NCBI RefSeq assembly: GCF_034314085.1
Contig: NZ_JAVIWI010000001.1
Span: 3,782,001 to 3,846,000 of the forward strand
DNA length: 64,000 nt
DNA from: Undibacterium sp. 5I1
GTDB lineage: Bacteria; Pseudomonadota; Gammaproteobacteria; Burkholderiales; Burkholderiaceae_D
Direction: 5' to 3'
Positions 1 to 64,000 of this stretch are shown here, piece after piece. The translations under genes and the position numbers were made by a program. A model generated the notes under the pieces. It had not been told where the DNA came from. It ran no database searches and was given only the letters and a program-made list of their open reading frames with translations. Position 1 is the stretch's first letter. Every line of letters begins with the position of its first letter.

Positions 1-67
1 ATGTGCCAAAACCGTTACAGCATCGTGTTGTTGAATAGTGCGGAATCAAAATCGGGATGTGCGGCTG

Positions 68-724
68 CTACAATTTGTCAGGATCAAAGTCCGGCAATCC
101 TGGCTCGATCTGACTCAAACTATCCACCCCTTTTGCCTGTGCTAACACCAAGGCCTGACGTGCCCGTTCTAACATTACTTCGGCGCTGTCGCCTTGTGCA
201 TTGGTCGTAAGCCCTGTGCAAAACGTGATGTTGAGATCAGGCGCAATGCTGTTCCAGTCAACCGCAGCATAGGTTTTTTTTAGGCGGGTAATCGCTTTAA
301 CGCTTTGGTCTATCCAGGTGGTTGGCATGACGATCGCAAATTCATCTGCATTGGTGCGACCGAAAGAATCCAGCGTACGCAATAGTAATTGCGCCTCATC
401 GGTTAATTTTCGCAATACCTGGACGGCGACACTACGACCTTGTTTGTCCATGATTGCTTGAAAATTATCCAGCTTGATTAGCGCCACCGTAAAAGTGTGG
501 CCGGTACGATGCGATCTCGCCAGCTCGTCATTTAACCGGTCAACCAGGGCTGAGCGTTTTAAGGCCCCCGTCAACGGGTCGTGCCGGGTCATGCGCTCCA
601 GATGCGACAAAACGGTTTCCAGCACGGGCAAAACATCTTCTGTTTCGGCACCGGTTTTCAGGCTGTGGATCGCCTGGGACAATTTAAGTTGGGCATTGCG
701 GTCGTTGGGGTTGTCAATAGCCAT
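68..724 (-). CDS. Degenerate GGDEF domain protein
   Basis: A 218-residue cytosolic protein of a GGDEF domain and a short N-terminal helix. The domain opens with the usual DPLTGALKR motif (about residues 50-57). The active-site GGDEF is replaced by NADEF (residues 125-129), so GTP binding and cyclisation are probably lost. The inhibitory c-di-GMP site RxxD (RTLD, residues 116-119) is kept at the canonical five-residue distance. This combination is known in GGDEF proteins that act as c-di-GMP receptors; that role here is inference. The start is placed at the second ATG (724) because AGGA at 731-734 lies six bases ahead of it but directly abuts the first ATG (730). No output domain or membrane segment is visible. 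Confidence 0.85.
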   Translation of the reverse strand: MAIDNPNDRNAQLKLSQAIHSLKTGAETEDVLPVLETVLSHLERMTRHDPLTGALKRSALVDRLNDELARSHRTGHTFTVALIKLDNFQAIMDKQGRSVAVQVLRKLTDEAQLLLRTLDSFGRTNADEFAIVMPTTWIDQSVKAITRLKKTYAAVDWNSIAPDLNITFCTGLTTNAQGDSAEVMLERARQALVLAQAKGVDSLSQIEPGLPDFDPDKL

Positions 725-835
725 TGGCATTCCTGATCTTTACATCTAATTTGGTTTGATGATGTATTTGATTACATGAGTCAGACGATAATAGCCTTAC
801 TTTACCATTTTGATATTTTCTGTCAGTAATTTTCT

Positions 836-1756
836 ATGTCTGCTTTGCCTCTTTTTAATTTTCCGGCCTCGCCCTGTCAGCGACTGGAAAGCCGCTTCTT
901 CGCCGATCTGGAGGTGTGGATAAAGCGCGATGATTTGCTACATCAGCAAGTCTCAGGCAATAAATTCCGTAAATTGAAGTATCCGCTACAAGCTTTAGCG
1001 GGGCGTTCGCCTTGCCTGGTAACGATGGGTGGCCCTTGGTCAAACCATCTGCATGCGACTGCCCACGCCGCTGCGTTGTTGGGCTGGCGTACGATTGGTT
1101 TAGTCCGTGGCGCCCCAGAAGTGCAGTCGGCAACGCTGGATGATTGTCGCCAACTGGGTATGCACATCGTCTGCGTGACGAGAGAGGAATATCGCCAGTT
1201 GCGCCAGCCAGACGATCGCTGGCGTCAGCATGTGCCAGCGCCATGTTTTGCTGGGGCAGATTATGTCTGGCTGCCAGAAGGCGGCAGTAGCGCGGCAGCT
1301 TTGCATGGCGTAGCAGAACTGGTGGACGAGGCCATTGACCAGACCAGATTCATCCCAGACAGCATCGTACTCGCCTGCGGTACAGGCGCAACCCTGGCGG
1401 GCGTATTGGCAGGGTTGCGCGGACGCAGTCAGGCTGTGGGTATTGCGGTTTTGAAGAGTGCCGACTACCTGCATGCCGATATCTCTCGTCTGCTGCAACA
1501 GGCAAGCTATCCGGCCCACGCCAATTACCAATTACTTACCGGTTACCATCAAGGCGGCTACGGCAAAGCACCGCCAGCGCTGCGCCAGTTTTGTAGCGAA
1601 TTTTCGCAAGAAACTGGCATCGATATTGAACCGGTTTACACCGGAAAAGTATTTTACGCGCTGATGCAAATGGCACAGTCAGGTGAGTGGCGAGGCGGTC
1701 GCCGGGTCTTGGTATTGCACACAGGAGGCTTGCAAGGCGCCCGCGGTTTTGCGTAA
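836..1756 (+). CDS. PLP-dependent D-cysteine desulfhydrase / ACC deaminase family enzyme
   Basis: A 306-residue fold-type II PLP enzyme. The N-terminal region carries WIKRDDL and SGNKFRKL, with Lys43 as the expected PLP Schiff-base residue, then GGPWSNH (about residue 65-71), which contacts the cofactor in this family. A Gly-rich phosphate-binding loop (ACGTGATLAG) lies near residue 180. The family degrades D-cysteine or 1-aminocyclopropane-1-carboxylate, and the sequence alone does not separate the two. No Shine-Dalgarno is evident before ATG 836. The last codons and stop (GGT TTT GCG TAA) lie inside a TTTTGCGTAAGTCC repeat motif, so the C-terminus may have been set by repeat insertion. It stands alone, not in an operon. 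Confidence 0.85.
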   Translation: MSALPLFNFPASPCQRLESRFFADLEVWIKRDDLLHQQVSGNKFRKLKYPLQALAGRSPCLVTMGGPWSNHLHATAHAAALLGWRTIGLVRGAPEVQSATLDDCRQLGMHIVCVTREEYRQLRQPDDRWRQHVPAPCFAGADYVWLPEGGSSAAALHGVAELVDEAIDQTRFIPDSIVLACGTGATLAGVLAGLRGRSQAVGIAVLKSADYLHADISRLLQQASYPAHANYQLLTGYHQGGYGKAPPALRQFCSEFSQETGIDIEPVYTGKVFYALMQMAQSGEWRGGRRVLVLHTGGLQGARGFA

Positions 1757-1760
1757 GTCC
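1747..1760. repeat. TTTTGCGTAAGTCC repeat end (single)
   Basis: Identical to the right end of the 37940-38003 element and near-identical to the right end of 14159-14258. No partner end is seen nearby. It overlaps the stop codon of the upstream PLP enzyme. Confidence 0.5.
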
Positions 1761-1776
1761 TGCAAGTTGTATTTTT

Positions 1777-1850
1777 ATATACTAGATAGGTGTATGAGTT
1801 AAAAACCGCCTATTGTCCAATATTTACTTGGACAACTAAAAATACTCCCC
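1777..1850 (+). repeat. Dispersed hairpin element, copy A
   Basis: This is one of seven related intergenic elements. The central hairpin is TTGTCCAA (1813-1820), loop of 7, TTGGACAA (1828-1835). It is followed by CTAAAAATAC and ends at ACTCCCC (1850). The left end TATATACT is weaker than in other copies. It shares the CTATTGTCCA...TGGACAA core with copies F and G in the same orientation. It lies between the PLP enzyme and the glycosyltransferase. Confidence 0.7.
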
Positions 1851-1877
1851 TAATTTTTACATTATTAGCTTTATAAA

Positions 1878-3224
1878 ATGAATAAAATTCTGATCCTCGG
1901 CTATGTCTGGCCGGAACCTCGCTCCTCTGCTGCCGGTAGCCGGATGATGGAGTTGATTACGCTGTTTCGCGCCCAGAATTGGGAGGTGTTATTTGCCTCT
2001 GCTGCCGCTTTATCCGAGCACCGTGCTGATTTGGCGGCGTTGGGCGTGGCGGAAAAAAGTATCGCGCTCAACTGCGCTACTTTTGATAGCTTTATCGCTG
2101 CTTATCAGCCGGATATGGTGTTGTTTGACCGGTTTTTTACGGAAGAACAGTTCGGCTGGCGAGTGGAGGCGATGTGCCCCGATGCTCTGCGCGTATTGGA
2201 CACGACCGATCTGCATAGTCTACGGGATGCCCGGCATCAGTTGTTAAAAGCGACCCAGCATCATTGCCGCAATGAGGCCGAGCGTTACCAGGCTGGTCCT
2301 GTATTAGCCTCGCCGGAGGCATTGCGTGAAGAAATGGGCGGAACGCATGGACATCAAGGAGTCGCCCAGCGCGAAATTGCCGCGATTTATCGCTGCGATC
2401 TGACCTTGATGATCTCCGATGCGGAGGTCAATTTGCTGCAACAGCAGTTTGGCGTTCCCGCCATGTTATTGCATCACTGCGCCTTGATGCTGATGCCCTC
2501 ATCTGCAGCGCATCAGGCACGGCCAACATTTGAACAGCGCGCACATTTTTTCAGTATCGGTAATTTTCGCCATGCGCCCAACTGGGATGCAGTGTTATGG
2601 CTAAAACATGCTTTGTGGCCAAAAATCCGTGCGCAATTACCCGATGCACAATTGCATGTAGCTGGCTCGTACCCGCCACCTAAAGCCACAGCCTTGCATC
2701 ATCCTAAGCAAGGTTTTCATGTGGTGGGCTGGGTGGCGGACGCACATCAGGCCATGTTGCAGGCGCGTGTCTGCCTGGCGCCTTTGCGGTTTGGTGCGGG
2801 GATCAAAGGCAAACTGGCAGATGCGATGGCATGTGGCACGCCAAACGTGACGACCGCGATTGGGTGCGAAGGTATGCAGGGTGATTTGCCTTGGGGCGGC
2901 GCACAGGCAGATGATGCAGTCTCGTTTGCTAATGCCGCCGTGGCGCTGTATCGGGATCCAGCCTTATGGCAGCAGGCGCAAGCAAATGGCGACCGGATTT
3001 TGCAACTACGTTTTGATCGTGACGTCATCGCAGCAGCTTTGTTAGATCGCTTGCAAGAGGCTTATCAGCAGCGGGCAGCGGGACGGCAGGCCAATTTTGT
3101 GGGCAGCATGTTGCGCCATCATCACCATAAAAGTACCCAATACATGTCGCAATGGATTGCTGCAAAAAATCAACTCTCGGCGCTGCAACCGCTTGCGCCT
3201 GATCAGACCGATGGTAAAGGGTGA
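1878..3224 (+). CDS. Glycosyltransferase, GT4-like (family 1)
   Basis: A 448-residue probable GT-B glycosyltransferase. The N-terminal half begins with ILILGYVWPEPRSSAAGSR, the opening beta-strand and Gly-rich loop of the acceptor domain. The C-terminal half carries APLRFGAGIKGKLADAMACG (around residues 300-320), the nucleotide-sugar binding region of GT4 enzymes, followed by TPNVTT. A His-rich tail (MLRHHHHKS) follows the catalytic domain. Sugar donor and acceptor cannot be read from sequence, and there are no neighbouring polysaccharide genes to suggest a pathway. ATG 1878 has no clear ribosome binding site. Repeat copy A lies immediately upstream and may overlap the promoter. Confidence 0.85.
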   Translation: MNKILILGYVWPEPRSSAAGSRMMELITLFRAQNWEVLFASAAALSEHRADLAALGVAEKSIALNCATFDSFIAAYQPDMVLFDRFFTEEQFGWRVEAMCPDALRVLDTTDLHSLRDARHQLLKATQHHCRNEAERYQAGPVLASPEALREEMGGTHGHQGVAQREIAAIYRCDLTLMISDAEVNLLQQQFGVPAMLLHHCALMLMPSSAAHQARPTFEQRAHFFSIGNFRHAPNWDAVLWLKHALWPKIRAQLPDAQLHVAGSYPPPKATALHHPKQGFHVVGWVADAHQAMLQARVCLAPLRFGAGIKGKLADAMACGTPNVTTAIGCEGMQGDLPWGGAQADDAVSFANAAVALYRDPALWQQAQANGDRILQLRFDRDVIAAALLDRLQEAYQQRAAGRQANFVGSMLRHHHHKSTQYMSQWIAAKNQLSALQPLAPDQTDGKG

Positions 3225-3256
3225 TCAGGAATTTTTAGTCGTATGAATGAACGCTG

Positions 3257-3622
3257 TTAATAACGGTATTCATCCACCAGATGTTTATGAAAACTATATT
3301 TAGTCCCACCTTGTAAAACATCAATCAGTTTTTTAGCATTGGCGGCAGAAATAAAAATATCCGCCACGCCATCTTTGACGCGGAATTTAGTCGCCGGACT
3401 AAGGATATTGTTGGGCTTGATCGTCAGGTGACGGATGATTTTGGCTTTCTCATTGCAGATCAAAAAATGACATTCTTTTTTGAAATTCGCCAAAGGAATG
3501 TTTAACCACCAACCTTCATCGGCGACATAGCGCACCACTTGCGAGAACTGGGTATTGCTGTCATTGAGCAGCTTGACTTGTAGCGAGTCATTGGCGATTT
3601 GTATGGCTTCGGATTTGTTCAT
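3257..3622 (-). CDS. Hypothetical protein, 121 aa
   Basis: I do not recognise this protein. It is 121 residues, soluble, without signal peptide or membrane segment, and mixed alpha/beta in composition. The order suggests an N-terminal helix (KSEAIQIANDSLQ), beta strands with a WWLNIPL motif, and a C-terminal helix (AANAKKLIDVLQ) ending in aromatic residues. It is convergent with the glycosyltransferase, whose stop is 32 bp away, and divergent from the DUF4399 gene. Codon use resembles the neighbours, so it looks genuine. ATG 3622 has no strong Shine-Dalgarno. Confidence 0.6.
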   Translation of the reverse strand: MNKSEAIQIANDSLQVKLLNDSNTQFSQVVRYVADEGWWLNIPLANFKKECHFLICNEKAKIIRHLTIKPNNILSPATKFRVKDGVADIFISAANAKKLIDVLQGGTKYSFHKHLVDEYRY

Positions 3623-3875
3623 AATAGCTTGGGCTTAATAGTGTCGTGATTTGCGCAAGGATACACGTTGACTAGCTCAGACTTGGAACAATTATCGGCG
3701 GAGCCAGAAATTTTTTAGAAATGAGCGCAAAATAGTTTGCATGCGAAGCTTGGGATTTGCTTTGATTTAGCTCTGATTCGGTTTTGGTTTTGCCTTAATT
3801 ATTGCAAATGGTCAGTTAGCTGCCGCCAAGCTTTTTCATACCCTTTGTTGTCAAAACATTCAGGAGATTTTTACT

Positions 3876-4313
3876 ATGTCACTATTCAATACATCCTTTT
3901 CATTATCCAAACTGACCTCGCTCCCATTATTGCTGGCCGGTTTGTTATCGTTCTCATCCGCCTATGCTGCTGAGCGGACTTTTTTTGAAGCACCATTAGA
4001 TAACGCCGAAGTTACCTCGCCGTTTAAAGTCAAATTTGGCCTGGAGGGCATGAAAATCGCTCCGTTGGGTGATATGACCGCCAAAACCGGCCATCATCAT
4101 TTGATCATCGACGGCGGCGCTATCCCTGCCGGTACCTCTGTCCCTATGGACGCGACGCATATCCACTATGGCAAGGGTCAGACCGAAACCGAACTGACTC
4201 TGCCTCCAGGCAAACACACCTTGACTCTGCAATTTGGCAACGGTGCACACCAGTCTTATGGACCGGAGATGAGTAAAACCATCACCGTGACCGTATTGCC
4301 TGCGGCTAAATAA
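3876..4313 (+). CDS. DUF4399 domain secreted protein
   Basis: A 145-residue exported protein. A signal peptide with a Leu-rich core ends in AYAAE near residue 31. The mature domain matches DUF4399: an opening FFEAPLDNAEVTSPFKVKFG, a GHHHLIID motif, a second histidine pair (THIHYGKG), then PPGKHTLTLQF and a C-terminal beta strand. The conserved histidines suggest metal or small ligand binding, but the family function is unknown. AGGAG at 3860-3864 precedes ATG 3876 at a good distance. It appears monocistronic. Confidence 0.85.
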   Translation: MSLFNTSFSLSKLTSLPLLLAGLLSFSSAYAAERTFFEAPLDNAEVTSPFKVKFGLEGMKIAPLGDMTAKTGHHHLIIDGGAIPAGTSVPMDATHIHYGKGQTETELTLPPGKHTLTLQFGNGAHQSYGPEMSKTITVTVLPAAK

Positions 4314-4724
4314 CTGAGTTTTAAGCGAGTGTTTAATTAAGTAATAAGTTGAACACGGCGCCGGGTACTAAATCATAAAATACTATGTATGGAAAATATA
4401 CTCCTATAGAGTATATTTTAATTTTCCATGTAAAATAAAGAGGAAAAGCATAATTGAATAGATTTAAAGGGGGAGTATATTTATATTTAGATGTAAGCTG
4501 AGACTGCGCGTTCGATTTTTTGTTAAAACGGAGGCGCATTTTTTAACATCATCACTCATTCGGTTCAGCGTTTAGTCGCGCACCCGGTTCATCGCTCAGT
4601 TCTTCACTATCCGGCTTGAGCAAAACTAGCCAATCGCTGTACTATTAAGTGGTGATGCAGAAAAAGTTTAGTACTCAAATCATTTTGTCCCATATTGTTT
4701 ATCTCCAATTTCTAGGTTGCTAAT
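4314..4724. other. Intergenic region with repeat copy B
   Basis: A 411-bp gap. It holds dispersed element copy B (4393-4480). The remainder is AT-rich and shows no convincing coding frame. The promoter of the downstream sensor gene should lie at its right end. Confidence 0.6.
4393..4480 (-). repeat. Dispersed hairpin element, copy B
   Basis: This copy is inverted relative to copy G. Read on the minus strand, it starts ATATACTCCCCC (4480-4469). The central hairpin is TTTTCC/GGAAAA (plus-strand arms 4422-4427 and 4442-4447), a compensatory variant of TTGTCC/GGACAA. It then has AATTAAAATATAC. The far end has become a perfect 11-bp inverted repeat, AAAATATACTC (4393-4403) and GAGTATATTTT (4409-4419), with a 5-base loop. 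Confidence 0.7.
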
Positions 4725-5909
4725 TTGTATAGTTATGTCGCCATGGATATGTTTGTTCCCAATGAGGATGTTGCTCATTGGGAGCAGCAGCTCCCACTTC
4801 TGTATGGCAGCCAACGCTTGGTCATGTTGGTGGCACTGGCATGGCAATTTCGTCAGCGCGATACTAACTATTCTTTGCAGCTGGCAGATCAGGCCGAGAC
4901 GCTTACCGCCAGATTTTTAAGGGGTGATATCGATAGCCGTGAATTAGCCAGTTTGCGAGCACGCTTGCTGCTGGTGAGAGCCGAGGCAAAATGGCTGATG
5001 GCCAAGTTCACAGAAGCAGAACAACTAGCCGCGGACGCTTTACATGTTTTTTTAGCGATTGATAGCGGCAATGGTAAAAAAGGTTGTTGTGATGCGCATT
5101 ACCTGCTCGCCGCGATTGCGCTGGCGCGCGGCGACAGAGCCTTATTAGCCTCAGAGCTGGAGTTCGCGACGATTGCCGCGTTAGCTGCAAATGATGCCGA
5201 GCGCGAGATTATGGTGCAGTCTTTTCTTGCTAATCAAACTGCTTTAAGCAATTTGACGCTTGCGCAAGAGCGCTGGGGAGAAAGGTTTAGGGCAGATATG
5301 CAGAATGCGAGTCCTAATATTGCTGGCTGTATCTATGATTTTTTTAGCATCACTGCGGCTTTATCCAGCGATTTTGGACAAGCGATTACCTACGGTATTC
5401 AAGCGTATGAACACGCTTTACAAACAGGCCAAATCCGTCGTGCGGTAATTTTAACGACCAATATCGGCGATGCGTTTAATAGCCTGAATGATCATCAAGC
5501 CGCATTACAATGGATGCAAATTGGGCATGATCTTGCAATGCCCACCAACTGGCCGGGCAGCGTTGGTAGTTGCCAAATGCAATTGGCAGAAACCATGCGC
5601 CGTCTGGGGCGTTTAGAAGCAGCTAGGGGATTATTGAACGATACCATCACGATTCTGGCGCCAATGTCAGAGTCGCGCGTGTATATGATGGCGCTACGTT
5701 ACCAGAGTGATTTGTTGCTGGATTTGGGTGATTACCAGCAGGCATTGCAAGGTTTTCGCTTGCTTCAAGAAAAAGCCGATGTCCGTGATCAGTTTGATTT
5801 TAGAATCGGTGCACGGCGTGGCCAAGCGCATGCCTTGTCGATGCTGGGTCAGCCTGCCGATGCGTTGGCGATTGCCGAACAGGCGCTCTTGCTAGCGCGA
5901 CATAGCTAG
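4725..5909 (+). CDS. TPR half of a TPR-GAF-histidine kinase, ended by in-frame TAG
   Basis: A 394-codon frame of helical repeats (for example the segment NIGDAFNSLNDHQAALQWM and the DLGDYQQALQGF repeat near residue 335), typical of a cytosolic TPR sensory module. It ends at TAG 5907-5909. The same frame continues without another stop to 7562 and supplies the rest of the TPR region, a GAF domain and a histidine kinase, so this is the front half of one ancestral gene. TTG 4725 has AGG eight bases upstream; ATG 4743 is an alternative start. If the stop is real, this half is an isolated TPR protein. Confidence 0.75.
   Translation: MYSYVAMDMFVPNEDVAHWEQQLPLLYGSQRLVMLVALAWQFRQRDTNYSLQLADQAETLTARFLRGDIDSRELASLRARLLLVRAEAKWLMAKFTEAEQLAADALHVFLAIDSGNGKKGCCDAHYLLAAIALARGDRALLASELEFATIAALAANDAEREIMVQSFLANQTALSNLTLAQERWGERFRADMQNASPNIAGCIYDFFSITAALSSDFGQAITYGIQAYEHALQTGQIRRAVILTTNIGDAFNSLNDHQAALQWMQIGHDLAMPTNWPGSVGSCQMQLAETMRRLGRLEAARGLLNDTITILAPMSESRVYMMALRYQSDLLLDLGDYQQALQGFRLLQEKADVRDQFDFRIGARRGQAHALSMLGQPADALAIAEQALLLARHS
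5907..5909 (+). other. In-frame amber stop inside the sensor kinase gene
   Basis: The codons CAT AGC TAG GAC AGT TAT are in the frame shared by 4725-5909 and 5910-7562. A single base change (for example from CAG, AAG, TGG or TAT) would restore one frame of 944 sense codons. No frameshift or deletion is visible around it. Confidence 0.85.
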
Positions 5910-5933
5910 GACAGTTATCGCCGGATAGACGTC

Positions 5934-7562
5934 TTGCGGGTGCTGGCGGCGATTCATATGCGGCATCACTTACCGCCACCAGCCGACATGCAAGAGGCTA
6001 GCGCAGCGCTATATTATTTAAAACGTGCATTGGATATTGCCAGCAATATCAATGGCTACACTATTTCTGGCGAACTGCTAGAGGAAGTGGCGGATGCCCA
6101 GGCAGAAGTTGGTAATTATGAGGATGCGTTTGGACTTGGCAGATTAGCCATCGCTGCACGTGAAAAAATTCATAATCAAGAAGCCACTAACCGTGCGACT
6201 GCTATGCAGCTTAGCCATCAGACTGAACGTATGCGAGCCGAAAGCGAGCATCTGCGACAGTTGGCAGACGCAGAAGTAGAACGCGCCAGAGTACTGCAAC
6301 AATCCAGCGTGATCTTGGAGCGTCTGGGTATGGTCGGTCAGGAAATTACCGGCAGCTTAGATGCTAATGCGGTCTTCCAGGCACTGAACCGTCACGTCCA
6401 TGGCTTGCTGCATGTCACTGCGTTTGTGATATACATCATGGACGCAGATCAGCAAAGCATGACGTCCGCCTTTGGTGTAGAAAATGGCGAGCCGATCGCG
6501 CACGACACGGTGTTGATGTCGAGTGAGATTTCTCATTCCGCTCGCTGCGTCAGAGAACGCAGGGAGATTCTTGTAGAGATTTCGCCGGATGAAGAAAATC
6601 CGGGCTTACTCCCCGGCACAGAACCAGTACTGAGTACTCTATTTGCCCCCTTGATGAGTGCTGATAAGGTGCTTGGCGTGATAACCATACAGTCCTCCAG
6701 ACAATATGCGTACGGCGAAAGAGAGCGCATGATTTTTCGCACACTTTGTTCGTATGGGGCGATTGCGCTTGCCAATGCGGATGCGTACCGACGTCTGACG
6801 CAAACGCAAGAGCATTTAGTCGCGCAAGAAAAATTAGCTGCCTTAGGTGCCTTAGTAGCCGGTGTGGCACATGAATTAAATACACCGATTGGTAATTGCC
6901 TGCTAGTCGCCAGCACTTTGCAGGACAACACCACGAATCTGCTTAGCAAGCTCCATCAGCAAAATTTGCGCCGATCCGATCTGATTGCGTTTTGTGAAGA
7001 TGCCAGAACTTCCTCAGAGATTATGATGCGCGGTTTAAGTAGTGCGGCTACTTTGGTCAGCAGCTTTAAACAAGTCGCTGTTGACCGCACCTCAGAGCAA
7101 CGTCGCCCGTTTGAATTACATCAGGTATTACACGACATTATTTCGACCTTAAATATCCGCATTGGACATGCTGGCCACACTATATTGTCAGATATACCTT
7201 TGATGATTCGGATGGATAGTTATCCGGGTTCGCTAGGGCAAGTCATAACTAATTTAATCGAGAATTCTATTTTGCATGGCTTTGATCATGGCAAACCTGG
7301 CACCATGCGCTTGAAGGTATCGCAGCCTGATACTCAGCGTGTGATGATTCATTTCTCTGATGATGGTGTCGGCATTGCGGAAGAGAATTTGAAGAGGATT
7401 TTTGATCCATTTTTTACGACCAAGCTAGGGCAAGGGGGTAGCGGTTTGGGATTAAATATTTGTTACAACATCGTCACCTCGATTTTGCAAGGGCAACTTA
7501 GCGTAAAGAGCAAGCCGGGAGAGGGTTCGACTTTTTCTTTGGATTTACCGCTGGTAGTGTGA
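5934..7562 (+). CDS. GAF-histidine kinase half of the interrupted sensor
   Basis: A 542-codon frame directly continuing the upstream TPR frame. It carries the last TPR helices (1-100), a coiled coil (about 95-130), a GAF domain (about 130-285) and a histidine kinase core. The core has H-box VAHELNTPIGN (phosphoacceptor about His313), N-box NLIENSILHGF, and ATP lid FDPFFTTK followed by GSGLGLNIC. All catalytic motifs look intact. No response regulator is encoded nearby. TTG 5934 or ATG 5958 could start it, but neither has a good Shine-Dalgarno, so expression alone would need reinitiation or readthrough of the TAG 24 bases earlier. It converges on the solute-binding gene. Confidence 0.75.
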   Translation: MRVLAAIHMRHHLPPPADMQEASAALYYLKRALDIASNINGYTISGELLEEVADAQAEVGNYEDAFGLGRLAIAAREKIHNQEATNRATAMQLSHQTERMRAESEHLRQLADAEVERARVLQQSSVILERLGMVGQEITGSLDANAVFQALNRHVHGLLHVTAFVIYIMDADQQSMTSAFGVENGEPIAHDTVLMSSEISHSARCVRERREILVEISPDEENPGLLPGTEPVLSTLFAPLMSADKVLGVITIQSSRQYAYGERERMIFRTLCSYGAIALANADAYRRLTQTQEHLVAQEKLAALGALVAGVAHELNTPIGNCLLVASTLQDNTTNLLSKLHQQNLRRSDLIAFCEDARTSSEIMMRGLSSAATLVSSFKQVAVDRTSEQRRPFELHQVLHDIISTLNIRIGHAGHTILSDIPLMIRMDSYPGSLGQVITNLIENSILHGFDHGKPGTMRLKVSQPDTQRVMIHFSDDGVGIAEENLKRIFDPFFTTKLGQGGSGLGLNICYNIVTSILQGQLSVKSKPGEGSTFSLDLPLVV

Positions 7563-7605
7563 GCCATGCTGAACAATACTGAAAATTGATCTCCCTAAAG
7601 CGAAC

Positions 7606-8379
7606 TTACTTTAGTCCGGCATCTAATTGCTGAAAATACTTGTCTTCTAATTTTTGTGTATCAATTTTGTCCAGGGCAGCATTGAAGGCTTTTTGAATTG
7701 CCAGCCCTCGCTCGTTGCGCTGAAAACAGATGTGCATAGAAAATTTTGCTAACTCATGAGGATAATATTCGATCCGGTTTTTTTCTGCCTGCAAGCTCGG
7801 TTCCGACGCCAGCAGCTGATGCAAGACATACTTATCAATCACGATCACATCGACTCTATGCGCTAGCAATTTGCGCAGATTGCTGACATCGGAGGGTGCT
7901 GCATCGGTATCCAGCACCCGCTGTTTGACCATGGCATCAAACTCTTCTCCATTAGCGTAATCTTGCACAATACCGATTTTAATACCGCGTAAATCATTGA
8001 GCTTAGTCCATTGGAATGGTCGCTCTTTGAGATACGCAAAACCCACCACGCTATGCCCTAACACACCAGAAAAGTAGCAAGTTTTTTCGCGCTCTTTTAA
8101 ATAAAACGCCGGAAAATAACCCGCGTAATTAGGATCATTTAATCCTGCGTAAACGGTACGACTCCAGGGAGAATAACTAATTTTGGTGTCCATGCCGATT
8201 TGACGTGCCGCGACTTTAACAATGCCTGCGGTCAAGCCTTCTTGATGTAAACGTGAGCCTACATACGGCGCCCACTCCAGGCTGGCCAAACGCATCACTG
8301 GATTATCCGCGGCAAATAGAGGCGACATCCCAAAGGCATACATCAGGATGGCAGTGACAGGAATACATCTAATCTTCAA
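7606..8379 (-). CDS. Periplasmic solute-binding protein, family 3 type
   Basis: A 257-residue protein with a signal peptide (cleavage near LFAADN, residue 23-24) and an SBP_bac_3-like fold. It has an N-terminal lobe with LEWAPYVG and GIVKVAARQIGMDTKISYSPWSR, a hinge around DLRGIKIGIVQDY, and a second lobe ending in LEDKYFQQLD. The family binds amino acids or related small polar ligands. No ABC permease or ATPase lies beside it, so it is an orphan whose partner is elsewhere or which serves as a sensor input. Orphan SBPs of this type are common in this bacterial group. It converges with the sensor kinase; no terminator is evident in the 43-bp gap. Confidence 0.8.
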   Translation of the reverse strand: MKIRCIPVTAILMYAFGMSPLFAADNPVMRLASLEWAPYVGSRLHQEGLTAGIVKVAARQIGMDTKISYSPWSRTVYAGLNDPNYAGYFPAFYLKEREKTCYFSGVLGHSVVGFAYLKERPFQWTKLNDLRGIKIGIVQDYANGEEFDAMVKQRVLDTDAAPSDVSNLRKLLAHRVDVIVIDKYVLHQLLASEPSLQAEKNRIEYYPHELAKFSMHICFQRNERGLAIQKAFNAALDKIDTQKLEDKYFQQLDAGLK

Positions 8380-8596
8380 GGCAATGACTCGGCAAAAGTG
8401 ATGATGTAGTTTAGCGTAAGTTGTGTGGGTATTGCGCTAAGCTTATTCCTAAGTGTTGCGCTTTGGCAAAACATATATTTACTCCTGGTTCTATGTCGTC
8501 AGAGCAAAAAAGCAAGAGTCTTCAAGGTCCGCCCAAAACTATTTTGACTATTTTAGTAGTACTACGTAGCCTGAGTGAACTCGCTTCAGCAACGCC

Positions 8597-9937
8597 TTAT
8601 TCATGTTTAAAAAATCGTGCTGGCAGCGGTAAAAAGCGCTCCGCCAGTTTGTGATAGAGCGGCGTCGGGCAGATGAATTTGGAGATTGCGCTGGCAATCA
8701 CGGATGCTGACATCAATGGCACTAACATTTGGTGACTATCCGTCATTTCCATCATGATAATGAATGAGGTCACCGGTGCGCGAGTCACACCAGATAAGTA
8801 GGCCGCCATCACCAATAATACGATCGCGCCATGGGTTGCCAAATTGGGAAATAGTGTCGCGATGTTATCGCCAATACCCGCACCAACCGCAAGTGAGGGC
8901 GCGAAGATGCCACCGCTAATGCCGCAAACGGATGAGAGCAAGGTGGCAATCAATTTTGATATACCAAAATACCAAGGCAATGTACCGCTGTCTTCCAACG
9001 TTAAGCGGGTAGATTGGTAGCCTGTGCCAAACACCAAGCCGTTCGTGTAAATACCGATCAGGGCAACGATTAAGCCACAAACAGCGGCAAATAACAGCGC
9101 CCGGTTTCTGAGCAGATTCGCCAGTCGTGGCGGCAATCGTGACGATACAGATATCAATAATTGACTGAACAGACCACCAGCGCCACCGCCGATCATTCCG
9201 CATACCAAAATCGCCCAAACACCGGAGCGCCAATCAAGTTCAGCTCCGGTAGATCCAAAGTAGGTGTAATTACCCAGCAAAGACAATGAGATCAGGCCGG
9301 AGACGATCACGGTAATCAAAGTAGAGCTGTTCGCACTAAACGCATGCCGTTTACTCAATTCTTCAATGGCAAACATAATGCCAGCCAGCGGGGTATTAAA
9401 CGCTGCCGCAATCCCCGCAGCACCACCCGCTAAAATCAGCGTCCGGCGGGCTTCAGCATTTTGAAAAGGGCCGCGTCCATAAAACATATGCATGATGGAA
9501 GCGCCGATTTGTACGGTGGGACCCTCGCGCCCGATAGACGCACCTATCGTCAACCCGCCCAAAGTGAGCAATATTTTTCCGATAGCGATACGCAATGACA
9601 GTAGCTTGCTATTTTTAGCGGTATCGAGCGTATTAATAGCGGCAACCGTTTGCGGTATACCGCTCCCCTGCGATCCCGGGAAAAAACGCCTGCTCAGGTA
9701 TGCCAGCAGCGCAAAACCTAGAGGCATAAAAATTAATGGAGAATAAGGCGCAGCTGTCAGTACCCAATTATTTAACTTACTGGCCTGCTCACCACCAAAT
9801 GCTAAGCCGACAGCCATCGTCCCTACCAGCAAAGGACCTAAAATCCAGGCGGCACCGCGATGCCAGATATCCACAATTCTAAAAATGAGGCTGGAAGAGA
9901 GCACCGGATAGCGCACTCTGAGGCGAGGAAATTGCAT
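8597..9937 (-). CDS. ClC family chloride transporter
   Basis: A 446-residue multi-pass inner-membrane protein. The three selectivity segments are present: GSGIPQ (91-96), GREGPTVQ with the gating glutamate Glu138, and GGIFAPSLA (about residues 345-353). NTPLAGIMFAIEEL gives Glu193 at the position of the proton glutamate of E. coli ClC, and a Tyr follows in TPLYHK. Having both glutamates favours a 2Cl-/H+ exchanger over a passive channel. There is no C-terminal CBS pair. ATG 9937 follows AGG at seven bases. It is divergent from the MarR gene, with 136 bp between starts. Confidence 0.9.
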   Translation of the reverse strand: MQFPRLRVRYPVLSSSLIFRIVDIWHRGAAWILGPLLVGTMAVGLAFGGEQASKLNNWVLTAAPYSPLIFMPLGFALLAYLSRRFFPGSQGSGIPQTVAAINTLDTAKNSKLLSLRIAIGKILLTLGGLTIGASIGREGPTVQIGASIMHMFYGRGPFQNAEARRTLILAGGAAGIAAAFNTPLAGIMFAIEELSKRHAFSANSSTLITVIVSGLISLSLLGNYTYFGSTGAELDWRSGVWAILVCGMIGGGAGGLFSQLLISVSSRLPPRLANLLRNRALLFAAVCGLIVALIGIYTNGLVFGTGYQSTRLTLEDSGTLPWYFGISKLIATLLSSVCGISGGIFAPSLAVGAGIGDNIATLFPNLATHGAIVLLVMAAYLSGVTRAPVTSFIIMMEMTDSHQMLVPLMSASVIASAISKFICPTPLYHKLAERFLPLPARFFKHE

Positions 9938-10073
9938 AATAGAACCTGTGACGCCTTTGGGTTGGCAGTGAAATATAAGAGCGATATTTTTCTCAAAAAT
10001 AACAGAATAAGTTTCGTCAAATTATATTTGCACAAATGTAGATATGGTACACTTTAATCGCTGGAGATTTGCA

Positions 10074-10649
10074 ATGACAAAAAAAATTAGACAAAAAAAA
10101 GACATCGTGAAAAACACGGCAATAGATATAAAAAAGGTCATGGCGAAAGACAAAGCTAAACATAAACCGGAGGTGGCAGTTAGCGCCAACCTAAGGCTGG
10201 AAATTTTAAAAAAGCTTAGAATTGTTATTCGTGCAGCACAGCAGCATTCGCTTTGGATAGAAAAACAATGTGGTGTAAACGGCGCACAGTTATGGATTAT
10301 TCAAGAGTTACATGAATCGACAGGTCTACGCGTTGGTGAATTGGCGAAAAGATTGGCCATACATCAAACCACTACCAGCAATTTGTTAGATGGATTAGAT
10401 AAGCGTGGTTATATCGTTAAAACGCGCGATCCAAATGATCAAAGAGCCGTTGTGGTGAATTTGACAGAATCGGGAACTGGCTTGTTAATGGCGGCTCCAA
10501 AACCTGCCAGAGGCTTGCTACCCGAAGCGCTCTTGCAGCTAGATGATCCTTGTCTTGATGACTTGAATAATGGTTTGCAGGGTTTGCTGAACAGTATTGA
10601 TATTCTGGATGAGGGTTTCGAGTTGTTGCCGTTACCATTTACGATGTAA
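10074..10649 (+). CDS. MarR family transcriptional regulator
   Basis: A 191-residue DNA-binding protein. A Lys-rich N-terminal tail of about 35 residues precedes a winged helix. The recognition region reads LRVGELAKRLAIHQTTTSNLL, followed by the wing KTRDPNDQRAVVVNLTESG. ATG 10074 is chosen over the in-frame ATG 10044 because GGAG lies eight bases upstream. MarR proteins often control the divergent neighbour, here the ClC transporter; this is inference, as no clear operator was identified in the 136-bp gap. A 15-bp perfect inverted repeat follows the gene. Confidence 0.85.
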   Translation: MTKKIRQKKDIVKNTAIDIKKVMAKDKAKHKPEVAVSANLRLEILKKLRIVIRAAQQHSLWIEKQCGVNGAQLWIIQELHESTGLRVGELAKRLAIHQTTTSNLLDGLDKRGYIVKTRDPNDQRAVVVNLTESGTGLLMAAPKPARGLLPEALLQLDDPCLDDLNNGLQGLLNSIDILDEGFELLPLPFTM

Positions 10650-10729
10650 ACATTATTTACATGCTTAAAAGTTTTGAACCTTACTTTGTTTTAAGTTCTT
10701 CACAGAGCATAATTTTTTAGAAGAAAATT

Positions 10730-10765
10730 ACGATTGAACCATCAATATTTTGATGGTTCAATCGT
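10730..10765. promoter_or_regulatory. 15-bp perfect inverted repeat upstream of DUF3106 gene
   Basis: ACGATTGAACCATCA (10730-10744), loop ATATTT, then TGATGGTTCAATCGT (10751-10765). It lies 80 bp after marR and 48 bp before the DUF3106 start. No T-run follows on the plus strand. It could be a terminator for marR, an operator, or an RNA leader hairpin. Confidence 0.6.
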
Positions 10766-10813
10766 CGATAGTTCGATAGTGATTAACCAATCGGTCTAGT
10801 TCAAGGAGATCCT

Positions 10814-11437
10814 ATGTCATTGCATCATCTGCGCAGCCTCTTGCTAGTGGCTTTGATGGGATTGTGCTTATCGATATTGCTGGCACATGCAGACGACAAG
10901 CTTAATCCAGCTCCCGTTATCAATCCGGCTAAACCAACTGTGCCCGTCAGCCTGCCGGTGCATACACAACCTGACTGGTCTGCGCTTTCGCCCAAACAAA
11001 AAGAGGCGCTTACACCTTTAGTGAACGAGTGGAAAGGCATTGATGACATCAGAAAGAAAAAATGGGTGGAAATCGCCAATCGGTATGAGGGGATGAAGCC
11101 GGAAGAAAAATTTCGCGTTCAAGAACGCATGCGCGCTTGGGTCAAGCTCACACCAGAGCAGCGTACGATCGCACGCGAGAATTACATACGGAGTGTGGCT
11201 CTTAAAGCACAGCAAAAGACCGAACAATGGAAGCAGTATCAGCTGTTAAGTGAGGCAGATAAAGAGCGGCTGGCATCAGAAAAACACAAAGCCAGGTTGA
11301 CCAATCTGCAATCAAGTAGTTTAAAACCACAAAATCCAATATCGCCTTTAAAAGTGGTTTCTGCGCCTGCCAAAACTACGCCGGTCAATCCTCAAGCTCC
11401 CAATACTGCTTTAGCCAGTGAGCCTATGCGTCAATAA
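10814..11437 (+). CDS. DUF3106 family periplasmic protein
   Basis: A 207-residue exported protein. The signal peptide ends near AHADDK (residue 26). The DUF3106 domain has the typical pattern WSALSPKQKEAL, PLVNEWKGID, W.EIANRYEGM.PEEKFRVQERM and KLTPEQR, about residues 55-125, predicted to be all helical. A charged Lys/Glu helix and a Pro-rich low-complexity tail follow. Function of the family is unknown; homologues often sit beside sigma factor or RDD genes, which are absent here. AAGGAG at 10803-10808 precedes ATG 10814. Confidence 0.85.
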   Translation: MSLHHLRSLLLVALMGLCLSILLAHADDKLNPAPVINPAKPTVPVSLPVHTQPDWSALSPKQKEALTPLVNEWKGIDDIRKKKWVEIANRYEGMKPEEKFRVQERMRAWVKLTPEQRTIARENYIRSVALKAQQKTEQWKQYQLLSEADKERLASEKHKARLTNLQSSSLKPQNPISPLKVVSAPAKTTPVNPQAPNTALASEPMRQ

Positions 11438-12079
11438 ACTTAGAACTCGCAAATCAGATCTGATAACGCCGATAAATATGTCGGTCGCATGGACTCATCG
11501 CCCGCCAGTTCTGGGAAGTGAAAATCTTATTTTGATAACAGAACCAATGCTCCTTCCCGCCTCTAGGTCAACATCGTCGTTGGCCTTTGCCCACTTTCAC
11601 TGGCGCCACCACTTGTGAAAATGTCTCTATTATCAGCAAATAGGGATTGCCCGCCAAGATGCTTGAGACGGTCGGCATTTGTTGTTCGCTTCTGCTCATC
11701 TAGCCACCTGAACGACGCGGTATTTCTGCCAGATTGATCAGCAGACTAAACAATTTTGGTTCCCCGTTCGAGCCAAATTTCCCAATGCATCTGGCCTGGT
11801 CAAGGCGAATGGTCAGAGAATTCTGACTGATTCCTTTACTTCTTTCTTTTGATTTACAAGCAAACGAAATATTTTTAGATTATGATCGGCATCTATTGCA
11901 TAAATTACGACTGTAATTTATATTGGCAGTGGAAGTTCCTTCTGATGAGAAAGAATGTGCTGCCGGAAGTGCGATGTGAAATGATAAGCTCGATGTAAAT
12001 TGGTAAGCTACATGCAAAGCTAATTTGTTGATAGCGCCGGATCATTCCACATGTGATTTGAAATTTGACAAGGATGTCT
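11438..12079. other. Intergenic region, possible decayed gene
   Basis: A 642-bp gap with no intact gene. On the minus strand around 11600-11830 two short frames look protein-like, one containing GKFGSNGEPKLFSLLINLAE and the next MPTVSSILAGNPYLLIIE. Both are broken by stops, so this may be gene debris, but no family is recognised. The right end is AT-rich and should contain the MFS promoter. Confidence 0.35.
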
Positions 12080-13372
12080 ATGTTTTCCCAAGCACTTTCT
12101 AAATGGCTGGACAAGCGTGGTTTTCATTACGCCTGGATCATCGTCATCATTACCTTTATGACAGCGCTGTCGTCTTCGGCTGCGCTTGGCTTGCCCGGTG
12201 CACTGATGCAGCCATTGAGCAAAGAGTTTGGCTGGAGTGTTGATCAGATTTCTTCAGCGCTCGCGGTTCGTTTTGCCTTGTTCGGTCTGATTGGACCATT
12301 TGCAGCAATTCTGATGGAACGGTTTGGCCTGCGTAATATTGTGGTGACCGCACTAAGCTTGATCGCAACCGGCTTGATCTTATCAACCCGCATGACCGCG
12401 TTTTGGCATCTGGTTGCTTTGTGGGGCATCACGATAGGCATAGGATCGGGGTTAACCGCTTTGGTGCTGAGTGCGATCGTATCTAATCGCTGGTTTGAAA
12501 CCCATCGCGGTCTGGTGATTGGTCTTTTGACGGCAAGCTCGGCGACCGGGCAACTGGTATTTTTGCCCGCGGCGGCATGGCTTACCGAGCATCTGGGCTG
12601 GCGCATTGCGGTGTTACCGGTCTCATTTAGTTGCGCTGTAGTAGCAATCGCTGCCTTCTTTTTCATGCGCAATCGTCCTTCAGAAGTAGGACTTATACCC
12701 TATGGTGCTGATCCGGCGATTGCCATCCCGCCAGTGGCGCCTGTTAAATTCAGTTTTAGTATGCCGTTTACAATTTTGCGTGAGGCGGCAAGTCAGAGAG
12801 TGTTCTGGATCTTGTTTGGCACCTTTTTTATTTGCGGCCTCAGCACGAATGGCTTGATCCAAACCCATTTCATTTCTTTATGTGGTGACTCTGGTTTGGC
12901 GGCGGTACCTGCGGCCTCTGTATTGGCCATGATGGGTGCTTTTGATCTGGTCGGTACCATCTTGTCTGGCTGGTTGTCGGATCGCTATGACAACCGTAAA
13001 TTACTGTTCTGGTATTACGGCTTGCGTGGTTTATCCCTGTTTTGGTTGCCTTACTCCGAATTCACGCTGTATGGCTTGTCCTTGTTTGCGATGTTTTATG
13101 GCATGGACTGGATCGCAACGGTACCGCCGACGGTCAGATTGACCACCGCCACTTTCGGTAAAGAACGCGCTGGCATGGTGTTCGGCTGGATATTTGCGGG
13201 ACATCAACTTGGCGCCGCCGTGGCGGCTTATGGCGCGGGTCGTGTCAGAACATTGATGCTGACTTACAACCCGGCGTTGTACACGGCTGGTGCAGCATGC
13301 TTACTCGCCGCGCTGTTGGTGATGATGATTAAGCGGCGGGATTCTAAAGTAACTGAGCGTAAAGCAGCGTAA
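12080..13372 (+). CDS. MFS transporter
   Basis: A 430-residue major facilitator protein with about 12 membrane segments. The cytoplasmic loop 2-3 region reads AAILMERFGLRNIV, and the second-half equivalent is LSGWLSDRYDNRKLL. This layout resembles the monocarboxylate/oxalate-formate group of MFS carriers; the substrate is unknown. ATG 12080 is chosen because AAGGA (12070-12074) lies five bases upstream. It is convergent with the TetR gene; a perfect 13-bp hairpin separates them. The TetR product may regulate it, but its promoter is on the far side. Confidence 0.85.
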   Translation: MFSQALSKWLDKRGFHYAWIIVIITFMTALSSSAALGLPGALMQPLSKEFGWSVDQISSALAVRFALFGLIGPFAAILMERFGLRNIVVTALSLIATGLILSTRMTAFWHLVALWGITIGIGSGLTALVLSAIVSNRWFETHRGLVIGLLTASSATGQLVFLPAAAWLTEHLGWRIAVLPVSFSCAVVAIAAFFFMRNRPSEVGLIPYGADPAIAIPPVAPVKFSFSMPFTILREAASQRVFWILFGTFFICGLSTNGLIQTHFISLCGDSGLAAVPAASVLAMMGAFDLVGTILSGWLSDRYDNRKLLFWYYGLRGLSLFWLPYSEFTLYGLSLFAMFYGMDWIATVPPTVRLTTATFGKERAGMVFGWIFAGHQLGAAVAAYGAGRVRTLMLTYNPALYTAGAACLLAALLVMMIKRRDSKVTERKAA

Positions 13373-13381
13373 ATTAATTGA

Positions 13382-13416
13382 GCATATTGAAAGCATTTTT
13401 GTAGCTTTCAATATGC
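13382..13416. terminator. Bidirectional hairpin between MFS and TetR genes
   Basis: GCATATTGAAAGC (13382-13394), nine-base T-rich loop, GCTTTCAATATGC (13404-13416): a perfect 13-bp stem between convergent genes. No T-run follows on either strand, so termination is inferred from position. Confidence 0.6.
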
Positions 13417-13431
13417 ACAATATCAAGCTTG

Positions 13432-13998
13432 CTACTGGCTAAGCGCCTGGCGCACAACACGTAAAAACTCATCGGACAGACCCGGCTCATTCACCACACG
13501 TGACAGCATCAGCGCGCCCACCATGCTGGCATATGCGACTAAGACCGCATCGCGCTTTTCTTGCGATGACTCTGCTTCTGCCAGTACAGTCAGTTGATCA
13601 AGCTGCTGACGCACACCGTCAGTCAATGCATCACGCACTCCCGAAGAAAGTCGTGCCACCTCAGGGCCAAGAGCGACCACTGCGCAACCAGCACCCGGAT
13701 TGTCACGATGCTTAGGTGATAGATAAGAGGCCGTGATTGCCTCGAACGGTGCATCAGGATGTTTGGCTGCAAGCCTAGCCCATGAGCCGGCAGAATTCTC
13801 AAAAGTCCGCGCACAGGCTTCCACCATCAAATCTTCTTTTGAGTTGAAATTGCCATAAAACGCGCCATTAGTCAGCCCGGCAGCTTTCATCAGATCAGCT
13901 ACACCAATACCGTTATAGCCATGCTCACGAAACAGTTTGGCGGCAGTATCAACGACCCGTTCACGATTTTTCTCGGCCTGTTCTCTGCTGACTTTCAT
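13432..13998 (-). CDS. TetR/AcrR family regulator
   Basis: A 188-residue repressor-type protein. The N-terminal HTH domain reads RVVDTAAKLFREHGYNGIGV, then ADLMKAAGLTNGAFYGNFNSKEDL (about residues 33-56), matching the subgroup related to YxaF/LmrA-like regulators. The C-terminal domain, rich in Ala and Leu helices, would bind a small ligand. ATG 13998 is followed by MKVSREQAEKNRERV. It faces the MFS gene tail to tail. The 500 bp upstream of its start contain only repeats. Confidence 0.85.
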   Translation of the reverse strand: MKVSREQAEKNRERVVDTAAKLFREHGYNGIGVADLMKAAGLTNGAFYGNFNSKEDLMVEACARTFENSAGSWARLAAKHPDAPFEAITASYLSPKHRDNPGAGCAVVALGPEVARLSSGVRDALTDGVRQQLDQLTVLAEAESSQEKRDAVLVAYASMVGALMLSRVVNEPGLSDEFLRVVRQALSQ

Positions 13999-14499
13999 GA
14001 TGCTTCTTTCTATAGATTATTCATTACGATAATAATATAAAAATCATTGGGCAGGCAGATTGCTCGGCAAGTAGTAGATTCAAATGAAAAAATAGTCACT
14101 TTATTTAGCGACGATGATCTGTTTATGGCGTAGTCAGAAATGAATCAACTTTAGAACAGGACTTGCGCAAAAACCGCCCCAACTGCGTTGCAGCGACTCG
14201 CCCTACTAAAGTACTGCCGTCGACGCTACACCTTACCGGGACGATTTTGCTTAAGTCCGATAAGAATATGTAATATCAAAAATGACAACGACCAATTACA
14301 GAGAACAAAGGCAAGGGGGCGTATGACTTAGGAGCAAAGCCTATATTGCCAGCTGCGGACGCCTAATATCTAGCAGTAAGCTATTAATAAACTCAACTCG
14401 TAGATTTAAAGAAGAAAATGAAGGCGACTGGCATTAACTATCGGTGCACCTCAGCGCATACAAATTGGTAGTTAAATTTAAACCAAGAAATGGTTTGAA
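13999..14499. other. Intergenic repeat-rich region left of the tRNA
   Basis: A 500-bp stretch without an intact gene. It contains a 100-bp element with inverted ends (14159-14258). The 14-mer CGTAGATTTAAAGA (about 14399) recurs at about 14817 in transposase debris, which suggests fragments of the same mobile element on both sides of the tRNA. Confidence 0.45.
14159..14258. repeat. 100-bp MITE-like element, GGACTTGCGCAAAA ends
   Basis: The left end GGACTTGCGCAAAA (14159-14172) and right end TTTTGCTTAAGTCC (14245-14258) are imperfect inverted repeats. The same ends bound the 64-bp element at 37940-38003, with single ends at 1747 and 31719. No transposase is inside. Confidence 0.6.
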
Positions 14500-14574
14500 T
14501 GGTGCGACCGACAGGAATCGAACCTGTATCGCCAGCTTCGGAGGCTAGCATCCTATCCGTTGGAAGACGGTCAC
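14500..14574 (-). tRNA. tRNA-Arg (CCG anticodon)
   Basis: A 75-nt cloverleaf with encoded CCA. The acceptor stem is GTGACCG paired with CGGTCGC (one G-T pair). The anticodon stem CTAGC/GCTGG holds loop CTCCGAA. The T arm is ACAGG-TTCGATT-CCTGT. The D stem TTCC/GGAT has a T-T mismatch at its first pair, where tRNAs normally have G-C, and the variable loop has four bases. It is therefore slightly degenerate but plausibly functional. It lies in AT-rich, repeat-laden DNA and could be an old integration site. Confidence 0.85.
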
Positions 14575-15198
14575 GTCTAGTTAATTACAGGCCGCTATTG
14601 TAGCTGGTTGGGTTCTAAAATGTTGGTGGAAAATGTACTAAATCGTCGTTTTGAATAGCTACTAATCAATTTTTTCGCTATGTTTTCATTTTAAATCGAG
14701 AAAAAATTTTATTTTTTTAAAAATTTTTGTATATTTTCTATATGCCGAGCGACGTCTCTCATAACTCAGTTGACGTTTAATAATATCAACAGAGAAGGAA
14801 GTAAATCATTAAAAAACGTAGATTTAAAGAGAAATTTAAAGCTTAAGTGATCAACGTTGCGCAAAAGGCTGGGGATAATAGATAAAACATTATTTGTGTC
14901 TGAGGAGTAGTTATCGCAGTCAATTGGCAGAGGCTAGCAGTAACGTTGTCGCAATCACTACACATTAGCGCATCGGCAGGCGATTTTTAGTTTGTGTCCA
15001 GCATTCACCTTTTTCCGCACCTCGGTCATTCTTGCGTTTGGCTTATTACTGGCTTCGGGAGGTATAACTACCATCTGTTGATTCAACCGTTCATAAAATT
15101 ATTAATATAAAACTCAATGATTGGGTTGCTTTTGAAAAGAATAGGGCCGCATTAAAAGAGACCGTTGAACAGGTGCGGATGAAAACTGTCTATCTCTC
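14575..15198. other. AT-rich gap with mobile-element debris
   Basis: A 620-bp stretch that includes very AT-rich DNA (14690-14750), a transposase fragment (14811-14880) and a short open frame at 15068-15198 containing NDWVAFEKNRAALKETVEQV, which runs antisense into the helicase 3' end. I do not recognise the latter. It probably marks an insertion or deletion scar next to the helicase pair. Confidence 0.45.
14811..14880 (+). pseudogene. Transposase N-terminal fragment (IS3-type orfA-like)
   Basis: The frame reads KKRRFKEKFKA, stop, VINVAQKAGD, which resembles the start of IS3-family OrfA helix-turn-helix proteins. An in-frame TAA interrupts it and no downstream OrfA or OrfB survives. The identification rests on a short motif. 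Confidence 0.35.
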
Positions 15199-17484
15199 TC
15201 AAGACAATCCCCACCACTCCGGCATCAATCGCCTAATCTCAGGCTCCGCAAACCGATCATCAATCAAATAAATCACTCCTTGATCCGTCGTAGTGCGGAT
15301 GACGCGTCCTGCTGCCTGAACTACCTTTTGTATGCCGGGATAAAGATAGGTATAGTCATACCCTGAGCCGAATAACTGCTGCATACGTTGTTTAATCTGC
15401 TCATTGACCGGATTCATTTGGGGTAATCCCAATGTCGCAATAAAAGCACCAATCAAGCGCGTACCAGGCAAATCGATTCCCTCACCAAAGACGCCACCTA
15501 AGACGGCAAATCCTATCCCATTACTGGACTCGGTGAAGCTCTCTAAAAAATGTTTTCTGGCGCATTCATCCATACGCCTTGTTTGTGTCCATATCGTGAT
15601 TGATGGAAAGCGTTCTTGGAACAAACGTGCAACTTGATCCATGTACTCAAAGCTACTGAAGAAGGCCAAATAATTGCCCGGTGCTTCTTCATATTGTTGC
15701 GCCATTAAGGTAGTCATTGGGATTAAAGAATGATCACGGTCTGTATAGCGGGTCGATATTGTTTCAATGATATTCACAGCTAACTGGTTAGCGCTAAAGG
15801 GGGATTCCACATCGACCCATGCAGTGCTTTCTGGCATACCCAGTAAATCACAGTAGTAATTCCAAGGACTTAAGGTGGCGGAGAATAAGGCACTGGTATG
15901 TGTTGCTTTAAACCGAGGTTTGAGAAACGGGGCTGGCACGATGTTTCTGATGCAAAGTATCGAGTCGCCGTTCGTCGCTGTCGCGTCAAATAGTGAGTGA
16001 TCTCCAAAGCTCTCACCTAAGCGATTAAAGAGTAAAGTATCGAAATAAAACTGCTGTAGTTCTGGACTAATGGTAATTGGATTGTCTGCAAAGTAAGCAC
16101 CTATTTCAGAGCAAAGAGTGATTAAGGCTTTACCGAACTTATCAGGCAGTTCGGCATGAACGACATAAGCTTGCTGTTGATCGTTGTAGCGCTGTTGTTG
16201 CTGCTGGCTCTCCTGCGCTTTTTCTAATGCGAGCCATTGGCGATGAAGCCGGTCTAATGACTTTTTTAAGATCGCCGTTGCTTGCTTACGTACCACCTTA
16301 AGTTGTCGATGACTCAGCTCTGCTGTGTACATGGCACGCGCTCTGGCAACCATGTTGTGCGCCTCATCAACGAGTACACCAATCTTCCAGGCATGACTGA
16401 TGGTTAGTCCATACAACATGGCGTTCAGGTCAAAGTAGTAGTTATAGTCACCGACAATCACATCACACCATTTCGCCATTTCTGTACTGAGGTAATAGGG
16501 ACAGACCTGATGTGCTAAGGCGACTGAACGTAAATTCTCTTGATTTAGGATCGGCACTTGTAAGGCCGCCGTGCGTGCAGAAGGTAGACGGTCATAGAAC
16601 CCTTTTGCTAAAGGACAGGAGTCTCCATGACAGGCATTTTGCGGGAACTCACAGGCATTGGTTTTAGCGACGAGTTCCAGTGTTCGTAAAGTCGTGCGTG
16701 GCAGGTTTTCTTGTAGCGTTTGAATTGCATGCAACGCTAACTGGCGACCTGACGTTTTTGCGGCAAGGAAGAAGATTTTATCGAGCTGGTGTTCAGCACT
16801 GGCTTTGAGCATAGGAAACAAGCTACCTATCGTTTTACCGATACCGGTCGGTGCTTGTGCCAATAAGCAGCAGGTACGGTTACTGGCTTTGTAGATAGCC
16901 TCCGCCAGCTCACGCTGTCCCGCTCTAAATTGCGGATGGGGGAAACGCATCTCCTTTATGGCGCCATCACGTTGTTCCCGATGCACTAGCTCTTGCTTAG
17001 CCCAAGTTAAAAACTGATGACATAGACCATCGAAGAAAGACGCTAATACTTGCGCCGTATAGATTTCTACTAGGGGTGTTTCTTGTTGGGAATCGACGTT
17101 GTAGTAGATTAGCGCGACGTTGAGCTGGGACAGAGCCAGCTTTTGGCAAAGCAAATGAGCATACACTTTGGCTTGTGCCCAATGCAGTTGCTGGTGATTA
17201 TCCGGCATCGCACTCAAGTTGCCGCGATAGGTCTTGATTTCTTCTAGCTGTTGATGTTCAGGATCATAGCCATCCGCTCGACCTTTAACCAGTAGCTCTG
17301 AATAGCGGCCTTCGAGCCGGACTTCACGCTGGTAGCTGGCTGCTCTGCGGGACGTGACTTGCGTATGACCTTCTATCCCTTCTTGCGCCGAGGGAGATGG
17401 CGTAAAACGAAGATCGAGGTTACCTTGTTTTGCAATAAATTCACACAGAGCACGCACGGCAACAGTGTAGAGTTTGAGACTCAC
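15199..17484 (-). CDS. DinG/XPD-type DNA helicase with N-terminal nuclease-like domain
   Basis: A 761-residue superfamily 2 helicase. Residues 1-170 form a PD-(D/E)XK-like module with GRADGYD (68-74) and EEIK (81-84), comparable to Cas4/RecB-type nucleases. Walker A is APTGIGKT (211-218). Four cysteines (CEFPQNAC, C.PLAKG, CPYYL) fit the Fe-S cluster of XPD/DinG helicases. The DEAH box is VDEAHNM, and the C-terminal motif VI is QAAGRVIR. It is likely a 5'-3' helicase acting on damaged or branched DNA. Its ATG overlaps the stop of the upstream VRR-NUC gene by four bases (ATGA), so the two are co-translated. Expression is probably driven from the SOS box at 19164. Confidence 0.88.
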   Translation of the reverse strand: MSLKLYTVAVRALCEFIAKQGNLDLRFTPSPSAQEGIEGHTQVTSRRAASYQREVRLEGRYSELLVKGRADGYDPEHQQLEEIKTYRGNLSAMPDNHQQLHWAQAKVYAHLLCQKLALSQLNVALIYYNVDSQQETPLVEIYTAQVLASFFDGLCHQFLTWAKQELVHREQRDGAIKEMRFPHPQFRAGQRELAEAIYKASNRTCCLLAQAPTGIGKTIGSLFPMLKASAEHQLDKIFFLAAKTSGRQLALHAIQTLQENLPRTTLRTLELVAKTNACEFPQNACHGDSCPLAKGFYDRLPSARTAALQVPILNQENLRSVALAHQVCPYYLSTEMAKWCDVIVGDYNYYFDLNAMLYGLTISHAWKIGVLVDEAHNMVARARAMYTAELSHRQLKVVRKQATAILKKSLDRLHRQWLALEKAQESQQQQQRYNDQQQAYVVHAELPDKFGKALITLCSEIGAYFADNPITISPELQQFYFDTLLFNRLGESFGDHSLFDATATNGDSILCIRNIVPAPFLKPRFKATHTSALFSATLSPWNYYCDLLGMPESTAWVDVESPFSANQLAVNIIETISTRYTDRDHSLIPMTTLMAQQYEEAPGNYLAFFSSFEYMDQVARLFQERFPSITIWTQTRRMDECARKHFLESFTESSNGIGFAVLGGVFGEGIDLPGTRLIGAFIATLGLPQMNPVNEQIKQRMQQLFGSGYDYTYLYPGIQKVVQAAGRVIRTTTDQGVIYLIDDRFAEPEIRRLMPEWWGLS

Positions 17485-19142
17485 TGAGTTTCCTCAAGCC
17501 ATTCGAGGTAGCACACTGAGATTGGCATCTGATGTAGGGTGCAGTAGTCGATTAGTCGTTGCTGATTGTCTTGCAGACGGTCACCAGGACCTTTGACTTC
17601 AATCATGTTGTAACGCTGATCTTTTGGCCAGAACTGGATTAAATCAGGAAAGCCATTTCTGTTCGCCTTAATGTCGGACAAGAGTCGGTGAAACCAATGC
17701 CGTAGATGCTGCGCAGGGATACAGGTTAAGGCAAGATTGAGCAAGTCCTCATCTAAGGCACTCCAAAAGACAAAAGGCGATTGAATACCTTGTTTGGCTT
17801 GGTAGGTGTGACGTATGGTGGTGAGGTACTCATCAGAATCAAGCTGGACTAGGCAAGCAGCAAAGTCGCCCTGTCGTCGTTGATGGAAATCAGCACTGGT
17901 TAAATCGACTGGCCCGCGGTGGAAAGGATGGAAGAATGCACCCGGGATAGGCTTAAAAATAGCTGTCCAACAAAGCAAGCCAAATAGCGAATTGATCAGC
18001 GTATTCTCAACATAGTAGACCGGTGCTTCTTCTTGCATCATATGATCTTTAACGACGCCTTCGACGTAAAACGACGTGTCGGGACACGGTAGTCGGAGTG
18101 TAATGATGTCGGCTTTAGACATCGTTGGTGTCACTGGTTTCTGATGGCCTAGCTTACGATTCAGGCGTGGCGCACTACGCTGTAGCTGCTGGAGTTCGGC
18201 ATCACTCTCAGGCGCGCTAAGGGCCTCGTTGAGAAGCTGTAATGCAGCGGCACTTTGCCCTGTCTTTTCTAATACGCGGATGGTACGCAGCCTGGTTCCT
18301 GGATAACGACTCATCTCATAAACAGCTAATGCTTGAGCCCAGTCTTTTTGCTTTTCTGCTTGTTGTCCCAGCTGGAACAGGAGCTTATCGCGCCGTCGAT
18401 TGATCCAGTCATTCTCGCTAGTGGTCTTTGCTAACTCACCGAGTACCAGTGCAATGGGTTCTTCCGCATGAAACAATTCGCGACAGGCTTGTAAGGCAAT
18501 GTAATCCTCGATATCACGACGCGTTTGAAATCCTCGCGACGCCATTGAGAATGGGATTGCCTCATAGCGATAAATACCGAGATCAGATAAGACGAATTCT
18601 GACCAATCTTGCTGCCAATTACCAAAGAAGATCAGGCGCAAGCGGTCACAGAGGGCTTTGTTCTGGATGTGCACTACTGATTCTTTTGAGGAAGGATGCC
18701 AGGCGGAGAATACCTTTGCTTGGGTGCTAACGCCGGGAAGATGGCCACGAAGATAGTCAAGTTGTTCTGCCTTGCGGAGCTGTTTAATTGGTCTGGTGAG
18801 TGAGAATACGGCAACAATTTCTGGCTTTTGTAGAAGCTCAAAAAGCTGGTCTAACGTCAATATCGGATCAGGGTTAATCCATCCTGTTTTGATCAAAGGC
18901 AACATCGCTTGATGTGTGTCACCTATCTCAGGATAGCTCAGTTTGCTTTGACGAAAATAGTCGCCTTTACGCATGACCATGCGAACAAATAAGGCTTGGG
19001 ATACTTGTGGCAAGTTACCGAAATCTGCAATGAACGTGCGCTCTTCAGGAATTAAAACATCATCGTATCGTTCACTGACCCAATCCAGTACTAGTTGGAA
19101 GTTACACAGGTAGTACAGCGGGTTTGGTAAGACTTGCTTCAT
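17481..19142 (-). CDS. FAN1-like VRR-NUC structure-specific nuclease
   Basis: A 553-residue protein. The C-terminus is a VRR-NUC nuclease: GFPDLIQFW (catalytic Asp), then IEVKGPGDRLQDNQQ (Glu, Lys, Gln). The middle is helical and the N-terminus PLYYLCNFQLVLDWV matches the start of bacterial FAN1 homologues, which cleave 5' flaps and help unhook interstrand crosslinks. The start is placed at ATG 19142 for three reasons: homologues begin about here, a LexA-type operator lies just upstream (19164-19179), and that operator would otherwise be inside the gene. The competing GTG 19223 has a fair Shine-Dalgarno (GAGGAG) and would add 27 residues. Pairing with a DinG-like helicase is a recurrent arrangement. 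Confidence 0.85.
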   Translation of the reverse strand: MKQVLPNPLYYLCNFQLVLDWVSERYDDVLIPEERTFIADFGNLPQVSQALFVRMVMRKGDYFRQSKLSYPEIGDTHQAMLPLIKTGWINPDPILTLDQLFELLQKPEIVAVFSLTRPIKQLRKAEQLDYLRGHLPGVSTQAKVFSAWHPSSKESVVHIQNKALCDRLRLIFFGNWQQDWSEFVLSDLGIYRYEAIPFSMASRGFQTRRDIEDYIALQACRELFHAEEPIALVLGELAKTTSENDWINRRRDKLLFQLGQQAEKQKDWAQALAVYEMSRYPGTRLRTIRVLEKTGQSAAALQLLNEALSAPESDAELQQLQRSAPRLNRKLGHQKPVTPTMSKADIITLRLPCPDTSFYVEGVVKDHMMQEEAPVYYVENTLINSLFGLLCWTAIFKPIPGAFFHPFHRGPVDLTSADFHQRRQGDFAACLVQLDSDEYLTTIRHTYQAKQGIQSPFVFWSALDEDLLNLALTCIPAQHLRHWFHRLLSDIKANRNGFPDLIQFWPKDQRYNMIEVKGPGDRLQDNQQRLIDYCTLHQMPISVCYLEWLEETQ

Positions 19143-19163
19143 TGCGGGATGTAGATATTTTAA

Positions 19164-19179
19164 CTGTATATGCATACAG
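19164..19179 (-). promoter_or_regulatory. LexA (SOS) box
   Basis: CTGTATATGCATACAG fits the LexA consensus CTGT-N8-ACAG exactly and is nearly palindromic. It lies 22 bp upstream of ATG 19142. A TAAAAT sequence between the box and the ATG could be the -10 element. This implies DNA-damage induction of the nuclease-helicase operon. Confidence 0.75.
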
Positions 19180-19223
19180 TTTATCTGTTTACCTTGGAGT
19201 TTGATAGTGACTGTTATATGCAC

Positions 19224-19635
19224 TGGACTCCTCTTATTCTTTATGTGTGTTTAAATCAAATCGTTGATTCAAAATTAATGCCCTGGAAACGACTTAGAAT
19301 TTCTAAAAACACAACTTAAGTTAAGTTAAATTAATAATGGTGAGATTGTTTTAAGAACAGACTAATCCTATTAGCCGGCTCTCCAAATCGTTGCAAGCGC
19401 CGTGAGAGAGATTAATACTGAACACTTTGACCATCGGTTTAGAAAGTTAAGGATGGGAGAAGGATATTGATGATCGCGCTTTAATTCAGATGGAATCTAA
19501 AGCCCTGGGCGGCACAGGATGCTGTATCTGTAAGGAGAAGTACAATTGCTAAATTTCGGTTTAACTACAATGCAATGGGGCGCGACGGTCGTCACTTTTA
19601 GTTGCGTCGACCGGTTGAAATTACCACAGTTATCT
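19224..19635. other. Intergenic region upstream of the nuclease operon
   Basis: A 412-bp gap between two minus-strand units. It has the AT-rich segment ACTTAAGTTAAGTTAAATTA (about 19314-19333). I see no gene, RNA or convincing terminator in it. Confidence 0.5.
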
Positions 19636-20709
19636 TTAAAAACGAGCCACGACCGTAAGAGCTCGTTCAACATCGGATTGATTTATGTCGAGATGTGTCA
19701 CCCAACGGATGCGTCTGATAGGACCAACTTTGCTTTTTTGAATGCCGCTTGTCACACGAATATTGTTCTCTGCCAAATATGGCAAAAAGACGCTTGCGAC
19801 ATCGCTGGCAACATCCATAAACAATATATTTGTATGTGCAGGATGGACGACAGTCGAGCTTTCATTCAGTCTGGCATGAGTGCGGATAATCTCTTTTAGT
19901 CCGTTCGACAACATCGACGCATTTGCATGGTCATCAGTCAATCTTTGAACATTATTTTCTAGTGCATATATACCGGCTGCCGCCAATATTCCAGCTTGAC
20001 GCATACCACCACCGAGCATTTTTCGTGTGCGTTTCGCCTGCGTAATGAAAGAGGAAGAACCCAGTAATAAAGATCCTATTGGCGCACCTAAGCCCTTAGA
20101 CAAACAAAGCGAGACAGAATCGTAGGATTCGCAGATATTCTTCGCTTCCTCGATTGGATCGGTACTATTCTCTGTCGCGATCGATACTGCGGCGTTCATC
20201 AAGCGCGCGCCATCAATATGTGAGCGCAAACCATATTTTTTTGCCAGCATCTGGACATCACGCATATAAGCGAGTGGCAGAACTTTGCCACCGGTCGTGT
20301 TTTCAAGAACGATAAGCCGTGTCCTTGCAAAATGAGGATCATCGGGCTTAATCGCAGATGCAATATCGTCAAGCGCTATCGTGCCATCTGGCTGATTTTC
20401 TAAAGGTTGAGGCTGAATTGATCCGAGCACTGCCATGCCGCCAGCCTCCCAACGATAAGTGTGCCATTGTTGACCAACTATCGCTTCATCTCCACGCTGG
20501 CAATGTCCCATTAAGGCGATCAGATTGGTTTGAGTGCCACTTGGTGCAAACAGAGATGCCTCAAATCCTAGCATCTCTGCCGCCATGTCTTGTAGCCGAT
20601 TGACGGTAGGATCATCTCCATATACGTCGTCACCTAAAGGCGCGTCGGACATCGCTTGCTTCATCGCGAGTGTGGGTTGCGTTACGGTATCACTTCGAAA
20701 ATCGCCCAT
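19636..20709 (-). CDS. ltaE: Low-specificity L-threonine aldolase
   Basis: A 357-residue fold-type I PLP enzyme that cleaves L-threonine or allo-threonine to glycine and acetaldehyde. It opens with MGDFRSDTVTQPT, the family signature, followed by GDDVYGDDPTVNRLQ. LFAPSGTQTNL forms the PLP phosphate site. LHIDGAR-type HIDGARLMNA carries the PLP-pyridine aspartate, and CLSKGLGAPIG holds the Schiff-base lysine. The start at 20709 follows GGA nine bases upstream and matches the family N-terminus; the frame is open to 20793 but that extension is not family-like. It is monocistronic. Confidence 0.9.
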   Translation of the reverse strand: MGDFRSDTVTQPTLAMKQAMSDAPLGDDVYGDDPTVNRLQDMAAEMLGFEASLFAPSGTQTNLIALMGHCQRGDEAIVGQQWHTYRWEAGGMAVLGSIQPQPLENQPDGTIALDDIASAIKPDDPHFARTRLIVLENTTGGKVLPLAYMRDVQMLAKKYGLRSHIDGARLMNAAVSIATENSTDPIEEAKNICESYDSVSLCLSKGLGAPIGSLLLGSSSFITQAKRTRKMLGGGMRQAGILAAAGIYALENNVQRLTDDHANASMLSNGLKEIIRTHARLNESSTVVHPAHTNILFMDVASDVASVFLPYLAENNIRVTSGIQKSKVGPIRRIRWVTHLDINQSDVERALTVVARF

Positions 20710-21015
20710 GAATTTATTCCGATAAAAGATGGTTTGGTTTGAGACTTTTGAGTGATTGACTAGTAGATCTGTTATTTGCTGACTAGTCGTCAATTTATTG
20801 GAGAGTGCTCGACAATATCATAAGCAAAGCGAGTCGTTATCGTGACGATAAAAATAGGGAATCATACAAAAAATAGTTATTAGCCAAATACAATTTGGTT
20901 GTACTGTCCCGCTGATGTATACGCTCTAAGTGGCGATATCGGAGTACATTGACGTTTCAGTCAGCGATGTCGTAATGGCTGTTGAAACATATTTCATATC
21001 AATCTGGAGACAATA

Positions 21016-21465
21016 ATGAGACGAGTTCGTAAAGTGATTATCGCAAGTTTGTTCACATGGGCCGCCGCTATGACTGGTTGTAGCTCAAATCCAATGATGT
21101 CGAACGAGGTTGCGATCAACGGAAAATTAACAGCATCTGCCGAGACGCCATCAAATTCGAGTACCGGAACGGGTTTGCTGGCGGCGACGTTTAACAAGCA
21201 AACAAATGTTCTCAACTGGACTGTGTCCTATTCTGGGCTGACTGGCCCAGTGAAAGCAGGGCATTTTCATGGACCTGCAATTGCCGGACAAAATGCTGGT
21301 GTGGCACTGGGTTTCACCGGTAGCACTGATAGTCCAATCAAAGGCTCTGCAACATTGACTCCAGCACAAGCAGCCGATTTGTTAGCGGGCAAGTGGTACG
21401 TCAATTTACATACTGCGGCTAATCCCGGTGGTGAAGTTCGTGCTCAGGCTTTGATTGCGCAATAA
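21016..21465 (+). CDS. CHRD domain lipoprotein
   Basis: A 149-residue exported lipoprotein. The signal peptide ends in a lipobox-like MTGC, with Cys22 as the lipidated residue. The rest is one CHRD domain (about residues 35-147): INGKLTASAETPS, LNWTVSYSGLTGPVKAGHFHGP, and WYVNLHTAANPGGEVRAQ. The domain was named from chordin and its bacterial role is unknown; the His residues in GHFHGP are characteristic. GGAG at 21006-21009 precedes ATG 21016. A good intrinsic terminator follows at 21503. Confidence 0.88.
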   Translation: MRRVRKVIIASLFTWAAAMTGCSSNPMMSNEVAINGKLTASAETPSNSSTGTGLLAATFNKQTNVLNWTVSYSGLTGPVKAGHFHGPAIAGQNAGVALGFTGSTDSPIKGSATLTPAQAADLLAGKWYVNLHTAANPGGEVRAQALIAQ

Positions 21466-21502
21466 CTCAATCGGATGATGATTATTTCAAGTTGTGTCGA
21501 AT

Positions 21503-21534
21503 GTACGCGGTGAATATGCGCCGTGTACTTTTTT
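21503..21534 (+). terminator. Rho-independent terminator after CHRD gene
   Basis: GTACGCGG (21503-21510) pairs with CCGTGTAC (21521-21528) with one G-T pair, followed by six T residues. Confidence 0.75.
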
Positions 21535-21956
21535 AGGTCTTTGCCAAAAAAGATTTAAATATCCATAGCGCCTAATATGCAGTATGGATTTGTACAAAAT
21601 AGCTCAATTATGTTGTAACAGACCATTCGACACTTCGCATAAACGAGCGAGATTGCATGGGTATGGGGACGCGCTGCTCATCATAATTGATCGGCGATAT
21701 TCAATGGCATGAATTGACGGATTATATGTCTCCAGCTTTATAACCTGGCAGGTGCTTGATCCTATAATGAGGACTGAAGCATTACTCGCCTGGCAGACCG
21801 CATGGACTATTGCATTCGGGGTGGCACAGAACCTATGGCAAAAACCGATACGACTGCCATCTGTCAAATTGAAGTCAATGGATAGAATAAAGTATCGGTT
21901 GAGAAAACATTTGCGGTTTTTTACTTTACCCTCCAACTAATAACAAAATAAAAGTG
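21535..21956. other. Intergenic region, no gene recognised
   Basis: A 420-bp gap. Frames on both strands are open for 60-110 codons but show no family motifs, ribosome binding sites or coding bias. It must contain the promoter of the cupin gene. Confidence 0.4.
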
Positions 21957-22637
21957 ATGAGACACAATTCAGACTTATCTAAACGGATTGTGATCGATCC
22001 CTCAATATTACATTGGGTCGATTCACCAATCAAAGGCATTCAACGCCAATTACTAGAACGTGACGGAGAGGAAATCGCAAGAGCTACATCGATCGTGCGT
22101 TATCAGCCGGGTTCTATTTTTAAGACCCATCAACATGATTTGGGTGAGGAAATCCTTGTTCTGGATGGGGTACTTTGCGATGAATCAGGAAGCTACGGTC
22201 CGGGGACTTATATTAAAAATCCCCCTGGATCTTCACATGCGCCAAGCTCTGTGACGGGATGTACATTGTTCGTCAAATTGCGCCATCTTGATCCGGACGA
22301 TAGCCAACGTACCATAGTTGATACGGCTAGTGAGGGATGGTCTCCAGGACTTGTGCCGGGTTTGTCAGTGATGCCGCTGTCAGAGTTCAATACTCAACAT
22401 ACGGCCCTAGTACGATGGGCGCCAGGGACGCGTTTCAGTCAACACCGACACTATGGTGGTGAAGAAATCTATGTATTAGCCGGTACCTTTGAGGACGAGT
22501 TTGGAAAATATCCGGCTGGTACATGGATACGCAGTCCGCATTTGAGTATGCACAGTCCTTTTAGTGAGGAGGGATGCACTATCTTAGTCAAAACTGGGCA
22601 CTTGCCTGTCGCCGGCTCAGCAGAAACATTCGGATAA
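21957..22637 (+). CDS. Tandem cupin protein, ChrR-like
   Basis: A 226-residue protein of two similar cupin domains. Domain 1 has HQHDLGEEILVLDG and domain 2 HRHYGGEEIYVLAG; each supplies the two His and Glu of a cupin metal site, and each ends in GTYIKNPPGSSH or GTWIRSPHLSMH. This matches the cupin half of ChrR anti-sigma factors, but the N-terminal zinc-binding anti-sigma domain is absent. It may be a metal-dependent enzyme or sensor. ATG 21957 directly follows an in-frame GTG (21954); neither has a Shine-Dalgarno. It precedes two glutathione transferase genes on the same strand. Confidence 0.8.
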   Translation: MRHNSDLSKRIVIDPSILHWVDSPIKGIQRQLLERDGEEIARATSIVRYQPGSIFKTHQHDLGEEILVLDGVLCDESGSYGPGTYIKNPPGSSHAPSSVTGCTLFVKLRHLDPDDSQRTIVDTASEGWSPGLVPGLSVMPLSEFNTQHTALVRWAPGTRFSQHRHYGGEEIYVLAGTFEDEFGKYPAGTWIRSPHLSMHSPFSEEGCTILVKTGHLPVAGSAETFG

Positions 22638-22815
22638 CGCCCTTCCCAAGATATCACCAACTTTCGAACCCGTATGCATTGCGGAGAAATAGTGCACTTG
22701 CTTGGAATCAAATCGACTCAGTGAGATGCCAAAATGCTGATGCGATTGTCTTGCCCATGTGAGGTATAGTTGACCTTGGCAAATTTGAAATTATCAATTT
22801 AAGGTTATGTGTCCA

Positions 22816-23691
22816 ATGAATAACTCGTCGAATTACACACCTCCCAAAATATGGACTCCTAATACCCAGCAAACAGGACGATTTGCGAATATTAACCGCC
22901 CGACCGCAGGCTCGACTCATACCCGCGAGCTACCGGTAGGTCGTCATCCGTTGCAGCTTTATTCGCTTGGAACACCCAATGGTGTCAAGGTTACAGTGCT
23001 GCTTGAAGAGCTGCTAGCCGCCGGATTTGTAGGCGCAGAGTACGACGCCTGGTTGATCAATATCAGTGAGGGCGAGCAATTCAGTAGTGGATTCACCGAT
23101 ATCAATCCGAATTCAAAAATTCCTGTTCTGGTGGATCGCACTAATTCAAGTCCAATCCGAATTTTCGAGTCCGGTGCAATCATGATTTATCTGGCCGAGA
23201 AATTTGGCGCCTTCTTTCCTGAGGGCGCCGCCGACCGAGCGGAGTGTCTTTCATGGTTGTTCTGGCAGGTGGGGAGTGCTCCATTTCTTGGCGGTGGCTT
23301 TGGGCATTTCTATGCTTATGCGCCTGAGAAGATCGAATATGCAATTAACCGCTATGCCATGGAGGTTAAAAGACAGATGGACGTTCTTGACCGCCGGCTC
23401 GCCGAAAGTCAATTTGTTGCCGGCGATGAATATACTATTGCCGACATGGCGATTTGGCCATGGTACGGTGCATTGGCCAAAGGACAGTTGTACGAGTCAG
23501 GAGAATTCTTGCAGGTCCAGGAATATACTCATGTGCTGCGATGGACTAATCAGATTGCACAACGGCCTGCTGTAAGACGTGGACGTATGGTGAATCGTGT
23601 TTTTGGTGATCCGGCAAGTCAACTGCATGAGCGACACGATGCGAGTGATTTCGATACAAAAACGCAAGACAAATTATTTAAACCTGTCTGA
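22816..23691 (+). CDS. yghU: Glutathione S-transferase, YghU type
   Basis: A 291-residue enzyme that closely follows E. coli YghU throughout, including PVGRHPLQLYSLGTPNGVKV, NPNSKIPVL, FESGAIMIYLAEKFG, APFLGGGFGHFYAYAPEKIE and the C-terminal LHERHDASDF. YghU binds two glutathione molecules and has disulfide-bond reductase activity. The thioredoxin domain covers about residues 45-130 and the helical domain the rest. ATG 22816 aligns with the YghU start; an upstream in-frame ATG at 22807 has AAGG too close. It lies 18 bp ahead of a second GST gene, likely one transcript. Confidence 0.92.
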   Translation: MNNSSNYTPPKIWTPNTQQTGRFANINRPTAGSTHTRELPVGRHPLQLYSLGTPNGVKVTVLLEELLAAGFVGAEYDAWLINISEGEQFSSGFTDINPNSKIPVLVDRTNSSPIRIFESGAIMIYLAEKFGAFFPEGAADRAECLSWLFWQVGSAPFLGGGFGHFYAYAPEKIEYAINRYAMEVKRQMDVLDRRLAESQFVAGDEYTIADMAIWPWYGALAKGQLYESGEFLQVQEYTHVLRWTNQIAQRPAVRRGRMVNRVFGDPASQLHERHDASDFDTKTQDKLFKPV

Positions 23692-23709
23692 TCAGTGATA
23701 CACCTCTGA

Positions 23710-24357
23710 ATGGAACATCAACCCATGATGACTTTTTATGATTGCAGTACTGCCCCCAGCCCACGTCGCGCGCGAATCCTCCTTGCAGAGAAGAAGGTAG
23801 TCTACGAAACGGTTCAGGTTGATTTAAGGAGCGGAGAGCAACTCAGTGAGGCATACCGACAGATTAATCCACTCTCTACGGTTCCTGCGTTAAAAACGGA
23901 GAGCGGAATGGTATTGACTGACAATGCAGCGATCACAGCTTTTCTTGAAGCAAAGTATCCAGAGCCACCGTTGCTCGGAATAACCCCGGAAGAAAAAGCC
24001 GAGATTGCGAGTTGGAACTGGCGTGTTGAATTTGAAGGATTGCTGGCAATTGCAGAAGCAATGCGGAATAGCTCCCCTTCGATGAAGCAACGCGCTTTGC
24101 CAGGACCAGTGGACTACCAGCAGATTCCAGAACTCGCCCAAAGAGGTCTGGCGCGGGTACAGCAATTCTTCGTTACTTTGAATGATCATCTGGCAAATCG
24201 GGAGCATATTGCGACAGACCGATTCAGTATCGTCGACATTACTGCGGTAGTTACTGTCGATTTCGCCCGTGTTGTGAAGATCAAGCCTGATGACCAATAC
24301 CCCCATTTGCTACGCTGGCGCACACTGATGGCGAAGCGGGAGGCAATGTCTCTTTAG
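23710..24357 (+). CDS. Glutathione S-transferase family protein
   Basis: A 215-residue canonical GST. The N-terminal thioredoxin domain has FYDCSTAPSPRRARILLAEK, with the catalytic Ser/Cys region at about residues 10-16. It is followed by the cis-proline loop INPLSTVPAL and the gamma-glutamyl binding LTDNAAITAFL. The helical domain ends with the conserved SIVDITAV motif near residue 175. The ATG lies 18 bp after yghU, suggesting an operon of two GSTs. Substrate is unknown. Downstream lies the imuA pseudogene. Confidence 0.88.
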   Translation: MEHQPMMTFYDCSTAPSPRRARILLAEKKVVYETVQVDLRSGEQLSEAYRQINPLSTVPALKTESGMVLTDNAAITAFLEAKYPEPPLLGITPEEKAEIASWNWRVEFEGLLAIAEAMRNSSPSMKQRALPGPVDYQQIPELAQRGLARVQQFFVTLNDHLANREHIATDRFSIVDITAVVTVDFARVVKIKPDDQYPHLLRWRTLMAKREAMSL

Positions 24358-24603
24358 CCAGTATCGTCGAATTAACCTCGATGAATATAGCACCCATGTA
24401 GTCGGATGCATTTCAAAATTGATTGAACCGACATTCTGAACGCCAAAGAGATGTAATTTCCGGTCGGCGCCAACACTCACCTCATTTGAACGCGAGATCA
24501 CCTTATTTTTAAAATCAGTGCATATCCAAAATGGTTGAAATATACCGAATGTATATAAAGTATTAATTGAGTGGTTTTTGCTCCAACCAGTCCAAAGATC
24601 ATC

Positions 24604-25160
24604 ATGTCTCAAGCCAATCCATCCATAGAACAGCAAGCGAGCTAGTCTCCCTTGTTGCTTCCGGACGTCTGGCGCGCCAATGAAACGGCTTATGTCGACC
24701 CTAGACCATGACGACAGGTTTTGAGAGTTTGGAGCATGAATTACCGAATGGCGGTTGGCCGCGGTCTAATTTAATTGAGCTCTTATCACAGCAGTCCGGC
24801 ATCGGATCGACGCAGTTGCTTAAACCAATGTTAGCAAGATTGTCTCAATCACAAAAGATTGCCTTAATCCAGCCACTCTACTTACCTCAACGAATGGCTT
24901 GCCAATACTGGGGGATTGATACTTCACGACTTTTTTGGATTAAAGCTAAAAGTACGGCAGATGCTTTGTAGTCCACTGAAAAGATTTAAAAAACGCCAGC
25001 TATGGTGCAGTGATTCACCGGCAAACCAATTATCGTGCTGAATCCTTGCGCCACTTGAATCTAGCGGCACAGACAACGGATACCTGATTCTGGTTGATGC
25101 GACCGATATCCAGTGCAGGAGAAGCGTCTCCGCCACCGTTAGTCTGATGGGCAGCTGACG
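24604..25160 (+). pseudogene. imuA: imuA (SulA/RecA-like mutagenesis protein) remnant
   Basis: The pieces follow ImuA in order but in different frames. After ATG 24604 a TAG ends a short lead-in. LLLPDVWRANETAYVDPR continues in the same frame. A frameshift near 24700 leads to TTGFESLEHELPNGGWPR and IELLSQQSGIGSTQLL with WGIDTSRLFWIKAKSTADAL, ended by TAG 24969. Beyond it, further frames give AVIHRQTNYRAESLRHLNLA and a terminal PFNY. At least two stops and two frameshifts make it non-functional. ImuB and DnaE2, the usual partners, are absent. ATGTATATAAAGTATT at 24549 could be a decayed LexA site. Confidence 0.75.
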
Positions 25161-25174
25161 CATGCGCACTCCTT

Positions 25175-25900
25175 TTAATTATATTGAGCGGACCCAAAAT
25201 CGAACTCTGTCATATTATCTGATGCGGTAACCGTCCGTATTTTCCCGTCGGTCAGATACAGAATGTGGTCACCGAATACTTTTGCATCTTCCATATCGTG
25301 TGTGATCAAGATCATAGGTACTTGCAATGATTGCTGCAAAATATCTAATTCTTTTCGCATAGTCATGCGCAGGCGGGGATCAAGTGCTGCAAAAGGCTCA
25401 TCGAGCAGTAACGCTTTTGGTTCTGATATAAGCGCACGAGCCAACGCCGTTCTTTGTTTTTGCCCTCCAGATAGCTGGCTTGGAAACTGATTTGCAACTG
25501 CAGTCAACTGGAATGCATCAAGCCAATAATCCACCTTACTGTCCCGTATGTTTTCGTGCGGGTTAAGCCAGCCGTGGAATAAGCCAAACGTAATATTTTG
25601 TCTGACGTTTAGATGGGGAAACAAAGCGTAGTCTTGAAACAAATAGGCAAGATGACGTATCTGTGGAGCCAGATTAATACGATCTTTTTTGTCAAATAGA
25701 GTCTTGCTACCTAGTCGAATATATCCGTAATCTGGCTTAATTAATCCGGCGATCGCTTTTAAGGTCAGACTTTTTCCTGCACCTGATCCGCCCAGAATCA
25801 CGATACGCTGACATGATGACGTGCATTGAATATCTAGTTCAAATCTGCGATCACCTGAAGAGAATATTTTTTGTATGTGAAAATCAAAGTACATCTGCAA
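25175..25900 (-). CDS. modC: Molybdate ABC transporter ATP-binding protein, short form
   Basis: A 241-residue ABC ATPase. Walker A is GGSGAGKS (about 36-43), Q-loop YLFQDYALFPHLNV, signature LSGGQKQR, Walker B ALLLDEPFAALD and the switch His in ITHDMEDA. It ends shortly after the ATPase core, so it lacks the C-terminal TOBE/Mop domain found in ModC of about 350 residues. It is the last gene of modABC, 11 bp after modB. The start is ATG 25900 or 25894. Powers molybdate import at the inner membrane. Confidence 0.88.
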   Translation of the reverse strand: MQMYFDFHIQKIFSSGDRRFELDIQCTSSCQRIVILGGSGAGKSLTLKAIAGLIKPDYGYIRLGSKTLFDKKDRINLAPQIRHLAYLFQDYALFPHLNVRQNITFGLFHGWLNPHENIRDSKVDYWLDAFQLTAVANQFPSQLSGGQKQRTALARALISEPKALLLDEPFAALDPRLRMTMRKELDILQQSLQVPMILITHDMEDAKVFGDHILYLTDGKIRTVTASDNMTEFDFGSAQYN

Positions 25901-25911
25901 TTCCTATCCGG

Positions 25912-26586
25912 TTAAGGCCGGTTGGCAATACGGCCTGGAGCCAATCGTCCTGCCAGCAGAAGTACGGCAATACATACTGCTGAAGTCATTAATACCAATG
26001 TATTCGCTACGTCGTCTTGCCCGGCCTGCACTGCTTCATACACTGCAATCGACAAGGTTTGTGTTTTGCCAGGTATGCTGCCAGCCACCATTAAAGTTGC
26101 GCCAAATTCGCCCAAGGCTCGGGCGAATGCTAAAAGCACACCCGCTAATATTCCACGCCACGCCAGAGGTAGTGTCACCCGAAAGAAGATTGCAGTTTCC
26201 GATATGCCTAAGACTCGCGCTGCTTGTTCGAGTTGTCCATCAACCGCTTCAAACGCAGCTCGTGCAGGTTTGAATACTAAAGGGAATGCGACGATAGATG
26301 AGGCGATAACTGCGCCTTGCCAGGTAAAAATCAGGTTAATGCCAAACGTACTGTGTAGCCACTCACCCAGCCAACTGCGACGCCCCATGACTACTAGCAA
26401 GTAATAACCGAGAACAGTTGGCGGCATAACCATAGGAAGAGTGAGTAAAGTATCCAGCAAGTCGCGGCCGAAGAAGCGCATACGTGCCAGCAGATACCCG
26501 ACAGCAATGCCAGTCACCAAGTTAATTGCTGTTGCCCATCCAGCGACTTTTAACGACAACAGTAGTGCGGTCCATGCTGAATCCAT
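25912..26586 (-). CDS. modB: Molybdate ABC transporter permease
   Basis: A 224-residue inner-membrane protein with five to six hydrophobic segments. The cytoplasmic EAA loop, which docks onto ModC, reads EQAARVLGISETAIFFRVTLPLAW (about residues 140-163), and ARALGEFGATLMVAG follows, typical of ModB/CysT. DTLLTLPMVMPPTVLGYYLL marks an early helix. It lies 32 bp after modA and 11 bp before modC on the same strand. Confidence 0.93.
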   Translation of the reverse strand: MDSAWTALLLSLKVAGWATAINLVTGIAVGYLLARMRFFGRDLLDTLLTLPMVMPPTVLGYYLLVVMGRRSWLGEWLHSTFGINLIFTWQGAVIASSIVAFPLVFKPARAAFEAVDGQLEQAARVLGISETAIFFRVTLPLAWRGILAGVLLAFARALGEFGATLMVAGSIPGKTQTLSIAVYEAVQAGQDDVANTLVLMTSAVCIAVLLLAGRLAPGRIANRP

Positions 26587-26618
26587 GCTGAATCTATACG
26601 TTAAGTTAAACCTGGGAA

Positions 26619-27377
26619 CTAAGGTTTTTGAAAGCCATACTGACTCAAGACAGCCTGACTTTGCGGCAAAAAGAGAAAGCCTATAAAACGCTTGGCCTCT
26701 TCGATGTGTGCGGAGTCTTTCAATTTTGCAACCGGATAACTGATTGACATTGTCAAGGGGACTTCCATCACGACTTTGACTTTATCTTTCATAATGGCAG
26801 CATCGGTCGCATAGACAAAGCCTGCATCAACTTCCCCGCGAGCTACATAATCGAGTGATTGGCGGACGTTTTGAGTATTAATGGTTTTGCTTTCAAGTGC
26901 TGGCCAAAGCTTAGCTGCTTCTAATGCCTGCATGGTATATCGTCCGACTGGCACGCTTGCCGGAGCACCAATCGCAATACGCTTAATCCCTGCCTGATTC
27001 AGATCATTCAGGCGTTTAATACTTACTTTGCTATCCAGTGGCAAAATGAGAACTAAGGTGTTGCCTACAAAATCACGGCGCTCATTGGCTACCACTAAAC
27101 CTTGTTTTTCTGCAGTATCCATTGTCTCCTGATCGGCGGAGGCAAAGACATCAACGGGTGCTCCTTTCGCAATTTGTTGAAGTAATGCGCCAGAGGCCCC
27201 AAAGTTTAACAACACCTTTGCATCAGGATATTGCGCCTGATAGTTTTGTGCGATTTCCTTAAACGCATTGGTCAGGCTGGCAGCGGCTGAAACCGTTATT
27301 TCGCCTGCGCCAGCAGCACTGGATACCGCTATTGCGACGATGAACGACAAGAGTTGTGTGAACTTTCTGGCTTGCAT
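26619..27377 (-). CDS. modA: Molybdate-binding periplasmic protein
   Basis: A 252-residue solute-binding protein. A signal peptide ends near SSAAGAGEI (residue 23-24). The mature protein starts with ITVSAAASLTNAFKEIA, whose serines bind the oxyanion in ModA, then NFGASGALLQQIAKGAPVDVFASAD (second Ser), and a C-terminal lobe with YVARGEVDAGFVYATDA. ATG 27377 is chosen because GGGAG lies five bases upstream; the frame is open eight codons further. A ModE-type operator is about 27 bp upstream. First gene of modABC. Confidence 0.93.
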   Translation of the reverse strand: MQARKFTQLLSFIVAIAVSSAAGAGEITVSAAASLTNAFKEIAQNYQAQYPDAKVLLNFGASGALLQQIAKGAPVDVFASADQETMDTAEKQGLVVANERRDFVGNTLVLILPLDSKVSIKRLNDLNQAGIKRIAIGAPASVPVGRYTMQALEAAKLWPALESKTINTQNVRQSLDYVARGEVDAGFVYATDAAIMKDKVKVVMEVPLTMSISYPVAKLKDSAHIEEAKRFIGFLFLPQSQAVLSQYGFQKP

Positions 27378-27403
27378 GGGAGCTCCCGCATAATCAATCA
27401 AGT

Positions 27404-27430
27404 ATCGTAATATACATGTATATATAGCGA
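27404..27430. promoter_or_regulatory. ModE operator upstream of modA
   Basis: ATCGTAATATA, CATG, TATATATAGCGA is an imperfect palindrome that matches the ModE box pattern of CG plus TATATA half-sites. It sits between modA and modE, 27 bp before the modA start, where molybdate-loaded ModE would repress modABC. Confidence 0.7.
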
Positions 27431-27487
27431 ACTAAAAGAACGTACAGGGCTTGCCCCGTAGATTAGAGTAAGGACTGATGGTGATAC

Positions 27488-27847
27488 TTATTGATCAGAC
27501 TCCAAATGCATTTCCTTTGCCAAGCGCAATAAGTGTTTTTCTGCAGCGACAGTTGCTGCGGCCTCCATCGCACGGAAGTTTACTAAAACTCTGGCACCTG
27601 CCTCGGTTAGTTGAGCGCCGCCACCTTGAGAACCGCCTACGGAACTGTGTACTAACGGTTCACGAAAATTTCTATTCATCACATCAACCAGCATCCAGGC
27701 TCGTCGATAGGACATATTCATGGTGCGGGCTGCTGCACTGATAGAGCCATTTTGTCCTATTGCCTCAAGCAGGTCGGCTTTGCCCGGCCCCATTGCGATT
27801 TCATCATCGCATAACAGACGCAGTTTTAAAGCAATCTTTGTCGCCAT
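27488..27847 (-). CDS. modE: ModE-type regulator, HTH only
   Basis: A 119-residue protein matching the N-terminal winged-helix of ModE: GPGKADLLEAIGQNGSISAAARTMNMSYRRAWMLVDVMN, then the wing GGSQGGGAQLTEAGARVL. It lacks the two C-terminal molbindin (Mop) domains of full ModE (about 260 residues). Short forms are known, and molybdate sensing may need a separate Mop protein. It lies directly upstream of modA in the same orientation with the ModE box between them. Upstream it is followed by a repeat-rich gap. Confidence 0.85.
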   Translation of the reverse strand: MATKIALKLRLLCDDEIAMGPGKADLLEAIGQNGSISAAARTMNMSYRRAWMLVDVMNRNFREPLVHSSVGGSQGGGAQLTEAGARVLVNFRAMEAAATVAAEKHLLRLAKEMHLESDQ

Positions 27848-27990
27848 CGAAACGCCCTCATAAAGTGCTTATTATAAGTTGATGAGTTAGCATTGACCGG
27901 TATCCTCGATACAAGAACCTTAAGATCAGGGGGCAGTATTGCCTCGTTACAGAGTAGTTTTCGTTTCAAGGATGGAAGCTTGGGTTTACA

Positions 27991-28013
27991 TTAAACCCAG
28001 ATTTTCCAGTGGG
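27991..28013. repeat. TTAAACCCAGATTTTCCA repeat end
   Basis: A single end matching the terminal repeats of the 161-bp element at 29936-30096. No partner is recognised within 300 bp. Confidence 0.45.
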
Positions 28014-28063
28014 CGCACCGTAGGTACTATTTGAGTGCTAATGGCGCATATCCGATCATTTTT

Positions 28064-28109
28064 GACGTTCTTCGTTGCTCATGGCGAGCCATGAGCAACG
28101 AAGAACGTC
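28064..28109. repeat. 22-bp perfect inverted repeat (hairpin)
   Basis: Arms 28064-28085 and 28088-28109 are exact reverse complements separated by two bases; the arm contains CGTTCTTCGTTGCTCATGGC. Flanking GATCAT/ATGATC extends the symmetry. It is downstream of the aldehyde dehydrogenase but lacks a T-run, so it is not a standard terminator. Confidence 0.75.
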
Positions 28110-28131
28110 TTATGATCAAGATGTGATAGTT

Positions 28132-29574
28132 TCAGGCAATAGCTTTTAGTAGTTTTAACATGCGGGAAAAGGTTTTACCGTAGGGCGGGTAAAGCAAACT
28201 AACCCCGTTCATTTTGCTTTGATAAAAAACTGGTTTTTCCTTACTTAATGTGCGGAAGCCCCATTCTCCGTGATACGCTCCCATTCCGCTGGGACCGACA
28301 CCACCGAAGGGCTGCGATTCTTGACTGAGATGCCATAAGCAATCATTAATCGTGACACCGCCGGATACTGTCTGCGACAGTACCAGATCACGGCTGGTGT
28401 TATCTGTACCATACCAATAAAGAGCCAGGGGGCGCTCTCGCTGATTGACGAAATCAATTGCCACTTTCACGTTGCCGTCATAAGTCACAATGGGCAGCAG
28501 CGGACCAAAAATCTCTTCTTGCATAATACGCATATCGGGCGTCACATTTAGAACGAGAGCTGGCGCCAATTTACGCGCATCTGATGTGGCTTTAGACATG
28601 GGCGTTCTTGTCAATGGAATTGTTTGTGCTCCCCGCTCAACTGCATCGGTGACTAAGGTTTGTAACCGGGCAAAGTGACGTTCATTGATGATCGATGTGT
28701 AATCAGAATTATTATCCAATGTCGGATACATCTTGCTGGCGGCGGCAACTAATGCTGCAACCAATTCATCGAGTTTGTCGGCAGGTACCAGCAAGTAATC
28801 TGGTGCAACACAAGTCTGACCTGAGTTTAGTAATTTGCCAAATGCAAGGCTTGCTGCAGCTGATTTGATATCGGCGCTAGAATCAATAATGGCTGGCGAT
28901 TTGCCCCCTAACTCCAATGTTACAGGCACCAAGTTCTTGGCTGCCGCGATTGCTACTTGTCTGCCGATCGAAGTAGAGCCAGTAAAGACTAAATGATCAA
29001 ACGGGAGTTCGGAGAATGCTCGGCCTACCTCCATACTGCCGGGAATGACGACTAGTTCATCTTCAGTGAAATAATCTGCGACTAACTTTGCCAGTAACAA
29101 AGAATAGTTCGGTGTAAATTCGGACGGCTTCAACATCACTCGGTTACCTGCCGCAAATGCCGCAATTACGGGTCCAATTGCCAGTTGATGAGGGTAATTC
29201 CAAGGTGCGATAACGCCGACTACCCCAAGCGGCTGGCTAAGGAGTTTGTTTTTAGCGGGCAAATATTGCAATGCAGTGGTGACTCGCCGCGGCTTCATCC
29301 AGCCAGCGAGATGACGTTTTGTATGCTTGATAGAGGACACAATGAGAGATAAGTCCGCTAACTCAGTCTCATGCTTTGAGCGATGGCCGAAATCGGCGCT
29401 GATCGCCTCACAGATTGCATCGCCATGATCTACGGTCAGTTTTGCCAAGCGATTTAGCCAGTCCAAACGTTGCTCAAGGCTAGGATTTGGATTGGCACGA
29501 TACGCGTTACGTAAGCGTGTTAACGCAGCATCTAATGTCTGAGCAATAACCTCAGGGGCCGGATTCATTTCCAT
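28132..29574 (-). CDS. Coniferyl aldehyde dehydrogenase-type ALDH
   Basis: A 480-residue NAD(P)-dependent aldehyde dehydrogenase. The cofactor site shows VIAPWNYPHQLAIGP and KPSEFTP; FTGSTSIGRQ is the Rossmann Gly motif; LELGGKSPAI gives the general-base Glu and NSGQTCVAPDY the nucleophilic Cys (about residue 258). The C-terminus GPSGMGAYHGEWGFRTLSKEKPVF and the missing oligomerisation extension match the CalB/coniferyl aldehyde class, which also includes fatty aldehyde enzymes. GGAG lies six bases before ATG 29574. It is monocistronic. Confidence 0.88.
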   Translation of the reverse strand: MEMNPAPEVIAQTLDAALTRLRNAYRANPNPSLEQRLDWLNRLAKLTVDHGDAICEAISADFGHRSKHETELADLSLIVSSIKHTKRHLAGWMKPRRVTTALQYLPAKNKLLSQPLGVVGVIAPWNYPHQLAIGPVIAAFAAGNRVMLKPSEFTPNYSLLLAKLVADYFTEDELVVIPGSMEVGRAFSELPFDHLVFTGSTSIGRQVAIAAAKNLVPVTLELGGKSPAIIDSSADIKSAAASLAFGKLLNSGQTCVAPDYLLVPADKLDELVAALVAAASKMYPTLDNNSDYTSIINERHFARLQTLVTDAVERGAQTIPLTRTPMSKATSDARKLAPALVLNVTPDMRIMQEEIFGPLLPIVTYDGNVKVAIDFVNQRERPLALYWYGTDNTSRDLVLSQTVSGGVTINDCLWHLSQESQPFGGVGPSGMGAYHGEWGFRTLSKEKPVFYQSKMNGVSLLYPPYGKTFSRMLKLLKAIA

Positions 29575-30296
29575 ATTGATCTCCTTAATTTTGTTGTTGG
29601 CTTACGGCGTGTTACTGACCCTGACCACGGTATTTTATGCAGGTCTTATCGGCGTGTGCGTACAATATAGTCCCTTTACATCTCATTACGTTAGACCAAA
29701 CTCCTTAGGAGCGGGTAGAAAATTGTTATCCTCATGACGAATCATCAAACACGTTGGTGAATACGTATCGGCTTAATATCGTTGACTGGCTTTGTTGGAC
29801 TTAGGTGGAAGCCGCTGATATATGCGGTGGAAGCGCCGCAGATGATCGCGGCACCAGTACTCGACAATACAAAATAAGGGTACGCTTCAAACTGCTGTGT
29901 TTAAGGGAGTCTGTTTCTGGGGCATTCAGGGCTTATTTAACCCAGATTTTCCATTGGAACAGCGACAAGTTCGCCAAAGGTGCAATTGTCGCTGTAGCGT
30001 TCCTACTCAAATCGCGGTGGTGTTATCCCTCTGATGACCGCACGCCGTCTGGGTTTCTCCGAAGTGGTAGCGGTCTAATGGAAAATCTGGGTTTAAGCAT
30101 CTCTATGCTTTCCGCAATGTACTCTCTGGTTATGCACTCTGCGAATGTATTTGAATATTTTCGACCTTACCAGATGATGGCTACGTCTGTCCCGACAAAA
30201 ACCGTAGCCATCTTTAATCGGGAATTTCCCTTAGGAAATACGCCCTTAGCATTCAGATCGCACCTCTGGTACGCCTGATGAAAAATCCAGGTTTAA
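29575..30296. other. Intergenic region with a MITE-like element
   Basis: A 722-bp gap. The left part is the promoter side of the aldehyde dehydrogenase and contains the palindrome CTCCTTAGGAG (about 29701). A 161-bp element with terminal inverted repeats lies at 29936-30096, and a lone related end (AAAAATCCAGGTTTAATTAA) at 30281-30300. Open frames across it are repeat-derived and not credible genes. Confidence 0.55.
29936..30096. repeat. 161-bp MITE-like element
   Basis: Terminal inverted repeats TTTAACCCAGATTTTCCATT (29936-29955) and AATGGAAAATCTGGGTTTAA (30077-30096) match at 19 of 20 positions. The interior has no coding capacity. Related pieces occur at 27991, 30281 and 32873-32990. Confidence 0.75.
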
Positions 30297-31151
30297 TTAA
30301 GGGCGCGTTACTGCATCAATGCCAAGAACGCTGGCATCTTCGGCGCCGTGCCCGGCTGCGATTAACTGATCCATTCTGTCCGCAATTGCGGGGAGTGTCG
30401 CCATAGGGCGGTTACCTGATGTCTCCAACATCAATCGCACATCTTTGCGTGCCATCGCCAGCTCAAAGCTCGCGGTGAAGTTGCCTTTTGCCATGTTGAG
30501 TCCGCGTCCACCGACCATCGCATTGAGGTCTAGCATGCCAAGCAACTTGATCGCATCTTCACCATGGATATCACTTGCCTGCGCTAGAGTCAACACATCC
30601 GCCATCACCGCAGATAGACCAATGATCATCGCATTACCTAATAATTTGTTGGCAGCGGCAAGGTCGGATCGCTCGCCCATATAAACTAAGCGCCCGGTCA
30701 TATTAGCTAGCTCCTCTTTGACCGCTTCGAACAGTTCGCTTGGACCGGCAACCATCATTGAACCTTGCGCATTGCGCGCAGCCGGCGGCCCCATAAACAC
30801 GGGACAGTGCAGATACTTTAGTCCTACGGTATTGAGTTGTTCGGCGCGCTTTGCGGTGAGTGCAGGCAAGGTCGTCGTATGATCAATGAGGATCGCGCCA
30901 GGTTCGAGTGCTGTACGTGCCATGGCGATCACTTCTTCGACGACTGCGTCATCTTTTAATACGATATGCACTCGTGAGGCACCTCTAACGGCATCCGCAG
31001 GAGTTGCTGCAGCTTTGACTCCAAATTGCGTCAACGCGTCAACTTTGTCAGCAGATCGATTCCACGCGGTGACCGAATCACCGCGTTTTGCTGCCGCTTC
31101 AGCGAATGCAGCGCCGAGTAATCCAGTCCCAAGAAAAGCGATATTTGCCAT
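30297..31151 (-). CDS. NAD(P)-dependent beta-hydroxyacid dehydrogenase family reductase
   Basis: A 284-residue protein of the 6-phosphogluconate dehydrogenase/3-hydroxyisobutyrate dehydrogenase superfamily. The N-terminal Rossmann motif is FLGTGLLGAAFAEAAAKRG, followed by WNRSADK, where Arg suggests NADPH preference. ILIDHTTTLP and GPPAARNAQGSMMVAG form the substrate loop, and the catalytic lysine is in AAANKLLGNAM (about residue 170). The helical C-terminal domain is complete. Substrate is unknown; imine-reductase-like or glyoxylate reductase activities occur in the family. It appears monocistronic. Confidence 0.85.
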   Translation of the reverse strand: MANIAFLGTGLLGAAFAEAAAKRGDSVTAWNRSADKVDALTQFGVKAAATPADAVRGASRVHIVLKDDAVVEEVIAMARTALEPGAILIDHTTTLPALTAKRAEQLNTVGLKYLHCPVFMGPPAARNAQGSMMVAGPSELFEAVKEELANMTGRLVYMGERSDLAAANKLLGNAMIIGLSAVMADVLTLAQASDIHGEDAIKLLGMLDLNAMVGGRGLNMAKGNFTASFELAMARKDVRLMLETSGNRPMATLPAIADRMDQLIAAGHGAEDASVLGIDAVTRP

Positions 31152-31385
31152 AGTTTCATCCTATTGAAATTGAACAATGAAAGTTGAAAAAGCTCTTACA
31201 AGTAATTCGAGCTTATGCTCCCGACACCAGTATAGCCCGCTAAATTGCCTCGCGTATTGAGGCAATTTACGCGGCAGGGAAACCTAAATCCAGGTTGCAT
31301 CGTATGAAGACACGGGCAAGGTCAACAGCTCTGGTATATTGCTGCGATTTTTGAATAATCTCTTCATTAAGCTCTGTATCAACGC

Positions 31386-31583
31386 TTAATTACGTCTTTG
31401 TCCCAATGCCTTTTCAATTTTTTGATCGGTTTTGTATTGGCTCAGTGCATAGACGGCCCAGATGGTTGCCGGAATCCAACCAAGAATAGTGATTTGTAAA
31501 ATCAAACAAATGACGCCTGCAACAGGGCGACCAATCGTGAAGAAAGTTAGCCAAGGGAATATCAAAGCAATTAGTAAGCGCAT
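31386..31583 (-). CDS. YqaE/Pmp3 family membrane peptide
   Basis: A 65-residue protein with two hydrophobic helices: LLIALIFPWLTFFTIG and GVICLILQITILGWIPATIW. The GWIPATIWAVYAL motif is diagnostic of the YqaE/Pmp3 (UPF0057) family of small membrane proteins linked in yeast and plants to cation stress tolerance. A charged C-terminal tail of about 15 residues follows. Function in bacteria is unclear. Confidence 0.8.
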   Translation of the reverse strand: MRLLIALIFPWLTFFTIGRPVAGVICLILQITILGWIPATIWAVYALSQYKTDQKIEKALGQRRN

Positions 31584-31718
31584 TCAGGTACCTTAAGATC
31601 AGTAGATTAATAAAAGATGCCGGGGGGATTTAGAACTCGTTTTCTCGGTGGCTATCCACATTGGCGGTCAACAAGAGTTTCGACAAAGTTATTCAAACGC
31701 TACCATAGTTTAATTACA

Positions 31719-31731
31719 GGACTTACGCAAA
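31719..31731. repeat. GGACTTACGCAAA repeat end (single)
   Basis: Matches the ends of the elements at 14159-14258 and 37940-38003. It lies 30 bp left of dispersed element copy C. Confidence 0.45.
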
Positions 31732-31760
31732 TTGTCAGCAATCCATTATGGATGAATATA

Positions 31761-31843
31761 ATATACTCCCACTATGTATATTTAGTTGTCCAAGTGATTG
31801 CTGGTCTATATGGCGATTTTTTGATCAGAGCAGGGAAGTATAT
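31761..31843 (-). repeat. Dispersed hairpin element, copy C
   Basis: Inverted relative to copy G. The plus strand shows ATATACTCCCAC (left), GTATATTTAGTTGTCCAAG in the core and AGGGAAGTATAT at the right end. The second hairpin arm is degraded (TGGTCTA), so this copy seems to be decaying. Confidence 0.6.
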
Positions 31844-32241
31844 CTAAATAATTTTTATAAATAATAGAAATTACACAAAAGCCCGAACCCTTCACCTAGG
31901 TGACACAGTGGCAGAGAGAAAACAAGAGGATAGCGAATCAGCACTTTCCCCTGCCTTGATTGTTGCTTTGTTTCTCTGAACTTGTGTGTCATTGGGGTTT
32001 GAAGCTTTTTCATCCAGTTTCAATGACAATGGCAGCAAATTTATTGAGATTGGATTTGCTGTCTCGTGATTTTTATGCGCTTATGAACGGGTTCTTGTGG
32101 GTTTCTGGTCATTAATGCGTGGGTTTTTCATTCCAAACCGCAAGCTTTCACCTATAATCACAGGTTTGATGAGCTTAGCAACACAATAAGCTCGTTTGCA
32201 GCGCCCAGATTCAACTATAAATAAATTGCCACGAGGACTCC

Positions 32242-32802
32242 ATGAGCAACGCACACGACCCGCACGACGACCACGAATCAGCGATCAAGACTCCAAAACA
32301 ACTGATAGTTGCGATTGCTGCCAGCTTTCTGGTACCCATCATCATCATCGTTCTGCTAGTCAAATTTGTGACCACCGATAGCAAAATCGGTGCAGGTTCT
32401 GACGCACAAACACCAGAAGCCATTGCCGCTCGTATCAGCCCAATCGCTGATGAAGGCTTCACATTCAAAGACGCTAACGCACCTAAAGTGTTGCAATCCG
32501 GCGAGGTTGTCTATAAAGCAGTGTGCTCTGCCTGCCACGATACCGGTGCTGCGGGTTCACCAAAATTTGGCGACGCAGGTGCGTGGTCTGCACGTATTTC
32601 TCAAGGTTACGATACGTTGGTATCACACGCGATTGCAGGTATCCGCGGTATGCCAGCCAAAGGCGGCAACCCTGATCTGGACGATGTTGAAGTTGCCCGC
32701 GCTGTAGTTCACATGGCAAATGCCGGTGGTGCCAAGTTTAAGGAACCAGAAGTGAAAGTCGCTGCAGCGGCAGCAGCTTCTGCAGAGGCATCTGCTAAAT
32801 AA
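32242..32802 (+). CDS. Membrane-anchored cytochrome c5-type protein
   Basis: A 186-residue protein with an N-terminal membrane anchor (residues 21-43, LIVAIAASFLVPIIIIVLLV core) and a periplasmic class I cytochrome domain. Heme attachment is CSACH (Cys95, Cys98, His99); the axial Met is in IRGMPAKGG (Met137). It ends with an Ala-rich tail. Cytochrome c5 proteins pass electrons to terminal oxidases or reductases. GAGGA at 32233-32237 precedes ATG 32242. An intrinsic terminator follows directly. Confidence 0.9.
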   Translation: MSNAHDPHDDHESAIKTPKQLIVAIAASFLVPIIIIVLLVKFVTTDSKIGAGSDAQTPEAIAARISPIADEGFTFKDANAPKVLQSGEVVYKAVCSACHDTGAAGSPKFGDAGAWSARISQGYDTLVSHAIAGIRGMPAKGGNPDLDDVEVARAVVHMANAGGAKFKEPEVKVAAAAAASAEASAK

Positions 32803-32823
32803 ACTGTAGTTGCACATCATCTA

Positions 32824-32852
32824 AAAGCCAGTCTAATGACTGGCTTTTTTTT
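32824..32852 (+). terminator. Rho-independent terminator after cytochrome c gene
   Basis: AAAGCCAGTC, loop TAAT, GACTGGCTTT followed by a run of T residues (32845-32852): a perfect 10-bp stem. Confidence 0.92.
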
Positions 32853-32872
32853 AATTGTTTTTTATAAAACTC

Positions 32873-32990
32873 ATTTATTCCAGATTTTCGATTGGAATAA
32901 TGTCAGGCAGTTCGCCAAAGCTTCAACTGCTTTTGCAGCACAAGCACGCGTGATGGCGTTACGCGCAGTTCTAGCCGCAACAAAGGCATA
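32873..32990. repeat. Truncated MITE-like fragment beside the IS605 element
   Basis: Starts with TTTATTCCAGATTTTCGATT, a relative of the 29936 element end, and shares the following CAGTTCGCCAAAG stretch. The other end is missing; the IS605-type insertion begins at 32991. Confidence 0.5.
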
Positions 32991-33150
32991 TTGACATCCT
33001 CCCCGCCCTAAAGGACCGGGATTCCTACGGCGCTGCGCGATGATTTACGAGTCGCTTCGGTGGGTTCCTGCTTCACTGAGCGGCCTGACTGCGCCGTCTC
33101 TCCACAGGCTAAGACGCGATGTCCTCGCGCTAAAACATTGATCGCGCCGA
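32975..33150 (-). ncRNA. Predicted omega-RNA of the TnpB element
   Basis: IS605-type elements produce a guide RNA that spans the 3' end of tnpB and the right end, with the guide taken from flanking DNA. Here the right end includes the hairpin CCCGCCCT/AGGACCGGG and finishes in TCAA at 32991. The guide would be the flank read on the minus strand, beginning TATGCCTTTGTTGCGG (32990 downward). Boundaries are estimated; nothing in the sequence proves transcription. Confidence 0.4.
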
Positions 33151-34249
33151 CCACATCGGCGTGATTTTCGTAACCGCAATCGACGCACAGAAATTTCGCT
33201 TGTGTTTGCCGATTGTCTTTCGATACATGGGCGCAGGCCGGGCACGTCTGGCTTGTATGGTGAGGCGGAACGGCCATTAACATTCCGCCGTGCCACTGCA
33301 CCTTATACGCCAGTTGGCGTCTGAACTCGCCCCAACCCTGATCGAGAATAGAACGGTTCAGGCCAGATTTTTGCGCTACCTTTTTGCCGGGCTGTTCGCT
33401 ATTGCCTTTGGAAGACTTGGACATATTCCGTACCTGCAAATCCTCAATGCATACGAGCGCGTGGTTTTGGCTGATCGTCGTTGTGGTTTTGTGCAGGAAG
33501 TCTTTACGGGCATTGGCGATGCCGGTGTGAATCTGCTGGACTTTGGCTTTCGCCTTCTTCCAGTTGCTACTGAACTTGACCTTGCGGCTCATGCGGCGCT
33601 GGTAGCGCGCAAGGCGTTGCTGATGTTTCTTGAAGCTGTTGAGTGGCGCGATATAGCTCTCATCGCTCATGGTGGCGAACCGGGCAATGCCGACATCGAT
33701 GCCGATAGCGCTTGTTGCCGTGGGCAATGGCTGTTCGACTTCGCGCTGCGTCTGGATCGAGGCGAACCACTTTCCGCCCGACTGGCTTACGGTGGCATTG
33801 CGAACCTCGCCCATCACATCACGGCTGTTGCGGTAACGCAGCCAGCCGAGCTTGGGTAGAAAGATGCGGTCGTTACCCTGATCGAGCTTGATCTGTTTCG
33901 GGTCGGGGTAGCGAAAAGTATCACCGCTACCCTTGCGCTTCAATTTTGGAAAGTCGGCGCGTTTATCGAAGAAATTCTTGTACGCCGTCTCCAAATCCTT
34001 CAGCGCATGTTGCAGCGGGTGACATGGCGCATCCCTCAGCCAAGGCGTGTCAGAACCATTGCGCCACCCGGTCAAGTGCTTCGCCATGGCGACGTAGCCA
34101 ATGAACTTGTTACCTGCTTCGTGGTTCTCTTTTTGCATCGCCAGCGCCTTGTTATAGACGAACCGGCATGACCCAGCGAAGCGGCGCATGTGGCGCTCTT
34201 GCTCGCCATCGGGCATCAGTTCGTATTTGTAGGCTTGTAAGCGTTGCAT
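33008..34249 (-). CDS. tnpB: TnpB RNA-guided nuclease (IS605 OrfB)
   Basis: A 413-residue TnpB, ancestor-type of Cas12. The N-terminal wedge/REC region (YKYELMPDGEQERHM, CRFVYNKAL) is complete. The RuvC catalytic triad is visible: Asp185 in GIDVGIARF, Glu269 in CIEDLQVRNM, Asp365 in NHADVVGAINVL. The zinc ribbon has CPAC (336-339) and CVDCG (355-358). TnpB cuts DNA next to a TAM using the omega-RNA guide and so helps keep the element. It is divergent from tnpA with 24 bp between starts. All catalytic residues are intact, while the partner tnpA is frameshifted. Confidence 0.93.
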   Translation of the reverse strand: MQRLQAYKYELMPDGEQERHMRRFAGSCRFVYNKALAMQKENHEAGNKFIGYVAMAKHLTGWRNGSDTPWLRDAPCHPLQHALKDLETAYKNFFDKRADFPKLKRKGSGDTFRYPDPKQIKLDQGNDRIFLPKLGWLRYRNSRDVMGEVRNATVSQSGGKWFASIQTQREVEQPLPTATSAIGIDVGIARFATMSDESYIAPLNSFKKHQQRLARYQRRMSRKVKFSSNWKKAKAKVQQIHTGIANARKDFLHKTTTTISQNHALVCIEDLQVRNMSKSSKGNSEQPGKKVAQKSGLNRSILDQGWGEFRRQLAYKVQWHGGMLMAVPPHHTSQTCPACAHVSKDNRQTQAKFLCVDCGYENHADVVGAINVLARGHRVLACGETAQSGRSVKQEPTEATRKSSRSAVGIPVL

Positions 34250-34273
34250 AGTTCAATGATAGTTTGGTGTATG

Positions 34274-34686
34274 AGTAATGATAACGATATTCGACACGGA
34301 AGACACTGCGTTTTCCTGATGCATGTACATTTGGTCTTTGTAACGAAATACCGCCGTGAAGTATTCACAAAAGAAATTCTTGACGACCTGCGCCCGATGT
34401 TCGCCAGCGTCTGCACGGACTTTGAAGCGGAACTGGTGGAGTTCGACGGCGAGGATGACCATGTACACCTGCTAGTGAATTACCCGCCCAAGGTTTCCGT
34501 TTCCAATCTGGTCAATAGCTTGAAAGGCGTTTCCAGCCGCATGATTCGAAAGAAGAACTACCCTAGCATCCGCAAGAAGCTATGGGGGGCGCGCTATGGT
34601 CGCCTTCCTACTTTGCCGGTAGCTGCGGCGGCGCACCCATTGCCGTTATCCGGCAGTACATCGAACAGCAGCAGACACCACACTAG
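34274..34686 (+). pseudogene. tnpA: TnpA Y1 transposase, frameshifted
   Basis: The first 105 or so codons encode an IS200/IS605 Y1 transposase with the HUH motif in DDHVHLLVNYPP and the typical VNSLKGVSSR. At a run of six G residues (34584-34589) the frame is lost after KKLW. One more base restores it to ALWSPSYFAGSCGG and AVIRQYIEQQQTPH, ending at TAG 34684-34686. The catalytic tyrosine lies in that second part (RQY). Without frameshift the protein lacks the nucleophile and runs on to 34873. It is either inactive or made by slippage on the G run. Confidence 0.8.
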
Positions 34687-34762
34687 AAGCACCAAACCGG
34701 ACGGCTTAGCCGTCCGCGCTCTTGACCCCGCCCTGAACGGCGAGGTTTGCCGCGCAAACCGA

Positions 34763-36442
34763 TCAAGAAGTGCCTCGCGACGATTTTTTCCCAGTGTATT
34801 TGGGTATATCAACATTACCGATAGAAACGGTTTGTGCGATCTGCCATTCTTCCCACAAACCACTCATCCATAAGCCTATTTGCTCCCGTGTAGCTGTTGC
34901 GCTGGATATTGACGGCGACAGCCGGCCTTTGGCCATCACATGCATGCGATCGCATAAGGCAAACAATTCATCCAGCTCTTCGGAAATTACCAGCACGGCG
35001 CAACCAGCTTCTTTCAGCAAGCGTATCTCTTGATGAATTTGTGCCGCCGCACCAATATCTACGCCCCAAGTCGGTTGCGCTATGATGAAGACATCTGGCT
35101 GCAGCATGATCTCGCGCCCGACAATAAATTTTTGCAGATTGCCGCCAGACAGACTTTTTACCAATGCCGCCGGTCCGCCCGCTTTTACGCGGAAGCGATC
35201 AATGATTTGTGTTGCTGCCTCTACCACTTGTTTAAACCGGATCATGCCGTTGACGACTAAAGGCGCTCTCTGGTGCGACAACAACATATTTTCGGACAAA
35301 CTCAGCTCTGGCACGGCACCACGTCCCAAACGTTCTTCCGGCACCAGACTCTGACCTTGCGCACGTCTGGCCTTGGGACCGAGATGACCGACCGGATTAT
35401 TTTTCAGCAAAATCATATCAGGCTTGGCGCGTCTGTCTTCGCCTGACAAGGCGGCGAGCAATTCTTGCTGACCATTGCCGGATATGCCTGCAATACCAAC
35501 GATTTCACCACCGAATAAATCCAGATGAATGTTATCCAGTGCTGTGGCAAACGCATGGGCTTTTGGTAGCGATAATTGCTGAATTTTTAAACGTATATTA
35601 CCGAGGGCATGGGGGGTAATCGCGCGTGGTTGTTCTGGTTCGGCACCGATCATCAGACGCGATAAACTGGCTGCGCTTTCTTGACGTGGGTCGCAACGTC
35701 CGGTGACTTTGCCGCCGCGCATGACAGTCGCGCTATGGCAAAGCTCGCGGATCTCATCCAGCTTGTGGCTAATATACAAAATGCTGCAACCATCCTTCGC
35801 GATTTTGCGCAAGGTAATAAACAATGTCTGTACTGCTTGCGGCGTTAACACAGAGGTTGGTTCGTCCAGGATCAGCAGTTGTGGATGCGTTAGCAGGGCA
35901 CGCACAATTTCTACCCTTTGCCTTTCGCCTACCGACAGTGTATGAACATGCCGCTGCGGCTCTAGCTCCAGACCGTAGTTGTCGCCAGTTTTGCGTATTT
36001 GCTCTGCCAGATCTGCCATGTTGGTTTTAGCGGCCAAGCCAAGCGCAATATTCTCGGTGACGGTCAACGTATCAAATAAAGAGAAATGCTGAAACACCAT
36101 CGCAATACCTAACCGACGGGCCTCTTGCGGATTATTGATGCGGACTTCCTGACCATTCCAGCGCACCGAGCCTGCATCAGGTCTGACGGCACCAAAGATG
36201 ATTTTCATCAGCGTCGATTTGCCGGCACCGTTTTCACCCAACACAGCATGAATCTCACCTGCCGTTACGCTCAAGCTAACATCGTCGTTGGCGATTACCG
36301 TGGGATAGCGCTTGCAAATGCCAGACAGTTCTAATCTGAGTGCCGATGAGGTCGGCTCAACCGGACGTGCGAAAGCCAGCGCAATATCAGTAGGCGTAGC
36401 TGTAACAACAGCGGGAGGCATGGGGGATGACATCTGCTTCAA
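34763..36442 (-). CDS. Sugar/nucleoside-type ABC transporter ATPase (two NBDs)
   Basis: A 559-residue fused ATPase of the BMP/nucleoside or simple-sugar importer class. NBD1 has Walker A GENGAGKS (about residue 73), signature LSVGERQRVEIVRAL and Walker B LLILDEPTSVLTP. NBD2 has the usual degenerate P-loop GISGNGQQE and signature LSGGNLQKFIVG. Such ATPases normally precede two permease genes; none follow. The stop codon TGA lies within TTGAT, the insertion pentamer of the adjoining IS605 element. The leading 25 residues before the first beta strand are low complexity; ATG 36430 or 36418 are alternative starts. Confidence 0.87.
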   Translation of the reverse strand: MKQMSSPMPPAVVTATPTDIALAFARPVEPTSSALRLELSGICKRYPTVIANDDVSLSVTAGEIHAVLGENGAGKSTLMKIIFGAVRPDAGSVRWNGQEVRINNPQEARRLGIAMVFQHFSLFDTLTVTENIALGLAAKTNMADLAEQIRKTGDNYGLELEPQRHVHTLSVGERQRVEIVRALLTHPQLLILDEPTSVLTPQAVQTLFITLRKIAKDGCSILYISHKLDEIRELCHSATVMRGGKVTGRCDPRQESAASLSRLMIGAEPEQPRAITPHALGNIRLKIQQLSLPKAHAFATALDNIHLDLFGGEIVGIAGISGNGQQELLAALSGEDRRAKPDMILLKNNPVGHLGPKARRAQGQSLVPEERLGRGAVPELSLSENMLLSHQRAPLVVNGMIRFKQVVEAATQIIDRFRVKAGGPAALVKSLSGGNLQKFIVGREIMLQPDVFIIAQPTWGVDIGAAAQIHQEIRLLKEAGCAVLVISEELDELFALCDRMHVMAKGRLSPSISSATATREQIGLWMSGLWEEWQIAQTVSIGNVDIPKYTGKKSSRGTS

Positions 36443-36472
36443 TTTCGACCGGTCAAATTTACTTGAATCACC

Positions 36473-36556
36473 ATATACTCCCCCATTATTTATGATGGAT
36501 ATCGTCTATTACCCATTAATATTATGGGTAGTTAAAATATACTGGTTATGAGTATA
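36473..36556 (+). repeat. Dispersed hairpin element, copy D
   Basis: The left end is ATATACTCCCCC (36473-36484). The central hairpin TACCCAT (36510-36516), seven-base loop, ATGGGTA (36524-36530) carries two compensatory pair changes relative to TTGTCCA/TGGACAA. Then GTTAAAATATAC and right end TGAGTATA. It lies between glycerate kinase and the ABC ATPase, likely near the latter's promoter. Confidence 0.72.
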
Positions 36557-36636
36557 AATATACAGCCCAAAAAATTTAACTGATTTGGCGCAAAATTCTG
36601 ATATTTTTTGAACCATTTGATGGGCGTAATTACGAC

Positions 36637-37914
36637 TTAAAGTATCAGCATCGCCCGGAAATCATTCACGTTCGTCAGCGTTGGCCCTGTCACAATTAAG
36701 TCACCTAGTGCAGAGAAAAATCCATAGCCGTCATTATTCTCCAACAGTACCGCAGGCCTCAGCCCTAATTTTTGTGCGCGTCGTATTGTATCTGGTGTGC
36801 AGATCGCTCCGGCGTTATCTTCAGAGCCGTCAATGCCATCGGTGTCACAAGCCAGTGCATAAATCCCGGGATGTCCATCCAGCGTTTTGACCAGGCTGAG
36901 TAAGAACTCTGCATTGCGCCCGCCGCGCCCGTTGCCACGCACGGTGACGGTCGTTTCGCCGCCAGACAAGATCACACAGGGTTTGCTGAATGGTTGATCT
37001 TTATTTGCAATCTGTTTTGCCAGCGCTGCATGCATCATGCCTATGTCGCGTGCTTCGCCTTCTATTCCATCAGACAAAATATAGGCGTTAATCCCGGCAA
37101 CACGCGCTGCGCTTGCTGCGGCATCCAATGCATGTTGGGCCGTGGCGATGATGTGATGCTGATGTTGTTGAAAAATGGGATTGTCCGGCTTTGGCGTCTC
37201 ACCTGCACCGGATAACAAATGCTGCTCGATATTTGCAGGAATAGTGATCGCGTATTTGCGCAAAATGGCTAATGATTGCTCGCAGGTGGTCGCGTCTGGC
37301 AAGGTCGGGCCGCTGGCAATCACACCAGCTTCGTCACCTGGAACATCGGATATCAACAGCGTTATGACTTGTGCCGGTGCACAGGCCAAACCCAAGCGCC
37401 CCCCTTTGATGGCAGACAAATGCTTACGGACGCAGTTCATCTCACCGATGCTCGCGCCACTTTTCAGCAGTGCTTTGTTGATTGCCTGCTTTTGCTCCAG
37501 CGTGATATTAGCCGCTGGTAGCGCGAGCAAGGATGATCCGCCGCCAGAGATCAGACATAGCACCAGATCATCTGCTGTTAATCCCTGTACTATTTGCAAT
37601 ATACGAGCGGCAGCCTGCTGACCTGCAGCGTCTGGTACCGGATGTGCTGCCTCGATTACTTCGATTGTTTTGCAGGTTGCGCAATGCCCGTACCGGGTTA
37701 CTACAAGGCCGGTGAGTTGATCCGTATTTCCTCGCCAATGTTGCTCAACCACCTTGGCCATGGCTGCTGCACCTTTACCCGCACCGATCACAATCGTGCG
37801 TCCTTTGGGTGGTGGCGGCAGAAAAGCTGGCAGACATTTCTCTGCACTGACAGCATCCACCGCAGTCTGATACAAGGAACGTAAAAAAGCGCGCGGATCG
37901 GAAATTGTCATCAC
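36637..37914 (-). CDS. ttuD: Glycerate 2-kinase (MOFRL family)
   Basis: A 425-residue enzyme of the GckA/TtuD group, which phosphorylates D-glycerate to 2-phosphoglycerate; some members were first named hydroxypyruvate reductase. The N-terminal domain has TIVIGAGKGAAAMAKVVE (about residues 39-56) and LVLCLISGGGSSLLALPA. The C-terminal MOFRL domain has CVILSGGETTVTVRGNGRGG and ALACDTDGIDGSEDNAGA. It is complete in length. An element of 64 bp lies just upstream of its start. Glyoxylate/tartrate pathway partners are not adjacent. The symbol is by family resemblance. Confidence 0.88.
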   Translation of the reverse strand: MMTISDPRAFLRSLYQTAVDAVSAEKCLPAFLPPPPKGRTIVIGAGKGAAAMAKVVEQHWRGNTDQLTGLVVTRYGHCATCKTIEVIEAAHPVPDAAGQQAAARILQIVQGLTADDLVLCLISGGGSSLLALPAANITLEQKQAINKALLKSGASIGEMNCVRKHLSAIKGGRLGLACAPAQVITLLISDVPGDEAGVIASGPTLPDATTCEQSLAILRKYAITIPANIEQHLLSGAGETPKPDNPIFQQHQHHIIATAQHALDAAASAARVAGINAYILSDGIEGEARDIGMMHAALAKQIANKDQPFSKPCVILSGGETTVTVRGNGRGGRNAEFLLSLVKTLDGHPGIYALACDTDGIDGSEDNAGAICTPDTIRRAQKLGLRPAVLLENNDGYGFFSALGDLIVTGPTLTNVNDFRAMLIL

Positions 37915-37939
37915 AGGTCTTTAAAAAATGAAATTAACA

Positions 37940-38003
37940 GGGCTTACGCACAATTGTTCCAGCAAGGAGCCGCATCGGAACTGGGGCAGTTTTGCGTAAG
38001 TCC
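37940..38003. repeat. 64-bp element with GGGCTTACGCA / TTTTGCGTAAGTCC ends
   Basis: The inverted ends at 37940-37950 and 37990-38003 bound a short interior without coding capacity. It lies between divergent genes (glycerate kinase and serine hydrolase), so it sits in their promoter region. The ends match 1747, 14159 and 31719. Confidence 0.6.
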
Positions 38004-38048
38004 TAATTAAAGTAGGATAGCGCTTTTAACTCTTTGCACAATACGACG

Positions 38049-39239
38049 ATGATAAACCAGAGTAATTACGATTTTAGTTCCGTCCATCATGCCATGCAGC
38101 GTTATGTTGATAAAGAGATTTTGGCGGGCGTGTCCACTGCGGTGCTGGTCGGGCGCGACCTGGTCGATGTGCATTGTGCTGGCTGGGCAGACAAAGAGAA
38201 CGGTATCGCTTTGCGTGAAGATCATTTATTCCGTATTTTTTCAAATAGCAAACTGGTGACCTCGATCGCCGTTTTACAATTGATGGAAGCAAATAAGTTG
38301 CAGCTCGACGATCCGATTGAGCAGTATTTACCGCAACTGGCCAAGCGCCGCGTACTTAAACCCGGCGCCATCAGTCTGGAGGATACCGAACCCGCTAGGT
38401 CATCAATCACCATTCGCCAATTACTGACACATACCTCGGGCTTAAGTTATGGCCTGCTGGATCACGGCAGCATGATTTACAAAGCTTATGTTGAGCGCAA
38501 AGTATTGAACGCAGCCGCACCTTTATCCACCCTGATTGATGTGCTGGAAGAGTTGCCTTTGACCTTCCATCCCGGGACACAATGGGAATATTCGATCGCC
38601 ACGGACGTTTTGTCTCGTCTGGTCGAAGTCGTCAGTGGCGTCCCTTTTGATATGTATTTGAAGGCGCATATTTTTGATCCGCTAGGTATGCAGGACACCA
38701 GTTTTTGGGTCAACAGTGAGAAGCAAAATCGGCTAACGGCGTATTACTCTGGCAGCGATCCCAGTAATATTTTGCAACGCGGACTAAAGCGGCTGGAAAA
38801 TTCCCCTTATCCAGGCGCTTTCGTCACGCCCGTGCCACGCTTGTCTGGCGGCGGCGGTCTGGTGTCCAGCTTGCACGACATGATCGCGCTACTACGCGGA
38901 TTGCTGCCCGGTGGTGTTCAGCTATTACAACCTGAGACCATCGCACTGATGATGCGCAATCATTTACCCGACGGCACTGGCATCGCTTTTCCAGGCGTGG
39001 GTAACATCCCCGGCAAAGGCTTCGGACTGGGTGGTGCCGTGACCTTAGTACCGTCGTCGATAGATCCGGCCGCCTCTACAGGGGAATTTGAGTGGGGCGG
39101 CATCGCGGGAACGCATTGGTGGATTTCACCCAAGAACAACCTGGCTGGCGTGCTGATGGCGCAAAAGCAGATGAGCTTCTGGCATCCGTTTTCATTTGAA
39201 TTTAAGCGCCTAGCCTATCAGGCGGTTGGTGCTAATTGA
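38049..39239 (+). CDS. Serine hydrolase, class C beta-lactamase/EstB-like
   Basis: A 396-residue protein of the beta-lactamase-fold hydrolases. The nucleophile motif is SNSK (about residues 65-68), in the family position after LFRIF. A tyrosine in QWEYSIATDVLSRLVE matches the YxN region, and GGGLVSSLHD and GIAGTHWW fill the later conserved blocks. There is no signal peptide, which favours a cytosolic esterase or peptidase over a true beta-lactamase. ATG 38049 is preferred to TTG 38034; neither has a strong Shine-Dalgarno. A terminator-like hairpin lies at 39457. Confidence 0.85.
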   Translation: MINQSNYDFSSVHHAMQRYVDKEILAGVSTAVLVGRDLVDVHCAGWADKENGIALREDHLFRIFSNSKLVTSIAVLQLMEANKLQLDDPIEQYLPQLAKRRVLKPGAISLEDTEPARSSITIRQLLTHTSGLSYGLLDHGSMIYKAYVERKVLNAAAPLSTLIDVLEELPLTFHPGTQWEYSIATDVLSRLVEVVSGVPFDMYLKAHIFDPLGMQDTSFWVNSEKQNRLTAYYSGSDPSNILQRGLKRLENSPYPGAFVTPVPRLSGGGGLVSSLHDMIALLRGLLPGGVQLLQPETIALMMRNHLPDGTGIAFPGVGNIPGKGFGLGGAVTLVPSSIDPAASTGEFEWGGIAGTHWWISPKNNLAGVLMAQKQMSFWHPFSFEFKRLAYQAVGAN

Positions 39240-39321
39240 TGTACTGATTGACGCCGGGCATCAGACAGGTTCTATGCCAACGAATTGATATTCATGGCAG
39301 TAATGAAAAATACAGAATGCA

Positions 39322-39405
39322 AATACTCATCCCCAGTAATTTTTAATCGTCCAATTATTATATGGGCAATAAGGCATATTTATACTTCAAGTTAGGGGAG
39401 TATAT
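39322..39405 (+). repeat. Dispersed hairpin element, copy E
   Basis: Left end AATACTCATCCCC, core CGTCCA/TGGGCA (39348-39353 and 39363-39368) pairing with one G-T pair, right end AGGGGAGTATAT (39394-39405). It lies between the serine hydrolase and the SNF2 helicase, which are convergent. Confidence 0.65.
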
Positions 39406-39456
39406 GAATTTTACGGCTCTGTTAGCGTTAAGTATCGATTTGAACTAAACCGAACT

Positions 39457-39491
39457 GCACCCTCCCCCACTTGCGGGAGAGGGTGCTTTTT
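39457..39491. terminator. Hairpin terminator between convergent genes
   Basis: GCACCCTC (39457-39464) pairs with GAGGGTGC (39479-39486), with an inner CCC/GGG extension, followed by five T residues on the plus strand. Confidence 0.75.
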
Positions 39492-39533
39492 GGAGTCCGC
39501 ATGTAGCTTGAATGTAAATGCATGTCGCTACAT

Positions 39534-42095
39534 TTAGTTTCCCAGTGGCGCCAATAAGGCCTGTAAATCCTCCACAGTAAACTTCGGTGCCAGCGCAGCA
39601 TCGCTGCCTAAGATACCTTCCGCCAGCGCTGCTTTACGTGCTTGTAACTCGAGTATGCGTTCTTCTATGCTGCCTTCGACCACCAATTTATACACAAAGA
39701 CGGCTTGCTCTTGACCAATCCTATGCGCGCGTGCGGTAGCTTGTTCTTCGACCGCCGGATTCCACCACGGGTCCATGTGAATGACGGTATCGGCAGCGGT
39801 TAAGTTCAGTCCTACGCCGCCTGCTTTCAGGCTGATGAGCAATACCGGTATCGTTTTGCTCTGGAATTCTGCGACCACCGCACCGCGCTGGGCCGGTGGT
39901 GTTTTCCCCGTCAGCGATAACCATGGCAATTCTAGTTCGTTCAGCCTTGTGGCAATCAGCGCCAGCATCTCTGTAAATTGAGAAAACACCAGTATCCGGC
40001 GTCCCTCAGCGACCAGATTCGGCAGCATATCGCTGAGCAGCTCCAGTTTGGCTCGCTCCATCGTTGGCGATCTTGCTGTTCCTGATCGCTCCTGTGCTTG
40101 TTTTAGCAGATAAGGATCGCAACAGACTTGGCGTAGTTTTAATAAGGCATCCAGAATCGTGATCTGGCCGCCGGTAAATCCTTTGCGCTGCAGGATGCGC
40201 CGCACCTGTTCGTCGGCAGCGACGCGTACGCTTTCGTACAAATCGCGCTGCTGGCCTTGCAGTTTCAGCCGTTTGATGACTTCGGTTTTTGGCGGCAGCT
40301 CGCTGGCAACATCTTGCTTTCGCCTGCGCAGAATAAAAGGCCGTATCCGTTGCGATAGCAATTGAGCCCGCAGGGTTTCGCCATTGACTTCGATGGGTTT
40401 GCGCCATAAGCGTGTAAAACTGCGCATATCGCCGAGAAAGCCTGGCATCAGAAAATCAAACTGGGTCCACAATTCGCCCAGATGATTTTCCAAGGGGGTT
40501 CCGGTGATGCACAGACGATGCCGGGCGCGCAACCGGCGCACTGCATCGGCACTGCGGCTGGCCGCATTTTTGACGGTTTGAGCTTCATCCAGTAGTAGTA
40601 AATGGAATTGATGCGCCTCAAGATAGGCAAGATCGCGCCACAACAGCGGGTAGGTGGTCAGGACGATATCCGCCTCTGACATTTGGTCAAATCTGTCGGC
40701 ACGCTCCGCACCTTGCAAAGCCAGTACGCGCAGCCCGGGTGTCATACGCCGCGCCTCAGCCTGCCAGTTAAAAATCAGCGAAGTAGGTAATACGATGAGG
40801 GCAGGGCAATCAAGACGCCCAGCTTGTTTTTCTATCAGAATATGCGCCAGCGCTTGCGCCGTTTTGCCCAACCCCATATCGTCCGCCAAAATCCCTGCCA
40901 GGTGATGGGTACGTAAATATTGTAGCCACGCTACGCCATGCAATTGATAAGGCCGCAGCGTAATGTTTAAGCCTTCTGGCGCGGTCACGGCTTGCGGGCT
41001 TCCCGCTGTTGTTAAGCGGTTTGCCAGTGCACGCAGCCCCAAGTCACCTCGTAATTGCCAGCTGCCATGCACACCGGCACGGTCGGCCTGACTGTCTAAC
41101 AAACTCTGGCGCAGGGCTTCTAGCCTTTGGGTGTCCCAGGCGGACAAATGTAAAGCGGTTGAGGCTGGATTGTTCAGGCGGGTGTCGTCAGTGAGCAAGT
41201 CCAGCATATGCATCACGATGGCTTTTAAAGGTGCGGCTACAGCGTCAATCCGTTTGCCGCCTGGTGCCCTTAGCTGTACGACTTCCAGATCGTCAATCGC
41301 CATGACTTGCTTGATGTTTAACCAGCGTCTGTCGCGTTGGAGCAAATTGGCAAGCAAAGGTACCAGATCAAGAATTTGTCCATCAATCTCAACTCCGAGA
41401 CTCAGTAGCCATGAGCCTTCCCGCGCAGGTAGCCCAAGCCGGCTGATGTTGGCAATAGCATTGCTATCGATACCGTTCGTATTTGGAAGGCGAGTAGTCT
41501 GTTCTTCATTACGCCTGAGTTCCCCGCTATCTTGGTCAATGCGTAGATGCCAGGCTTCCACCGGCACACTTTGATGGCCAAAGCCAGGACGTATCACCAC
41601 CGACCAGCCCAGCGCCTGTAATACTGGCAATTGCTCAGCCCAAAAATCGCCAAAAAAATGTTCTTGCTGCAAACTCCAGAACGGACCCAACTCGGTTGCC
41701 GCCGCCTCATCCCGCCATTGCAAACAGTTTGCAGGCAAGGGTTGTAAATTCAGTTCCCAGACTTTGTCCAGTGCATCGGCTTCTGCACCCAGATCACGCA
41801 GTAACAGAAAAGGCTTAGCTTGCGCATCAAGTAGTTCCTGAGTGGAATGTGGCCGGCGGTTGAGCAGGGTGGTTGGCGCCGGTGTCTGCCAGGTAATGTT
41901 GTTTTGGGTGGAAGGGGCGACCGTGTGGTCGATTTTATACAGCCAGTCGATCTGCACTACCGTCACGCTGCCACCACGCGGACCAAAAGTGCCGGTCGGT
42001 TTCATCCCTAGCAGGCCATCGCCGCGCCCCAGAGTTTGCAAGGTGATTCTTGGGCGAAATGTGCCGGGCAGAGTGAGTACAGGTGCTTGTGACAT
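39534..42095 (-). CDS. SNF2/HepA-type DEAD/DEAH helicase
   Basis: An 853-residue Swi2/Snf2 ATPase. After about 370 residues of family-typical N-terminal region come motif I DDMGLGKTAQ, motif II LLLDEAQTVKN, motif III ITGTPLEN, then the second RecA-like lobe with ILVFSQFTEML, SLKAGGVGLNLTAAD and motif VI ARAHRIGQ. DEAQ is the normal form of motif II in this bacterial group. It probably remodels protein-DNA or RNA polymerase complexes; the exact role is unknown. No SWIM zinc finger is visible at its N-terminus. It stands alone. Confidence 0.9.
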   Translation of the reverse strand: MSQAPVLTLPGTFRPRITLQTLGRGDGLLGMKPTGTFGPRGGSVTVVQIDWLYKIDHTVAPSTQNNITWQTPAPTTLLNRRPHSTQELLDAQAKPFLLLRDLGAEADALDKVWELNLQPLPANCLQWRDEAAATELGPFWSLQQEHFFGDFWAEQLPVLQALGWSVVIRPGFGHQSVPVEAWHLRIDQDSGELRRNEEQTTRLPNTNGIDSNAIANISRLGLPAREGSWLLSLGVEIDGQILDLVPLLANLLQRDRRWLNIKQVMAIDDLEVVQLRAPGGKRIDAVAAPLKAIVMHMLDLLTDDTRLNNPASTALHLSAWDTQRLEALRQSLLDSQADRAGVHGSWQLRGDLGLRALANRLTTAGSPQAVTAPEGLNITLRPYQLHGVAWLQYLRTHHLAGILADDMGLGKTAQALAHILIEKQAGRLDCPALIVLPTSLIFNWQAEARRMTPGLRVLALQGAERADRFDQMSEADIVLTTYPLLWRDLAYLEAHQFHLLLLDEAQTVKNAASRSADAVRRLRARHRLCITGTPLENHLGELWTQFDFLMPGFLGDMRSFTRLWRKPIEVNGETLRAQLLSQRIRPFILRRRKQDVASELPPKTEVIKRLKLQGQQRDLYESVRVAADEQVRRILQRKGFTGGQITILDALLKLRQVCCDPYLLKQAQERSGTARSPTMERAKLELLSDMLPNLVAEGRRILVFSQFTEMLALIATRLNELELPWLSLTGKTPPAQRGAVVAEFQSKTIPVLLISLKAGGVGLNLTAADTVIHMDPWWNPAVEEQATARAHRIGQEQAVFVYKLVVEGSIEERILELQARKAALAEGILGSDAALAPKFTVEDLQALLAPLGN

Positions 42096-42331
42096 TCTGG
42101 CTTAGTTCAGGAGCTTAGTGCAGGAGGATGGACGCCTTGCATCTTAAGCGAAAAGCAGCGCCGCAAGAGAAGTCTAGGAATCTGGCACAGCAGGCTATTG
42201 CACTTCAAGCTGTAAAAATGGCATTTCATCCGTCCAAAACAGCAACTCGCCACTTCGCCTCTTGAAGCCAAACTGGTGCTTGCTCATACTGCGGCATCAT
42301 TCCCCCATTCCTCTTGCCTCAGGGATTCATC

Positions 42332-43597
42332 ATGTTACGACAAACGGTTCTCGTATTCGCCACCACAATTGCTATCACATCTGGTCTGGTTGCATGCAGC
42401 AAAGATAAAAAAGATACAGCGAGTGCTGCTGCGTCCGCCGCTAGCAGTGCTGCTGCCAGTTCGGCTGCAAATACCGCCTCCGACAAAACCAGCGCAGGCG
42501 ACAAAAAGGATGCTAAGCCACCAGTCAAACTTGTCATCGCGCCAGAAGATGTCATGACCGTACAAAGCAATGCGCTGGCATCAGGACCGGTCGTAACCGG
42601 ATCGATACAGCCAGAGCGTAAGGCAGATTTACGTGCCGAAGTTTCTGCCGTGGTATTGCAGGTCTTGAAAGAAAACGGCGATATCGTTAAGCATGGCGAT
42701 ATTCTGGTCAAACTGGACGAAACCTCGATCCGCGACAATTTGGCCTCGGCTGAAGACAACGCCCGTAATGCGGCGTCGGCGCTGGATCAGGCGGATCGCG
42801 CCTTACAACGCTTAAAAACCCTACGTGCCTCAGGCATGACGTCGATGCAAGCGATGGATGATGCGGAGGTACGTCGCAATAGCGCACAAAGCGAATTATC
42901 CGCCTCCAAAGCGCGTGCGGTCGTCGCGCGGCAGCAGTTACAGCGCACGGTTGTGCGGGCACCGTTTGATGGTGTGGTTAGTGAACGCAAGGTATCGGCA
43001 GGTGATACGGCATCCATCGGTAAAGAATTGGTCAAGGTGATCGACCCTACCAGCATGCGTTTTGCAGGTCGCGTCTCTGCCGACAAAATTGCAATGGTAA
43101 AAACTGGTCAGGCGGTCAGCTTCCGCATCAATGGTTATGGCGGGCAAGAATTCCGTGGCAAAGTCAGCCGGGTTGATCCGGCTGCGAATGATGTCACGCG
43201 CCAGGTGGAAGTGCTGGTTACTTTTGCTGATACCAATCAGCCGCGTGTCTCTGGTCTGTATGCCGAAGGCAATATCGAGGCCGCGACCGTCAGCGCCTTA
43301 ATGTTGCCAGAAGCGGCAGTAGTCAAGTCGGGTGACAAATCCTATGCATGGAAGATCGCAGGAAAAACTCTGAGTAAGGTCGATCTGCAAATCGGTAAGC
43401 GCGATCAGCGCACTGGCAACTATGAGGTGCGTAGTGGTCTGAGTGCAGGCGACATCATCATGCGTAATCCAAGCTCTAATTTTAAAGACGGTCAGTCGAT
43501 AGAAATGGCAGTGGCTAAAGTAGCGATTGCGGCAGCGACAAGTTCTGCTACTGGTAATGCGAATGCCACTTCCAACGCGACTTCGGAAGGAAACTGA
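42332..43597 (+). CDS. RND efflux periplasmic adaptor lipoprotein
   Basis: A 421-residue membrane fusion protein. The signal peptide ends with lipobox-like LVAC (Cys22), followed by a Lys/Ala/Ser-rich linker of about 45 residues. The barrel-sandwich hybrid domain has VSAVVLQVLKENGDIVKHGDILVKLD; the alpha-hairpin coiled coil covers about residues 130-190; VRAPFDGVVSERKVSAGD returns to the lipoyl half, followed by beta-barrel and membrane-proximal domains. ATG 42332 has AGGGA six bases upstream. The pump gene starts two bases after its stop, so the two are translationally linked. No outer membrane factor is present. Confidence 0.9.
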   Translation: MLRQTVLVFATTIAITSGLVACSKDKKDTASAAASAASSAAASSAANTASDKTSAGDKKDAKPPVKLVIAPEDVMTVQSNALASGPVVTGSIQPERKADLRAEVSAVVLQVLKENGDIVKHGDILVKLDETSIRDNLASAEDNARNAASALDQADRALQRLKTLRASGMTSMQAMDDAEVRRNSAQSELSASKARAVVARQQLQRTVVRAPFDGVVSERKVSAGDTASIGKELVKVIDPTSMRFAGRVSADKIAMVKTGQAVSFRINGYGGQEFRGKVSRVDPAANDVTRQVEVLVTFADTNQPRVSGLYAEGNIEAATVSALMLPEAAVVKSGDKSYAWKIAGKTLSKVDLQIGKRDQRTGNYEVRSGLSAGDIIMRNPSSNFKDGQSIEMAVAKVAIAAATSSATGNANATSNATSEGN

Positions 43598-43599
43598 TT

Positions 43600-46500
43600 A
43601 TGTTTTTATCCGACTTCAGTATCAAACGACCTACCGCGACGATTGTCTTGATCGTTGCGCTGATGGCGATGGGTTTGCTCGCCATCACCAAGCTCAAGGT
43701 GAATCAAAATCCCGATGTAGAGGTACCCGGTCTATCGATTGTGATTGCCTATCCAGGCGCATCGCCTGATACGGTAGAGCGCGAAATCATCAACCGGATC
43801 GAGAAATCTTTGCTCAGCGTGTCTGGTGCGAGCCAAGTCTATGCCAGCGCAAAAGAAGGCACTGCCCAATTCGACGTGGAGTTCGTGTTTAAGAAAAACA
43901 TGATCGAAGCCAGTGATGAAGTGCGTAACGTCATCGCCAGTGTCCGCTATAAATTACCGACAGAAATGCGGGAGCCGATTATTGAACGCTGGGATCCAGC
44001 TGCGCAACCTATTTTGAATCTGGCACTTTCCTCCAGCAAGCAAACGCATGCCGAAATTTCCCGCTTGGCAGAAGATCAGTTAGCGGACAAATTGCGCGGT
44101 GTCAGCGGTGTTGCCAACGTAGAGGTCAATGGTTCTTTAAAGCGTGAACTGTCGGTCTTACTACGCGCAGAAAAACTACGCGAATTTAATGTCTCCGCTG
44201 GAGAAGTCGTCAATGCGCTACGCAACCAGAATACCAACGCGCCGGTCGGTAAACTACGCGGTACTTTGGAGGAAGAAAGTATCCGTCTGGTTGGTCGCAT
44301 TGAATCACCAGAAGAGTTCCAGAATATTGTGGTGAAACGCAATGGCGATCAAATCGTGCGTCTGGCACAGGTCGCCACGATTGAAGACGGCTTTGCTGAT
44401 GTCAATGGATTGAGTATACGTAGTGGCAATCCTAACGTCGGTTTATTGATCACCCGCTCGCATGACGCGAGCACCGTCAGCGTCGCCAAAGCGGTACGCG
44501 ATATGGTCAAAGAAATTAATACCGATCTGGATAAAAACCATCCCGGTACAAAGCTGGAAATCACGCGGGATGGCGGTAAAGATGCACAAAACAGTTTGAA
44601 TAATGTGATCGAATCGCTGGTCTTGGGTGCAGGCTTAACTATTTTTGTGGTGTACGCTTTCCTCAATTCATGGCGTTCAACGCTGATCACCGCTTTGAGT
44701 TTACCTACCTCGGTGATTGCCGCATTTATCGCGGTCTGGTTGTGTGGCTTTACCCTCAACTTCATGACCTTGCTGGGACTGTCGCTAGCGATTGGCGTAC
44801 TGATCGATGATGCAATTGTGGTGCGGGAAAATATCGTGCGGCACATGCAGCGCGGCTCTGATCGCCGTACTGCTGCACTGGAAGGTACGGCTGAGATTGG
44901 TATGGCGGTTGCTGCGACCACCTTCTCTATCATTGCGGTATTTATTCCTGTGGCGTTTATGCCGGGTATGCCCGGCGAATGGTTCCGTCCGTTTGCCTTG
45001 ACGGTGACTTGTTCCGTCTTGGTCAGCCTGGGTATTTCTTTTACGCTCGATCCTATGTTGTCTGCGTATTGGGGTGATCCTGTCGATCATCACACAGCAC
45101 CTAAAAAAGGTATTAGTAAAATCCTAGCGCGTTTTAATGACTGGTTTGATCATCAGTCCGACCGTTATAGCCAAGTGATCGCCTGGGCTTTGCATCATCG
45201 CCGCTGGATGGGGACAATTGCGCTGGTGACTTTGATCGCGGCTTTGGGTTTGCAGATTAAATGGGGCGGCACCAGTTTCTTGCCTACGGCGGATTCCGGC
45301 AACTTGATGATACAAGTGCGGACACCGGCATCCTCATCACTGGAATATGCTCGCCTGAAAATGGAACGCGCCGCAGCAATTGCACGCAGTATTCCTGAGA
45401 CTAAAGAAACCAATAGCACAATCAATCCAGCTGGTGGACGTATCTATGTGGACATCGGAAAACGTACCGAACGTAAGCGCAGCGCCAAAGAAATTGCGGT
45501 TGAATTGCGTGAAAAAGTCCGTGGTCTGGTCGGTGCAGAATACGTGGTGCTGGATGATCTGAACAACGGTGCCCGCAAGCCGGTACAAATTGATTTTACC
45601 GGTCCTGATTCCCGCAAATTACTTGAAATCACCAGCGCCTACATGGATAAGTTGCGTGAAGTTCCTGGTGCCGTAGATATTGGATTGTCTGAGCAAGATC
45701 CTAAGAAAGAATTGAAGATCGAACTGAACCGTGGCTTAGCCAATTCTATGGGTATTTCATCCAACGACGCGGCACAAGCTTTACGGGTTGCATTTGCCGG
45801 CATTGAGGTGGGTGACTGGGTTGATCCTACTGGTGAAACCCGTGATGTGGCGGTACGTTTGCATCCCGATGACCGTGTCAGCAAAGAGAATATTGAACGT
45901 CTGCCGATTTCTGTCACCGGTACAAATCAAATGGTACCGCTGGATCAAATTGCGACGATTTCTATGGGTAAAGGCCCTTCTGGTATCGAACATGCCAATG
46001 GCAAGCGTACGATTACCGTGTCTGCCAACGCCCAGGGCCGGTCAAATGGCGAAGTGATTGACGATGCCTTGAAGCTGGCAAAGTCATTTAACTATCCGCC
46101 GGGCTATGGTTTGTCACTGGGTGGTTCTGGTCAGGATCAGCAAGAAGTATTTAGCGCCATGTTGATTGCCTTGTTATCGGGTATCGGTTTGATGTATCTG
46201 ATTCTGGTCATTCAGTTCGGTTCTTTTACCGCTCCGCTCGGTGTGATGTTGTCCTTGCCCTTGTCACTGATCGGCGTGGTCGTCGCGTTATTGGTGACAG
46301 GTAGCACACTCAATCTGATGAGTTTTATCGGCATCATTATGCTGATGGGACTGGTCGCAAAAAATGCCATCTTGTTACTCGATGCGGCACGCAAAAATGA
46401 AAAGGAAGGCATGAACCGCGAAGATGCTCTGATGCATGCTGGCCGCATCCGTTTGCGTCCTATCTTGATGACGACGTTTGCACTTATTGCAGGCATGATG

Positions 46501-46839
46501 CCGGTCGCATTAGGCTTGGGTGAAGGCGGCGAGTTTTATAGTCCACTGGCAATCGCGATTATCGGCGGCACGATTACTTCTACGATTTTGACGCTGCTGG
46601 TCGTGCCAACTTTTTACGACAGTATTGAGATTGCACGTGATCGTATGATGGTCAAGATGCATCGCCGCATCCAGCGCTTTAATCCTTTATTGGGATTTAC
46701 CATGACCATGCTGGAGGCCTTGTTCACGCTATTGTTCTTGCGATTGATTTATCGCCTGCTGAAAAAATTGGTCATGCTGGTGTCGGGTCGCGGTAAGCAA
46801 GTCAAAGAGAGCAAGCAGCAAGCGGCACCGATCTTATAA
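43600..46839 (+). CDS. RND efflux pump, AcrB/MexB superfamily
   Basis: A 1079-residue inner-membrane pump with 12 membrane segments and two large periplasmic loops. It starts with FLSDFSIKRPTATIVLIVAL. TM4 carries the proton-relay aspartates in LSLAIGVLIDDAIVVRENIV, and the second repeat shows GLVAKNAILLLDAARKNEKEG with RLRPILMTTFALIAG. A C-terminal extra amphipathic/hydrophobic segment and a Lys-rich tail follow. It exports hydrophobic or amphiphilic compounds together with the upstream adaptor; the drug spectrum cannot be read. An unlinked TolC-like channel would be required. Confidence 0.92.
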   Translation: MFLSDFSIKRPTATIVLIVALMAMGLLAITKLKVNQNPDVEVPGLSIVIAYPGASPDTVEREIINRIEKSLLSVSGASQVYASAKEGTAQFDVEFVFKKNMIEASDEVRNVIASVRYKLPTEMREPIIERWDPAAQPILNLALSSSKQTHAEISRLAEDQLADKLRGVSGVANVEVNGSLKRELSVLLRAEKLREFNVSAGEVVNALRNQNTNAPVGKLRGTLEEESIRLVGRIESPEEFQNIVVKRNGDQIVRLAQVATIEDGFADVNGLSIRSGNPNVGLLITRSHDASTVSVAKAVRDMVKEINTDLDKNHPGTKLEITRDGGKDAQNSLNNVIESLVLGAGLTIFVVYAFLNSWRSTLITALSLPTSVIAAFIAVWLCGFTLNFMTLLGLSLAIGVLIDDAIVVRENIVRHMQRGSDRRTAALEGTAEIGMAVAATTFSIIAVFIPVAFMPGMPGEWFRPFALTVTCSVLVSLGISFTLDPMLSAYWGDPVDHHTAPKKGISKILARFNDWFDHQSDRYSQVIAWALHHRRWMGTIALVTLIAALGLQIKWGGTSFLPTADSGNLMIQVRTPASSSLEYARLKMERAAAIARSIPETKETNSTINPAGGRIYVDIGKRTERKRSAKEIAVELREKVRGLVGAEYVVLDDLNNGARKPVQIDFTGPDSRKLLEITSAYMDKLREVPGAVDIGLSEQDPKKELKIELNRGLANSMGISSNDAAQALRVAFAGIEVGDWVDPTGETRDVAVRLHPDDRVSKENIERLPISVTGTNQMVPLDQIATISMGKGPSGIEHANGKRTITVSANAQGRSNGEVIDDALKLAKSFNYPPGYGLSLGGSGQDQQEVFSAMLIALLSGIGLMYLILVIQFGSFTAPLGVMLSLPLSLIGVVVALLVTGSTLNLMSFIGIIMLMGLVAKNAILLLDAARKNEKEGMNREDALMHAGRIRLRPILMTTFALIAGMMPVALGLGEGGEFYSPLAIAIIGGTITSTILTLLVVPTFYDSIEIARDRMMVKMHRRIQRFNPLLGFTMTMLEALFTLLFLRLIYRLLKKLVMLVSGRGKQVKESKQQAAPIL

Positions 46840-46858
46840 ACAGTAAGTTGTGTGCTTG

Positions 46859-46899
46859 GTTGTTGGTTCAAACACTCGGTGAGTGAGTAAACCAACAAC
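46859..46899. terminator. Nested hairpin after the RND operon
   Basis: GTTGTTGGTT (46859-46868) pairs perfectly with AACCAACAAC (46890-46899), enclosing a second stem CACTC/GAGTG. It lies between the convergent pump and isomerase genes. No T-run follows, so terminator function is inferred. Confidence 0.6.
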
Positions 46900-46968
46900 T
46901 GTTTCTTACTTACCGCTTCCTGTTTTATTGATTTATTGTTTCTTCAAGGGCTTATCAAATCAGATTAA

Positions 46969-47823
46969 TTATTTGACTTGATAAGCCGCATCCGCAAACG
47001 AGCTGATTGGCAATAGATCGGCATATTCGGTAGGGCGTCCTTGTTGCTTCGCCATAAATGCTTCCATCAAATTACTGTTTTGCCAGATACCGGATTGCAG
47101 CCAGCCCATTTGTTGCAAGGCGTCATGCGTAGAATGGTCGCGGGCGTAGTGAATCGCTTGCTTGCTGCCCCAGATCGCTACCGGTGGTTTCTCCGCGATT
47201 TCAGCCGCCATTTGCAGCGCGGCGGCGAGCATGTTTTCTTGCGTATCAAATAGTTCATTGACCAGGCCAACCGCTAAGGCGCGTTGTGCTGGCAAGCGGC
47301 GACCCGTGTAAGCCATTTCGTGGACGATGCCTTCGGGTATCAATTTTGGAAGACGTTGCAAGGTGCCAAGGTCGGCGGTCATCCCGATATTAATTTCTTG
47401 GATGCAGAAAAAAGCATCTGTTGTTGCCAGACGGATGTCACTGGCGCACACCATGTCCACGCCGCCGCCGATACAACCACCCTGAATAGCGCTGATCACG
47501 GGCATACGCAAAGTTTCAATCAGATTAAACGCCTGATGCATGTCTTGCAGTGCCAGCACAATATTGGCACGACCGACTGCCGTCAAATCATCCATCGTCA
47601 TGCCGCCGCTAGAAAAAACATCCAGCGACATGCCCGCCGTAAAGTGCTTTCCGGTAGAAGAAATGACCAGGGCTCTGGCGCTGGCTTCGCGTTGCAGGGT
47701 TTGCAGTATCTCGGTTAGTTCACGCCAAAACACCGGTTGCATGGTGTTTATACTGGCAGGGCGGTTCAGTTGCAGATGAGCGACTTTGTTGCTGATAGAC
47801 AGGGAAAAACATTGGTAAGTCAT
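46969..47823 (-). CDS. Delta(3,5)-delta(2,4)-dienoyl-CoA isomerase-like crotonase
   Basis: A 284-residue crotonase-fold enzyme. The oxyanion-hole segments are HFTAGMSLDVF and IQGGCIGGGVDM. Asp123, Glu143 and Asp151 (in GGGVDM, CIQEINIG and TADLG) keep the 20- and 28-residue spacing of the catalytic Asp/Glu/Asp of rat dienoyl-CoA isomerase ECH1, and LGTLQRLPKLI follows as in that enzyme. This favours an isomerase of unsaturated fatty acid beta-oxidation over a plain enoyl-CoA hydratase. It lies 30 bp after a TetR gene on the same strand, probably co-transcribed and auto-regulated. Confidence 0.85.
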   Translation of the reverse strand: MTYQCFSLSISNKVAHLQLNRPASINTMQPVFWRELTEILQTLQREASARALVISSTGKHFTAGMSLDVFSSGGMTMDDLTAVGRANIVLALQDMHQAFNLIETLRMPVISAIQGGCIGGGVDMVCASDIRLATTDAFFCIQEINIGMTADLGTLQRLPKLIPEGIVHEMAYTGRRLPAQRALAVGLVNELFDTQENMLAAALQMAAEIAEKPPVAIWGSKQAIHYARDHSTHDALQQMGWLQSGIWQNSNLMEAFMAKQQGRPTEYADLLPISSFADAAYQVK

Positions 47824-47853
47824 GGTGTCTCCGATTTGGATTTTTAAGAATTC

Positions 47854-48507
47854 TTATGCTTCAGGCTGTTTAAGCGATTGCAATACGGCATTCACGGCTG
47901 CGCGATACAGTTCATCCGAATGCTCTTTTTTTAAATAATACCCTTTGAGTTCCAGGCTGATCACGCCATGCATTGCCGCCCACAAAAGACGCGCGGCATT
48001 GGTCGATTTAGTCGTCGTGGGCAGACTGCCTTCTTGTATGCAGTGGTCAAACTCATTGATTAGCGGCGTAAAGGATTCCCAGGCGGCGACCCGCGATTCT
48101 AGCGGCGGTACAAAACCGGCAATCGCATCGCCAAACATCACCATGTAATAGCTAGGATTACGGCGGGCGTATTGATGATAATTGGTGGCATACATCCACA
48201 ACCGATCGAGACCATGCGTCTTTTCGGCAAGCGGCAGACTCGCTTCATAAGTGGCAAAGTCTTGCTTCAGTCGACTAAAACCTTCCAGATACAAGGCATT
48301 GGACAAGCCATCTTTGCCACCGAATAAAGAATACAACAAGGTTGTCGAACAATTGACCGCCTCAGCTACCTTGCGCACCGTGAGCGCGGCCGCGCCTTCT
48401 TCCACCAGCAAGCGGCTGGCGGCATCCAGCATGCCTTGGCGCAAAGTGCTGCGTAGCTCTTCCTGCCCCTGCTTAAAATCAATCACTTTGGGTTTTTGTG
48501 TTGGCAT
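47854..48507 (-). CDS. TetR/AcrR family regulator
   Basis: A 217-residue regulator. The HTH region reads MLDAASRLLVEEGAAALTV, then RKVAEAVNCSTTLLYSLFGGKDGLSNAL (about residues 45-72). The C-terminal domain is of the TetR_C_33 type judging by ATNYHQYARRNPSYYMVMFGDA. The start is set at ATG 48507 (MPTQKPKV); the frame is open to 48645, but that extension is hydrophobic and would lie in the promoter shared with the divergent nitronate monooxygenase. It likely controls the isomerase gene and perhaps the divergent gene. Confidence 0.85.
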   Translation of the reverse strand: MPTQKPKVIDFKQGQEELRSTLRQGMLDAASRLLVEEGAAALTVRKVAEAVNCSTTLLYSLFGGKDGLSNALYLEGFSRLKQDFATYEASLPLAEKTHGLDRLWMYATNYHQYARRNPSYYMVMFGDAIAGFVPPLESRVAAWESFTPLINEFDHCIQEGSLPTTTKSTNAARLLWAAMHGVISLELKGYYLKKEHSDELYRAAVNAVLQSLKQPEA

Positions 48508-48665
48508 AATGACCCGCAAATTTTTTATGAAAAACAACGTTTTTTCTGATAACATCATATCAGCACCATTAATAAATACCAAAATAATTTCTAAGATCAG
48601 TACAAACATTAGCAAAAACGTCAGCACCAAGTTCAGACCAGACAAACCACAATAGAGACAAGATT

Positions 48666-49640
48666 ATGACCACTTCTCATCTACCTAAAGCCTTACAAAA
48701 TCTCTCGCTGCCAGTGATAGGTTCACCGCTCTTTATCGCCAGCGGTCCTAAGCTGGTCGCCGCCCAATGCAAGGCTGGTATCGTCGGCTCTTTCCCCGCT
48801 CTCAACGCTCGTCCGGCAGAATTACTAGACACTTGGCTGACCGATCTGAAAGCAGAACTGGCCGACTATCAAGCCGCCAATCCGAGCGCTAAAGTCGGGC
48901 CGATTGCGGTTAATCAGATCGTGCATCAATCCAATGATCGCCTCGCCCATGACGTAGAAATGTGCGTCAAGCATCAAATTCCTATCATCATTTCATCCCT
49001 GCGCGCACCACCAAAAGAGATGCTGGACGCGATCCATAGCTACGGCGGTATCGTCATGCATGACGTGATTTCTATCCGTCACTCAGAAAAAGCGTTGGAA
49101 GCGGGTGTCGATGGTTTGATACTGGTCGCTGCTGGTGCTGGTGGCCATGCCGGTGGTTTGTCGCCATTTGCGCTGGTCGGCGAAGTGCGCAAGTTCTTCA
49201 AAGGTCCGATTGCGTTGTCCGGTTCGATTGCCTCCGGCGATGCGATTTTGGCGTCGCAAGCTATGGGAGCAGATTTTGCCTACATCGGCTCACGCTGGCT
49301 GGCAACGCAAGAATCGAATGTGGATGATGGCTATCGCAATGCAATTATTGAATCCTCCGCAGCCGATATCGTCTACACCAACCTGTTCACCGGTGTGCAC
49401 GGCAACTACCTGAAAAAATCCATCGTCGCTGCTGGCCTCGACCCGGACAATTTGCCAGTCGCCGATAAAACCGCCATGAACTTTGGTTCTGGCAGCAGCA
49501 GTAAAGCCAAAGCCTGGCGCGACATCTGGGGCGCAGGCCAAGGTGTAGGTCTGATGGAGGATGCGCCTAGCGTGGCGGAAGTCGTTGCACGTTTTAAGCT
49601 GGAATACGATGCTGCGAAAGCGCGTTTGATGGCGCTGTAA
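48666..49640 (+). CDS. Nitronate monooxygenase (2-nitropropane dioxygenase family)
   Basis: A 324-residue FMN-dependent TIM-barrel enzyme that oxidises alkyl nitronates, often a detoxification role. SLPVIGSPLFIASGPKLVAA opens the barrel; VDGLILVAAGAGGHAGG carries the catalytic His and the FMN phosphate region, followed by GPIALSGSIASGDAILASQAMGADFAYIGSRWL. It is full length. It is divergent from a TetR gene, with 158 bp between starts, and an intrinsic terminator follows. Pairing with a dienoyl-CoA isomerase and TetR suggests a shared fatty-acid-related regulon; inference only. Confidence 0.9.
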   Translation: MTTSHLPKALQNLSLPVIGSPLFIASGPKLVAAQCKAGIVGSFPALNARPAELLDTWLTDLKAELADYQAANPSAKVGPIAVNQIVHQSNDRLAHDVEMCVKHQIPIIISSLRAPPKEMLDAIHSYGGIVMHDVISIRHSEKALEAGVDGLILVAAGAGGHAGGLSPFALVGEVRKFFKGPIALSGSIASGDAILASQAMGADFAYIGSRWLATQESNVDDGYRNAIIESSAADIVYTNLFTGVHGNYLKKSIVAAGLDPDNLPVADKTAMNFGSGSSSKAKAWRDIWGAGQGVGLMEDAPSVAEVVARFKLEYDAAKARLMAL

Positions 49641-49692
49641 TTGATTGCCAGTGTGTCCTGGACAAACTTGCAGGCGCGCTCAAAAATCACTC

Positions 49693-49720
49693 TAAAAAGC
49701 ATCCACACCGGATGCTTTTT
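49693..49720 (+). terminator. Rho-independent terminator after nitronate monooxygenase
   Basis: AAAAAGCATCC, loop ACACC, GGATGCTTTTTT: an 11-bp stem with T-run at 49715-49720. Confidence 0.92.
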
Positions 49721-49750
49721 TATTTTGCTGGTAGCGCATTACTTCCTCAT

Positions 49751-49843
49751 GTCATTCCGGCATGGTTTTAGCCGGAATCCCGTGTCTTCATCTTGATAAC
49801 GTTTGCTGTCGCTAGTTTCCGGCTTAAAACACGCCGGAATGAC
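49751..49843. repeat. Inverted repeat with GTCATTCCGGC ends
   Basis: GTCATTCCGGC (49751-49761) and GCCGGAATGAC (49833-49843) are perfect inverse copies, and the adjoining GTTTTAGCCGGAA / TTCCGGCTTAAAAC extends the similarity. Sequences of this type are common dispersed repeats in proteobacteria. Confidence 0.7.
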
Positions 49844-49910
49844 GCTTCAGTTTTTTTGAACATCAATGTGATGATGATCAATATTTAACCTGAATATAGC
49901 CATCCGTTCA

Positions 49911-49994
49911 ATATACTCCCCTTCTATTTTATAAAAAGTGCTCTATTGTCCAGTAATTATATGGACAACCTATATATACTAATTACCAGTATAT
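49911..49994 (+). repeat. Dispersed hairpin element, copy F
   Basis: Left end ATATACTCCCC (49911-49921), core CTCTATTGTCCA, hairpin arms TTGTCCA (49946-49952) and TGGACAA (49962-49968), then CTATATATAC and a weakened right end CCAGTATAT. Same orientation as copy G, on the other side of the carbonic anhydrase gene. Confidence 0.75.
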
Positions 49995-50138
49995 TTTTAT
50001 CATAACGTACACGGATCAAACTGCCGGCAGTTGCAAGGCTAAAATTGCCTTCATCGTAGCGATCTCTTGCCGCCATTCAAGTTTTTTCCACAATCTGCCG
50101 TAACCTCGTCATACCCCGCCAACTACTTCCCAATTCTT

Positions 50139-51260
50139 ATGATGCGTCGCCTGATTGCTGTGCTGATCCCCGTATTGCTGTGCGCCCAGGTGCAGGCGAA
50201 TGACGAGCCGACTCCGTCTAAACCGATTAAACCAGCTGCCGCAAAAGAGGAGGCTTCGGTAAAAGACGAAGCAAAACCCGCTGCGAAAGAAAAAGACAGC
50301 AAAGACAAAGAGCCGAAAGAAACCAAAGAAAGTAAAGCTGCCGCCGCAGCGCGTGCCAAAGAAGCTCTAGCCGCCGATGAGCTGGCCGCCAAAATTGCCG
50401 ACAAGCTCGCTATCATCCGCAAAGAAAAAGAAGAAACGTCCCGTAGCAATCCTAAGGCAATGGCTAGAAGTTACGCCTATGCGCCACCGGTCAGAAAACC
50501 AGTAAGCGCTGACACGTCAAAAGAAAAAATCATGGACAGCCGTGGCATGACCATGAGTCCCAACGGCAGCATGGCATCCAGCAAACCGGTGCAATGGAGT
50601 TATGAAGGAGAGGGCGGCCCTTTAAACTGGGGCAAGATCAGCCCTGCTAACGCCAAGTGCGATAGCGGCGAGCGGCAATCGCCGATTGATATCCGTGACG
50701 GTATCCGGGTGGACCTGGCTCCCATCAGTTTTGACTATAAACCGGCTGGTTTCAGAGTCACGGACACAGGTCATACGATTCAGGTCAACCTTGGTCCCGG
50801 CAATTACATTACGGTGAATGGCCGTAGTTTTGAGCTGGTGCAATTCCATTTCCATAAGCCAGCGGAAGAGCGCGTCAATGGCAAAGGTTTTGAGATGGTC
50901 GTGCATCTGGTACACAAAGATGCTGATGGCAAACTCGCGATCCTCGCAGTGCTGATCGAGCGCGGCAAACCGCATAGTCTGGTGCAATCGGTCTGGAATA
51001 ATTTGCCGCTGGAAAAAAATGACTCGATGCAAGGACCTGCTGCAATGGATTTAAACGAGATACTGCCAGCCAAGCGCGACTATTACACTTTTATGGGGTC
51101 TCTGACCGAACCACCTTGTACCGAAGGCGTATTGTGGCTGGTCATGAAAGAGCCGATAGAAATATCCGCAGAGCAATTAGCGATCTTCAACCGTTTGTAT
51201 CCGATGAACGCCAGACCGATACAAAAAACCTCGGGTCGTCTGATCAAAGAATCCAACTAA
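50139..51260 (+). CDS. Alpha carbonic anhydrase with charged linker
   Basis: A 373-residue exported enzyme that hydrates CO2. A signal peptide (RRLIAVLIPVLLCAQVQAND) is followed by about 120 residues of Lys/Glu/Ala-rich low complexity, probably an extended or coiled linker. The catalytic domain starts at WSYEGEGGPLNWG, has QSPIDI, and zinc ligands FHFHKPAEE (two His) and VVHLVHKD (third His), then SLTEPPCTEGVLW, the conserved substrate pocket. ATG 50139 or 50142 begins the signal peptide; the frame is open to 50067 but no start signal supports it. It is flanked by repeat copies F and G. Confidence 0.9.
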   Translation: MMRRLIAVLIPVLLCAQVQANDEPTPSKPIKPAAAKEEASVKDEAKPAAKEKDSKDKEPKETKESKAAAAARAKEALAADELAAKIADKLAIIRKEKEETSRSNPKAMARSYAYAPPVRKPVSADTSKEKIMDSRGMTMSPNGSMASSKPVQWSYEGEGGPLNWGKISPANAKCDSGERQSPIDIRDGIRVDLAPISFDYKPAGFRVTDTGHTIQVNLGPGNYITVNGRSFELVQFHFHKPAEERVNGKGFEMVVHLVHKDADGKLAILAVLIERGKPHSLVQSVWNNLPLEKNDSMQGPAAMDLNEILPAKRDYYTFMGSLTEPPCTEGVLWLVMKEPIEISAEQLAIFNRLYPMNARPIQKTSGRLIKESN

Positions 51261-51625
51261 CTTAAAGAGTTGTTTGGGCCATGGTTCAGACCCTGGCTCA
51301 GACGTTAATTTATACAGATCAATCAATAAATTAAAATATACTCCCCTGTATTTTTCATAAAAATGCTCTAATGTCTAATTAATACATGGACAATTAAATA
51401 TACATATGGGGAGTATAAATAAAATCATAGATGGCAGGCCGCCTATTACCATGCTCATTTCACCGGAATGAACACCTTAATATCGATGAGTCGTCATCAA
51501 GCCGGGTCAAAAAATTAGTCATAGTTGCTTACGGACGCAACATTCGCTTACAAGCTTTTCGTCAACGCAAATCGCCTCCAAAGAGTTAATTCCCTACACG
51601 GACAATTAATTAAAAGGAGCCCATC
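51261..51625. other. Intergenic region with repeat copy G
   Basis: A 365-bp gap holding dispersed element copy G (51336-51417), the best preserved of the family. The remainder has no recognised gene; the promoter of the small lipoprotein should lie near 51550-51600. Confidence 0.55.
51336..51417 (+). repeat. Dispersed hairpin element, copy G (reference copy)
   Basis: The ends form a 10-bp perfect terminal inverted repeat: TATACTCCCC (51337-51346) and GGGGAGTATA (51408-51417). The core has CTCTAATGTCTA (to 51377) and TGGACA (51387-51392), pairing with one G-T pair, then ATTAAATATAC. Total length 82 bp. Confidence 0.8.
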
Positions 51626-51850
51626 ATGCGCCTGCCACTGAACAACTTCTCATTGAGTTTATCTCAGCATGTTTCCCGCTATGCCATCATCACAGCGGTC
51701 GTCGCCTCAAGTTTATTATCAGGCTGTGCGGTCTACGGACCGGCACCATACGGTCCGGCGGTGTATGTCAGACCCGCGCCTGTTGTCGTTGCACCAGCCT
51801 GGGGTTATGGCTATGGCGGCTACGGATATGGTCACTGGCGTCGTTGGTAG
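51626..51850 (+). CDS. Small Gly/Tyr-rich lipoprotein
   Basis: A 74-residue protein. The signal peptide ends in lipobox LLSGC (Cys34). The mature part is a low-complexity chain rich in Pro, Tyr, Gly and Val (YGPAPYGPAVYVRPAP, then GYGYGGYGYGHW). Such short outer-membrane-type lipoproteins are common and of unknown function. AAGGAG at 51614-51619 precedes ATG 51626. It lies convergent to the ligase operon end. Confidence 0.75.
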   Translation: MRLPLNNFSLSLSQHVSRYAIITAVVASSLLSGCAVYGPAPYGPAVYVRPAPVVVAPAWGYGYGGYGYGHWRRW

Positions 51851-51939
51851 TTGGCAGGGTTTTGCGCTTTGACATCCGCCGCTGCATCAGTGGCGGATGT
51901 GGATTCGGGATTTAGAATTCGAGCTTCAATAAGCAAAAT

Positions 51940-53202
51940 CTACTGATAGGTTCTGGCATCATCAATGACTTTGCCGTCATTGGGCAAACTACCTACCGCC
52001 ATAAACACGATATCGCCGCGTAGTTTAGTCAGGTCACGCATGCAACTGATCAAGGCTTCTTTTAAGTCTGTCTGCGTGGACGTTTCGGCTGTTTTATCCA
52101 CCTCGCAATGCAAAGTCATCACGTCATTTGCCATTTCGCCTGTCACAACCAGACGGGCTTTATGAATCTGCGGATGGCGTTTGACGATCTCTGCAACCTG
52201 CGACGGGTGCACAAACATCCCCTTAATTTTGGTGGTCTGATCGGCGCGGCCCATCCATCCCTTAATACGGGTATTGGTACGCCCACATGGTGAGATGTCT
52301 TGCAAGGTAGCTGACATATCGCCAGTACCAAACCGGATTAAAGGATAATCCGGATTGAAGGAGGTGATCACGACTTCGCCGACTTCCCCTTCTGCTACCA
52401 GATCACCGGTGCCCGGGCGGACGATCTCTAGCAAGATATCTTCGTCCAATACCATACCTGGATTGACTTGTCCGTTGGTCAGCGTCTCATAAGCGATATT
52501 GCCGATATCTGCAGTGGCATACATCTGCACCACATTCGGTATGCCGTGTTCTTGCAGCCATTTTCGTAAGCTGGGTGGTAAGGCTTCTGCGCCCAAAATC
52601 GCGTATTGCACGCTGCTGATATCCGCGCCCATTTCTGCCGCTTTGTCGATGATGATTTTTAAAAAACTGGGCGTGCCTACGTAAGCATCAGGACGTAATT
52701 CCACCATGGCTTGGACTTGCATCTCGGTCTGGCCTATGCCTGCTGGAATCACGGTACAACCCAGCTTAGCCGCCGCGCCCTCCACCATAAAAGCCGCAGG
52801 CGTAAAGTGGTAAGAAAAACAGTTTTGTATGATGTGACCTGCACGCAGGCCGACCGCGTGCATCGGTCTGGCGAAGCGCCACCAGTCTTGTGTCCGACCT
52901 TCAGGATCAAAGATAGGACCCGGCGACATAAAAATACGACTTAACTGTCGAGGTGCTGTTGTCGTCAATCCGCCAAAAGGTAATGCTGTTTTTTGTATGG
53001 TTTTTAAATCGGATTTACGCGTCACTGGCAACTGTGCCAGCGCTTGCCTGCTTTTAATCTCAGACGCCTGTACTCCCCGCAAAATCTGCGCCCATCCCGG
53101 TGCGGTTTGCGCGTGTGCAATCAGCTGCGGCAAGCGTGTCATTAGTGCTTGCTCACGGCTTGGCGGGTGGCGGGTTTCTAATGCATCCAGATAGGCGTTC
53201 AT
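51940..53202 (-). CDS. Phenylacetate-CoA ligase family enzyme (PaaK-like)
   Basis: A 420-residue adenylate-forming ligase of the PaaK type, which lacks the classical full N-terminal domain of AMP-binding ligases. RIFMSPGPIFDPEGR stands at the P-loop position, where the usual Ser/Thr/Gly signature is altered; YAILGAEALPP and VVQMYATADIGNIAYE contain the adenine site, and YPLIRFGTGDMSATL the conserved Asp that binds ribose. GWMGRADQTTKIKGMFVHPSQV is the hinge and C-terminal lysine region. It is the last gene of the liv-type operon, 52 bp after livF, and probably activates a carboxylic acid brought in by the transporter. Confidence 0.82.
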   Translation of the reverse strand: MNAYLDALETRHPPSREQALMTRLPQLIAHAQTAPGWAQILRGVQASEIKSRQALAQLPVTRKSDLKTIQKTALPFGGLTTTAPRQLSRIFMSPGPIFDPEGRTQDWWRFARPMHAVGLRAGHIIQNCFSYHFTPAAFMVEGAAAKLGCTVIPAGIGQTEMQVQAMVELRPDAYVGTPSFLKIIIDKAAEMGADISSVQYAILGAEALPPSLRKWLQEHGIPNVVQMYATADIGNIAYETLTNGQVNPGMVLDEDILLEIVRPGTGDLVAEGEVGEVVITSFNPDYPLIRFGTGDMSATLQDISPCGRTNTRIKGWMGRADQTTKIKGMFVHPSQVAEIVKRHPQIHKARLVVTGEMANDVMTLHCEVDKTAETSTQTDLKEALISCMRDLTKLRGDIVFMAVGSLPNDGKVIDDARTYQ

Positions 53203-53254
53203 AGCTTGTTCTAGTAGGGGGTAACGTTATTGAGAGATTTAAAATAGGTATTAA

Positions 53255-54103
53255 TTACGCCAGCCAGCGCTTGCGACGACGATAAAATTTCATCTCGCGG
53301 AAACTCTTGCGACCCGCACCAGAGACGCCGAGATAAAATTCTTTGACATCCTCATTCGTTGCCAACTCTTTGGCGTCGCCCTCCATCACGACCCGCCCGT
53401 TTTCTAGGATGTAGCCAAAATCGGCGTAACGTAAAGCGACATTGGTGTTTTGTTCCGCCAGTAAAAATGAGACGTTTTCTTTGGTGTTCAGACTTTTGAC
53501 GATGTCAAAAATCTCTTCGACTAATTGTGGTGCGATGCCCATCGACGGTTCATCTAACAATATCATTGAAGGCTTCGCCATCAGTGCACGACCGATTGCG
53601 CACATCTGCTGCTCGCCGCCAGAGGTATAGCCTGCCTGCGACGTGCGGCGCTGTTTTAAACGGGGGAAATAGTGATACACCATCTCTAGCGATTCTTTTA
53701 ATTCAGCGCGTGAGATTTTGCGCGTGTACGCACCCGTCAACAGATTTTCTTCTATGCTGAGATGTCCAAAACAATGACGACCTTCCATCACTTGCGACAA
53801 GCCGCGTTTGACTAATTCGTTCGGCGTCAGATGGTCAACCCGCTGTCCTTTAAAACAAATATCGCCTTTGGTAATATCGCCGCGTTCATTGCGTAATAAG
53901 GTGGAGATCGCTTTGAGCGTGGTTGATTTCCCTGCGCCATTAGCACCGAGCAGAGCAACGATTTTTCCCTGCGGGACTTGCAGCGAAATCCCTTTTAATA
54001 CCAGGATGACGTGGTCGTAAATCACCTCAATATTATTCACGCTCAGATAGGCGGGGCTGGCCGCTACCGCATCATTGATACCAGCAATACTATGGGTCGT
54101 CAT
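53255..54103 (-). CDS. livF: Branched-chain-type ABC transporter ATPase (LivF-like)
   Basis: A 282-residue ABC ATPase. Walker A GANGAGKS, Q-loop region SQVMEGRHCFGHLSIEEN, signature YTSGGEQQMCAIGRAL, Walker B MILLDEPSMGIAP. QVMEGRHCF is typical of LivF. A basic C-terminal tail (SFREMKFYRRRKRW) is unusual. The start is ATG 54103 with AGGTGAG six bases upstream; the frame extends to 54145 without support. Substrate specificity is set by the binding protein gene just upstream. Confidence 0.87.
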   Translation of the reverse strand: MTTHSIAGINDAVAASPAYLSVNNIEVIYDHVILVLKGISLQVPQGKIVALLGANGAGKSTTLKAISTLLRNERGDITKGDICFKGQRVDHLTPNELVKRGLSQVMEGRHCFGHLSIEENLLTGAYTRKISRAELKESLEMVYHYFPRLKQRRTSQAGYTSGGEQQMCAIGRALMAKPSMILLDEPSMGIAPQLVEEIFDIVKSLNTKENVSFLLAEQNTNVALRYADFGYILENGRVVMEGDAKELATNEDVKEFYLGVSGAGRKSFREMKFYRRRKRWLA

Positions 54104-54213
54104 ATCGATCTCACCTGCGAATTTTTCCAATTTATTGTTGATCAATTAGGTAGGGAAAGAAGCTGCGCCAATGATATTTTTCGCCGGCACAGCGACTCTC
54201 TCAACACAACAAT

Positions 54214-55524
54214 TTATTTCAAACAAGCTGGTGTAATTTTCTTCTCAGCGGCATATTTATTCGACGATTCTTCGAGCAAGCTACGCGTCAGCGCTTTGTC
54301 ACCAACCATCCAGTTCGGTGTGATGGCGACCCATTTGCTGCCATTCCATTGCTGTACTTTGACTGCGCCAGAACCTTCATGATCGTCGCAAGATGTTTTG
54401 ACCGGCGGGAACATACCAAAAGCGCCCAAGGCTTTTTGACGTGCATCATCCACGTTCAGATTCTCGAAGCCCCAACGGATTTGCTCGCCCGTCATTTGCT
54501 TGCCTTTGCCGTACTTTTCTTGTGCTTTTAAGATGGCCTCAACCCACAACATGCCAGCAGTTACGCCACGCATGTGATACACCGAACCAATACGGGTTTT
54601 GTCTGCCAGATTGCCGTTACCGTTTGCATAGATTTTGCTGCGGATTTCATCCAGCACAGGATAGTTGCCTGGGGTATTAAAAGTCATGGAAGAATAGCCT
54701 TTTGCTGCATCACCCGCCGGGATGGTGTCTTCCTCAGAACCTGCCCACCAGACACCGAGCATTTTTTCACGTGGGAAGCCATTGCGTTGCGCTGTCTTGA
54801 TCGCTACCGCATTCATCACGCCCCAGCCCCACAAAATGACGTAGTCAGGATTGGCTTGACGGATTTGCAGCCATTGTGATTGTTGTTCATTCCCAGGATG
54901 CGCAACAGGGATTTTGACCAGATCAAATCCGTATTGCTTAGCTTGTGCTTCCAGCACAGGTAAGGGCTCTTTACCAAAGGCGGAGTCGTGATACAGATAA
55001 ACGATTTTTTTACCTTTGAGCTTATCCATACCACCGGATTTGTCGCCCAGATATTTGGTCATGGCGGCAGCCTGATTCCAGTAACTGGTAATCAGCGGGA
55101 AGATGTAAGGAAAGACCTTACCGTTGGCCGCATCAGAACGACCATATCCCAGCATGGTCATCGGGATTTTATCTTCTGCCACGCGATCTAAAATGCCGTA
55201 TGCAATACCGGTAGAAAGCGGATCAACTAAGGAGGCGCCTCCTTTGGCTTGTTTAAGACGTTCATAACATTCAATACCGCGTGAGGCGTTATATTCAGTT
55301 TCACATTCTTCCCATGTCAGCTTGACGCCGTTCATACCACCTTTGGCATTGACCAGATTAAAGTAATCAATAATCCCGCCATAAAATCCCGAGCCACCCG
55401 CGGCATACGGACCGACCCGATACGACAGTAAGGGGATGAACTGTTCATCCGCTTGTGCCAGCCCAGATAGTGCAACAGTGCTGACTAAGGCTGCACTGAG
55501 TAATACTGATTTAAGCAATTTCAT
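54214..55524 (-). CDS. ABC transporter substrate-binding protein (Peripla_BP_6)
   Basis: A 436-residue periplasmic binding protein of the LivJ/K superfamily. The signal peptide ends near LAQADE (residue 25-26). The mature protein begins with FIPLLSYRVGPYAAGGSGFYGG, then DYFNLVNAKGGMNGVKLTWEECETEYN. This Tyr-Gly-rich opening is typical of a subgroup found next to acyl-CoA ligase genes rather than true branched-chain amino acid binders. AGGAG lies five bases upstream of ATG 55524, the strongest ribosome binding site in the operon. The ligand is probably a carboxylic or aromatic acid (inference). Confidence 0.87.
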   Translation of the reverse strand: MKLLKSVLLSAALVSTVALSGLAQADEQFIPLLSYRVGPYAAGGSGFYGGIIDYFNLVNAKGGMNGVKLTWEECETEYNASRGIECYERLKQAKGGASLVDPLSTGIAYGILDRVAEDKIPMTMLGYGRSDAANGKVFPYIFPLITSYWNQAAAMTKYLGDKSGGMDKLKGKKIVYLYHDSAFGKEPLPVLEAQAKQYGFDLVKIPVAHPGNEQQSQWLQIRQANPDYVILWGWGVMNAVAIKTAQRNGFPREKMLGVWWAGSEEDTIPAGDAAKGYSSMTFNTPGNYPVLDEIRSKIYANGNGNLADKTRIGSVYHMRGVTAGMLWVEAILKAQEKYGKGKQMTGEQIRWGFENLNVDDARQKALGAFGMFPPVKTSCDDHEGSGAVKVQQWNGSKWVAITPNWMVGDKALTRSLLEESSNKYAAEKKITPACLK

Positions 55525-55620
55525 GATGTCTCCTTTTTTGGATGGATATTGCAACTATTTGTACTTGTTGCTTGATGTTTTTTTTACTGTTTTTACTGAT
55601 TACTTATTGATTGATACAAC

Positions 55621-56679
55621 TTAATACGGGAAAGGCCATAAGCGCAATTTTTCCTTTGCAATTTGCCACAAGCGCGCCAGACCATGTGGTTCTACTATCA
55701 GGAAAAAAATAATTAAACCGCCAAATACCATTAGCTCCAGATTGGACGCTACGCTGGTCGGCAGCGACAAACCATGCGCGATCATATTCAGAAAAATCGG
55801 TAGCAAGATGATGAAGGCCGAGCCTAAAAAAGACCCAAGAATAGAACCCACGCCACCGATGATAATCATGAACAAAATTCGGAAGGATAAATCTAGATTG
55901 TAGGCATCAGGCTCCACCGTACCAAGATAAGCGTAAGCATACAAAGCACCCGCCACACCGCAATAAAACGACGATACCGCAAACGCCAATAGTTTGGTAC
56001 GCATAGGGCGAAAGCCGATGACCTCTGCCGCAACGTCCATGTCGCGTACCGCCATCCAGGAGCGCCCGACATTGGAGCGCACCATATTTTTTGCCAGCAG
56101 GGCGAGCACACAAACGATGCTCAGAGTGAGTAGATACTTTTTCACTGGGGTAGTAAAGCTCACACCAAAAATTATCATCTCCTGCGCGGTGATCACGCCA
56201 GAAGAACTGTAATTACTAAACCACTGTACTTTGGTCAAACACCAGACTACAAAAAATTGTGTTGCCAGCGTCGCTGCCGCCAGATAAAAACCACGTATGC
56301 GTAAGGACGGCAAACCAAATGCAATCCCCACTATTGCGGCACACAAGCCGCCCAACACAAATGCCAGCAATAAAGGAATGCCAGGAACACGCAACACAAA
56401 GTTATACGAGGCAAACGCACCTACTGCCATAAATGCAGCGGAGCCTAGCGACAGTTGGCCGGCATATCCAGTCAAAATATTTAGGCCCAATGCCGCCAGC
56501 GAGAAGATCAGAAAAGGAATCAAGATCGCAGAAAAGGTGTATGCCGACGCAATCAGCGGCACGACAAAAAACGCCAGTGCCAGAAGGACGACCATAGCGA
56601 TCCTGTCCTGCCGCAACGGAAAAATCTGGTTGTCTGCGGCATAGCTAGACTTGAACTGACCTGCTTCACGATAGAACAT
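55621..56679 (-). CDS. livM: Branched-chain-type ABC permease (LivM-like)
   Basis: A 352-residue permease with eight to ten hydrophobic segments. ALGLNILTGYAGQLSLGSAAFMAVGAF is the LivM signature near residue 65-90, and the coupling-loop region is SNVGRSWMAVRDMDVAAEVIGF. It ends with the usual EPHGLARLW motif. ATG 56679 has GGAAA upstream. It is separated from livH by 304 bp that contain a large hairpin, an unusual spacing within this operon. Confidence 0.9.
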   Translation of the reverse strand: MFYREAGQFKSSYAADNQIFPLRQDRIAMVVLLALAFFVVPLIASAYTFSAILIPFLIFSLAALGLNILTGYAGQLSLGSAAFMAVGAFASYNFVLRVPGIPLLLAFVLGGLCAAIVGIAFGLPSLRIRGFYLAAATLATQFFVVWCLTKVQWFSNYSSSGVITAQEMIIFGVSFTTPVKKYLLTLSIVCVLALLAKNMVRSNVGRSWMAVRDMDVAAEVIGFRPMRTKLLAFAVSSFYCGVAGALYAYAYLGTVEPDAYNLDLSFRILFMIIIGGVGSILGSFLGSAFIILLPIFLNMIAHGLSLPTSVASNLELMVFGGLIIFFLIVEPHGLARLWQIAKEKLRLWPFPY

Positions 56680-56983
56680 GTATTTCCTTTATGTTGAAAC
56701 CATTTTTAGATGTTTCCATTTTTTTATCCCCAATATCTATGGGGCTTTCAGGCCATTTTTGGCTGGGAAGGCACATAAGTATTGGACGTTCTAATTCATA
56801 AACTTCAAAAAATCATTGTAATAAATGACCTGATCATCGTAGTGTGCGCCATGCGCACCGGTACATTGTCCGTGCTGTCCGCTGCGGTGCGCATGGCGCA
56901 CGCTATGACCAGCGCTGCATCTCGATTAAAGGGTTTTTAGAAGCTCCCATTTCGTCCAACTCGTCCAACTTAGCTAAGCCAAA
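56680..56983. other. Gap inside the liv operon
   Basis: 304 bp between livH and livM with no gene. It contains a 17-bp perfect stem (56844-56901), and could terminate, protect or tune the transcript between the two permeases. Confidence 0.55.
56844..56901. repeat. 17-bp perfect inverted repeat with 24-base loop
   Basis: Arm GTGCGCCATGCGCACCG (56844-56860) and arm CGGTGCGCATGGCGCAC (56885-56901) are exact reverse complements. The arms are themselves nearly palindromic (GTGCGCCATGCGCAC). It lies in the livH-livM gap on the operon transcript. Confidence 0.75.
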
Positions 56984-57886
56984 TCAAATCCGCCGGATAA
57001 TTTTTTCGCCAAACAAGCCTTCTGGCCGCACTAGTAAAAATAATAATGCCAGTACATATGGGAACCAGCCTTCAATCCCGCCGCCAACCATCGGGCCGAT
57101 ATAGACTTCGGCTAATTTTTCAGACGCTCCAATAATCAAGCCCCCGACAATCGCACCAGGCACCGAGGTAAAACCACCGAGAATCAACACGGGCAGCGCC
57201 TTTAGTGCAACAAACGTCAGCGCAAACTGCACGCCGTTACGTGCGCCCCACAGCAAGCCTGCTACCAGCGCCACCAAGCCTGCTACTGACCAGACTACGG
57301 CCCAGATTTGTTGTAAGGGGATGCCAACCGCCAATGCCGCCTGATGATCGTCCGCCACGGCGCGTAAGGCGCGACCAATCTTGGTTTTAGAGAACAGTAA
57401 CGCCAGCCCAGTAACCAGCAGCGCGCAGATCAGTGCGGCGATGACATCAAACTGCGAAATGATGATGTTGAACTTTTCCATCAGATATTCAATCGGCACA
57501 TCTTCGATTGGCAAGTTCAGGCGGTGTGGTTGCGATCCCCACAGTAATTGCGCCAGGCCTTCGATAAAAAAAGTTAAACCGATGGTTGCCATGAATAAGG
57601 TGATCTCAGGTTGATTGACCAAAGGCCGCAATACCACACGTTCAATCGCCAAGCCGAGTAAGACCATCACACCCATCGTGAGTGGAATTGCCAGCCACAA
57701 TGACAAGCCGAATTTCTCAGTCAGACCAACGCAGGTCAATGCCGCAAAAAATACCATCGCGCCTTGGGCAAAATTGAATACACCGGAGGCTTTGTAAATC
57801 AGCACAAAGCCAAGCGCCACTAGTGCGTACATCACACCAGAGAGCAAGCCGCCGATTAAGACTTCAAAGAAAAAATTGATATTCAT
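56984..57886 (-). CDS. livH: Branched-chain-type ABC permease (LivH-like)
   Basis: A 300-residue inner-membrane permease with about eight helices. GLLSGVMYALVALGFVLIYKASGVFNFAQGAMVFFAA is split over residues 13-50 and is the classic LivH opening. The coupling region reads TKIGRALRAVADDHQAALAVGI, and PGAIVGGLIIGASEKLAE follows near the C-terminus. It lies 14 bp after livG on the same strand. Together with LivM it forms the transmembrane channel. Confidence 0.92.
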   Translation of the reverse strand: MNINFFFEVLIGGLLSGVMYALVALGFVLIYKASGVFNFAQGAMVFFAALTCVGLTEKFGLSLWLAIPLTMGVMVLLGLAIERVVLRPLVNQPEITLFMATIGLTFFIEGLAQLLWGSQPHRLNLPIEDVPIEYLMEKFNIIISQFDVIAALICALLVTGLALLFSKTKIGRALRAVADDHQAALAVGIPLQQIWAVVWSVAGLVALVAGLLWGARNGVQFALTFVALKALPVLILGGFTSVPGAIVGGLIIGASEKLAEVYIGPMVGGGIEGWFPYVLALLFLLVRPEGLFGEKIIRRI

Positions 57887-57900
57887 TCTGGTCTAGCCTT

Positions 57901-58755
57901 TCAATGGGCGACGCCGAGATACGCGTTAATCACTTCCTGATTCGCCAGCACTTCTGCCGGAGTACCATCGCCAATTTTTTTGCCATAATCCAGCACGACC
58001 ACGCGGTCTGAAATATCCATGACCACGCCCATATCATGTTCAATCAATACGATGGTGGTGCCGAGCTGATCGTTGACATCCAGAATAAAGCGGCTCATGT
58101 CTTGTTTTTCTTCCACATTCATGCCTGCCATGGGTTCATCTAGTAACAAGATTTCTGGTTCCGCTGCCAAGGCACGACCTAGCTCGACTCTTTTTTGCAA
58201 ACCGTAAGACAGACGACCTACCGGTGTTTTACGGATATGTTGGATTTCTAAAAAATCGATGATTTCTTCGACCTTTTGACGATGTTCGATTTCTTCCTTT
58301 TGAGCCGGCCCCCAATACAAGGCTTGCATCAGAAAATTACTTTTCATTTTCAGATTGCGTCCCGTCATGATGTTGTCGAGTACGCTCATGCCTTTAAATA
58401 AAGCGATGTTCTGGAATGTCCGGGCGATGCCACTTTTTGCCGCTGCATAGGTGTTCATATCTTTACGCCGCTGACCACGATAAGTGATCGTCCCCTCTTG
58501 CGGGTGATACACGCCGTTGATCACATTGAGCATTGAACTTTTACCTGCACCGTTGGGGCCGATAATGGCGCGGATTTCATGCTCTCTGACATTGAAAGAG
58601 ATATTCGTCAGCGCTTTAATACCACCAAACGCCAGCGAGATGCCCTGCAGATCCAGGATCACTTCGCCGATTTTTCTGCCATTCGTGGGTGTCGCCATAG
58701 TCACCATCGTCATCGGATCTACCATCGCATTCATACTGTGTTTTTCATGAGTCAT
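57901..58755 (-). CDS. livG: Branched-chain-type ABC transporter ATPase (LivG-like)
   Basis: A 284-residue ABC ATPase. Walker A GPNGAGKSS, Q-loop ARTFQNIALFKGMSV (LivG-typical), signature LSYGLQKRVELGRAL, Walker B ILLLDEPMAGM and the switch region VLIEHDMGVVMDISD. The Met-rich N-terminal 25 residues precede the first strand. Its ATG overlaps the stop of the upstream CoA ligase (ATGA, 58752-58755), showing translational coupling of activation and import. It would pair with LivF as the ATPase dimer. Confidence 0.92.
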   Translation of the reverse strand: MTHEKHSMNAMVDPMTMVTMATPTNGRKIGEVILDLQGISLAFGGIKALTNISFNVREHEIRAIIGPNGAGKSSMLNVINGVYHPQEGTITYRGQRRKDMNTYAAAKSGIARTFQNIALFKGMSVLDNIMTGRNLKMKSNFLMQALYWGPAQKEEIEHRQKVEEIIDFLEIQHIRKTPVGRLSYGLQKRVELGRALAAEPEILLLDEPMAGMNVEEKQDMSRFILDVNDQLGTTIVLIEHDMGVVMDISDRVVVLDYGKKIGDGTPAEVLANQEVINAYLGVAH

Positions 58756-60719
58756 GCCGCCTGTTGATGCGCTGCATAGGTTTTTACATCGCTGATATGC
58801 AAATCAGCATTGACTAATCCCTGACGGCCATCTTCAAATTTGACCTGAGTTTCTATGTATTGCGACCGCTTACCGGAATACAGCGCATCGATCAGCACGG
58901 CGTATTTTTGCGCGACAAAACTACGTCGTACTTTGCGTGTGCGGGTGAGTTCATCATCATCGGGGTCAAGCTCTTTGTGCAGTATCAAAAAGCGATGAAT
59001 CTGGGTGTTAGCCATCAGGGCTTCGCCCGCCAGATCGGCATTGACTTTCTCGATACAAGAAACGATTAGCTGATAAGTTTCTGCCTTGGCTGCCAGATCG
59101 GTGTAGCCAGCATAAGCAATGCCGCGCCGCTCTGCCCAATTGCCGACGGCTTCCAGATCAATATTGATAAAAGCGCAGACCGTATCGCGACCATTGCCAA
59201 AGGCGACAGCTTCTTTGATATAGGGGAAAAACTTTAATTTGTTTTCAATATAGTTGGGAGCAAAGATATCGCCATTGATCAGCTTGCCCACATCAGCCGC
59301 ACGGTCGATGATTTTTAAGTGGCCGTCGCTATCAAATATTCCAGCGTCGCCGGTATGGAAGTAGCCATCTGCATCCATCACCTCGGCGGTGGCGTCAGGA
59401 CGTTTATAGTAGCCCGATAACATTGAGGTAGATTTCACCAGTACCTCGCCATTGCTGGCGAGTTTAATTTCTACGCCTGGCGCTGCCTGACCTACGCTAT
59501 CAAATTTGATGTTGCCATCGGGCTGCAAGCACACGTAGGCACAGGTTTCAGTGGAGCCGTATAACTGCTTGAGGTTAATGCCGATAGAGCGATAAAACCG
59601 GAACAGATCAGGACCGATTGCGGCACCGGCAGTATAAGCAACCCGTACACGTGATAAGCCGAGTACGTTTTTTAAGGGCGCATAGATCAGCAGATTGCCG
59701 ATTGCGTAGCGGATGCGGTTGAGCAGTGATACGGGTTTGCCATCCAGAATATCGCTACCAATTTCGCGGGCGATTTCCATATAGTGATGAAACAATTTAC
59801 GCTTGATGGCGCTAGCATCTTCCATTCGTATCATGACCGTGGTTAACATATTTTCAAACACGCGTGGCGGAGCAAAATAATAGGTCGGTCCGACTTCGCG
59901 CAAATCGGTCAATACCGTCTCACCGGACTCAGGGCAATTGACGGTAAAGCCTGCCGTCATTGCTTGTGCATACGAGAACAAATGATCACCAACCCAGGCC
60001 ATTGGCAGGTAAGACAAAATATCTTCACGTTCGCTGAGCTGATCAAAGCCCGTGCCGCCTGTCGCTGCGTGGATAAACGAGCGGTGGCTTTGGCATACGC
60101 CTTTAGGTTTGCCGGTAGTGCCTGAGGTGTAGAGCATGACGGAGGTGTCGTCAGCTGTACCTAAATTAACTTGCTGGATAAAAAAGTCCGGATGGGCTTT
60201 GTCGTAAGCGCGTCCCAAGTCTTGCAGCACGGCATAAGAGGTGAGTTCGTCTTGGTGGTAATGACGCATGCCGCGATCATCGTCAAACACAATATGACTA
60301 ATCCCGGCATAGTGCTGTTTGATTTCTAATAGTTTATCGACTTGCTCCTGATCCTCTACAACTGCGAACTGGATTTCTGCATTCTCCAGCACATAAGCCA
60401 TATCTGCCGCTGGTGAATCTTGGTAGAGCGGCACCGCAATCCCGCCTAGACATTGCGCGGCAGCCATGGCCCAATATAAACGCGGACGATTATCGCCAAT
60501 GATGGCAAGGTGCATACCGCGCTGGAATCCCTGCGCTGCAAGCCCACAAGCCAGCGCACGGACTTCATCACAGACTTGTGCCCAGTTCCAGGTTTGCCAG
60601 ATACCCAAATCCTTCTCTCTGAACGCCGGACGCGATGCATGCAATTGCGCATTACGTAGTAGGAGCTTAGGGAAGGTGGTGTAATCCGGCATTGCTTGGT
60701 TGACGTCGATATGCTTCAT
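58752..60719 (-). CDS. Long-chain-type acyl-CoA synthetase (AMP-binding)
   Basis: A 655-residue adenylate-forming ligase. Motif I is MLYTSGTTGKPKGV (about residue 190-204); the adenine motif is LKQLYGSTETCAYV; GYFHTGDAGIFDSDGHLKIIDRAAD holds the ribose-binding Asp and hinge. The C-terminal domain has the longer form typical of long-chain acyl-CoA synthetases. It is the first gene of the operon; GGAG lies four bases before ATG 60719. The neighbouring transporter and second ligase suggest uptake and CoA activation of a fatty or aromatic acid. The substrate is not determinable from sequence. Confidence 0.87.
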   Translation of the reverse strand: MKHIDVNQAMPDYTTFPKLLLRNAQLHASRPAFREKDLGIWQTWNWAQVCDEVRALACGLAAQGFQRGMHLAIIGDNRPRLYWAMAAAQCLGGIAVPLYQDSPAADMAYVLENAEIQFAVVEDQEQVDKLLEIKQHYAGISHIVFDDDRGMRHYHQDELTSYAVLQDLGRAYDKAHPDFFIQQVNLGTADDTSVMLYTSGTTGKPKGVCQSHRSFIHAATGGTGFDQLSEREDILSYLPMAWVGDHLFSYAQAMTAGFTVNCPESGETVLTDLREVGPTYYFAPPRVFENMLTTVMIRMEDASAIKRKLFHHYMEIAREIGSDILDGKPVSLLNRIRYAIGNLLIYAPLKNVLGLSRVRVAYTAGAAIGPDLFRFYRSIGINLKQLYGSTETCAYVCLQPDGNIKFDSVGQAAPGVEIKLASNGEVLVKSTSMLSGYYKRPDATAEVMDADGYFHTGDAGIFDSDGHLKIIDRAADVGKLINGDIFAPNYIENKLKFFPYIKEAVAFGNGRDTVCAFINIDLEAVGNWAERRGIAYAGYTDLAAKAETYQLIVSCIEKVNADLAGEALMANTQIHRFLILHKELDPDDDELTRTRKVRRSFVAQKYAVLIDALYSGKRSQYIETQVKFEDGRQGLVNADLHISDVKTYAAHQQAA

Positions 60720-61029
60720 TTGTCTCCATCATTTCATACTTGTTTTATGATTATCGACTGAGTGTCCTTACTATCCCTTACGGCATACTTACTAACTTTG
60801 TTAGCGTCGTACGCATGCGAGAATGATCGGGAGTTTGTAATAGCTGACCTTACCTACAGTTTCGCTTATACAATGTCCCAGCACGCGTTTTCAGTAAATA
60901 TTCTTTTGCGTATTTTTGTTAGCTGGAGTGTAGCCAGATCAAATTCTCAGTGCTGTCATTTGCCCGACAATCTCGCTGAAACAACACAATTTCGGTGCTG
61001 CGCCGCACCATACTAATATAGCAAAAACG
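60720..61029. other. Divergent promoter region, ligase operon and Crp-like gene
   Basis: A 310-bp gap between divergent starts. I see no clear TTGAT-N4-ATCAA Fnr site or Crp palindrome. Promoters in both directions are expected here. Confidence 0.45.
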
Positions 61030-61824
61030 ATGCAACCAATTCCTCCAGATCAGCCGATTCAGCCAAATCTATCGTCGCCCGCTAGCTCTGCTCCAGCGTC
61101 AACATCAGCATCAACGTTGACTCCTGCAGTGACTTCAGCTGTGACCTCTACCGACCGGTTTTCCCGTACGATGTGGGCGAGCATGCTGACACCAGAGCAT
61201 ATGCAAAAGGTAGAAGCCGAAGTCATAGAGCGTTTTGTCCCCGCAGGCGGCTACGTCTGCCGCAAAGGCGATACGGTTGACTATTGGATGGGGGTGATTG
61301 ACGGCTTTTTGAAGATGAGCAGTATGTCACCCGAAGGCAAGACCGTGACCTATAGCTGCATGCTGGCAGGTGGCTGGTTTGGCGAAGGCTCGGTGCTCAA
61401 AACAGAAGCACGTAAATATGATGTCGTCGCCCTGCGCGACACCAGAGTCGCGTTTATGCCGCGCAGTACCTTTGACTGGCTATTAGACAACAGCATTCCG
61501 TTTAACCGTTTTTTATTGCAACAACTCAATGAACGCTTAGGCTTGTTTATCTCACTGGTGGAATACGATCGCATGCTTGATACAGACACCCGGGTAGCAC
61601 GCTGTCTGGCGTCCTTATTCAATCCCTATCTGAATCCCGGCACCAGTATGCAATTGCAAATTTCTCAGGAAGAGATTGGCTATATTTCCAGTGTGTCACG
61701 TCAGCGTGCGAATCAGGCTTTACAGATATTAGAGAAGCAAAAACTGCTGAGTATTGACTACGGTGGTATTACCGTACTCGATCTTGAGGGCTTGCGTAGT
61801 TTTTTGGGAGATGCCGCCAAATGA
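61030..61824 (+). CDS. Crp/Fnr family transcriptional regulator
   Basis: A 264-residue regulator. The first 38 residues are Pro/Ser/Ala/Thr-rich and probably disordered. A cyclic-nucleotide-type beta roll covers about residues 55-165 (GGYVCRKGDTVDYWMGVIDGF, GWFGEGSVL). The helix-turn-helix at the C-terminus reads QISQEEIGYISSVSRQRANQALQILEK. The Fnr cysteine cluster is absent, so it is not an oxygen sensor of that class. It is divergent from the acyl-CoA ligase/liv operon and may control it. Its stop overlaps the next gene by four bases (ATGA). Confidence 0.87.
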   Translation: MQPIPPDQPIQPNLSSPASSAPASTSASTLTPAVTSAVTSTDRFSRTMWASMLTPEHMQKVEAEVIERFVPAGGYVCRKGDTVDYWMGVIDGFLKMSSMSPEGKTVTYSCMLAGGWFGEGSVLKTEARKYDVVALRDTRVAFMPRSTFDWLLDNSIPFNRFLLQQLNERLGLFISLVEYDRMLDTDTRVARCLASLFNPYLNPGTSMQLQISQEEIGYISSVSRQRANQALQILEKQKLLSIDYGGITVLDLEGLRSFLGDAAK

Positions 61825-62660
61825 AAACGTTGACAGTGATCGGTGCTGGCAAAGTGGGTCAGGTATTCGCACAGCAATTCGTGCGACACCAACTATTTAC
61901 GATTCAACAAATTTGTAACCGTTCTATGGCCAGTGCGCAGCAAGCGGTGGCGATGGCTGGTGCAGGCAGTGCGGTGTCTGCGATAGCGGAACTTACTCCT
62001 TCCGATATTTACCTGCTGACCGTGCCGGACGATCATATTGCGGCTACTTGTCAGTCATTGGCAGACGCGGGTTTGCTGGCTGCAAGCAACATCGTATTCC
62101 ATTGCAGCGGTGCGAAAGCATCCAGCGAATTAGCAGCAGCGATTGCGACAGGTGCGGCGGTTGCCAGCGTTCATCCGGTCCGCAGTTTTGCTGATGCTGC
62201 TTATGTTGCCGCCAATTTTTCCGGGACGATTTGTAGTTTGGAAGGTGATGACCGTGCGCTGGATGTACTTCTTCCCGCCATACAAAAAATCGGTGCGCAG
62301 ACTGTTCAGATTAGTGCCGAGAATAAGTTGCTATATCACGCAGGATCGGTGTTTGCGAGTAATTATCTAGTGACCTTGATGGATATTGCTTTGCATGCTT
62401 ACGAGGCGGCAGGCATACCGCCAGAATTGGCAAAGGCGATGGCACAGCCCCTGGCACAACAAAGTTTGGATAACGTTTTTCAATTAGGAAGTGCCGCCGC
62501 ACTGACCGGCCCCATTGCGCGGGGAGATATGACCACAGTCGCTAAGCAGCTGCAGGTTGTCAACGATTGGGATGCAAGCGCAGGTGCACTATATCAAGCG
62601 TTTACCCCACCAACGGTCGCCTTGGCGCAGCGCAAGCAGACACCTTATTCAGAGAAATAA
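61821..62660 (+). CDS. DUF2520 Rossmann-fold oxidoreductase-like protein
   Basis: A 279-residue protein. The N-terminal Rossmann motif is TVIGAGKVGQVFAQQF, with VASVHPVRSFAD and FHCSGAKASSEL in the middle. The C-terminal helical DUF2520 domain starts near residue 155 (KLLYHAGSVFASNYLVTLMDIA). It resembles ketopantoate/F420-dependent reductases, but no substrate is known. It is coupled to the Crp-like gene through an ATGA overlap. Its 3' end overlaps the convergent GGDEF gene by 16 bp. Confidence 0.85.
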   Translation: MKTLTVIGAGKVGQVFAQQFVRHQLFTIQQICNRSMASAQQAVAMAGAGSAVSAIAELTPSDIYLLTVPDDHIAATCQSLADAGLLAASNIVFHCSGAKASSELAAAIATGAAVASVHPVRSFADAAYVAANFSGTICSLEGDDRALDVLLPAIQKIGAQTVQISAENKLLYHAGSVFASNYLVTLMDIALHAYEAAGIPPELAKAMAQPLAQQSLDNVFQLGSAAALTGPIARGDMTTVAKQLQVVNDWDASAGALYQAFTPPTVALAQRKQTPYSEK

Positions 62661-64000
62661 ACGCTGTTTCTGCCATTCTCTTTGGCTTGTTGTAGCGCTA
62701 CTTCGGCACGATCAAATACGCTGTCTTCCGTCTCGTTATCTTTGCATTGAGCCACACCCATGCTGACGGTAACTGCCAAACGCTTTTTCGCCAGATCGGT
62801 GGTGCGTGAAAAATCATTCGCCGCAATTGTACTGCGCAGATTTTCGGCAATCGAGGTGGCCTTTTCCAGGGTACAGTTTTTTAATAAGATCAAAAATTCT
62901 TCACCACCCCAGCGGCAAATGACATCACTTTCACGCAAAGAACGTTTGGCAATCAAAGCGATTTCTTTCAGAACATGATCACCGACTAAGTGGCCATTTT
63001 TATCATTCACTTTTTTGAAAAAATCGATGTCGATCAACGTTACACACAAAGGCAAACGTGAGCGTCCGCTATCGAGCAGGGCTTGTTGAAATACAAAATC
63101 AAATGCATGGCGATTTGGGAGTGACGTCAGTTGATCGGTGGCCGCAGATTTTTCTAAGCGTTGCTGGAAGTGTCGTACCGACAGCACCAATAATACGACC
63201 ACGATCAACATAATCGCGGCACTAACTGCCAAGTTAATCTGGAAGATATCTTGCAGAGGTTTGATATTACTACCGACCTCTTGCTCGACCAGCAAATGCC
63301 AGCCTAATTCTGGAATAAACCGCTCGCTGACAGCGATATGTTCGGTTTCGTTTTTATAATCCAGAAGTTGCGATTCAATTTTTTTGTTGGCTAAAATCTG
63401 TCCGGCGATACTGCGCATGCCGGGCATATCTTGCAGATTACTCAGACTTCGCTTCATCGCGCTGCCAGCTAAGACTATCGTCCCTTTTTGGTCTACAAAA
63501 TAGATGTTGCGATGCAGGCTCGATTGATAGCTATCGATTAGACGCCTCATCGTATCTAAGGTAACGCTGACACCTGCCACGCCAATAAATTTACCGTTGT
63601 AATCGAGTATACGGTGATTGATAGCAATCGTCATGCTGTCACGATTGGCGATATCAGTATCGACATTGATTTCGTAGGCGGTTTTTAAATTTGCTACGCG
63701 GAAAAACCATTTGTCACGTGCTTCGCTAGCGACGATTGTTTTTTGCGTGCCATCGGGCGAATAAGACTGATGGGTAATGGCGGATGCTAAAAAGCTGGTA
63801 GCGGCATTATTTTTTGATTTGATTTCTTTTAAATAATGCGTGATTTGTTCTATATTTTGTTGCTGTTCTTGGTCTGACTTTTGTTCTGACTTTTGGTCCG
63901 GTTTTTGATCAGTTGCCTTATCAAGTTCGGCATTGATGATCCAATCACGCACAAAGGTATTATTCGCCATTTGCGAAGCGATCAGAACGGGTCGCAAGAT
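62645..64000 (-). CDS. Cache-GGDEF diguanylate cyclase (partial, runs off window)
   Basis: At least 451 residues; the frame is open to the window end, so the N-terminus (an expected first membrane helix) is missing. A periplasmic Cache-like sensor covers roughly residues 1-245 of the visible part (KWFFRVANLKTAYEINVD, FIGVAGVSVTLDTMRRLID). It includes a Lys/Gln/Asp repeat insert (DQKPDQKSEQKSDQEQQQ). A membrane helix (LAVSAAIMLIVVVLLVLSV) precedes a GGDEF domain with active RWGGEEF and an intact inhibitory site RESD five residues before it. It makes c-di-GMP in response to an unknown periplasmic signal. Confidence 0.9.
   Translation of the reverse strand: MLRPVLIASQMANNTFVRDWIINAELDKATDQKPDQKSEQKSDQEQQQNIEQITHYLKEIKSKNNAATSFLASAITHQSYSPDGTQKTIVASEARDKWFFRVANLKTAYEINVDTDIANRDSMTIAINHRILDYNGKFIGVAGVSVTLDTMRRLIDSYQSSLHRNIYFVDQKGTIVLAGSAMKRSLSNLQDMPGMRSIAGQILANKKIESQLLDYKNETEHIAVSERFIPELGWHLLVEQEVGSNIKPLQDIFQINLAVSAAIMLIVVVLLVLSVRHFQQRLEKSAATDQLTSLPNRHAFDFVFQQALLDSGRSRLPLCVTLIDIDFFKKVNDKNGHLVGDHVLKEIALIAKRSLRESDVICRWGGEEFLILLKNCTLEKATSIAENLRSTIAANDFSRTTDLAKKRLAVTVSMGVAQCKDNETEDSVFDRAEVALQQAKENGRNSVYFSE

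Follow-up and report, generated by a model that had tools for sequence, protein, structure and literature searches.

Probable REP-like intergenic elements of the genus Undibacterium and a putative RAYT-type partner protein

The chromosome of this Undibacterium bacterium carries, between its genes, several hundred copies of an element of about 82 bp (about 95 bp including its weaker edges). On balance, sequence comparisons favour reading these elements as non-autonomous REP-like copies whose putative partner is a Y1/HUH protein of the RAYT/TIRYT type, encoded by a vertically inherited gene present once per genome. The first-pass annotation of the window, that is the whole stretch of 64 kb analysed here, had listed a MITE, a REP-like element mobilised by a Y1-type transposase, an mRNA-end stabiliser and a small structured RNA as options. 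Its interpretation is upheld in part. Among these the evidence favours the REP-like option, because there is no clear target-site duplication and no DDE_3 gene, and because, across the genus, elements tend to be present where a single-copy Y1/HUH gene has kept its catalytic residues.

At E<1e-3 an nhmmer profile recovers from the window exactly the seven related elements annotated before, and no others:

1777..1850, plus strand: degenerate copy, matched by the profile at 1799-1846 only (24.8 bits, profile columns 21-69)
4397..4479, minus strand: full-length copy with a diverged centre (27.6 bits, columns 1-81)
31762..31842, minus strand: full-length copy (45.1 bits)
36474..36556, plus strand: full-length copy with the centre TTACCCA/TGGGTAG (37.3 bits)
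39322..39404, minus strand: full-length copy (44.6 bits)
49912..49993, plus strand: full-length copy, near consensus (56.3 bits)
51337..51417, plus strand: full-length copy, near consensus, with the ends TATACTCCCC/GGGGAGTATA (56.7 bits)

The copy at 1777-1850 retains the central GTCCA...TGGAC and AAATAC boxes, and its left CCCC and right end are gone. The reported strand split of five plus and two minus is corrected to four plus and three minus; the intergenic placement of all seven holds, with an overlap of at most 25 bp with any predicted gene. When one mismatch is allowed, the window contains TATACTCCCC at 10 sites, where 1.5 would be expected. A scan of the window with Rfam found one tRNA and nothing at the element sites.

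Searching the genome with the profile gave 107 matches in the 1.264 Mb examined, all of them between predicted genes. Element length is fixed: 87 matches are full-length, and these form our alignments, the 20 partial ones being left out. Genome-wide, the pattern TATACTCCCCN45-70AGTATA has 198 directed matches, among which near-palindromic copies count double, and the reversed-pattern control has none. Both ends of the element are built on AATATACTCC, the right one inverted; a third AATATAC box lies within the right half, the central box is species-specific, and there are two dyads with nine-base spacers (TATAC-N9-GTATA and GTCCA-N9-TGGAC). Conservation extends 6-7 bp past each end, and the copies are very diverse, with a mean pairwise identity of 0.69. 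Most elements lie downstream of genes: convergent-gene gaps are enriched (35/107 elements versus 18% of the insertable intergenic length) and divergent-gene gaps depleted (11/107 versus about 24%). An integron attC array was excluded because the elements are dispersed rather than clustered. Viral contigs contained no element of the own dialect, a distant blastn comparison of one window gene with E. coli genomes returned nothing, and the literature on Undibacterium repeats, judged on titles and abstract openings, held nothing relevant.

The first-pass annotation had also described a covarying hairpin. What stands of this is a weak pairing signal and the observation that the arms change together between some species (TTGTCCA/TGGACAA, TTGCGCA/TGCGCAA, TCCGCA/TGCGGA), but covariation is not established in the 87 copies. 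The central stem is paired in 82% of cases in these copies, and the whole structure in 86.2% versus 85.2% (sd 0.4) with partners shuffled, a value equalled by 7 of 500 shuffles; the observed covariation score was matched by 28 of 500. By mutual information no stem pair ranks among the top 30, the maximum reached after shuffling is not surpassed by any pair, and RNAalifold predicted no pairs for the own copies. A five-pair stem run (columns 34-38 with 58-54) reaches z 3.05, which is fifth among all antiparallel runs, whereas the best parallel control scores 3.26. In a second species (G020), covariation was absent from the 58 copies used of the 64 listed, and the centre of its dialect, GTCAGCG/AAAGGGC, is without a good palindrome. 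The further claim that paired arms mean selection on structure has behind it a covariation signal that is at most weak in the 87 copies and missing in G020. Folding energies lean towards structure, being lower than those of column-shuffled copies in four sets (z -4.2 for the own copies, -6.9 for G020, -4.7 for the G014/G015 set and -2.9 for G011).

Other Undibacterium species carry elements with the same ends (TATACTCCCC...AGTATA) and a different centre. Elements were found in 20 of 36 genomes of the genus, the own one included, and in none of 24 genomes of other genera; genus counts and counts per genome are lower bounds, as at most 77 candidates were scored per genome under strict filters. 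The reversed-pattern control in the searches of other species gave one match (G013) in one search and none in the remaining ones. Genomes are called element-free by the R1 profile in 15 cases and by the exact end pattern alone in three (G060, G061, G062), in searches which a more diverged dialect could escape, and G007, G008 and G044 are only 65-73% complete.

A close relative shares 22 of 22 comparable copies, at loci that were picked for bearing a copy; of its 101 stretches, 80 are listed, all from one Undibacterium MAG, and the other 21 were treated as the same source. Between orthologous copies, conserved columns changed at 11 of 400 positions (2.75%) and variable columns at 60 of 416 (14.4%; p=1.3e-9), in a comparison of 20 of the 22 pairs which set apart the 21 columns used to select the relative's copies. 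Natural selection thus seems to maintain the elements copy by copy, judging from these substitution patterns. Some copies hold the same site and orientation across species despite different centres: a copy at the nag locus is clear in 17 and degenerate in 2 of 30, and in seven large-genome species the single detected copy is held at one place. One copy lies behind a NagB-II-like gene, with a transporter gene as its neighbour. Great positional age for every copy was an early idea that had to be dropped, since none of nine usable gaps with an own copy carries an element in other species; this count sets aside five further lines, all of which concern the same own copy within a family of repeated genes.

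The candidate partner is a RAYT-like gene of 232 amino acids outside the window, at G000:C1:4129313-4130008 of the same genome, where it has one match and is single-copy. Its protein matches PF01797 with 40.7 bits and NCBIfam REP_Tyr_transpos with 60 bits, under the cut-off of 80. The gene was matched in 42 of 43 genomes of the genus, though weakly or partially in two of these; best matches are mostly 57-75% identical, many genomes also have distant paralogues (up to about 43%), and protein trees suggest vertical inheritance. In G000 and G051 the gene is followed by an element at a distance of 130 bp, and in G020 by one at about 80 bp; elements adjoin it in 3 of 30 loci of the genus, two of which belong to near-identical genomes, and never on both sides. 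Of 150 genomes of the order, 82 contain homologues, and several of these proteins have a GRPRK tail at the C-terminus. Among 29 loci in other genera at 39-62% identity, 11 have flanking inverted repeats, with GGTC[AT]GA in nine loci and exactly GGGGTCAG in five. No such repeats flank the gene at any of 30 Undibacterium loci, where four short matches in inverted orientation, of unlike sequence, reached a score of 11.

The HUH motif and the tyrosine are both intact in 19 of 22 element-bearing genomes; of the 18 genomes that lack intact elements, 16 have lost one or both. This count comprises 40 proteins and leaves outside G024 and G064, incomplete genomes in which RAYT was matched weakly or in part, as well as G047 (93% complete), where one element was found and RAYT was not matched. 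The Fisher test (p=2.8e-6) overstates the association, as the tree contains only about four inactive lineages: intact elements are missing from three of them and numerous in the fourth (G000, G051, G011). Loss of the tyrosine was predicted in advance for ten unseen RAYTs of element-free genomes and found as stated in seven, while G066 had lost HUH instead and G003 and G005 were intact; seven of the ten came from lineages already seen, and among the three new lineages only G066 fits. In the lineage of G000, G051 and G011, HUH is kept and the catalytic tyrosine is now Ser or Ala, with Ser120 in the species of the window; the RAYT of U. parvum has its tyrosine intact. According to PMC8266576, related TnpAREP enzymes lose their activity when the tyrosine is replaced by Phe. 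Between G000 and G051 the gene has nine synonymous and no nonsynonymous differences, and other inactive RAYTs show dN/dS of 0.04-0.12 in four measurable pairs, a fifth pair being saturated.

Several other explanations are conceivable. The elements might be sites of another global DNA-binding protein, such as a regulator or an organiser of the chromosome, with a specificity that drifts from species to species and with the RAYT as a bystander following the species tree. Fixed spacing, the two spaced dyads, purifying selection on individual copies, the same-site, same-orientation copies with differing centres and the one detected copy kept in place in seven species would all suit such a protein, but the depletion in divergent gaps and enrichment in convergent ones are unlike promoter operators; the active-site association would then be coincidental or reflect common ancestry, for which the small number of independent events leaves room. 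We regard this explanation as rather unlikely. A structured RNA or mRNA 3'-end element with a hairpin under selection is less probable again: stable folding, the stem run, the rarity of equally paired shuffles and a placement mostly behind genes speak for it, yet there is no significant pair and no consensus structure, parallel control runs score equally high, one dialect lacks the central palindrome, and Rfam had no match at the sites in the window. Moreover, in tandem-gene gaps the element strand is random (26 in the direction of the genes, 35 opposite). Neither a stabiliser of mRNA ends nor an RNA made from one strand would lead one to expect this, and on this strand test an RNA terminator or stabiliser was set aside.

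Least probable of all, and by our estimate very improbable, is a family of classical MITEs, mobilised by a DDE transposase and now in decay. Inverted ends with a TA-like edge, intergenic location and many copies recall such a family, but the 87 copies have no clear target-site duplication at lengths of 2-10 (the largest excess over shuffled flanks, at length 3, is about 2 sd), and a search covering the DDE_3 family found no IS630-type DDE_3 (PF13358) gene in the genome. In addition, an active MITE was rejected on the sharing of all 22 comparable copies with the close relative, at loci chosen for having a copy, and a decayed one on the five-fold slower change of conserved columns at orthologous copies; the constant length likewise speaks against a MITE.

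If the elements are REP-like copies with a RAYT partner, a RAYT with intact HUH histidines and tyrosine would cut and copy element DNA as single strands, so that no target duplication would be left. New copies would settle mostly downstream of genes and then persist for long, and co-evolution of the protein and the central box between species would give rise to dialects. In the lineage of the window, element copying should have stopped, as the catalytic tyrosine is now Ser; that protein and copies are still conserved there might most simply be explained if the protein still binds the copies to the benefit of the host. More tentatively, the cutting-dead, domesticated transposase may now serve the host as a protein that binds DNA sequence-specifically, with hundreds of formerly mobile copies as its selected binding sites throughout the genome; protein and sites would have been re-tuned jointly across the genus, whole genomes switching the dialect centre while the ends and some positions stayed.

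The BIME/REP elements of E. coli lie between convergent and behind tandem genes and contain dyad motifs; the Undibacterium elements are alike in placement and dyads and unrelated in sequence. IS630-type MITEs such as Correia/NEMIS are short and intergenic, with inverted ends beginning with TA. These features are shared by the elements described here, which differ in having no clear target-site duplication and no IS630-type DDE_3 gene and in not decaying. As for TIRYTs, whose repeat motif is given as GGGGWSAS by Di Nocera et al. 2013 (PMC3733652), the Undibacterium ends read GGGGAGTA and agree with six of the eight positions, short of the motif as described there. The dispersed element nevertheless has GGGGAG ends, and some RAYT homologues of other genera adjoin GGGG(T)CAGA inverted repeats; the GGTC[AT]GA repeats beside such homologues likewise resemble the motif in PMC3733652. 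In contrast, the Undibacterium gene is without such flanking repeats, and its close form is single-copy. For TnpAREP subclass 2.1 (RAYT group 1, with group names after PMC6006769), the automatic and manual searches of PMC6006769 gave no REP-like partner. The elements differ from TIRYT and subclass 2.1 systems by their length of about 82 bp, by a centre that changes between species, by selection on individual copies and by the conservation of some positions. With REPIN/RAYT systems, as portrayed in PMC8049555, they have in common that non-autonomous copies lie between genes in tens to hundreds, that the transposase is single-copy and vertically inherited, and that the repeats persist for long and are species-specific in sequence. 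However, consensus and invariant columns of the 87 copies are without the GTAG/GTGG foot of known REPs, and, set against that account, the elements differ in ends and length, in the great diversity of copies and in that constraint was measured at orthologous copies.

Undibacterium thus offers a candidate partner together with a natural experiment, in which active, inactive and element-free lineages exist side by side. Two views of how bacterial repeat populations last, either as slow parasites or through the use that the host has of every copy, can be tested against each other here. Purifying selection at orthologous copies is not predicted by a pure replication-selection model, and a transposase gene that has lost its tyrosine is kept without amino-acid change between two genomes (G000 and G051).

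A profile built from the copies of the ~82-bp intergenic element matched, within the window, exactly the seven sites that the first-pass annotation had grouped as related elements, and 107 sites (E<1e-3), 87 of them full-length, in 1.264 Mb of the genome of Undibacterium sp. 5I1 (4.88 Mb in 2 contigs). Scaled by length from the 1.264 Mb examined, this suggests by extrapolation roughly 400 copies for the chromosome, about 325 of them full-length. A relaxed end-to-end pattern gave 198 directed matches in the same genome versus 0 with a reversed control; with the genome's own centre included, the pattern matched 101 stretches in a species-representative collection, and the 80 listed belong to one Undibacterium MAG. 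No earlier description of the element was found in the open-licence literature. The 87 aligned copies share a mean pairwise identity of 0.69, with conserved boxes at fixed spacing and nearly random columns in between.

Conserved boxes in the 87-copy alignment
Columns 1-10: TATACTCCC(C)
Columns 16-19: T run
Columns 23-25: AAA
Columns 39-41: CCA
Columns 51-55: TGGAC
Columns 61-68: AAATATAC
Columns 77-82: (G)AGTATA

The element contains two dyads, each with a nine-base spacer (GTCCA-N9-TGGAC and TATAC-N9-GTATA). Another 6-7 bp beyond each end are also conserved (A/T-rich, with A at -1 in 83 of 87 copies), so that the full unit measures closer to 95 bp, with AATATAC occurring three times. Target-site duplications of 2-10 bp show no clear excess, the maximum being about 2 sd at length 3. 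The copies do lie only between genes, as had been claimed: none of the 107 overlaps by more than 25 bp any gene predicted by a simple gene finder, which called 70-77% of the sequence coding. Tandem gaps hold 61 copies, convergent gaps 35 and divergent gaps 11, against 58%, 18% and 24% expected from insertable length; in tandem gaps, 26 copies run with the genes and 35 against them.

Of the proposed covarying hairpin, the hairpin itself is common, but covariation within the genome is at most weak. Pairing among the copies reaches 86.2% versus 85.2% with shuffled partners (7 of 500 shuffles were as high), no stem pair is among the top 30 by mutual information, no pair of columns at all exceeds the largest shuffled value, and consensus structure prediction on these copies returned none. 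A helix-wise test of five-pair runs above z 3 gave 6 antiparallel versus 2 parallel runs in the own set, where the stem's run scores z 3.05, and, among compared genomes, 0 versus 8 in G020, 2 versus 0 in the G014/G015 set and 0 versus 0 in G011; the 58 copies of G020 show no covariation signal. Folding is more stable than for column-shuffled copies in four sets, an effect that base composition shared within a copy could also give; this result counts against our reading.

A sequence-only model detected the element in at least 20 of the 36 genomes of the genus, counting the own genome, and, among the candidates scored, in none of 24 from other genera. Ends and length are common across species; centres are species-specific "dialects".

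Dialect centres
TTGTCCA/TGGACAA: G000 (own genome)
TTGCGCA/TGCGCAA: G014 and G015
TCCGCA/TGCGGA: G011
GTCAGCG/AAAGGGC: G020
TCTCAGCA or TGTCCTTA/AAAGGGC: G043 and G049

One position, the nag site, lies between an upstream NagB-II-like gene (NCBIfam match below cut-off) and a gene for a sugar-transport binding protein. Of 30 genomes inspected, 17 have an element there, always in the same orientation, two more (G064, G066) have a degenerate copy, and 11 have none, several of these with a different downstream gene; judged by coordinates, G043 also has one. The centre at this site follows the species' own dialect in G000, G011, G015, G017 and G045. In seven Undibacterium species with large genomes a single copy was detected, in every case at the nag site (around 1501-1580 in stretches L216, L218, L219, L220, L291, L292 and L293); the GGGGAG end of these copies sits at a possible ribosome-binding site of the next gene. 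Orthologous gaps between species held an element in 16 of 18 comparisons (14 distinct), always in the same orientation, 12 targets having been preselected for a copy and unbiased sequence giving 4 of 6. In the reverse test, gaps of own copies checked in G011, G014 or G015 held an element in 0 of 9 usable cases, one having degenerate ends. Together these results indicate an older shared set and, in the own lineage, copies that others lack, either gained in this lineage or lost elsewhere. G014 and G015, whose other copies differ, have two copies identical as far as printed (G014:C1:769569 and 2447756; G015:C1:4690317 and 1792800).

Several Y1 genes are present in the genome, among them one in the window, which has these further features:

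33008-34873: IS200/IS605-type insertion
33008-34249, minus strand: TnpB-like ORF, labelled by eye
34244-34873, plus strand: Y1 transposase ORF beside it
14503-14574, minus strand: tRNA gene, the sole Rfam match in the window

The Y1 match of the ORF at 34244-34873 is split into two overlapping pieces, one containing a stop, and a second copy of the arrangement lies at G000:C1:1408184-1408548. Another Y1 gene, single-copy and outside the window (G000:C1:4129313-4130008), encodes a RAYT-like protein of 232 aa, the candidate partner of the element; 42 of the 43 genomes of the genus have a match. It has HUH at residues 60-62, and the tyrosine of the class signature Y---NP (PMC6006769) is replaced by Ser120, which in a weak alignment (E=0.39) falls opposite the Tyr of DYIYINP in TnpAREP (PDB 4er8). 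Both motifs are intact in 109 of the best 120 of 3411 database homologues. In G111:C1, another genome of the order, six RAYT/TIRYT matches (919506, 932774, 3096556, 401825 and others), at least three near-equal in score, look as if the gene itself were still moving.

Element-bearing genomes have an intact HUH in 22 of 22 cases and an intact tyrosine in 19 of 22. Those without intact elements, as judged by the R1 profile (a sequence-only element model) in 15 cases and by an exact match to the end pattern in G060, G061 and G062, have lost HUH, tyrosine or both in 16 of 18 cases, the exceptions being G003 and G005; G066 retains a degenerate copy, and G047 has the element and no RAYT match. Tyrosine loss predicted beforehand for ten unseen RAYTs fitted in 7 (G066 had lost HUH instead, and G003 and G005 did not fit), which adds little independent evidence because seven of the ten proteins belong to lineages already known. 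About four RAYT lineages on the tree are inactive; one of them (G000, G051, G011) has intact elements and the other three do not.

Inactive RAYTs are still under purifying selection: those of G000 and G051 differ by 9 synonymous and 0 nonsynonymous changes, and dN/dS is 0.04-0.12 in other inactive pairs and 0.05-0.06 in active ones. In one whole clade (G009, G010, G023, G044, G061, G016, G008, G048, G046, G002, G060) the retained RAYT has RxH in place of HUH and Met or Leu in place of the tyrosine; low dN/dS in the two measurable pairs makes a non-catalytic role likely for it. The copies were compared with those of the MAG, a close relative, in aligned stretches mostly 90-97% identical, where 22 of 22 elements are common to both, the MAG loci having been preselected for a copy. 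Divergence, gaps counted, is 8.7% at these elements versus 16.2% in 60-bp flanks. In 20 full-length orthologous pairs, with the conserved columns used to select the relative's copies set aside, changes affect 11/400 conserved, 44/391 middling and 60/416 variable sites (conserved versus variable, p=1.3e-9), and this slow change indicates constraint on the conserved columns at orthologous copies. Variable columns change about as fast as synonymous sites; in the same regions, 13.2% of third and 2.5% of first codon positions changed, and 7.5% of intergenic sites overall, a figure lowered by uncalled genes.

We regard it as rather improbable that the tyrosine-less RAYT is a host DNA-binding protein whose selected binding sites are the copies, protein and dialects having been re-tuned together. 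We lean, by a little, towards a REP-like element paired with a domesticated TIRYT-type RAYT, binding and copying both being putative. In this REP-like system an active RAYT would copy the element, which would account for the absent duplications, the unshared copies and the tie to the catalytic residues; after tyrosine loss the protein would keep a putative binding role on the copies, which would account for copies and protein alike staying constrained.
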